The notes under the pieces were generated by a model that worked only from the letters and a program-made list of their open reading frames with translations, was not told the origin of the DNA and did not search any database. A stretch of DNA of 33,543 bases, taken from NCBI GenBank assembly GCA_027603945.1, contig JADIIU010000135.1:1-33543 (forward strand). Reading direction: 5' to 3'. Of this stretch, positions 1 through 33,543 are shown piece after piece. The number at the start of each line of letters is the position of its first letter. Position 1 is the first letter of the stretch. The DNA is from Terramyces sp. JEL0728 (lineage: Eukaryota > Chytridiomycota > Chytridiomycetes > Rhizophydiales > Terramycetaceae). The position numbers and the translations under genes were made by a program.

Positions 1-135
1 GACCAAGACATTCCAGTTGCCACCACTGTTGGAGGTGCTGCTTATGGTGCTGGACAAGGACCAGTTGTTGCTGGAGCTTTCTCCACCGGTGCTTCCGTAG
101 TTGCCTTCTTGGCTGCTGCTGTCCTTGCTCTTTAA
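1..135 (+). CDS. C-terminal end of a probable GPI-anchored surface protein (partial)
   Basis: Frame 1 is open from the window edge to a TAA at 133-135 and gives 44 residues. The composition is small and hydrophobic (Gly, Ala, Val, Ser, Thr), ending in a run of about 15 aliphatic residues (VVAFLAAAVLAL) with no charged tail. That pattern, a small-residue stretch (AGAFSTGAS) followed by a terminal hydrophobic segment, is what a GPI-attachment signal looks like, so a cell-surface or cell-wall protein is likely. Codon use is biased toward GCT/GTT/GGA, which suggests good expression. The rest of the gene lies outside the window, so the function cannot be read. An ordinary C-terminal membrane anchor is the alternative. 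Confidence 0.6.
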   Translation, partial: DQDIPVATTVGGAAYGAGQGPVVAGAFSTGASVVAFLAAAVLAL

Positions 136-279
136 AGAGTTGTGTAATAATGGAATTCAATAAATTTAGAACATTGATTTAATATAGATGATTAGAATTA
201 CATTTTAGTTTGTTTTGCCTCAGTATCATCTGGAAATAGTGTTGGGTAGGCTAGACAACTGTTTAAATGGCAAAATTTA

Positions 280-579
280 TTATATTTTCTGGTGCACCTT
301 CAAGTCCTTGGTGGTCTCTTCTGGATCTGAAAGCGACTGCAGCTGGTACATTTCCAAGAATCCTTTCAGCGTCAACTGCCCATCCTTATTGTCAAAGTAC
401 AGCAGCTCCTGCCTTTCCGTCTCTGAAAACGTATGCCCGCTGGTTTCCATGACAAATGCATCCAGTTCTTGGGGATTCAATACTCCGTCCTTGTCTGCAT
501 CGTATTTTAGGAATATTTCCACTAGAGCCTTTTTTATATGAGGCAGGAAGCGCTCTTCATCGTCCAATAATTCGTTCAT
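280..579 (-). CDS. Small EF-hand calcium-binding protein
   Basis: This is a 99-residue protein with two EF-hand units. The first loop (DADKDGVLNPQE, around residues 27-38) has the canonical Asp/Asp/Asp-Gly/Glu ligands. The second (FDNKDGQLTLKGF) is one residue short between its first Asp and the DG pair, so it probably binds calcium poorly or not at all. The tail with LKGFLEMYQLQ and DPEETTKDL resembles small fungal and plant EF-hand proteins in which the second hand is followed by a W/T-KDL segment. It would act as a cytosolic calcium sensor or buffer; no enzymatic domain is visible. The ATG at 579 is the first in frame. It lies 41 bp downstream of the stop of the next gene on the same strand. 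Confidence 0.6.
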   Translation of the reverse strand: MNELLDDEERFLPHIKKALVEIFLKYDADKDGVLNPQELDAFVMETSGHTFSETERQELLYFDNKDGQLTLKGFLEMYQLQSLSDPEETTKDLKVHQKI

Positions 580-620
580 GAGTAAACTTTTTTTTGCCAG
601 TCAATAAGACGGATGATTTA

Positions 621-1457
621 TTATAAACTATCCAGCATTTCATGCGCACTCTGTTGCACTGGATTAATTTCGTTTTTGAAGCACCAATGGTAGAAATTCG
701 GCGATCCTTCCGACTGAGAATAATACTTTTTCCACTGGCAATATTTGCCCCTGAATCGCTTGTAAAACCGCAAGACAATGAATGTACTAATGACCTACAA
801 TTATAAACGAATTACAAAAAAGCAGATTCCAAGTACGCCGAATATAATCTGTACAACCTCGTCTCTTGGCTTGCAGTCGTTGAAATCCGAATCGCAATTC
901 TTTAGCAGCTTTTCGCTATGAATAATGATACTGTTTAACGAGAATAGTATGGCAAGGAGCGCATTTACAATGAAAAACACAGTGTAGATTGTAATTCCAC
1001 TTGGGTTGTACTTGTAAATAGAAATCATTCCGAATATTACCATCATTACAGACACAGAGTAATATACAGTAAGGAAGAGCTTTAATAGCCTGTAACTGGT
1101 AACCACACCGCCAGCAAGGAATGCGAGTACACCTAATAGCATGATTGCTGAAGTCACAATTGTTGCTGATCTAGCATCGCCCAAGAATTTAAAAAAGTCT
1201 TTTTCATCTTCTATTCGCTGTCGTCTTGCTATTGTATTTTCTCTATCTAAAGCTCTAGTTTTTTCTTTTGGGGTTTCTATTTTCTCTAATTCGATGGTTT
1301 CATGTATCGCTGTTTCTGTTGAATGCTTGTTTAGTTCGTTGTTGGTATCTTCTTGTTGCATCGTATCCTCCATTTTCAAAGTTTTCAATGGCTTGAATCT
1401 CCCAAAAAGAAAGTCATGTGACCGCACAATCCTCCGAATAGAGTCGACGAGTGTCAT
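621..1457 (-). CDS. Four-TM membrane protein, tandem family copy A
   Basis: I do not recognise this family. The product is 271 aa with one 21-nt intron at 795-815 (GT...AG). Removing the intron fuses a truncated reading frame to a further C-terminal segment and gives a continuous protein. It has a charged, hydrophilic N-terminal region of about 110 residues rich in Glu/Lys/Thr. Four hydrophobic segments follow (IMLLGVLAFLAGGV; YYSVSVMMVIFGMISIY; YTVFFIVNALLAILF; IIFGVLGICFFVIS), then a basic-aromatic tail ending SPNFYHW...MLDSL. Copy B has the same core (LLGIL.F, YY.VSI.MVIFG, VFF..N) and a matching tail (W...SPSFQRW...SVDSF), which confirms both the family and the intron. An internal ATG at 1373 (MEDTMQQ) is an alternative start. 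It is probably a plasma-membrane or endomembrane protein with both ends on the same side. Confidence 0.65.
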
Positions 1458-1604
1458 TCATCGTCAGCGCAAGACCACCGCGGCAACGCTATTCGTCAGC
1501 AGATGGCTCAGCGATATCCACATCTTTAAAATTGATTCAATGGGGGGTTTCCATATTTGGAAATTATATGTGGTACCAGAATCTACAATTGCAGCAGCAG
1601 TTTA

Positions 1605-2082
1605 TTAAAAAGAGTCAACAGAGCGCCGGAATTCATCAATCATAACCCACCGTTGGAAAGATGGAGTATTGCTTTGTTTCCATTCCTTTACTTTTGCATG
1701 GTAATCCTTTTCAAACAGCGAGACTATAATGATTGATACTACAAAGTAAATCAAACAAATTATATCCAATCCAAGTATCAAATAATCATTCCTTTCCTCT
1801 CTTTTATTTTCTGCAATCCCGTAACAAATGAATGCCATCGACATGACTTGTTAAGTAATCACTACCTCCATTCAAGTAAAAGAATACACAGTAAACTACA
1901 AGTTTACGGCTGAGACGCAGAATTGCATTGAATCCGAAAATAATCATAATTATTGAAACCAAATAGTAGATTTTTAGTCCGTAATTGAGGTTATCGGTTG
2001 TTGGACAAATGACAAATATTAGTATTCCAAACAAGAGGATGAATGAGCATATCAGTGATTCTACTGTGTATTTGATTTTCAT
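1605..2082 (-). CDS. Four-TM membrane protein, tandem family copy B
   Basis: This is a 152-aa paralogue of the genes on both sides, with a single 19-nt intron at 1847-1865 (GTAGTGATTACTTAACAAG). Without the intron, the third TM segment aligns residue for residue with copy A (VFFIVNALLAIL against VFFYLNGVMSMA). The start (MKIKYTVESLICSFILLFG) aligns gap-free with copy C (MHLYYRTLSLTSSFILLLG), which supports the ATG at 2082. It lacks the long charged N-terminus of copy A. Four TM segments are visible, and the cytosolic-type tail carries Trp/Lys and a SPSFQRW motif. The intron position differs from that of copy A. The function is unknown; a lineage-specific membrane family is likely. Confidence 0.65.
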
Positions 2083-2265
2083 TTTGATAAAGAATAGCGA
2101 ACGTGTCGGAACACGTTATTTTTAGTTTTATGCAGGATATTATTAGCCTTTGTGGAATCGGAAATTCAGCAAGCTCAGAATATTTATGCGATCCAGAAAA
2201 TATTGCAGATATCACAAATCTTGCATTTAGTTTTATTGGAAAGATTCATTCACTGATTCCTGTAT

Positions 2266-2706
2266 TTATTTCAAAGATTCTTTCCCCGATTCCAACGTAT
2301 TTACTCTTGCATTGACGTAATTTGTTCTAAACTCCATATAAAACTTCACTATGATTGCAGTTGAAATGGCGAAAAATGCAATTCCCGCGCAATTCAATAC
2401 AATAAACATTGTCTCTGTCTTTGGGCTATCATTCCTTATAAAGAAATTGTTGATTGTGAGTAACAGCGACAGCAGCGAATTCAGACAGTAATATACAGTA
2501 AAACTAAGGATGCATACAGGGCTGTACTTTAAGATTGAAACTATTCCAAAGATAACAATTCCTAGTGAGATTGTATAGTAAGCTTTGAGTATTCCATCGA
2601 TAATTCTATTGCTGTCCATTGACATTGGCATTGCTAAAAATGCTAGTATTCCCAGTAATAATATGAACGAGGATGTTAATGAGAGAGTCCTATAGTACAA
2701 GTGCAT
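2266..2706 (-). CDS. Four-TM membrane protein, tandem family copy C
   Basis: This is a 146-aa paralogue of copies A and B with no intron found. Hydrophobic segments are SFILLLGILAFLAMPM, YYTISLGIVIFGIVSI, FTVYYCLNSLLSLLL and NCAGIAFFAISTAIIV. The last aligns with copy A (GICFFVISTFIVLRFY against GIAFFAISTAIIVKFY), and this also supports the splice predicted in copy A. The tail is shorter and lacks the SPxFxxW motif. The start is placed at the ATG at 2706 because it aligns exactly with copy B; the reading frame extends upstream only to a non-ATG codon. A tandem 23-nt repeat lies upstream. Function unknown. Confidence 0.6.
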   Translation of the reverse strand: MHLYYRTLSLTSSFILLLGILAFLAMPMSMDSNRIIDGILKAYYTISLGIVIFGIVSILKYSPVCILSFTVYYCLNSLLSLLLTINNFFIRNDSPKTETMFIVLNCAGIAFFAISTAIIVKFYMEFRTNYVNARVNTLESGKESLK

Positions 2707-2800
2707 TGGAAAGTTTTTCAGAGAGTTGCATTTAAGGCGTCCTTCTCTCACATGGTTTCAGGCTTGATGGTGAAGCCTCAAATTGAATGAAAAAGATCTG

Positions 2801-2846
2801 GGATAATCAAGTTTGAATCCAGCGGATAACCAAGTTCGGATCCAGC
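2801..2846. repeat. Two tandem 23-nt imperfect repeats
   Basis: Two adjacent 23-nt units of the form GGATAAnCAAGTTnGnATCCAGC lie at 2801-2823 and 2824-2846 with three mismatches. They sit between the start of four-TM copy C (2706) and the end of the secreted Cys-rich gene (2893), so within the probable promoter or 5' leader of copy C. They could be a duplicated binding site or a simple replication slippage product; the sequence alone does not decide. Confidence 0.7.
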
Positions 2847-2892
2847 ATTCAAAGGGCACAACAGAGTAAGAGTACACAATATCTATGATTTA

Positions 2893-3417
2893 TTAAAAAT
2901 GATGCAAAATATCGTCCAAAAGACCTTTGCCTGCTCCAGCGATTAATCGAGCATAGTCCTCACCGCAGGAAATAGCAACAGCAACAGCTTGTTTGTAGGT
3001 AGCTGGATCAAACAACTGAGATCTAATAGTAATCAACAATCTGGCCCAGTCTAGTGGAGAGATTTCACAAATAGTCTCTCCAGGCAAGGTATAACAAACA
3101 GGATGAGTATTGTAAGCATACTGTCTTAGCGCATCGCAAGTTGGAAAAGTCAATGAGCCTTGCACAAGTGGAACTAGTTTTTCCTGTAAACAATACATGA
3201 CTGACTTTAACCACTCCTGACCTTTTGGCGTGTACTTGGATTCGCCGTCTTTGAACGCTTGACAGAACCTATGTCCATACCCAATAGTGTAACCTGAGTC
3301 TCCGCACGGGAATGTTGGCTCGACACAGTCCAAGTAGAATGAGCAGTCGTTTGGAATTGGTTGGCAGGAGCTGTTGATTGCCTGAGCAAGCGGTAATAAG
3401 GCGAATAGCAGTTGCAT
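2893..3417 (-). CDS. Small secreted cysteine-rich protein
   Basis: This is 174 aa with a clear N-terminal signal peptide (MQLLFALLPLAQA) and then about ten cysteines in a regular pattern: C..IPNDCSFYLDCVE, CG..GYTIGYGHRFC, a conserved-looking VMYCLQEKLVPLV, then TCD.LRQYAY, HPVCYTLPG..IC, and a later SCG. The PNDCSFYLDC / GYG..FC / VM.CLQ..L.P arrangement is reminiscent of a widely scattered eukaryotic family of small secreted proteins distantly like stanniocalcin. I recall this from family patterns and have not searched it. No enzyme motif is visible. It could act outside the cell or in the secretory lumen. The ATG at 3417 sits directly before the signal peptide. The intergenic stretch 3418-3648 contains nothing I can name. 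Confidence 0.6.
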   Translation of the reverse strand: MQLLFALLPLAQAINSSCQPIPNDCSFYLDCVEPTFPCGDSGYTIGYGHRFCQAFKDGESKYTPKGQEWLKSVMYCLQEKLVPLVQGSLTFPTCDALRQYAYNTHPVCYTLPGETICEISPLDWARLLITIRSQLFDPATYKQAVAVAISCGEDYARLIAGAGKGLLDDILHHF

Positions 3418-3648
3418 TTTGTGATGAGAATCTTGCTACTCTATTTATACTTTATCCCCGATCCAAACCCATAAATTTAACGGTGGTATTTCTATTTCAG
3501 TCGATGAAACGGCTGGTTTGGTTGTGAAGGGCCGAACGACTAAAAAATTATCCACCTTGATTTTAAATTAGCACCTTTATTAACTATCTCCAATCCAGCT
3601 ATCCTTGCTCAATTCCAGTAGTTGTAATACTTGTCGCCTGCGTTAGCT

Positions 3649-4488
3649 TCAATTACCGTATTCCTTCATATTTTCAGACAAGATTTCCCATCTGGTCATT
3701 GCGGTACCATCTTCCTTCTTTCTCTTCTTTTCCGCGATTGACTTATAATCCTTTCTCAGCCATTTTTCAACTACAAGAAGCAAAGGAGAATTGTGGAGTG
3801 CTGAAAAGGATTGTTTAGAATCCATCGCTTCTTTCATTTCAGGAAAATCATTCAAGCCTCTGACAATATCGATAGAGCCTTCTGCAATATGCGCTACATG
3901 TGTTGGCCAGTCACCCAGACCATCGAAAATGTGAGTAGCGTAAAGAATGGTAGCCCCTCTGGTTTCCGTTTCTCTTTTCAAAAACGCAAGCAAATCTGCT
4001 CTTACTAGAATATCTAAATCAACTGTGACTTCGTCAAGTAGTAGCAAGTCCCACGGTTCCATTAATCCAAGTACAATTTGAACTCTTCTTCTTTGGCCAT
4101 CAGAAACCGCATGCATATGCCAATCCGGATCAACATCCATAATTTCCAATAATTCTGCACATCTTTCCTTGTTTCTTTCTGCTCCCAGTGTCTTCAATAA
4201 CCTGGAAACTGGCACATCACGTCTTACAATTGGGTTATTTGCCCATTCAGTTCCAAGGTAAGTGATTCCGGTATCCCCGTCTCTGAACACATCTTTTCCT
4301 AGTGCGAATACTGGCTGTTTGGTCAAATTTTTCCCTCCTACAATGCGCAACAGTGTGGATTTTCCTGCCCCATTAGCCCCAACCAGCAAGCATCTGGATC
4401 CTCGTTTTAAATCCAAGTTGACGTTTTTCAATATTGGCGGACCACCAAAGTCGTAGTTCAAGTCCTGTACTTTTAATGCGCTTGTCAT
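3649..4488 (-). CDS. CAF16: Caf16-like soluble ABC ATPase (CCR4-NOT associated)
   Basis: This is a 279-aa single ABC domain without membrane segments. Visible motifs are Walker A (GANGAGKST, about residues 39-47), signature VSDGQRRRVQ, Walker B with catalytic Glu (LLLLDEVTVDLD) and H-loop (YATHIFDGL). The SDGQRRRVQ signature, the DEVTVDLD Walker B, the WPTHVAHI segment and the C-terminal LRKDYK region identify the non-transporter ABC family of yeast Caf16. In yeast that protein associates with CCR4-NOT and transcription regulators. I chose the ATG at 4488 (MTSALKVQDL) because the frame upstream only begins with GTG at 4533 and adds a Phe-rich stretch not typical of the family. No intron was needed. 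Confidence 0.85.
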   Translation of the reverse strand: MTSALKVQDLNYDFGGPPILKNVNLDLKRGSRCLLVGANGAGKSTLLRIVGGKNLTKQPVFALGKDVFRDGDTGITYLGTEWANNPIVRRDVPVSRLLKTLGAERNKERCAELLEIMDVDPDWHMHAVSDGQRRRVQIVLGLMEPWDLLLLDEVTVDLDILVRADLLAFLKRETETRGATILYATHIFDGLGDWPTHVAHIAEGSIDIVRGLNDFPEMKEAMDSKQSFSALHNSPLLLVVEKWLRKDYKSIAEKKRKKEDGTAMTRWEILSENMKEYGN

Positions 4489-4560
4489 AATATACTTTTG
4501 AAAAAAATTGAATAATTTATCCAACTTGCTCACGTAATCAAGGATTCGGGTAATATTGGT

Positions 4561-4761
4561 TTAAATTACCTGAGCAACTGCTGCTAAACTCATTTCGTTC
4601 ATGCAAGTCATAAACAGCTCAAAGGTAGAAATAGCCGTCTCTTTTGGTGCTGTCAAACGTTTAGTATGTCGTAAAACTATGGCTGAATTGTGATATCCAG
4701 GTGACTCATTATATACAGTTCCTCATGCAGTTGGGTAACCAAAAGCTGATGAGTATGGCAT
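4561..4761 (-). CDS. Possible tiny protein-coding gene with an 18-nt intron
   Basis: From an ATG at 4761 the minus strand encodes a short peptide ending at a TAA at 4561-4563. It is interrupted only by a TGA that falls inside an 18-nt GT...AG segment (4722-4739, GTTACCCAACTGCATGAG). Removing that segment gives 60 aa starting MPYSSAFGTVYNESPGYHNS and ending MNEMSLAAVAQVI. I recognise no family. The coding look of the text on both sides of the TGA, and the resemblance of the segment to the other introns here, are the only support. The branch-point motif (CCAAC) is weak. It could equally be noncoding sequence between Caf16 and the Rho gene. Confidence 0.3.
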
Positions 4762-4822
4762 TTGCCGTAGAGAACAAACAATGAAACCAGAAATTAAATT
4801 ACGTTTATTAACTCCAAACGGA

Positions 4823-5598
4823 CTACAAGATCAAACAACTCTTTCTCTTTACTCGCTTGCTGCTTTTATGTTGAGTAGCAAACAAAGCCGCCAATTCAAC
4901 CGCTCTTTCAATATTCGTTCCTTCCTTTGAGGAGCATTCTACATACGTCTTGACCAACCCGCCTTCCAAGCTCTTCACCTACTTTTAATTGAATTCTACT
5001 TCTTTTTGCGGAATACAGTACTGGCTGGTTGAAGAACACTCGCGCAAATCTGATTTAAGTCCGACAAGTACAATAGGAATGGATCCGCAATAATGTACAA
5101 TTTCAGGAATCCACTATTGTTAGAAAATGTGTACTTTTGAAGAGATGTTTTTGAACGAGTCTATCCTGTCTATTGAAAAGCAAAGCAAAAATGCATCAGT
5201 GTCTGCATAAGATAGCGGTCTCAGTCTAGAGTAATCATCTTGTCCCGCCGTATCCCATAGCGCAATTTCCAATAACTCACCGCCAATATCGGTTTTGACT
5301 GTAATCGTTTCAAACACAGTTGGAACATAATTCTAGCTTAGTATATTCGTACATCATTGAATTTTCCCGTTGAATAGTATGATAAGAGTGTTGTTTTCCC
5401 GATTGCCCCGTCGCCTAGTATGACAATCTTTATTCTTTTTATGGCAGAGTGTGATGAACATGCTGTTGATGCTGTGGAAATATTTGAGCAGCTTCGTTTG
5501 GAAGAGAGCGATTTGTTCAAGTATATTGTTGATTCTGTTGAAATCATGTTTGTCGCGTCAGTGTAATTATTTGCTTGCAAAAATTGGATTAAAAACAT
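4823..5598 (-). CDS. Rho-family small GTPase with N-terminal extension
   Basis: This is a 237-aa Rho GTPase assembled from four exons. The introns are 5333-5352 (20 nt), 5114-5134 (21 nt) and 4979-4999 (21 nt). Motifs: P-loop GDGAIGKT (62-69), effector region NYVPTVFE restored by intron 1, [16 protein letters not shown] (from 109), the Rho-typical WIPEIVHYC and [13 protein letters not shown], and G5-like VECSSKEG. It ends in a polybasic stretch (KRVKRK) and CLIL, a CaaX box with terminal Leu that predicts geranylgeranylation and membrane attachment. About 55 Ser/Thr/Asn-rich residues precede the G domain, an unusual extension. Such proteins govern actin, polarity and wall synthesis. The NKxD-type motif reads LKSD, which is a normal Rho variation. 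The exact subfamily (Rho, Cdc42 or Rac) is not resolved. Confidence 0.9.
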
Positions 5599-5636
5599 GA
5601 TTACATAATTCAGATGTGAAGCAGCGATAAACTTTG

Positions 5637-6609
5637 TTATTTATTGTTAAATGGATGAGCTGACCTCCAGTGGTTGGCAATTTCTTCTCTGGTTGCAACC
5701 CATACATCTGGGAATCCAGATATATATTCTAGGAATTTCACTAGCGCGCCAGCTCTTCCAGGTTTACCAACTAACCGACAGTGAAGACCAATAGACATCA
5801 TCTTTGGCGATTCATTTCCTTCTTCATACAAGATGTCAAAAGCGTTTTTGAGATACTGATAGAAAGCATCTGGCCCGCCAAATCCAGGAGGGACGCAAAA
5901 CTTCATATCATTTTGATCAAGGGTGTAAGGGATAATTAAATGTCCTTCGCCTTCCATATTTACCCAGTATGGCTATTATTAGTTCCAAATTACCAAATCG
6001 TCGTTGTAAGCATCACATTCATACAGCAATTGTAATCCCTGTTTCTTGTATTCTTCCCAAACAACTCTACGAGAGTTTTCAGATATTCTCCCAGTGTACC
6101 AACCTCTTGGAGCTTTCCCTGAAGGGCTTGCGGATTGAATTGCGGTAATGGTCTTTTTAACATATTCTCTTTCCTGTTCTTCAGTTAATCCCTGATAATC
6201 GATCCATTTGTAATTGTGCGATGCGATTTCATGCCCCTTGTTTTCCATTTCAGCGATAGCTGCTGGGTTCTTTTCCACTGCTAAACCGACAGCATAGCAA
6301 GTGAATTTGTACTTGAATTTGTCAAATATTCTCAGTATTCTCCATACGCCTGCTCTTGACCCGTACTCGTACTGTGTTTCCATGTTTATATCTCTGATCC
6401 CAATCCTCGATTGGCCACCTGGAGTCTATTGTTAGTTCCTCTTATACTTCATTCAAAAAGATCTCTGATCCTCGGTCTCCATTCACCACTGTGTTTTCAC
6501 CACCCTCTTCGTAATTGACAACAAAACTTATTGCGATTTTTGCGTTGTTTGGCCATTTAGGATGTGGTGGATATTGTCCATAGCCAACGAGATTCCTTTG
6601 ATCAAGCAT
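5637..6609 (-). CDS. puuE: PuuE-type polysaccharide deacetylase family protein (allantoinase-like)
   Basis: This is 309 aa, the usual length of PuuE proteins, in three exons with introns 6426-6447 (22 nt) and 5973-5993 (21 nt). Diagnostic text: RNLVGYGQYPPHPKWP at the N-terminus, SFVVNYEEGGE, MET.YEYGSRAGVWRILR, KGHEIASHNYKWIDYQ, NDDLPYWV (restored by intron 2), HLIIPYTLDQNDMKF, SIGLHCRLVGKPGRAGAL, and ATREEIANHW near the end. In bacteria and some fungi this NodB-fold family is the metal-cofactor-variable allantoinase of urate catabolism, opening allantoin to allantoate. A chitin deacetylase role is less likely because the classical family lacks the EYGSRAGVWR and DLPYW blocks. It implies cytosolic or peroxisomal purine breakdown. 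The ATG at 6609 is the first in frame. Confidence 0.88.
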
Positions 6610-7014
6610 TGTTTTTTTCCAAATGCCGCAGCGGATTTTATTCAGCCCGTGCCCGCTCCTGGGTTGTTATGTAGTGCAATGGATTCTATAGCTATGTTTG
6701 ATGACTGTAAAAGAGTACTTGCAAAGAAACTGCTTTCTTTAGGTATTCCACCGTCATTTAACGTCAAATTTGATTCCAAAGTCCGTTAATACCATCTCAA
6801 CCAAGCCTTATTTTGCGATTGATTGTCTTTGCTCGCCAATGTTAGTTCCTCTCATTATTTGGGGCTGGGTAGCTTTCCAGCATCATTGTGTTGTCAAAAT
6901 TGTTGTCAAGGTATTTGTAGCGGTTGGTGATTGAAATTTGCCTAAATTACCTGCACAAAGAAAATGTCGGGCGATAAAGTCGATTTTAGTGGAGGACGGT
7001 TGATGTTTAATAGT
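6610..7014. other. Intergenic or unresolved stretch upstream of PuuE
   Basis: No gene can be assigned with confidence. On the + strand an open frame runs to 6789, with internal ATGs at 6680 and later. Its text (MFDDCKRVLAKKLLSLGIPPSF, of which only a part may be real) looks protein-like but is short. A 21-nt intron-like segment at 6786-6806 (GTTAATAC...CAACCAAG) would extend it by only a few residues. Another small + strand frame starts at 6964 (MSGDKVDF). The words gttagttcctct occur both in PuuE intron 1 (complement) and near 6840, and a short direct repeat (ttgttgtcaa twice) occurs near 6890. The stretch must also hold the PuuE promoter. Confidence 0.3.
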
Positions 7015-7300
7015 TTACATTGATAACATGTGTCGTCGTTGCTTGCCCGCCATCAATTGCACCACCTTAACAGCATGTTGGTAAGGTGCCACTCCAAATT
7101 GGGATGGAATTGGTTTCATACTTGAATAGGCAACAGGGACAATTTCAATTCTGAGCAACTGGGAATTCTCAGAGTATATATTTGGCTCCGAAACATTTCC
7201 AGCGCTCTCGAATAGTAGCTAATTTATCTTCAAGTTGCTGGCTTGGAGGAATTTCTGTGCAAAAGCCCAATTCCACGTGCATCCGTGTCTTGCTCTCCAT
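7015..7300 (-). CDS. Possible small gene with an unresolved frame change
   Basis: Two overlapping minus-strand frames both look coding. The first runs from an ATG at 7300 (MESKTRMHVELGF...) to a TGA at 7169-7171. The second is open from 7218 and ends at a TAA at 7015-7017, with well-formed text (QLLRIEIVPVAYSSMKP, QFGVAPYQHAVKVVQLM, then AGKQRRHMLSM). Moving from one to the other needs a +1 shift or an intron with length 3n+1. I found no GT...AG intron of the local size that does it. Possible explanations are a degraded gene, a base error, a noncanonical intron, or frameshifting at the CTC-TGA site. The start lies only 42 bp from the divergent gene at 7343. No family is recognised. Confidence 0.35.
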
Positions 7301-7342
7301 TTGGTAATAGTCAAGCCTGTGAAGATTTGTCTTTTTTTCAGA

Positions 7343-8413
7343 ATGGTTTCCAAGGCAACTACCCCAGTTAATCTATCGAGAAACAGGAACACAGACGCTT
7401 TGACACTAAACAAATCATCCGTGAAGGTGCAAGAAAGAACTTTTCCTAATCAGAGCGACTATCAACACACCATCCAAATTGAACAAGCAAACCCGAGTAG
7501 CATTGGATATCAATCCTATTTCAATCCTAGTGACCAGTCTGACTCTTGGAAAGAAAGCGACTTTTTTGCTGGGAATTTTCAGTCATTTAGCGGCAGTTTT
7601 TTTGCTTCACCCGTTCCAGTGCAGAAAAGTGACCATGGTCTTGAATTTTCCAGGTTTGCACCCACTGCATTAGCTTATCCAAAATTCAATGTAATCGGGG
7701 GATCAATGGTTTCTAGCTCTACCGAACACAGGTGTTCTGCAGAAAAAGCTCTTGGGCCATTGGAAAGTCTGCCTGGATTATTCACTCCAAGTCCAGAAAC
7801 AGAAGCTTTGGAATCCAAAAAGGAGCCTGCAATGCCTTTTTTTGATGATATTCCTGGGCTGATGGTCTCCAGTCCAGTCGAAGAGGATTACGTTACTCTC
7901 GAATTATATCCATCTGCTGGCACTTCGCCAAAGTTTAACCCATGTAGGCTCATCAACTTTGATATAGACTCGAATCATCAACTGCTCGAATCTGCTGACG
8001 TATTAATAGAAAACTTCTTGAAGGAAACCCTTGAAACTTTTCCAGTTAGTAGTCATAACCAAAGTGCCAATTGGAACCTGCCACCTCCAGTAGCTGTCAG
8101 CACCATACAGCCGCAAACCAAACTTATCTGCTCACCAAATCTCAACTTTACAGTAAGCGCTGATGCTGAAAAGCCAAAAGTGACTTTGACAAAAAAACCT
8201 GCCACTAAAAACAAAAAGCAATATTCAAAGCCTGCTGTATCAAAAAGGAAGACCAAGAAGCCTGCTGTCCAGATACTACAGCACACGCTGGAACCAATCT
8301 ATGAAGAACCAGAATATATGCATCTGCCATCATCTCAAACCGTGCACATGTATGAACGCATAGAGAAAATCCAACTGGTAACTAAAAAATCAATCTCCAG
8401 AAATGTAATATAA
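7343..8413 (+). CDS. Disordered hypothetical protein with basic Lys-Pro repeats
   Basis: This is 356 aa of low complexity, rich in Ser, Pro, Asn, Gln and Phe, with no recognisable domain. The middle carries repeated short acidic-hydrophobic words (LPGLFTPSPE, IPGLMVSSPVEE). Near residue 275 a basic block contains KKPATKNKKQ, SKPAVSKRKT and KKPAV, a plausible nuclear localisation signal. The composition resembles an intrinsically disordered regulator. The start at the ATG at 7343 is preferred because upstream the frame begins only with TTG, and the bases just before it (ctttttttcag) look like a 3' splice site, so a 5' leader intron is possible. Its stop lies 6 bp from the stop of the convergent APS kinase gene. 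Confidence 0.55.
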   Translation: MVSKATTPVNLSRNRNTDALTLNKSSVKVQERTFPNQSDYQHTIQIEQANPSSIGYQSYFNPSDQSDSWKESDFFAGNFQSFSGSFFASPVPVQKSDHGLEFSRFAPTALAYPKFNVIGGSMVSSSTEHRCSAEKALGPLESLPGLFTPSPETEALESKKEPAMPFFDDIPGLMVSSPVEEDYVTLELYPSAGTSPKFNPCRLINFDIDSNHQLLESADVLIENFLKETLETFPVSSHNQSANWNLPPPVAVSTIQPQTKLICSPNLNFTVSADAEKPKVTLTKKPATKNKKQYSKPAVSKRKTKKPAVQILQHTLEPIYEEPEYMHLPSSQTVHMYERIEKIQLVTKKSISRNVI

Positions 8414-8419
8414 TGTTTT

Positions 8420-9034
8420 TTATTCATCCTTCAAATATTTGTTTTCAATTAAATATTTTATAATAAGCTCCACTGCTCCTTCCACAGTTACCAAATCATT
8501 CCTAATGTGGATTTCAGGTTTCTCTGGCGCTTCATAAGGAGCATCGATCCCTGTGAATCCTTTAATTTCACCAGCTCTGGCTTTCTTGTAGAGTCCTTTA
8601 GGATCCCTTTGTTCGGCAACTTCTAGCGGAATATCAATAAAAACTTCAAGAAATGGAATGCCAGCTTCTTTGTGCAGCTGTCTGGCCTGATCTCTATCCT
8701 GCTTGTATGGCGAAATGAAGGAAGTGAGAGCAATTGACGTAGAGTCGGCAAACAGCTTGGCAACTTCACTTATTCTGCGAATGTTTTCTGTTCTGTCTTC
8801 AGGAGAGAATCCCAAATTCTTGTTCAGACCGAATCTGATATTGTCGCCATCCAAGCGGTAGGCATTAATCTTTTTGTTTAGCAAGTGTTGTTCCAATGCA
8901 GCAGCTACAGTTGATTTACCCGAAGCTGACAAACCAGTGAACCAGATTGTGAGACCTTTCTGCCCAGTCAATCCTTCCCTTTCTTGGCGAGTGAATGCAC
9001 CTTGGTGCCATGTAATATTGGTTGATAAGGTCAT
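8420..9034 (-). CDS. MET14: Adenylylsulfate (APS) kinase
   Basis: This is a 204-aa intronless gene. It phosphorylates adenosine 5'-phosphosulfate with ATP to PAPS, the second step of sulfate assimilation and the source of activated sulfate. Motifs: [14 protein letters not shown] (P-loop, residues 28-41), [17 protein letters not shown] (substrate-binding DGDN and R), [55 protein letters not shown] and [15 protein letters not shown]. Length and motif order match stand-alone fungal Met14. The catalytic and binding residues all appear intact. Convergent with the gene ending at 8413, so the two transcripts must overlap at their 3' ends. Confidence 0.95.
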
Positions 9035-9219
9035 TATATTGCAAAGATTTTTTTGAAGGCGATCAATCTCCTTTTATTCTTTAGGTATGGTGCAATTTTG
9101 AGACGATATTTGCAATCAAAAAATCTCAATGGACTTAAAGTCGGTATCACGTATCGAACATTGACAGCATTTCAACATCAGAGCCATGCAAATTGGAACA
9201 TTGATATTCGAATATTATA

Positions 9220-9822
9220 TTATGCAAATATTTTGGATATTTTAATTCGCTCATTGATGCTGGTTTGATTCTTGAAATCAATGGAATCGCACAATTCCCA
9301 TTTTGACTGAACTGCACCAAGCCCGTCAATATCTATCTTCTCCACCAGATCAAGTTTATCCGCCAAATCCATCTTGTACCCAATAGCTTGTTTTTCCAGC
9401 CATTCATACACCTGTAGGAAGGGTATATCAGTAGGCGAAATAACTTTATCGTATTTGCTCTTCTGCATTGCAATGCGTTCTAGGCCAGCCATTTGATCAA
9501 TAGTTTTCTCCATATTTAATAATGTTTCTTGTAGAGACTGGAAATGGGTCTCGATTTCCTGTGTTTGCTTCAACAACAATATATCTGCCAAATCCGGGAA
9601 GGTATCAAATATATCCAAATGCAATTGTGGTTTCTGTAAATTTTCCAAATCGATAATAATTTGATTATTGATAATTGTCGTTGGATTTCTTTTATGTAGC
9701 TCGGTAGCTTTCCGCTGTTTGACTCCGTTTGCTATCGATTGGATTTGAAGTGAGCCTAGTTGAACGTACAGTTGGTATTCATTCACTAGCTTTAAAAAGG
9801 ATTCCAAAGTTTGAGTTGACAT
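9220..9822 (-). CDS. Coiled-coil hypothetical protein
   Basis: This is 200 aa starting MSTQTLESFLKLVNEYQ, predicted largely helical. A stretch from about residue 85 to 130 (ILLLKQTQEIETHFQSLQETL and following) has heptad-like Leu/Ile spacing typical of a coiled coil. It includes an acidic C-terminal part with LVEKIDIDGLG and a single WELCDS. No family was recognised; a structural subunit of a kinetochore, dynein/dynactin or Mediator-type complex is conceivable but not shown. The ATG at 9822 is chosen because the reading frame upstream begins only with TTG. It is divergent from the ABCC transporter at 10022 across about 200 bp that probably holds both promoters. The 185 bp between this gene and APS kinase hold nothing I can name. 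Confidence 0.5.
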   Translation of the reverse strand: MSTQTLESFLKLVNEYQLYVQLGSLQIQSIANGVKQRKATELHKRNPTTIINNQIIIDLENLQKPQLHLDIFDTFPDLADILLLKQTQEIETHFQSLQETLLNMEKTIDQMAGLERIAMQKSKYDKVISPTDIPFLQVYEWLEKQAIGYKMDLADKLDLVEKIDIDGLGAVQSKWELCDSIDFKNQTSINERIKISKIFA

Positions 9823-10021
9823 TAAAAAATTTAAAACCAACTGGACACTTTATGGCAAATGCACAGTACCAAGGAGCTCCAGACCATCGAGTCTGATTTA
9901 GCCAAGAGTTGTCGAGCCATTATATCAACATCTCTATTTTCGGATAAATTACAACTACTACCGAATACCCGCCGACACTATTTAATTCAAGGGGATTGCG
10001 AGGATTTCTCACATTTTTTCA

Positions 10022-13000
10022 ATGGACCAGGAGAAGGTTCAGGAATCAACTGAGCAACTGGTAGATAACAAGAATGTGATTTTACTCCAAGATTTAAATA
10101 AACCAGCACCAATACAAAGGTTTAGGGGGAGAGAGGAAAGCAACTTTTTTATGAAATGGTCGTTTGGCCATCTTGATAGAATGTTCAGCTGGGGATCAAA
10201 AGGAGAGCTTGTCCCTGAGAATTATCCGGATATAGAAGCGGATGAAGAGTGTGATGGACTGTCCTCCAAATTTTTACTCGAATGGAACAAGGAAGTGGAA
10301 AGAAATGGTAGTAACGCCAGTCTATACAGAGTTTTGGTAATACAAGCTAATTCAGTTTAAACTGTTTGGATACCAGTATATCGTCAATGGGATATTTTAC
10401 TTGGTTGAAATTGGATTTTTAACAGGACAGGGATATCTGATTTCATTGATTTTGGCTTGGTTTCAAAAGAACGATGCAGATCCTTCACAGGTGTACTTGT
10501 ATGCACTATTGATGGGGCTGGGTATGATTCTGAATGCGCTCAACCATCATATTGGGTTCTTTCAAACCGCTCGGACAGGAATGCAAATACGAGTCACTCT
10601 GATTGCAGTTATTTATAGAAAATGTATGAATTTATCCATTTCAAACACATCATCAACCGGATTAATTGTGAATTTGGTGTCGAATGACGTTCAAAGATTT
10701 GAAGATCTGGGTCCGTTTCTTCATTATGTTTGGGTTGCACCTGTACAGTTAATTGCAACCATGTACCTGATCTATACTCAGATCGGTTGGTCAAGTATTG
10801 CTTGTGGGCTGTCTGTGCTGGCGTTGCTTCCAATTCAAAGTGGGTTTGCAAAGGTATTTAAAGGTTTGCGGAGAATCACTGTTAAATTTCGAGATGAAAG
10901 AATCAAGACAATTTCAAACATGTTGGCTGGTATAATGGTAGTAAAGGTACTTTGCTTGCTGATTGTAGTTATATGCTTGGGAAATTCCATTTATCAAAAA
11001 GATCAATGAATTTAGAGATTCTGAAATGGCAAATATCTGGAAAGCCTCTGTTCTAAAAGGTATCAACCAAGCGGTTTCTTTTGCTTCGCCAGCCCTAATT
11101 AATATGATCACGTTTGTTACTTTTTACTTGGCTGGGGGAGATTTAACACCAGCGGCAATATTTTCGGTTATTGCGTATATTCAAGGACTCCGTATATGCG
11201 TTACGACCTACTTTCCAATGACTCTTCAATTCTCTGCTGAAGGGATGATTTCTGTCCAGAGGGTTACGGAATTTTTGCTCTTACCCGAGGTTTCCAATGC
11301 GAAATCTTCATTACATAATGAAGAGTTGGCAAATGAAGCTGACAAAGATAAAATATTCCTCAAAATGCAAGATGCTACTTTTACCTGGGGATATTCCGAA
11401 CAAGATCAGCCAGTTTTGCAAAATTTAAATTTAACATTGGAAAAGAAACAACTGATTGCAATCTGCGGACAGGTCGGTTCAGGAAAATCCTCATTCTTTA
11501 ACTCAATTCTTGGAGATTTAAAATTGACAAATGGAAAAGTATTCTTGAACTTTCAGAAAGTTGCTTATGTCTCGCAATCAGCTTGGATTCTATCTGGAAC
11601 TATCAAGGAAAACATTCTTTTTGGACAGCCGTACGACCAAACTAGATTTGATCAAGTTATTCGGGTGTGCTGTTTGGATTACGACTTTTCATTGTTTGAG
11701 AAAGGGGCAGATACAGTTCTTGGAGAAAAGGGGGTTACTCTTAGCGGTGGTCAAAGAGCAAGAGTTTCTCTAGCTAGAGCTATCTATTATGACGCAGATC
11801 TGTATTTGCTGGACGATCCGCTGTCTGCCGTTGACACTAAAGTAGGAAGACATTTGTTTGAAAAGTGTATCAAAGGAGCCTTGGCACACAAAACAGTTCT
11901 TTTAATTACACACCAGCTCCAGTTTGCTAAAAAATGCTCAAAGATTGTTGTGCTGGATAATGGTGCGATTTCTCAAGAGGGAACTTTTGATGAAATCAGC
12001 AAAAGTGATTCTAATTTTGCCAAAATATTACAGAAATACACTAGTGGTTCAGCAGACTTTGATGGAAAAGAGTTGGAAGAGTTGGAGTTAGTAGATATAA
12101 CTTCAGATATCGTCCTGGAAAAGTCGACTGATTTAGTCAAAGAAGACTCTGCAATAGGACATGTCAAGGCAAAAACCTACTTGAGGTATTTAAAGAATGG
12201 AACGAGTTTCTGGGTATTGTCTAGTTTTATTGTACTGTTGATTGGTGCTCAGGTATTTTCTGTATTTGCAGATTTCTGGCTAGCAAATTGGAGTACAAGA
12301 ACATATACTGATCAAAGAAATACCTTGTATGTGAGCGTGTTCTGTATCTTTGCGCTTTTGACAGCCCTAACTGGTGTTTGCCGTTCGATTCTATTTTATT
12401 TGATTTGCAATCGATCTAGTGTGACTTCTTTCAAGAGCATGTTGACAGCAGTGTTCAGAAGTCCAATCACATTCTTCCAAACTATTCCTCACGGTAGAAT
12501 AATGAACAGGATGGCCAAAGATATGAACAATGTGGATGAGATGCTGCCCCAAACTCTGTTTGACTGTTTTCAAACTCTGGCTCTTTGTGTTTCGGTGTTT
12601 GTAGTAGCAGCCATCGTTGTCCCATTTGTGTTGATTCTTGTGCCTGTGTTGGTTTTCTTATTTGTGGTGCTTCGAACTCTTTATGTCAAAACTTCGAGGC
12701 AAGTGAAGCGTTTAGAATCAGTCACTAGATCTCCCGTATACTCGACATTTCCTTCTACTTTGGACGGCTTATCGATCATTAGAGCATTCTCTGCGGAAGA
12801 ACGTTTCAAAAAGGAATTCTTCCAGATTCAAAATGACAATTCTCGAATTAATTTCATCTATATTGCGTGTGGGAGATGGCTGGGAATGCGTTTGGATATC
12901 TGTGCTGCCCTTTTGGTCACTGTTATTGTACTTGCCTGTATTTGGCTGCGATCTTTTATCAATGTCACCCCAGCAAAACTTGGCTTAGTTATTACATACA

Positions 13001-13986
13001 TGATTCAACTTACTGGGCTGTTTCAATGGGCAACTAGGCAATCTACCGAAGTGGAGAATTTAATGGTTTCCACTGAAAGAGTATTTGAATATACCGAATT
13101 ACCTTCAGAAGCAGCAGATGAATTGGCATTTAAAGCTCCTAGCGACTGGCCTCAGAAAGGAGAAATCAAAATCGACAATATGTCCTTGGCATACGCGAAC
13201 ATAGAAAACCCTGGATCTCCATCCCCGCCAGTTTTAAAGAGCTTGAACATACATTTTGAACCAGGAACTAAAGTTGGTGTCGTTGGAAGGACTGGTGCCG
13301 GAAAGTCATCATTTATTCAGGCACTATTTCGACTGGTTGAGCCTACACCTGACAAAAGTATTACTATTGATGATATTCACACTTCCGAACTTGGCTTGAC
13401 AGATTTAAGGTCGAAATTATCAATCATCCCGCAAGAACCTGTTTGTTTCAAAGGGACTATTCGTTTCAATTTGGATCCGTTCAATACATACTCTGATGAG
13501 CAACTCTGGAAGGCGCTTGAGGCTGTAGAACTCAAAAATACATTATCGGAAACGGCTGAAAAACTGGATAGTCTGGTAACTGAGAATGGAGGTATCTGTC
13601 AACTAACAATAGCAAACTGGTCTGTTGGAGAACGACAATTGATTTGCTTTGCAAGGGCAATACTCAAAAACTCTAGATTAATCGTCATGGATGAAGCTAC
13701 CTCTTCTGTTGACATACATACCGACCAACTTATACAAAAAGCCATCAGAGCAGAAGGCGGGCTATTTGCTAGCTCCACCGTGCTGACCATTGCCCATAGA
13801 CTGAATACTGTAATTGACTATGATAAAATTATGGTGCTGGAAGCGGGTGCGATTGTGGAATTCGGATCTCCTGCTGAATTGCTTAATAAGTCGGCAGATG
13901 AGCCAGACGCCTGGTTCGCAAGAATGGTTCGAGAAATGGGCAAAGACAGCGAAGAAGCTCTAAAGAAAATTGCAAATAAAAAGTAG
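10022..13986 (+). CDS. ABCC/MRP-family ABC transporter (short, MRP4-like layout)
   Basis: This is 1307 aa in three exons with introns 10337-10355 (19 nt) and 10947-10968 (22 nt). Splicing restores the MRP block KLYAWEIPFIKKI. Layout is TMD1-NBD1-TMD2-NBD2 without a TMD0. NBD1 (Walker A CGQVGSGKSS near 468; signature LSGGQ near 558) has LYLLDDPLSAVD, with Asp in place of the catalytic Glu, the usual degenerate ABCC site. NBD2 (VGRTGAGKSS near 1074) keeps LIVMDEATSSVD, but its signature reads WSVGERQ instead of LSxGQ, a mild oddity. ABCC pumps export conjugated organic anions and drugs, or fill vacuoles. The ATG at 10022 gives a cytosolic N-terminus with the PLLxxxNP-like region expected before TMD1. 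Confidence 0.93.
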
Positions 13987-14094
13987 TAAACTCTTGTAAT
14001 CATTCATGCGGAGATTCAAAGTAATTAAAGGCGACCATAGCTTTCCTAATGGGTAAACATACACGACACCTGACCTAAATTAAATTTTTCTGCA

Positions 14095-14949
14095 ATGTTC
14101 AAATCCATCAGATTCTTCTCCACTACCAGAGCAGGTACAATCTGCAATTAATGTAGCTCTATACGAAAACATCACCTCTGCAAAGAACGGCAAGGTAGGT
14201 GTTGTTACTTTGAACCGTCCAAAGGCACTCAATGCGCTCAACACCCCATTGATGCTGGAATTGAACGATGCATTAAAGGCATTCGACAAGGATGACACTG
14301 TTGGAGCCATTGTTATCACCGGCAGCGAAAAGGCGTTTGCAGCAGGTGCAGATATCAAGGAAATGAAGGATCTCAACTTTGTTGATAACTACACAAAGAA
14401 CTTTTTGGGAGATTGGACCGGTGTTTCTGCTACCAAGAAGCCTGTTATTGCAGCTGTGAACGGGTTTGCTCTTGGAGGTGGATGTGAATTGGCAATGATG
14501 TGTGACTTGATCTATGCTGGAGATAAAGCTAAATTCGGCCAACCAGAAATCAAGCTTGGTATCATTGCCGGTGCTGGTGGTAATTAGTGCATAATCTAGG
14601 CACCCAAAGATTGACCCGTGCTGTTGGAAAGGCTAGATCCATGGATATGAACTTGACTGGAGTCATGATCGATGCTGAAGAAGCTAAGGCTGCTGGCTTG
14701 GTTGCGCGTATCTATCCTGCCGATAAATTGGTTGAAGAATCCATCAAGAATGCTGAAATGATTGCTTCATACTCAAGAATGTCCGTCATGATGGCTAAGG
14801 AAGCTGTTAACAAGTCCTATGAAATGACTCTGAATGAAGGGCTTAACCTTGAACGTAGATTCTTCCAATCGCTCTTTGCCACTAAAGACCAAAAGGAAGG
14901 TATGTCTGCATTTGCTGAAAAACGCGCTCCAAACTTCACCAATGAATAA
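14095..14949 (+). CDS. Mitochondrial enoyl-CoA hydratase
   Basis: This is 270 aa in three exons; introns at 14135-14156 (22 nt) and 14580-14599 (20 nt). The first exon encodes only [13 protein letters not shown], a basic, Ser/Thr-rich mitochondrial presequence with a typical cleavage region. The body is a crotonase: [28 protein letters not shown] (oxyanion hole), [16 protein letters not shown] (first catalytic Glu), [24 protein letters not shown] (second catalytic Glu; intron 2 falls inside GAGGTQR). Both catalytic glutamates are present, so short-chain enoyl-CoA hydration in fatty acid or branched-chain amino acid oxidation is expected. The usual Pro of GIIPGAGG is Ala here. It ends [12 protein letters not shown], as in mitochondrial ECHS1. 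Its stop is 7 bp from the stop of the convergent small basic gene. Confidence 0.95.
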
Positions 14950-14956
14950 ATCATAA

Positions 14957-15324
14957 TTATTTCAATTTAAAAGGAGCTTTAATATATTTATAATCCGAAT
15001 ATTCCTGAAATGAAATCGCCAATACTTCCAAATAGGGATTTCTCTTTAATTTCTGGATCAACAAATGAAACCTGTCATTAATAACAAAATACTTTCTTTT
15101 GTACCAAAGATTTCCCTCTTTTTCTTGGCAGTTCTCCCGCAGGAGAGAGTTCTTTGGATTCACCTTTAATTCTTTTGCTGACGCGTGTAGGTGTCTTTGG
15201 CGATTTAGTTGGGGAACCTGCATCGGTTGTTGCTCTTGGACGTCTTCCTCTCTTTGCTGGGGGCTTTTTGGCGACAGTCTACAATCAAGTCATTCATTAC
15301 ATCCTTTGTTGCTCTCTTGACCAT
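14957..15324 (-). CDS. Small basic protein with AT-hook-like N-terminus
   Basis: This is 108 aa in three exons; introns 15279-15300 (22 nt) and 15164-15182 (19 nt, GTCAGCAAAAGAATTAAAG). The N-terminal half is Lys/Arg/Pro rich (TVAKKPPAKRGRRPRATT, then SPTKSPKTPTR), with KRGRRPR resembling an AT-hook that binds the minor groove of AT-rich DNA. The C-terminal half is different and structured-looking: NLWYKRKYFVINDRFHLLIQ, then KLKRNPYLEV and FQEYSDYKYIKAPFKLK. I do not know the family, but the block WYxRxYFxxxDRFHLL seems specific enough to search. The second intron is inferred from frame continuity (frames change by 19 nt) and not from homology. A nuclear, chromatin-associated role is possible. 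Confidence 0.55.
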
Positions 15325-15383
15325 ATTGTCTACTCAAGAGAAAAGTAAAAGATTTACGTCACGCTCGAATCAAGGACCAGTCT

Positions 15384-16454
15384 TTATTTCTTTTTCTTGC
15401 CTCCCTTCTTTTTCCCTCCCTTTGCGGACAGTAGAGAGTTCAATCTTTGAACTTCAACAAAAGTAGAGTTTTTTACCCGTTCTGGTACAACGATTTCAAG
15501 CCCAGGATAGCCGCTGGTCGACATTAGTTGCAATCTAGTCTGCAATGCCTCCAATATACTTTGGTATCCACTTTGTACTATGAAATTTCCAGATAAATTC
15601 AGTTTGGCCAAAGATTTACTTGCTGCGGCAGTATTGCAGAGTTGAGCGAAATACAAAGATCCTCCAGTGACCCTATCTTCAATTTCGTTGAATGAAATGT
15701 TTAGCGTCTTCAAGCCAGACTTTTCAAGCGCATTCACTAACGGTCCCAGCCCTTCGTCACGTAGCATGTTGGATCCAATATCAAGGTTACTATAATTAGC
15801 GTTTGGGTACCATATTACATTATTATTAATCAAGAAATTTGCTATGGATGCTGAGGATTTTGATGTGAGCTTACAGTACCTCATGGATAGGTTCTGGATT
15901 TTGCAGGTTGGGTTTCCTGCCAATGTAGTAAATATCCCAGATGCGGAATCCCCAATGTTTGTATAATCAAAAGTCACCGTTGTAAGATTGGTGAAGCTGA
16001 TTGCCAACTTCCGCAGGAGTGTCAACTCTGACGGATCAAAAGTGGAGTGTATCATTTCAAAGACAAGTAAATTTGATCTTCCTTTCAGTAGTTCATTCAT
16101 TCATTAGCATATGCTTTACTAATTTGAGCAATGCACTGGGCTGCAATGCCGAATTCCAAATTCTTACTGACTTCAATTCATGGATTCTAAGCGCGATTTC
16201 CAAGGCTACGAGATCATTTGGAGTTAAAATGGGGGTGTTTAAGATTACCTGTTGTCAAATATACTAACCTGATTAAACTCTGTGCCTCCACTAATGCATT
16301 CCTCAATCCTCTTTATTACAGATTGGATTGGCGATGTAGCGTATCTTTGGCACAAATACAGGTATTTGAATTTTATATCTTTGGATAATTGAGTTTTTTG
16401 TTGAAGTAGTATTGCAGCTTCGTCGTCGTCTTTCTTTTTGGACTTTGGCGGCAT
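15384..16454 (-). CDS. Leucine-rich repeat protein with one abnormal exon junction
   Basis: This is about 335 aa. The N-terminal piece (MPPKSKKKDDDEAAILLQQK) is charged; RNase-inhibitor-like LRRs of about 28 residues follow (LKSVRIWN, LLVFEMIHSTF, LTTVTFDYTNIGDSASG, QNLSMRYCKLT, LDIGSNMLRDEG, LKTLNISFNEIED, LAKLNLSGNFI). The C-terminal end is basic (GGKKKGGKKKK). Introns: 16249-16268 (20 nt) and 15790-15810 (21 nt, in frame, restores NNVICNLDIGSN). Between exon 2 (16109-16248 region) and the exon starting near 16097 the frames do not join with any GT...AG intron. A 22-nt GT...TG segment (16098-16119) or a TTCA-repeat insertion (16092-16103) would explain it. It is probably a scaffold protein; partner unknown. 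Confidence 0.65.
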
Positions 16455-16513
16455 TTGACGTGTAAAGAAAAAGTTGCTAGGGAACGCTAATTAGCATTTC
16501 GATTAGGCATTTA

Positions 16514-18912
16514 TTAGCAGCGTTCAAAAATTTTATACAGGTCGGTTAAATTAGCTAGATGGACAAGATTTTTCTGCTCAGTCCAATGGTTCTGCCCAAT
16601 TACATTACGAAGCGCAGGGGAGAGTAGATGTTCAACAGATTCCACATCATTGTCCACCTGATATAGCCAGGCAAGTAAATTGGCTAGACCTCTAAAGCAG
16701 CCAAGTTCTGTCTCAAAGTCTACCTGGACCAACCTTTGAATAAACTCTGGAAGCTTGTGTAGATCAGGGATATATCCGGTGATTAATACAGGTATGGCCA
16801 GCAACATTCCAGATTCGCTGATTACAATTGAGAAATATTCGTGTAGCATTTCCGCTTTTTCAATCAACAAGTTGGCAGCTTGCAAATTTTCTTCTGTAGT
16901 TCCAGTCAAATGATCTGATATCGAAACTCCTGAACTGAATTTTATCCTTCCGAAATTCGAAAAACCATAAATCACCACTTGATAGAAAAAGTCAAAACTA
17001 ACTAAGAGCCGCATTACCTGACTGCCTTGTAATTTACCATTAATAAATTAGTCTGATACTGAATCAGCGCCAATTGGCTGTTCACGTATCCAACAAACTG
17101 GTGATCTTGAAACACTTCGGTATAGTGCTCATTATGCTGGGATAAGACTTCATCCTTCAAAGTTTGGATGCTTGCCAAATGAACTTCTATCCATTCTTTC
17201 GTCGATGCAGAGTTACTAATATCAGCATCTTTTGTTTGCGTGGAAGTCAATATTTCCAAACCAGAATCAGTTTTGCCAGTCAGGTTAGTTTGAGTATTGG
17301 CTGGTATTGTAGTCTGCGCAAGATCAAGAACTACGTCAGATTCACCACTGAATAATGTAAGTGGTTGCTTTTCTTTCGGGCCAGGTAAAGCTTTATTTGG
17401 AGATTCGCGGATTGTTGGAACATCAATGTCCATATTTCGGATATTTTCATTGTCCATATTTCGGATATTTTCAATGTCTATTACAGTTTGAGGAGTTTGC
17501 AAATTTGGAGCAATTGATGTTTTTTGAGACTGTTCAAGGTCAATTAGCTCTGATATATCCAGCTCTTCACTAGGATGGGTTTCAACAAAAGTTTTATCAG
17601 GATCTACTTCCGTTTCAGGTGTATTTTTATCTAGTCTAGTCTTCTTTAACAATGGCTCCCCACTGAATTGTAGAAAAGAATCGAGCGTCCTAGTTTTTGA
17701 ATCGGTCCTAACTAGTTTATATGCTGGTGTCTTTTGAGTATCTGATATTTTCGTCGGTTTTTCTTGTGAAAAGGTTGTTAATCGAAATTCTTCGTCGATA
17801 CTCTTTTGGACATAAAATGTCCGAGAAGTGTCGTTACTCTCCAAATTTGAATCCAATTCTTGTAATATCAATTCAATTATTGTATCCTCATGTAGGAATC
17901 GCACTTCCTTCTTTGTCGGGTGCACATTGACATCAAGGTTTTCCGATTTAATAACCAACGAGATGTAAGCAAACCAATTTCCACCTTTTGGGAGATACTT
18001 TGCATATACCGAATCAAGCCCTTTTTTCATTGACTGGCTTTCTACCAGTCGATCTGCATTAAAAACAAATACTATTAATGAATAGAACCAATTCCTTTTT
18101 CTTGCAATTGTAGTTTGCGTTGGAGATATATCCGTTCAATTTAAAGTCGTATTCGTCGGACATTGACGAGAATTCCTTCAACTCTTTTCCCAAAGCTGAT
18201 CCGTATATTGATTTGATATTGTCCAACTTTGACGCAGACATATTTGTTTGCAAATCACTGGCACTTGCACCTTGTTTTTTAACAGAAATGGCAACTTTGG
18301 CGTTATGTATTGCATATTTAGAGGCTACTTCCACAATCTTGTTGTATTCTTCTGTCGTGTTCTTGAATGCCTTTTTTCTAGTTGGGATATTGTAAAATAA
18401 GTCTTCAACTGTGATTTGAGTCCCTACATTCCCTGCACATGGTTTTGGTTCTGCTGTTCCTTTCTTTGCTACCAATTTCCCGTCGGAATAAAATGCTCTC
18501 CATGCACATTGGGAATTAGCAGTTCGTGAAGTTAGAGTTAAATGTGCAACATGTGTAATTGATGCTAATGCTTCTCCTCGGAACCCAAAAGTAGCAATAC
18601 TGCTTAAATCTGGGTTTAGTCATAAACTACCTTCAATCTGGGTCAATTTCGAAGTTGTAAATCGTTCGCAAACAATTTCCAAGTCCTCCTTTAGTATTCC
18701 AGTCCCATTATCAGTTATCTGTAATAATTTTAATCCTCCATCTTTAATCAAGATTTGAATTTGGGTCGACTTTGCATCCAACGAATTTTCCAGCATTTCT
18801 TTAATCGCATTGAACGGACGATGAATAATCTAGATTAGTCAGGTTCTACTTCTCCTGCTGCAATTCGGTTGATTGTAACCTTGTCCAGCTTCTTAATTCT
18901 GTTCACAGTCAT
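16514..18912 (-). CDS. MLH1: DNA mismatch repair protein MLH1
   Basis: This is 772 aa in five exons; introns 18830-18849 (20), 18610-18630 (21), 18054-18072 (19) and 16999-17018 (20 nt). GHKL ATPase motifs: [49 protein letters not shown]. The transducer domain carries LFINNRLVES (restored by intron 3) and [14 protein letters not shown]. The C-terminus ends in FERC, the invariant MLH1 ending that completes the endonuclease site of its PMS1/PMS2 partner. A long acidic linker separates the domains and contains an 8-residue duplication. It works in nuclear mismatch repair and meiotic crossover. It starts at the ATG at 18912 ([15 protein letters not shown]). All conserved residues checked are intact. 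Confidence 0.96.
17427..17474. repeat. 24-bp tandem duplication inside the MLH1 linker
   Basis: Two nearly identical 24-nt units (17427-17450 and 17451-17474; they differ only at their last base) encode the repeated peptide ENIRNMD in the disordered linker of MLH1. They keep the frame and lie outside the ATPase and endonuclease domains, so this is most simply recent slippage tolerated in a flexible region. Confidence 0.85.
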
Positions 18913-19217
18913 CCGGAGATTAAACTTGAAAAATGTCCAGAGTGTTGGAAAAGGACAATTCACAGGTTCATAACTTATGTAACCAAGACATTCCTACTCA
19001 TTTACTATTTAGATTAACGCAGTCCTATTTCACAGGCAGGCTCTTTAAATTCATGGGATAGCGCCAAGGTAGCCAAGACTAATATTAGCATCGAGGATTT
19101 GCTGCCTTCTAATAAACAATTCCTTTTTATCTAAAGGCTTGCTGTACGACTTTGCCAAAAGTTTCGCCGCCACAGAGGACCCAAATTGACCCAAACAAAA
19201 ACTTTACGAAAAACCTC
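18913..19217. other. Divergent intergenic stretch between MLH1 and DGAT2, possible small exon remnants
   Basis: The stretch must hold the MLH1 and first DGAT2 promoters. On the + strand an ATG at 18933 opens a 42-codon frame (MSRVLEKDNSQ...). Further on, at about 19055-19074, a 20-nt segment (GTAGCCAAGACTAATATTAG) matches the local intron type perfectly and is followed by coding-looking text. I could not join these pieces into a protein with introns of the local size, so no gene is called. The DGAT2 frame also extends upstream to a TTG codon at 19152, but the ATG at 19218 matches its paralogue. Confidence 0.3.
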
Positions 19218-20258
19218 ATGTCTTTGGCGGTATCTACAAAAATCCCATACATGAAATTCGCCCCACTTAGGGTGCCAATGAACCGAAGAGCACAAACTGC
19301 AGCTGTCGTAGCTTGGATATGCTTAATACCGATGCTACTCGGAATATTCATCTATCTCGCCTCATTCCCAAAACTATTTCCACTAGCATTAGCCTACCTC
19401 ATCTATTTATATCTTGATCCAGCACCAGAAATGGGAGGAAGGAAAATAGCGTGGGTTCGCAATTGGAAGATGTGGTCTTACATGAGAGATTTCTTCCCTA
19501 TGAAATGTAAGTATTATTTAACGATAGTGGTAAAAACTGCAGATTTGGATCCTTCGAGAAATTATGTCTTTGGATATCATCCTCACGGGATTATTTCACT
19601 TGGTGCCTGGGTAAATTTTGGAACTGAAGCTAATGGATTTTCAAACATGTTTCATGGAATTGATTTGCGACTGTTGACGTTGTCATCCAATTTCTTTGCT
19701 CCTTTCGTTAGAGAATTATTGCTATCGCTAGGCATTTGCTCAGTCACCAGACAAAGTTGTGAAAATATTCTTAATAGCGGTCCAGGCAATTCACTAATGA
19801 TTGTTGTTGGCGGTGCTCAAGAAGCCCTTTATGCCTTTCCAGGCACAAACAGAGTACTATTGAAGAACAGATTTGGATTCATCAAAATTGCCCTTCGCCA
19901 TGGTGCTTCGTTGGTGCCAGTCTATGGATTTGGCGAAAACGATTTATGGGATCAATTGCCAAACCCTGAAGGATCACTTTTATACAGTTTCCAAATGGCT
20001 TTCAAGAAATTGACTATGGTAACCCCTCCTGCTCTTCACGGGCGAGGTATTTTCACATACAACTTTGGTTTCTTACCATACCGTAGACAAGTAGCAACTG
20101 TCGTTGGAAGGCCGATCGACTGCCCCAAAATTGCAAACCCTACTAATGAACAAGTAGCCCACTACCACAAACTATATATGGAAGAATTGGAACATATCCA
20201 CAGAGAGTACCAAGATGAATACATTCCTAATCGCAAGAGCGATCTAAAGATTGTCTAA
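19218..20258 (+). CDS. DGAT2: Diacylglycerol O-acyltransferase 2 family, copy 1
   Basis: This is 339 aa with one 21-nt in-frame intron at 19507-19527 (no stop inside). Removing it turns a disrupted stretch into FFPMKLVKTADLDPSRNYVF, the expected family text. An N-terminal hydrophobic hairpin spans about residues 23-63. Motifs: YFP-like FFP, GYHPHGIIS with catalytic-site HPHG (about 113-116), NSGPGNSLMIVVGGAQE, RFGFIKIALRHGASLVPVYGFGE, and PYRRQVATVVGRPIDCP. The enzyme transfers acyl-CoA to diacylglycerol at the ER or lipid droplet, making triacylglycerol; a monoacylglycerol or wax role cannot be excluded. Start at the ATG at 19218 because the paralogue begins at the same position in the alignment. 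Confidence 0.93.
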   Translation: MSLAVSTKIPYMKFAPLRVPMNRRAQTAAVVAWICLIPMLLGIFIYLASFPKLFPLALAYLIYLYLDPAPEMGGRKIAWVRNWKMWSYMRDFFPMKCKYYLTIVVKTADLDPSRNYVFGYHPHGIISLGAWVNFGTEANGFSNMFHGIDLRLLTLSSNFFAPFVRELLLSLGICSVTRQSCENILNSGPGNSLMIVVGGAQEALYAFPGTNRVLLKNRFGFIKIALRHGASLVPVYGFGENDLWDQLPNPEGSLLYSFQMAFKKLTMVTPPALHGRGIFTYNFGFLPYRRQVATVVGRPIDCPKIANPTNEQVAHYHKLYMEELEHIHREYQDEYIPNRKSDLKIV

Positions 20259-20289
20259 TAAAACTTTTTAAACTTTTTTCAATCACAGC

Positions 20290-21319
20290 ATGAGCATGGT
20301 AACACAATATATCAAATTCGCACCAATTAAAGTACCGTTCAACCGAAGACGACAGACATTCGCGGTGTTGATATGGATGTCCTTGATTCCGGCGCTGATC
20401 ATGCTGTTCCTCATACTCGCATCTTATCTCGACCTCTTGCCATTCACCATCGCATACGCAATATTCATTTATTTAGATCCAGCTCCAGAAATGGGCGCTA
20501 GAAAAATAGATTGGCTTAGAACCTCATCACTATGGCTGCATATGCGGGATTATTTCCCAGCCAAGTTGGAAAAATCGGCAGATTTAGATCCAAACAAGAA
20601 CTACGTATTTGGATACCATCCTCACGGTATTTTATTCTAATATAGGCATTATATCCGTTGGTGCATGGATTAACGTTGCAACTGAAGCAAACAATATTAC
20701 AGATTTGCTGCCCGGAATCGATTTGCATCTAATGACCTTGTCCACCAATTTTCTGGTGCCCTTCGCCAGAGAACTATTATTATCTCTTGGTATATGTGCA
20801 GTAACACGCAAGAGCTGTGAGAATATTTTGACAAGTGGACCTGGAAACTCGATCATGATCGTTGTTGGAGGAGCACACGAGGCAATGTTTGCATTTCCGG
20901 GCCAAAACGATCTAGTTATAAAGAAACGCCTTGGGTTTATCAAACTTGCTCTTAGAAATGGAGCATCGCTTGTGCCAACTTTTGGTTTTGGAGAGACAGA
21001 CCTCTGGGATCAAGTTCCTAATGATCCAGGCAGTAAAATCAACGAATTCCAAATGTTCACTAAAAAGTATCTCACATTTGTTCCTCCTCTGCTGCATGGT
21101 CGAGGAGTATTCAACTACAATTTTGGGTTGATGCCGTATCGCAGGCAGTTGGTCACTGTAATAGGAAACCCAATAGATTGTCCAAGAGTAGACAATCCAA
21201 CTGATGACGAAGCACTATGCTATCAAAAGTTGTACTTGCAAGAATTACAAAGAATCTATGACACGCACAAGGATAAATACGTGCCAGACAGAAAAAAAGA
21301 CCTTGAATTTGTGTTGTAA
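20290..21319 (+). CDS. DGAT2: Diacylglycerol O-acyltransferase 2 family, copy 2
   Basis: This is 336 aa, a tandem paralogue 31 bp after copy 1. It has one 19-nt intron at 20627-20645 (GTATTTTATTCTAATATAG), placed inside the HPHG codon block. Copy 1 has no intron there, and copy 2 lacks copy 1's intron. The same domains are present: membrane hairpin at the N-terminus, PAPEMGARKI, GYHPHGIISVGAW, TSGPGNSIMIVVGGAHE, RLGFIKLALRNGASLVP, PYRRQLVTVIGNPIDCP. All family motifs are intact, so it should be active and could differ from copy 1 in substrate or expression. Its stop lies 36 bp from the stop of the convergent glycogen synthase gene. Confidence 0.93.
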
Positions 21320-21355
21320 ATAAATCGTATCGAGTGTGCAAAAGGCTTTATTAAG

Positions 21356-23607
21356 TTATTCGTCCATTCCAAGATTCTTCAATTCATCCAAGATAACGTT
21401 GACGTTTACCTTTTCAGTTTCATCAAACAAGTGGGCGATTGGAACATTTTCGAGAAAGTCTTCACTCTTTCTTATAGGAGAGCCTGGAATGGACACTGGG
21501 CGTGGTACTTTTTGTCTTTTACCCAAAGTTTGCAAATCTTCACGATTTTCTGTGAAAGGGCTTGCATCAGATTCGTATCCTGATTGGAAGTCTGATGAGA
21601 GGCCATCATCGCTATCGTCAAAGTGAACTTCGTCATACAGGTTTGCCAGAGCGGGGAACTTTCTGCGGATTGCTACCCATCTGGCCTTTACATATTCAAG
21701 CCCCATTCTCTTCCAGTCCAGTACATCAGAAAGACGTTCGCATCTATTTCTTTGGTTGATTCTTTGTCTCCTAGTCTTTTGGCAAAAGTCGAACATGTAG
21801 TCAGTCAGTTGGTTTAATGAATCTTCGACCCCTTTAGCTCGTCTATCTACGATATAGATGCCGTAGTCTGAAGGATAGGTGATTACTTCGGACATGAAGC
21901 ATCCAAATCCTGAAAGGTTGGTTGTGATGGATGGAACACCCATGACTGTACATTCCGCAGGGGTATAGCCCCATGGCTCATAGTAAGATGGGAATACACC
22001 CATGTGGCACCCTCTTAGGAAATCTTCGTAATCTATACTGAGAAGAGGAGAGTTGGAGTTCAAAAACTCTGGGTGGAATACAACCTTGACCTTGTCATCT
22101 TTTTGGTTGATCAAATGTGTATTGCGGAGCGCGCTCAAAATATTGTCATGGTGGTCATCTTCCATATTGTGTGTGACGATAGGAGGCAAAGAGCCTCTCT
22201 TTGATGCATAAATACGGCCTTTCAACATTACAATATCTTCTTCGCTCAATAATTGTGCAGACTTTGGGATTTCAGATCTAAATTAACAACCAGACTACCT
22301 AGATGCAGCTTCGAAAATTCTCTGTCCAACAGCTTGCTGGATTTTGTTTACAGTTTGGCGCAGAGATTTCATTTCTGCTTGTCCTCTCAATGCTTCGGCG
22401 GTATAACTTCTGTTTTTTGCAGGCATGATAATGAAAGCAACAACATTTATCGGTGAATCGACTTCCTTTAATCTAGCATTTAGACCTAATCGTTATAGAG
22501 AATTACGGGCCAAGGATTCAATAAACATATCCACACCCTTGTTTCTAAATTCATATCTTCCTGCAGTGAAAAAGTATAGCGTGTTGTCCAAATCAAAGTG
22601 GTAATGGCCAAAGAAATGTCCTCTAATGAATTCATGGATAGACTCTTTGCTCTTTGCATGCAAATTTTGGAATTCGTGAATAGCCTGGAATTTTACAACA
22701 TTCAAACCGTTTGGCAATACGCCATCTGCAATTAATCAATTTCTACCTGGCTGTCTTTTCAATAGCCATTCAGATTCGTATGCAGTAATTTTGCTGACAG
22801 TTGTAAAAACATCTGCGCAGTGGGCTGCTGCTCGTTCAACACAGTAGCGGTGGTAGATTCCACGTTTACCGGCTTCGGCATCTACATCAAAGAATTTGAG
22901 GTTGTTGTAAAAATCTACGTCCCCAGCACACAAGTATCTTCCAAGCAACGTAGCGTGTGTGGTGAAAATTGTAGCAATTTCCATGTTTCTTTTTCTGATT
23001 AAAACTAAACCAACACCAGCTAACCACTCATGGAAGTGAGCAATGACCACTGGTTTCCCAATCTCCTGTCCGATTTGGCTGATCTCGGTTTCAGTTCTTG
23101 ATTCCAAATACTTTTGTGCGGCGTGGAACTATCGTTAAATAAATTAATACCTCTCCCAAAAACCACGTTACAAGATACCCAAAGACAATTGCATCATCCA
23201 TCTCAATGTCTCCCTCTGGAGATGGAATACCGGCAACATTCCAGAGGTCGCCTTTCCATTCGTTTTTGCGGAACCCTGCAGATCCAATATCAAACAAAAG
23301 TACATATGGCGCTCCAGGAATCAACCATTTACCGAATAAACAGTGGACTCCGCCATCTCTGACACATTGGATCGCTTTTGCCATTGCAGGAGTGGGAGGT
23401 TCAATCTCTTCTACCTCCATTGAGGCAGTTTTGTGAGAGAGAGGTCCAATTAAGCAATACCGATCTCCATATTCTTTACAGGTAACAGGTGCTTTAGATT
23501 TGATGACGGTGTAAATCCCGCCAACTAGCCATCAATAGCAAAATACCTTTGTTGGCGACTTCCCATGCTATTTCAAATAAGATTGGTCTGGTAATATCGG
23601 AATCCAT
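21356..23607 (-). CDS. GSY: Glycogen synthase (GT3 family)
   Basis: This is 714 aa in six exons, the normal length for GT3 synthases. Introns: 23525-23546 (22), 23129-23150 (22), 22726-22746 (21), 22486-22506 (21) and 22278-22298 (21 nt). Splicing restores [35 protein letters not shown] and [12 protein letters not shown]. Other blocks: [56 protein letters not shown] (nucleotide-binding and catalytic region). The arginine cluster [20 protein letters not shown] is the glucose-6-phosphate sensor of eukaryotic enzymes. The Ser-rich C-terminal tail ([10 protein letters not shown]) resembles the phosphorylated regulatory tail. The enzyme elongates glycogen from UDP-glucose in the cytosol. The region 23608-23835 between it and the divergent kinase is probably the shared promoter. 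Confidence 0.97.
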
Positions 23608-23835
23608 TGAAATTTTTTGAAAAAATTATTTGCTACACCAATCGAAATCCTTTAATTTACTAAATTTGGAATTTGGTGCAACGTCACTCATGATAAGTAA
23701 TAATGAGAAATTCATTATTAACTGCATTACACATTATCCACATGTGAAATTGATATCGGTATGTCACAGGCAAGCGTATGTCATGTGGAAAAATGAGCGC
23801 GACAATTCTAATTCGCCTTTTAGTTACGTTACACA

Positions 23836-25393
23836 ATGTTGCGACCAGACAAATCACCACAACCATCACCTGAGGTGGTTCAACATCAGAAGATACAAGA
23901 TGCTGCCAAAGATAGTAATGCCCAGAAGCAAAGTCGCCATTGCGAAATGATGAAATTCTGTATCTTGAAACTAACCAGATTTCCTTGACCATTACCTTGA
24001 CCTTTTAAATTACATTGACACCAGAAACACACGCCAATCAAAGGTTGAATGCAGGGCAAAAGAACTCTCAGTATAAAGAATCTAACGAAAGCCAAGCAAA
24101 AAATCTGAAGAATGGAGTGAATTCATCGAAAGAGAGCACATGCTACTTCGCAGTAGAAGAACCAGGCTTCGATTAACTCATTTTGAAATCATCAAGCAGA
24201 TCGGGCAAGGTGGATACGGCCAAGTGTTTCTAACGAGAAAGAAAGATTCAGAAGAAATATGCGCGTTGAAAAAGATGAGCAAGGCGCTTCTGCAAAAGAT
24301 GGGCGAGGTAGAAATCAATTAACAGAGACAACTCATATTTTGACGGAAAGGGATATTCTATCCAGAACCAACTCTCCATGGCTGGTGAAATTGCTGTATG
24401 CGTTTCAAGATGTGGATCATGTTTATCTTGCAATGGTAAGACCGTTTTAAACCAGGAATATATACCTGGTGGTGATTTTAGAACTCTCTTGAATGCCAGT
24501 GGGGTATTACACGAAAATCATGCACAATTTTACTTTGCAGAGATGGCAGCTTCAGTTTTTGAACTGCATAAACTTGGATATATTCATAGGGACTTGAAGC
24601 CAGAGAATTTCTTGCTCGATTCTACGGGACATGTTAAATTGACAGATTTTGGGCTCAGTCGAGGATCATTAAGCAACGAATTCATTGAAATTTTGAAAAA
24701 AAAGGTGAGATTAGTCTAATTTAAAGTTGGATATGGTGAAATCTTCGAACGGCTTTTCACACCAAACAATTTCGCAGCGATACAACACGTTCCAAACAAT
24801 CCGAAAGGAAAATAGAGGATTTTCACTTGTAGGTTCCCCCGACTACATGGCAATTGAAGTGCTGGTTGGGGAAGGGAAGACTGGATATGATCTCAGTGTA
24901 GATTATTGGAGCTTGGGTTGCATTCTCTTCGAAGCTTTGTGCGGCTACCCGCCTTTTACTGCAAAAACTACAGACAAAGTATGGGTAAATTTATACAGCT
25001 GGGAAAAGGTCTTGGAACGGCCAGTTTATGAAGGAGAGGACGAAGAATTCAATCTTTCGGATGACTCTTGGGATTTGATTTCAAAGTAAGTTAAGCTAAT
25101 CAAGTCTAATCACACACGCAGAAACAAGATTCAAAACTCCAGAACAACTTTGCACTCATCCTTTTATGAAGCACCTGAGCATTAGCGACCTCAGGACGCC
25201 AAACAAATACAAAGTGCCTTTGGTCCCAATCTTACGGTCAGAAACGGACACTGCATACTTTGACGACTTTAGTAATCCCCACGATATGGCGCAATATTCG
25301 GAAATCAGAAAGAAGGAAAAGAATATGCTGAAATCTGTCAACTCAAAAGTAAACCAAAAAGATTTTGTTGGGTTTACGTATAAACACCAGTAG
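23836..25393 (+). CDS. DBF2: Dbf2/Sid2-type NDR protein kinase
   Basis: This is 478 aa in seven exons. Introns: 23960-23978 (19), 24071-24091 (21), 24308-24327 (20), 24436-24455 (20), 24705-24726 (22), 25086-25104 (19 nt). Before the kinase lies the Mob1-binding N-terminal region (FYFLDHYLDLLNYI). Catalytic parts: GQGGYGQVF, CALKKM with the VAIK lysine, YIHRDLKPENFLL, LTDFGLSRG, then an NDR insert and VGSPDYMAIEVL. That SPDYMA form, in place of APE, is typical of Dbf2 kinases. The C-terminal hydrophobic motif is VGFTYKHQ. In yeasts this kinase with Mob1 drives mitotic exit and septation; activation would need Thr phosphorylation in the hydrophobic motif. The ATG at 23836 is preceded by an in-frame stop. 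Confidence 0.93.
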
Positions 25394-25417
25394 TTTTGAG
25401 CTATTAATAGAAATTGT

Positions 25418-28400
25418 TTATTGAAATACTTTGATTATTCCATCTCTTGCTCCTGATATCACCATATTGTTTGGAACTTTTGTAAGAGTCAAAGCAGTAA
25501 TTGAATCGGTATGGCATGTGGGTATGGATGCTGGAGAAAGCTCCGTCGAACCGTCGTTAGGTAGTCCCCTTGAAGGAGAAGTTGCATAGAATTGCTTTTT
25601 GGGGGTATGCTCGATATTAAAGTATATATCTTGGAATGGGTGCGAACTGGGTTAGTCAAAGCATACCTATATTGCGGTGCAGGAGTGTTAGATCCAAGTC
25701 CTGAAAATATTCTACTTTTCTCTGGTCTTACCAGGTCATGGAATCGAAGCAACTTTTCATTGCCTCCAGAAACCATAAATTTCATTTGAGTATTAATCGC
25801 AAATAGTCTTCTTGGCAGCTTCTTTGGGCTATTGTAGTTGGAAAGTGAAATCTCATCCATTACATTTGACGAAGTTGGGGGAGGTAACGCCTGTGTTAGG
25901 AACAATCTACCTTCAGTCCATTCCCATATAGCTTGTCAATATCCATTTGAGTTTCGTTTTGATCGTCATTCATTACGAACCATACCTGATGGCATTTCTG
26001 GGTCTCAACATCCCAAACTGATATCTCGCCTCCTGTATTTTCCACAGACATTATAACCGATTTGGGTGATTGTCCCTGCTGTCCTTGTACACTTAAGCCG
26101 TACAAATCCAACTGGCGAATACTGCCTTTACTAGGATGTTGCCAAACTTTAGCGTTCATGGAAAACCTAAGGTCCCACAGGGATAGCACTCCACGATGTG
26201 TCCCTATCATGGCCCAAGTGTGGTTTTTAGCAATAGCCATTGATGTGATTTCGCCATAGTGCGGGGGAGGGGTAAACGACCAAACCTGCTGCATGCATCT
26301 CAGATCCCACGCGGAAAAGATGCCTCTTTTTGTTGTAAACACTAAAAGCGAAGAGTTATCAGTATCGTAATGCGAGACTTTGGTGGCATAATCATCCTGC
26401 AGTGTAATGGATTTGACTGGCTTGTACTTGACGTACTTGGTCAGGCTATTGTTTGTCAAGTATTCCACACGGCTAATATGAATGTGGCCTTTCGTAGACG
26501 AAGAAACGATACTCTGCCTTCCTTCAACGAAACCAATAGACTTGACTGGAGCACCATGGTCTTTGTAAATCAGTCGTGATCTATTTGAAACGTTTGTGTG
26601 GAGTCGATGGGTATCCCAAACTCTAACTGTACCATCATCCGAGCACGATGCAAAAAACCTGTGATCTGGGGACATTTTCAAGTCGTTGATATTCCCATTA
26701 TGCTCAGTAAAGTGTGAAACCAGAGTACCTTTGGGGAATTCAGCTAGAGCGTCTGCTGCTTCTACATTTACATTGTACGCTCTTTTAACTTTTGGTCCAA
26801 ACTCATTCAGAATTGGTGGAGATAGCTCCAATCTTTTCTTTTCGAGCAGACTCCTAATATGCTTCTCTTGACCATCGACAACTATTTTAACTTGGATTTA
26901 CTTGAATTGTTTTCGGCAGCAATACTCTTCAATTTTGCAGAAGCTGCAGAGATACTGCTCATTCTGGAATGTGTCTTTTCATCGCGAATCCCTAAACGGG
27001 CTACATCTGCAGCAATATCGAAATTTCCAATGCTATTTGTTTTGGACAATCGTTTTCCCGGAGACAGATATGCAGAGGTTGGTCTTGACCTAATTTCGGA
27101 TTCCTCTGCACTAGATGTAGGCGTCACTGCACCATCGCCAAAGTCTTCGATCATTACAGCTGAAGAGTTTGTCAGCACAGAACGCTCCAACCGCCGTCCG
27201 CTCTGCTTACTCATTTGGTTTGAAGTAATAGGCATCAAAAACACAGTGTGTGGAATTACATTCAAATTTCGAAGAGATATCCTTTCTTCAAATTCAGCAG
27301 CAGAGTTTCTCCCAACCCTGTAGTTAAAAATATAATTGCCTTTGAATAGATTGGGCAGCTTTGGATATGTAATACTTCAAAGAGTACAACAGTTCCCTTT
27401 CGTCATTAGTCATCCCCAGCTGCTTTAATTGATTCAATAAATCACTGTCGTTATCATTTGATAGCCCAGTTGGAGTGGTGGGCTGTGTAGTACGGTTAGC
27501 AGCGTAATCAATGGTCAAGTCATACAAGTTTCTTCTAATTGCCGGCTTCAAATTTTCAATCAACCCTTCAGCCGTAAATATGTACACGTCGTTTTTCAAG
27601 AATGGCAGTATCATTGGATAAATGATACACTTCATATCAATGGTTGGCAGTATTTTAGAGAGTGAAACTACGTACCCAACAGCTCCTTCAAATTAGAGTA
27701 ATACTACCATATTGTATCCATCGGTTGGGATGGCAGAGTAGAGGAGCAATAAAAGAAGCCAATTCTTTGAGTTTTTGTTTGTAGATTAATCCCAACTCAG
27801 CTAATGCGATCAGCGAGTTGATTACTTTTACCACAACAAATTCTTCGGAATCTTTTTTAGTGTGGTATTACCTGTCAATGCCATCACCATCAATGGCAAA
27901 ATAAACTGTTCAAGCGATTGGGCACCAACATAAGTACCTACACCAACTATAGCCTCGCAGAATGCACTTCTCAATGCCCAGTTAGAGTCGTTTAAGTAAG
28001 TAATCATATGAGAAATCAAAAAGTCGTTGGATTTTTGTTTACCAAAGAAGATGCACAGTCTTGGCATTTCGGCCAGCAGTGCTCTTTTCACAAAAGGATT
28101 CGAGTCTGTTAGCAATGCAACAACCTCTTCTTGAATTACATCTTGCAAATCCTTCAGGCTGGAGTCGTAAGACACCTGAAAGAATTGATATTCAGAATCA
28201 AGAGTGGAAGCTTCCGACTTGAGAATTTCAGCAAGCTCAAGGAAATAAAGGGATGTTTCTGCAATCGTAGATATACATTGGGCATAGCTGGCCCGTGCAA
28301 TTTCATTCTTGTCGGAAGAAAATGGCTTGACTGACGGAAGAATATATTCCGGAAAGATATTTGCATCTCCAGGTTTGAGAGTGTCAATTACAGATAGCTA

Positions 28401-29863
28401 AATTAACTAAAACATACCAATTGGGTTAAGGCGATCAAAGAGTTGGTCCTGACAGGAGCAGATGGATCATTCAACATGGCTACCAAATACGGAACGATCC
28501 GATCTAGTTTGTACTCGTCCTCAATTTGCATACCCAGGACTAGCAGCATATCTATGGCACATAGTTTTGACGTCGGGAACAAACAGTTTCTTACAACTGA
28601 GCAGATTAAAGTACAGAATATCAACGCTACATTAGCGCTTTCGCCGGTTTTAACTACATTTGTGCACAACCCTTTGAATTCAGGAATATTGATCTGTACT
28701 GGTAAAATAGAAACGGTTTCTGAATCAGATTTGTTCATGGAGATGCCAACCATTCTAGCAATCTGTGCAAAGTCAAGGTACAATCTCTCGATTCTCGCAT
28801 CAGCATCGGTAACTTGGGGATTTGAATTTCCAGACAGATAAATGTGGTGGTGGGCCAAGTTTGATGCAAAGTATGGGTCAGATAGGGCAGCAATATACAA
28901 ATGGAGGGATGAATAAAATACATCCGGAAAGGCAGTGTCTCTCCTATCATAAAGTAATATTTACCACACTTTGAGGTATTCTTGGGCTGTTAATCTCTTA
29001 TCTGGATCCAGCGACACCATGGACAGAATCAAAGATCGGATATGTTCATTCTCGATTTTTGATAATGCTATTTCCGGGTCATAAGTGTTTTGTCTGTAAC
29101 TCAGCAGTTGAGATAGCGTAAACAATGGTGTTCCTTCTAAAAATATTTCCGCAATGGTGCATCTAGATCAGCCATTACTCACCCCACGGAGAAAATATCC
29201 ATCCCCTCTGTCAATTGCGCAGTTGACTCCTTGAACAAGTTATCCCCTGAACTAGTGAATCTCTCTGGTGCGACATAACATGACCTTCTGGCTGAAGCGT
29301 CAAAGAAATAAGAAAAATTGGTGGGATTATCGTCTGGTAAATGAACCGGTTTAAAACTTGCAAAATCAGTCAAAAAGATCCAATTCCAACTGGTAACCAA
29401 AACATTCTCTGTTTTTATATCTCCGTGAAATTGGGTTTTCAGATGGCATTCCATCACAGCCTGAAGCAGCTGGAATGAAATCCATTGTTTTTCAATGGTG
29501 GTCAAGAATGGTCTTGTACTGATCCTATCATACAAACTGCCCTGTAAACTTTGCCTGATTGCATACCCTGCTCTTTCTGTTTCCAGCACAATATCGTAAG
29601 TCAATATATTCGGTATCCCTTTCAGTCGATCCCGTTCAACCAGTAATATTTGTTGATATTCGCTGAGATTTAGGGGAATGGATTTTGGAAATATCTTGAC
29701 AATCATTGGACCCTGAGGATGTTTGCATTGTACAGTCTTTAAAAAGCGTGAGTTTCCAAGGCTAATGTTAAGAATTCTCCAACCCTTTTTCGTATGTAAA
29801 GTCTGGTAGCTCACTTATATATGAAGTGATTGGATAGCTTGTAAACGATTGCTGTTGCCCCAT
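25418..29863 (-). CDS. VPS15: VPS15 (PI3-kinase regulatory pseudokinase-type subunit)
   Basis: This is 1412 aa in eleven exons. Introns: 29762-29783 (22), 29163-29182 (20), 28944-28964 (21), 28398-28417 (20), 27852-27871 (20), 27686-27707 (22), 27318-27339 (22, GC-AG), 26882-26901 (20), 25891-25910 (20), 25647-25666 (20 nt). The protein starts MGQQ, an N-myristoylation site in exon 1. Kinase domain: LYDRISTRPFL, HGDIKTENVLV, LTDFASFKP, YVAPERF. HEAT repeats lie at about 300-800 (KRALLAEMPRLCIFFGKQKS, ALTDSEEFVVVKVINSL). A WD40 propeller runs from about 1000 to the end (SPDHRFFASCSDDGTVRVWD ... ISGARDGIIKVFQ). With Vps34 it makes PI3P for endosomal sorting and autophagy. The domain order is complete. 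Confidence 0.97.
27318..27339 (-). other. 22-nt GC-AG intron of VPS15
   Basis: On the coding strand this segment begins GCAATT, contains a TTTTTAAC branch-point-like run and ends CTACAG. Removing it joins ...SIQR to VGRNSAAEFEERISLRNL, where the coding frame otherwise stops at a TAA. It is the only intron of the 45 located here that does not start with GT. Confidence 0.85.
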
Positions 29864-29887
29864 TTCTCCTGATCTATAAAGTTAAAA
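29864..29887. promoter_or_regulatory. 24-bp interval between divergent VPS15 and NSRP1 start codons
   Basis: Only 24 bases separate the VPS15 ATG (minus) from the NSRP1 ATG (plus). The interval includes a TATAAA on the plus strand close to the NSRP1 start. Promoter elements for both genes must overlap the coding sequence or leaders of the neighbour, or the transcripts must carry extremely short or overlapping 5' leaders. A co-regulated bidirectional promoter is the simplest reading. Confidence 0.55.
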
Positions 29888-30978
29888 ATGAACAGGAAAA
29901 ACGACTTGAAAATTGGGCTAAATTTAAAAGCAAAGACAAGCTTCACATTGGGAAAGAGGAAATCAACTATTTTGGGAAATGACGATGACGACGATTCAAC
30001 AAATCATTTGGAAGTTGTGAATCAGCAATTGAAACAACAAAAAACTTCTTTGAAGCAGCTGGAAGTACAAGAAAAGGCAATCGAGGAAGACACCAATGTT
30101 TATGAATACGACAATGTATACGATGATTTGAAACGGATTCAGAACCACAAGAAGCAGTTGAAAGATGGTGTTGATGAGGAAGGGAGAAAAAAGGCAAGAT
30201 ATATGGAAAAGCTGATTAAAACATCGCAGCAGCGTAAGCAATACTTGCAGCAAAGCAAGGACAAAAGGTTGAAGGAGGACCGAGACAGGGAAATAGAGCT
30301 CTATGGCGAAAAGGAAGAGTTTGTTACCGAGGCATACAAGCAGAACTTGGAAGACATGAGATTGCTCCAGGAAAAAGAAAAGCAAGATGAATGTAATCGT
30401 AGTTAACGCTAGTGCTGGAGTTTGATCCAAGTAAACGAGATGTGGTGGGCTTTTACAAAAACATCCTTTCAAAAGTTGACGATAAAGTCACACTGGACAC
30501 TAAAAATACCCAACAGATTCTGAAAAGAATAAAGGAGGAGGAAGAATTGCTGGAAAAAGAAAAGAAACTCCAACAACAAAAGATTGAAAAGGAAGCAATT
30601 TTAGTGAATGAAAACCTAGAAGTGGTAGACAAACGACAGTTATTGACCGGAGGACTGAACTTGACTGCAAAATCAGTATTGCGCAAGAAACAAGATGATA
30701 AGGACAGAGCGCTTCGAGAACAAGAGGAAAGAAGGAAGAGAGAGGAAGAGAGATTAGCAAATGTTGAAATGCTGAAAAGAAGAGAGATGGCAAGAAGGCA
30801 ACGCGAAAGAAACAGAGATTTTGTTGAAGCGCAGCAGAAGCAAGTTCAAGAACAGGCAATCATAACGAAAGAAAGCAAAGAAAAAGAGTTGATTGATAAG
30901 CTGACAACCAAAGTATCGGATGATGTTGTGATGGACGCAAAAGCCAGGTACTTGGCCAGAAAGAAAAAGCAAGAATAA
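29888..30978 (+). CDS. NSRP1: NSRP1-like nuclear speckle splicing regulator
   Basis: This is 356 aa in two exons; intron 30393-30412 (20 nt, GTAATCGTAGTTAACGCTAG). Splicing gives KQDELLEFDPSKRD with no frame break. Highly charged, Glu/Lys/Arg-rich, mostly helical coiled coil. The signature text is NVYEYDNVYDDLKR, KKARYMEKLIKTSQQRKQY, then EDRDREIELYGEKEEFVTEAYK with a DM.L segment, the conserved DUF2040 region of nuclear speckle splicing regulatory protein 1 (CCDC55). Known members act in the nucleus on pre-mRNA splicing and alternative splice-site choice. The C-terminal half is lower complexity (REQEERRKREEERLANVEML). Its presence beside so many ultrashort introns is suggestive but proves nothing about their splicing. 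Confidence 0.8.
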
Positions 30979-31224
30979 ATTATGTGGGCTATGCTTGGTA
31001 ATTTTGACATTTTTGAATTTTTCCACTAAAAGAATTATTTATATTCCCGCAAAGACAGAAATAGGCAACCTAATGAAACCTGCAAAGGCACATTGGACTG
31101 GTCTTTCCTTTTAGGTGCTAAAATGTGAGACACTTTTGAAGTGTATCAGCCACAGATATGTTTGGTTTCAGGACGGCTACGCCTTTTCTTTAAAAAGCGG
31201 CAAGAAAAAATCAAAGTGTTGACA

Positions 31225-32595
31225 ATGATAAGAGAGGACGAATATTCCGACTCTTACGAGGATGTTCTAGACTCCTACGGGGGAGACTATGATTTTTCTG
31301 AAGAAGAATATATAGTTGATTCTGATTCTAGCAGACACAATTCGTTCAGGCATTCTAACACAAGCTTCTCTGGATTGAATTCAAAATTAAAGGATTTGGG
31401 ATTACAACATTTGGAATCGCCTATACTGGACATGGATGACAGACACTTGTACAAAAATCCAAATCAAAGCCGGTCGTATATTACCCCTCAAGATAGCCCA
31501 TTTAGAAAACAAACTAGTACCGGCGATATGAAAAGACTGGACCATTTGAGGGTTGATACCAAGTTCGATTCAGCACCAGAGTCCAGAACAGTGAAAACCT
31601 TTCGAATCGGAGAAAGCAGACAGAATCAATCACCATATGTTCCACAGGTAGCAGGCAGTGAGCCGATGAACATCCATCCAAATAATTCTGCCAGTTCACT
31701 TCACCGAGCACTTTCCCCGCAGCTGACACCAACTTTACCGGCACCAAGCGCACAAGAAATGATGCCAAGTTTACCACAATTTGGATTCAATGGCTCAAAT
31801 TCTCAATTACAAAAAATCATTTCAGAAGCAGCAAGAAAGCAGCAGGAAGCGCAATCATTGTTCCGTTCCTTTGCTGTAAAAGAAGATGAGAAAATTCCTC
31901 CAGAGCATGTTTTATTGATGCACCCAACCGTTACCCCATCAGAAGCTGAAGAATTCTCAATTCCACCGCCTCCTTCTGCCGAGCCAGATATAGAAGCTTT
32001 GCAAAGAGTTGGTTCAAGACAATTTGAAACCAGACAGCACGGCCAAACGAGACAGCAGCCACCGCAGATTGATACAAGAATGAATCCACCGGCACAAAGA
32101 ATGGATCCTAGACAGATAAACCAATCACCAATGAACCCTTTTCCAGTGAACGGAATGAGTCAACCGCAATATCCTCCAAGAATGCAAAGTGAAAGGTCTA
32201 TTGAAGATATCTCTCGCAATGAACGACTAGCCTCTCTAGGCATTTTTAATGTTAATCCAAAAGCTTCAAGAAAACTTACCCCCAATCAAGTTGCACAGCT
32301 TCCGATACAATCATTTGCAACTCCCTATCACGAAAAGCCTCAATTTATTGGTTCTGATATTGAACGGATCACAGCTCCCAGACTAGTTTCCACAAGTTCC
32401 AGAATACAAACTGTTCCTATTAGTGAAATCAAAAAAGATTTAATAGCTGCTGGTAGGCTAGTAGAAGATGAAATAGATTTGAAAAAATCTAACAGCAAAT
32501 CGAAAAAGAAAGGGTTCTTCAAAGACAAGGAAGAAATTCCCTACTATAAAGACAAGGACCAAGCAGATAGAGAAAAGAAGGGGTTTTTCAAGTAA
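31225..32595 (+). CDS. Disordered Pro/Gln-rich hypothetical protein with KKGFFK repeats
   Basis: This is 456 aa, rich in Ser, Pro, Gln, Arg and Asp, with no recognised domain. An acidic start (MIREDEYSDSYEDVLDSYGG) is followed by a central Pro/Gln/Met-rich region with repeated Q-T-R-x-P and R-M-D-P words. A more conserved-looking stretch near residues 320-420 (NERLASLGIFNVNPKASRKL, PISEIKKDLIAAGRLV) suggests a folded or motif-binding part. Two copies of KKGFFK, one just before KDKEEIPYYKDKD and one at the C-terminus, form a repeated short basic-aromatic peptide. I chose the ATG at 31225; the frame upstream begins with a GTG at 31141. The 246 bp between NSRP1 and this start hold nothing recognisable. 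Confidence 0.55.
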   Translation: MIREDEYSDSYEDVLDSYGGDYDFSEEEYIVDSDSSRHNSFRHSNTSFSGLNSKLKDLGLQHLESPILDMDDRHLYKNPNQSRSYITPQDSPFRKQTSTGDMKRLDHLRVDTKFDSAPESRTVKTFRIGESRQNQSPYVPQVAGSEPMNIHPNNSASSLHRALSPQLTPTLPAPSAQEMMPSLPQFGFNGSNSQLQKIISEAARKQQEAQSLFRSFAVKEDEKIPPEHVLLMHPTVTPSEAEEFSIPPPPSAEPDIEALQRVGSRQFETRQHGQTRQQPPQIDTRMNPPAQRMDPRQINQSPMNPFPVNGMSQPQYPPRMQSERSIEDISRNERLASLGIFNVNPKASRKLTPNQVAQLPIQSFATPYHEKPQFIGSDIERITAPRLVSTSSRIQTVPISEIKKDLIAAGRLVEDEIDLKKSNSKSKKKGFFKDKEEIPYYKDKDQADREKKGFFK

Positions 32596-32626
32596 TTCAA
32601 TAGAATGTTACATTATTATTTTATTT

Positions 32627-33222
32627 TTAATTATAAGCGAACTGGGCGGTTGAAAGAATCGTGTAAATTGCTGCCAATGTGGTCAAGTACGAGGAATTAC
32701 TCCTTACAAGATAAATTCCAACAAGCAATATTAAAATCTTTGCTTCTGGATAATCATTCCAGCAAATAGATGCCAGCCCCAAGTAAGGCACATACGCGTA
32801 AGCTTTACCAACTACATCTTCAGGCTCAATCCAAACTTGTCCTTTGTTATACAATCCGCGATCATCAACAGCATTATAATCCCCTTTAGTCAACAATTTA
32901 ACTTTTCCAGTTTCAGTTCTAATTTAATTAAAAAGCTACTCTTCATGGATTTCCAAAATACGATGAACAATTGGGATTGGCTGTCCTTTAATTTTATAAA
33001 CTGTGATATCCCCGACGTTTAGCGGTGCGGAAGTTAGGGCTAGAAATAGCAGATCGCCTCTGCCAAATGCTGGGGATTCTGAAAGAACTACTACAATTGG
33101 TGAATCAACATTCAAGAGTACCCCAACTGCTTTCAAGGTAGCGAAAGTGTAGAAGATGGTAAGCACTACCTGGAGGAGCTGCCTTTGGATCTATGGTTAA
33201 TAGCATGTACATTTCCCAGCAT
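32627..33222 (-). CDS. SEC11: SEC11 signal peptidase subunit, copy 1 with altered serine motif
   Basis: This is 184 aa in three exons; introns 33191-33210 (20, GTACATGCTATTAACCATAG) and 32919-32939 (21 nt). Text is SEC11-like: [73 protein letters not shown]. In SEC11 the serine block is normally LSGSMEPAF; here it reads LSESPAF, with Gly changed to Glu and two residues missing before PAF. The histidine block (PIVHR) and the aspartate block (DDRGLY) are present. The C-terminus carries extra hydrophobic residues ([20 protein letters not shown]) not seen in copy 2. Signal peptidase cuts ER signal peptides. Activity of this copy is uncertain. Confidence 0.85.
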
Positions 33223-33296
33223 TACTTTGACAAAGACAAGAAATACGTGGCAGGCAAACACAAAGACAATTCTCACAATTACACATATAAAACATA

Positions 33297-33543
33297 TTAC
33301 GCTTGCTCCTCTTTATTAAACAGCGCCGCCAACCCCAAGAAGAGTAACAGCGCAATCTTTGTTTGAGGATAATCATTCAATATAATCGTAATCATCCCCA
33401 AGTAAGGAACATGAGCATACACTCTCCCAATTACATCTTCAGGCTCAATCCAAACTTGTCCTCTATTATACAATCCGCGATCATCAATAGCATTATAATC
33501 CCCTTTAGTCAACAATTTAACTTTTCCAGTTTCAGTTCTAATT
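33297..33543 (-). CDS. SEC11: SEC11 signal peptidase subunit, copy 2 (5' part outside window)
   Basis: The coding exon runs from 33537 down to the stop at 33297, and the last six bases of the window (33538-33543) look like the end of an intron at the same position as in copy 1. The visible C-terminal part is [39 protein letters not shown], then a single hydrophobic segment (KIALLLFLGLAALF) and KEEQA, which is the normal SEC11 ending. About 75 bp separate it from copy 1. DNA identity with copy 1 is very high around the exon start and falls toward the stop. The serine motif lies beyond the window edge, so whether it is the catalytic copy cannot be read. Confidence 0.85.
   Translation of the reverse strand, partial: IRTETGKVKLLTKGDYNAIDDRGLYNRGQVWIEPEDVIGRVYAHVPYLGMITIILNDYPQTKIALLLFLGLAALFNKEEQA

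Follow-up and report, generated by a model that had tools for sequence, protein, structure and literature searches.

Near-minimal introns of 19-22 nt, very probably spliceosomal, in genes of the chytrid fungus Terramyces sp. JEL0728

Introduction

Ordinary fungal introns carry a branch of the YTAAY type. Ultra-short introns are described elsewhere: introns of 18-21 bp in the chlorarachniophyte nucleomorph, where some 300 genes hold over 800 of them; introns of 16-17 nt with a highly conserved sequence in the mikrocytids Mikrocytos mackini (224 introns) and P. canceri; and introns of 15-16 bp in heterotrich ciliates such as Stentor coeruleus, in each case as summarised in PMC10245619. For S. 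coeruleus, relatives of U2AF1 and U2AF2 are among the proteins listed in PMC9505925. A survey of 644 fungal genomes describes the mean of 63 bp in Cryptococcus as relatively short, and its portions that treat short introns name nothing near 20 nt (PMC8476143); no fungal case of such ultra-short introns was found in the open-licence literature searched.

The introns predicted here for Terramyces share GT-AG ends with ordinary fungal introns, which are far longer. Judged by sequence, they are of the same kind as those of nucleomorphs, mikrocytids and Stentor, almost all lying within a few nucleotides of each other and below about 25 nt, and the likening to nucleomorphs and ciliates made in an earlier note on this DNA was apt, given the lengths cited above. 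The nucleomorph resembles Terramyces in its narrow range and similar sizes, but it is a remnant endosymbiont nucleus, whereas Terramyces has a 15.0-Mb chytrid assembly with, by rough estimate, some 15,600 introns. Mikrocytids likewise have one very narrow length class; however, they are reduced parasites, and the Terramyces introns are a few nucleotides longer, far more numerous by estimate and looser at the donor. Stentor is free-living with ultra-short introns, but it is a ciliate with 15-16 rather than 19-22 nt and presumably acquired them independently. The introns of Paramecium, also a ciliate, are longer than those of Terramyces.

Results

The window, the whole stretch of 33,543 nt that was analysed, was studied together with 20 other contigs, in all 233.5 kb from 21 contigs of a draft assembly of 15.0 Mb (231 contigs). 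Its introns are listed below with strand and evidence; a homology rank is the place that the short excision takes when every open-frame excision of 8-150 nt at that junction is compared by homology.

795..815, minus, 21 nt, gene 621-1373 (unnamed protein), gene model
1847..1865, minus, candidate of 19 nt, no finished model, motif only
3638..3656, minus, 19 nt, ABC ATPase gene 3609-4488 (Pfam match), gene model
4979..4999, minus, 21 nt, Ras-family GTPase gene 4823-5598 (Pfam match), gene model
5114..5134, minus, 21 nt, same gene, gene model
5333..5352, minus, 20 nt, same gene, gene model
5973..5993, minus, 21 nt, polysaccharide deacetylase gene 5637-6609 (Pfam match), gene model
6426..6447, minus, 22 nt, same gene, gene model
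10337..10355, plus, 19 nt, ABC transporter gene 10022-13986, gene model
10947..10968, plus, 22 nt, same gene, gene model
13592..13612, plus, 21 nt, same gene, gene model; open in frame, frame alone not decisive
14135..14156, plus, 22 nt, enoyl-CoA hydratase gene 14095-14949, gene model
14580..14599, plus, 20 nt, same gene, junction gap-free against solved enoyl-CoA hydratase
15072..15092, minus, 21 nt, small gene 14988-15324, gene model
15279..15300, minus, 22 nt, same gene, gene model
15790..15810, minus, 21 nt, leucine-rich-repeat gene, gene model; open in frame, less certain
16249..16268, minus, candidate of 20 nt, upstream part of leucine-rich-repeat gene
16998..17017, minus, 20 nt, MLH1 gene 16514-18912, gene model
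18054..18072, minus, 19 nt, MLH1, gene model; inside part aligned to solved homologue
18610..18630, minus, 21 nt, MLH1, gene model; inside part aligned to solved homologue
18830..18849, minus, 20 nt, MLH1, gene model; inside part aligned to solved homologue
19069..19088, plus, candidate of 20 nt, upstream of first acyltransferase gene, motif only
19507..19527, plus, 21 nt, diacylglycerol acyltransferase gene 19218-20258, gene model; open in frame
20627..20645, plus, 19 nt, second acyltransferase gene 20296-21319 (Pfam match), gene model
22278..22298, minus, 21 nt, glycogen synthase gene 21356-23607, gene model; rank 12 of 15
22486..22506, minus, 21 nt, glycogen synthase, rank 1 of 15
22726..22746, minus, 21 nt, glycogen synthase, rank 1 of 9
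23129..23150, minus, 22 nt, glycogen synthase, rank 39 of 42; relative P0022 and coding log-odds favour short form
23525..23546, minus, 22 nt, glycogen synthase, rank 1 of 21
23960..23978, plus, 19 nt, CBK1-like kinase gene 23836-25393, gene model; alignment to solved homologue
24071..24091, plus, 21 nt, same kinase, gene model
24308..24327, plus, 20 nt, same kinase, gene model; alignment to solved homologue
24436..24455, plus, 20 nt, same kinase, gene model; alignment to solved homologue
24705..24726, plus, 22 nt, GTG donor, same kinase, gene model
25086..25104, plus, 19 nt, same kinase, gene model; alignment to solved homologue
25647..25666, minus, 20 nt, VPS15 gene 25418-29863, gap-free with Globomyces; rank 1 of 17
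25891..25910, minus, 20 nt, VPS15, gap-free with Globomyces; rank 3 of 9
26882..26901, minus, 20 nt, VPS15 linker, gap-free with Globomyces and deposited Terramyces protein; rank 13 of 39
27318..27339, minus, 22 nt, GC donor, VPS15, gap-free with Boothiomyces and Globomyces; rank 2 of 8
27686..27707, minus, 22 nt, VPS15, rank 1 of 11
27852..27871, minus, 20 nt, VPS15, rank 1 of 7
28398..28417, minus, 20 nt, VPS15, rank 1 of 16
28944..28964, minus, 21 nt, VPS15, rank 1 of 3
29163..29182, minus, 20 nt, GTG donor, VPS15, gap-free with Boothiomyces and Globomyces; rank 3 of 10
29762..29783, minus, 22 nt, GTT donor, VPS15 near start, gap-free against Globomyces, two Batrachochytrium proteins and P0249
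30393..30412, plus, 20 nt, NSRP1-like gene 29888-30978 (Pfam match), gene model
32919..32939, minus, 21 nt, gene 32627-33222, gene model
33191..33210, minus, 20 nt, same gene, gene model

The 16 gene models, each running from ATG to stop without an internal stop and with a length divisible by three (the leucine-rich-repeat model, 15384-16100, being taken without its upstream part), hold 45 introns: 6, 14, 15 and 10 of 19, 20, 21 and 22 nt, respectively, with a mean of 20.6. An earlier tally had the same total and mean, but its split of 7/15/13/10 does not agree with the models. Forty-four of the 45 are GT-AG and one is GC-AG; the three extra introns of 19-20 nt outside finished models (1847-1865, 16249-16268 and 19069-19088) are likely. 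Every excision above 22 nt that gene finders proposed in the window proved an artefact where traced. The gene at 32627-33222 looks signal-peptidase-like by eye, and a Pfam search of its protein gave no match. With the intron at 13592..13612 removed, the spliced ABC transporter reads ENGANWSVGERQ, which fits an ABCC motif.

The earlier note held coding lengths in multiples of three to be strong support. Divisibility by three is weak by itself, because at each of 44 junctions between 4 and 50 GT/GC-AG excisions of 10-150 nt keep the frame open. The same abundance leaves room for the view that the true introns have the length usual in fungi and that short excisions were picked by the reader for repairing the frame, as does the fact that gene finders also make calls outside 19-22 nt. 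We consider this very improbable, and the conclusion on length is carried, as far as sequences can carry it, by homology, the branch motif and tests that leave length free.

When all open-frame excisions were ranked at 20 junctions, the short form came first at 14. The other six lie in VPS15 (four) and glycogen synthase (two). All four in VPS15 are gap-free with Globomyces, and one of them is poorly similar past the junction. The glycogen synthase junction at 22278-22298 ranks low although 18 of 25 homologues extend past it; it sits at a loop that has seven more residues in yeast Gsy2. Against VPS15 of Globomyces pollinis-pini (56% identity), the nine junctions compared are gap-free, and so is the tenth, while the Boothiomyces protein has gaps at three of nine; the latter also differs at 29762..29783. 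Solved homologues align to glycogen synthase, MLH1, the kinase and enoyl-CoA hydratase. Outside the window, the Prp8 gene (L032) has six introns of 19-22 nt; its product can be aligned with Prp8 of fungi, plants and animals, and with that of Boothiomyces JEL0866 over 2285 of 2329 residues, gap-free at five of six junctions, the sixth showing seven extra residues that read like an unspliced 21-nt intron. The deposited Terramyces VPS15, a truncated protein, already reflects the introns at seven of nine junctions; it differs at the GC-AG junction, where intron 27318..27339 was apparently mis-spliced. Where compared, then, most of these predicted introns are already reflected in deposited Terramyces and Boothiomyces JEL0866 proteins.

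That the segments are assembly or sequencing artefacts, or foreign DNA in the assembly, found no support beyond the draft state of the 231 contigs, and it is extremely improbable: the Boothiomyces Prp8 pattern argues against it, GT..YTAAY..AG is not expected in random insertions, and the same length peak occurs in the 20 other contigs.

A frame-blind scan of the 233.5 kb, pairing GTA with YTAAY-N(1-3)-AG, counted 166 pairs at 19-22 nt, compared with 28 on the impossible side, and showed no surplus of pairs between 23 and 200 nt; at 31-59 nt it found 198 pairs upstream and 188 downstream. In the window, 27 motif pairs fell at 19-22 nt, compared with a mean of 2.5 (maximum 7) over 100 dinucleotide shuffles, and in the 20 other contigs 139, compared with about 15. 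A gene finder whose length prior was flat put 47 of its 110 introns in the range 19-22 nt. It admits only GT/AG ends, and therefore wrong-dinucleotide controls provide an independent test of the boundaries: six such controls gave 2-7 calls at 19-22 nt among 68-92 in all. Its calls outside 19-22 nt (63 of 110; 52 of 216 in a second run, whose matrices, like those of the 185-intron set below, were learnt from the same data) look like noise, because the controls give as many. In the 20 contigs besides the window, taken together, the peak recurs, so that across 233.5 kb of 15.0 Mb the introns are genome-wide rather than confined to some genes; the earlier reading of uniform, near-minimal introns in a fungal nucleus is borne out for this chytrid as far as prediction goes.

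The donor consensus is AG/GTAATTTT, and among the 185 introns, with GTAATT as consensus, 52% have T at position +5 and just 17% have G. With only offsets 6-12 permitted in the fit, the branch motif YTAAY has T at 1.00 and the branch A at 0.99; this A is nucleotide 14-15 from the 5' splice site in 164 of 185 introns and 5-6 nt from the intron end in 176. These spacings add up to the lengths: 14+5 gives 19, 14+6 or 15+5 gives 20, 15+6 gives 21 and 16+6 gives 22. The genome encodes U2 snRNA (140 bits, its branch-binding GUGUAGUAUC intact), Prp8, a U2AF65-like protein and SF1. In an unspliced search the U2AF65-like protein scored 251.7 bits, under the cut-off of 310.3; its gene model holds four introns of 19-20 nt. 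Searches for U1 snRNA, U6 snRNA and the U1-70K N-terminal domain gave no match, which does not imply absence, the control genomes of the search tool being prokaryotes.

GT-AG or GC-AG ends and a branch motif complementary to U2 mark the introns as putatively U2-type. U12-type introns have an extended RTATCC donor and the branch TCCTTAAC; judged on consensus, the donor here is GTAATT and the branch only YTAAY. The catalytic RNA core of group II self-splicing introns spans hundreds of nucleotides, whereas the introns here measure just 19-22 nt, and the window has no Rfam match at gathering score. Small size and a narrow length class would also suit segments that are not introns, the DNA being removed otherwise, like the internal eliminated sequences of ciliates, or bypassed in translation. 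We give this almost no credence in view of the spliceosomal ends, the branch motif, the GC-AG variant, the intact U2 branch-binding sequence and the longer, intron-like insertions that other predictions carry at these positions (see below). The GTAATT donor, with U1, the U1-70K N-terminal domain and U6 unfound beside U2, Prp8, U2AF65-like protein and SF1, prompted a further reading: a branch-first spliceosome that has lost U1 or changed it greatly, whose U6 has co-varied, and which chooses the 5' splice site by measuring back 14-15 nt from the branch. It is quite unlikely, because failed searches do not show absence.

Discussion

We put at about 0.94 the probability that the segments are spliceosomal introns of the U2 type that have shrunk to a geometric floor; conservation of the proteins points to their removal from mRNA. 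The whole intron would be recognised as one unit, through SF1 and U2 at the branch together with the AG 5-6 nt further, and without a pyrimidine tract after the branch. Ancestral introns may have been eroded in place by deletions until shorter spacings stopped splicing, and the tight length would then be kept through loss of variants with drifting spacing.

Among 120 predicted glycogen synthases, which are related to one another, there are 20 insertions of 8-60 aa, of which seven lie at the five Terramyces junctions (within 3 aa), against an expectation of 1 to 1.5. Four at phase-1 junctions start with G and two at a phase-0 junction with V, which fits read-through of G/GT or GT. Found where the Terramyces introns lie, such intron-like insertions of 27-84 nt in other predicted glycogen synthases suggest shrinkage in place. 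An Entophlyctis Prp8 has a 20-aa insertion, V to Q, exactly at a phase-0 junction; overall, one of 25 Prp8 insertions is at a junction, and VPS15 insertions (40 of 966) are not enriched there.

Alternatively, the introns may be spliced yet often retained on purpose, as stop-containing switches and not as passive remnants. Retention would cause a frameshift or introduce a stop for 42 of the 45, and 32 of 44 hold a stop in the frame of the exon; but the branch TAA and the terminal TAG alone supply stops, and three introns, all of 21 nt, are open in frame, so that this seems unlikely.

At 19-22 nt, the introns approach the smallest size known to be spliced in any cell. Tools that annotate genes on the assumption of longer introns will misread this family, as in the deposited Terramyces VPS15 and Boothiomyces Prp8. 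Fungi are the source of much spliceosome genetics and structure, and the earlier cases, as the sources above present them, concern a remnant nucleus, reduced parasites or ciliates, whereas Terramyces is a fungus. Comparison proteins from other chytrids (Batrachochytrium, Spizellomyces and Globomyces) are at hand, and the JEL strain number, as such numbers appear in PMC7537106, points to a chytrid culture collection. A fungal host, a collection strain and chytrid proteins therefore make testable the question of the smallest donor-branch and branch-acceptor distances usable by a spliceosome with U2AF and SF1, and of the changes needed, and Terramyces lends itself well to studying what determines how small an intron can be.

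Intron number and length in the window

Sixteen hand-finished gene models, running from ATG to stop and divisible by three in length, hold 45 introns in the window, of 19 nt (6), 20 nt (14), 21 nt (15) and 22 nt (10); one of the 16, a leucine-rich-repeat model, lacks its upstream part, and some of the gene names were tested with Pfam. The total of 45 and the range of 19–22 nt claimed in the earlier note are thus recovered, whereas its split of 7, 15, 13 and 10 gives way to the present one. Retention would cause a stop or a frameshift for 42 of the 45, the three exceptions all being 21 nt long, and we infer that the introns are removed from the RNA. Clustering was already visible with a Viterbi gene finder that used a three-periodic coding model, was restricted to GT/AG sites and had a length prior flat over 10–150 nt (8 of 16 introns at 19–21 nt). 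Once site matrices had been built from the 27 motif pairs described below, 31 of the 38 introns called in the window were of 19–22 nt.

Several other features of the window were recorded:

621–1373, about 1633–2100 and 2266–2706, minus strand: small membrane proteins in a row at the left edge, alike by eye
2893–3417, minus strand: protein weakly matching phage lysozyme (21 bits, below the cut-off of 22.3)
about 16080–16110, minus strand: GAAT/ATTC repeat run where the leucine-rich-repeat frame is lost, possibly an assembly slip or a true break
19218–20258 and 20296–21319, plus strand: tandem diacylglycerol acyltransferase genes with one short intron each, placed differently
32627–33222, minus strand: signal-peptidase-like by eye, no Pfam match
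33297–33543, minus strand: stretch resembling gene 32627–33222 by eye, cut off by the contig end

Excess over chance and the search for longer introns

In a scan blind to reading frame, GTA donors were tallied by their distance to YTAAY-N(1-3)-AG. For the window this gave 27 pairs at 19–22 nt, whereas 100 shuffles averaged 2.5 and never exceeded 7; at 12–18 nt there were 3 pairs against a shuffled 4.1, and at 23–30 nt 6 against 5.1. In 200 kb sampled from 20 other contigs, pairs at 19, 20, 21 and 22 nt numbered 53, 50, 28 and 8, compared with 3.2, 3.5, 4.3 and 4.1 (20 shuffles). In a stricter control the GTA was placed downstream of the acceptor, where an intron cannot exist; for the window and the 200 kb together, the counts against this control were 166 versus 28 at 19–22 nt, 41 versus 56 at 23–30 nt, 345 versus 421 at 60–119 nt and 523 versus 522 at 120–200 nt. 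The shuffles suggested a second class at 31–59 nt (161 versus 114 in the 200 kb, 37 versus 17.6 in the window), but this excess vanishes against the downstream control (198 versus 188), also for acceptors without a short partner (131 versus 132). Since the downstream control leaves no excess above 22 nt, no longer class is seen for introns bearing the motif, from 23 to 200 nt in the window and the 200 kb.

A motif-free finder run on the window, the 200 kb and the Prp8 locus called 110 introns, 47 of them at 19–22 nt. Six controls with wrong dinucleotides gave 87, 74, 88, 68, 82 and 92 calls, of which 5, 2, 7, 2, 6 and 5 were at 19–22 nt; outside 19–22 nt, the motif-free calls thus do not rise above noise. 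When learnt matrices were used, 164 of 216 introns were at 19–22 nt. Longer calls were traced in the window, those between genes or inside the ABC transporter's open frame being set aside, and the learnt-matrix finder made 44 more calls of other than 19–22 nt outside the window. The following were rejected:

714–836 (123 nt): masks 795–815
16935–17017 (83 nt): resolves to 16998–17017
22462–22506 (45 nt): resolves to a 21-nt intron, 22486–22506
23129–23186 (58 nt): resolves to 23129–23150
23411–23546 (136 nt): masks 23525–23546
27318–27375 (58 nt) and 27318–27387 (70 nt): resolve to a 22-nt GC-AG intron, 27318–27339
27683–27707 (25 nt): resolves to 27686–27707
29163–29227 (65 nt): resolves to 29163–29182

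All traced window calls proved to be artefacts, in line with the earlier note's statement that no intron longer than 22 nt was required.

Homology at the junctions

Coding length had been advanced as support for the excisions; divisibility by three is borne out but is not decisive, as each of 44 junctions admits 4 to 50 open-frame excisions of 10–150 nt. Candidates were therefore ranked by alignment to homologues, taking every open-frame GT/GC-AG excision of 8–150 nt (304 candidates at 20 junctions in three genes, with 7, 7 and 25 homologues selected). First place went to the short excision at 14 of the 20 junctions: 6/6 in Prp8, 5/9 in VPS15 and 3/5 in glycogen synthase. VPS15 of Globomyces pollinis-pini is gap-free at all nine junctions, including the four ranking misses, with dissimilar residues past the GC-AG junction; that of Boothiomyces is gap-free at six and has gaps at three. 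Three further chytrid proteins as well as that of Globomyces show no gap at a tenth VPS15 junction, where the one from Boothiomyces differs. At the glycogen synthase intron 23129–23150, a 124-nt form obtained the top score, but it removes the conserved IAHFHE block, and the residues at stake are coding-like and matched by their counterpart in a relative, P0022; the short form is backed by P0022 and by coding log-odds. The other miss, 22278–22298, ranked 12th of 15 even with 18 of the 25 homologues extending beyond it; it sits at a loop that has seven more residues in yeast Gsy2, and is supported by motif and frame. MLH1, the CBK1-like kinase and the enoyl-CoA hydratase could be aligned to solved homologues.

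The deposited VPS15 of Terramyces sp. JEL0728 (99% identity to the spliced window gene, 87% of the query covered) agrees with our model at 7 of 9 junctions and is truncated at one. At the 22-nt GC-AG intron (27318–27339, minus strand) it is without 12 residues, a loss that looks like a 58-nt excision starting from a GT 36 nt upstream. The deposited Prp8 of Boothiomyces sp. JEL0866 (P0121) carries seven extra residues, RLSFTNC, where one Terramyces intron sits (L032, contig C31), and shows no gap at the remaining five intron sites; the insertion is compatible with a 21-nt in-frame intron read through. Short introns are thus already latent in deposited proteins.

Intron anatomy

The anatomy was derived from 185 introns (44 curated and 141 others), with a five-base branch motif fitted iteratively. 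The motif is (T/C)TAA(T/C), the second base T being invariant and the branch A having a frequency of 0.99. Seventy-seven introns have the branch A at nucleotide 14, 87 at 15, 18 at 16 and 3 at 17; it is followed by 4 nt in 4, 5 in 101, 6 in 75 and 7 in 5, a sharpness that is somewhat flattered because the 141 introns were found by matrices learnt on the same data, with branch offsets limited to 6–12. Intron length is thus made up of two spacings, both of which have two common values. The donor is AG/GTAATTTT (the slash marking the splice site), with A at +3 (0.89) and +4 (0.53), T (0.52) or G (0.17) at +5 and T at +6 (0.65); T also occupies +7 to +9 at 0.44–0.51. The introns are 70% A+T; there is no space for a pyrimidine tract 3′ of the branch, and a T-rich stretch precedes it. 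The strict scan motif is present in 25 of the 44 curated introns, and with this sensitivity a net count of 138 motif pairs over 233.5 kb gives a rough estimate of about 15,600 introns for the genome (231 contigs, 15,016,339 bases).

Splicing machinery

A U2 snRNA (140 bits) with an intact branch-binding sequence and a complete Prp8 are present in the assembly. A U2AF65-like gene (L047, contig C2, 44938–46152) scored 251.7 bits against a family cut-off of 310.3 in an unspliced search, and its model has four introns of 19–20 nt; the protein is retained though the gap between branch and acceptor is too short for a pyrimidine tract. SF1 was recovered as two pieces, and the finder's SF1 model is not clean.

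RF00003 gave no U1 snRNA match in the assembly. The U1 pattern hit 24 sites; the check covered the four carrying ATACTTACCTG, which had no Rfam match, and the other 20, with ATAATTACCTG, are the opposite-strand reading of the donor CAG/GTAATTAT. The N-terminal domain of U1-70K was likewise not found in the assembly, nor was U6 snRNA by Rfam or pattern searches. Two U6 Rfam candidates lay below threshold (27 versus 44 bits), both within copies of one repeated stretch; pattern matches were at chance level (39, control 40; none of the 28 checked against Rfam was U6), and a further pattern search gave a single match, in apparently coding sequence. The near-identical stretches that carry the two weak matches (L029 on contig C199, L030 on C111) represent a recent duplication or a repeat. 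The U1, U6 and U1-70K misses are weak evidence: prokaryotic genomes served as controls, an exon may be short, and a genome without U6 is hardly conceivable. Anything newer in this system could lie on the side of the 5′ splice site (U1, U6). A tRNA scan of the window and the sampled 200 kb (233.5 kb) with ARAGORN in bacterial mode was negative.

Placement and origin of the short introns

Terramyces belongs to the Terramycetaceae (Chytridiomycota, Rhizophydiales). Its Prp8 is closest to that of Boothiomyces sp. JEL0866 in a protein search (2285/2329 identical), followed mainly by other chytrids such as Spizellomyces, Powellomyces and Batrachochytrium, and the nucleus is therefore fungal, where the earlier note spoke of a fungus-like one. 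The note's comparison with nucleomorphs and ciliates is sound: in the parts of PMC10245619 consulted, introns measure 18–21 bp in chlorarachniophyte nucleomorphs, 15–16 bp in heterotrich ciliates and 16–17 in mikrocytids, and the Terramyces introns appear to be of the same kind. Such introns are unmentioned in the consulted parts of a survey of 644 fungal genomes whose table 1 has two Chytridiomycota (PMC8476143), and no report of ultra-short introns in a chytrid was found among the matches listed from the open-licence full-text literature. As far as these searches go, Terramyces is the first fungal case.

Traces of longer introns were sought as insertions of 8–60 residues in 120 predicted glycogen synthases, many of them partial. 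Seven of the 20 insertions lie within 3 residues of the five Terramyces junctions, where 1 to 1.5 were expected. Four at phase-1 junctions start with G and two at a phase-0 junction with V, as would read-through of G/GT and GT, respectively; these six span 27–84 nt as aligned, and the seventh, at a phase-2 junction, has no such mark. Entophlyctis Prp8 has a 20-residue insertion, V to Q, exactly at a phase-0 junction. In VPS15, 40 of 966 insertions lie at junctions, which is no more than expected, and 32 of these 40 fall in one variable linker; two at residue 591 start with GK, as a retained G/GTAA would. Judging from these protein alignments, ancestral introns would have shrunk in place, which is probably to be preferred to a burst of new introns.
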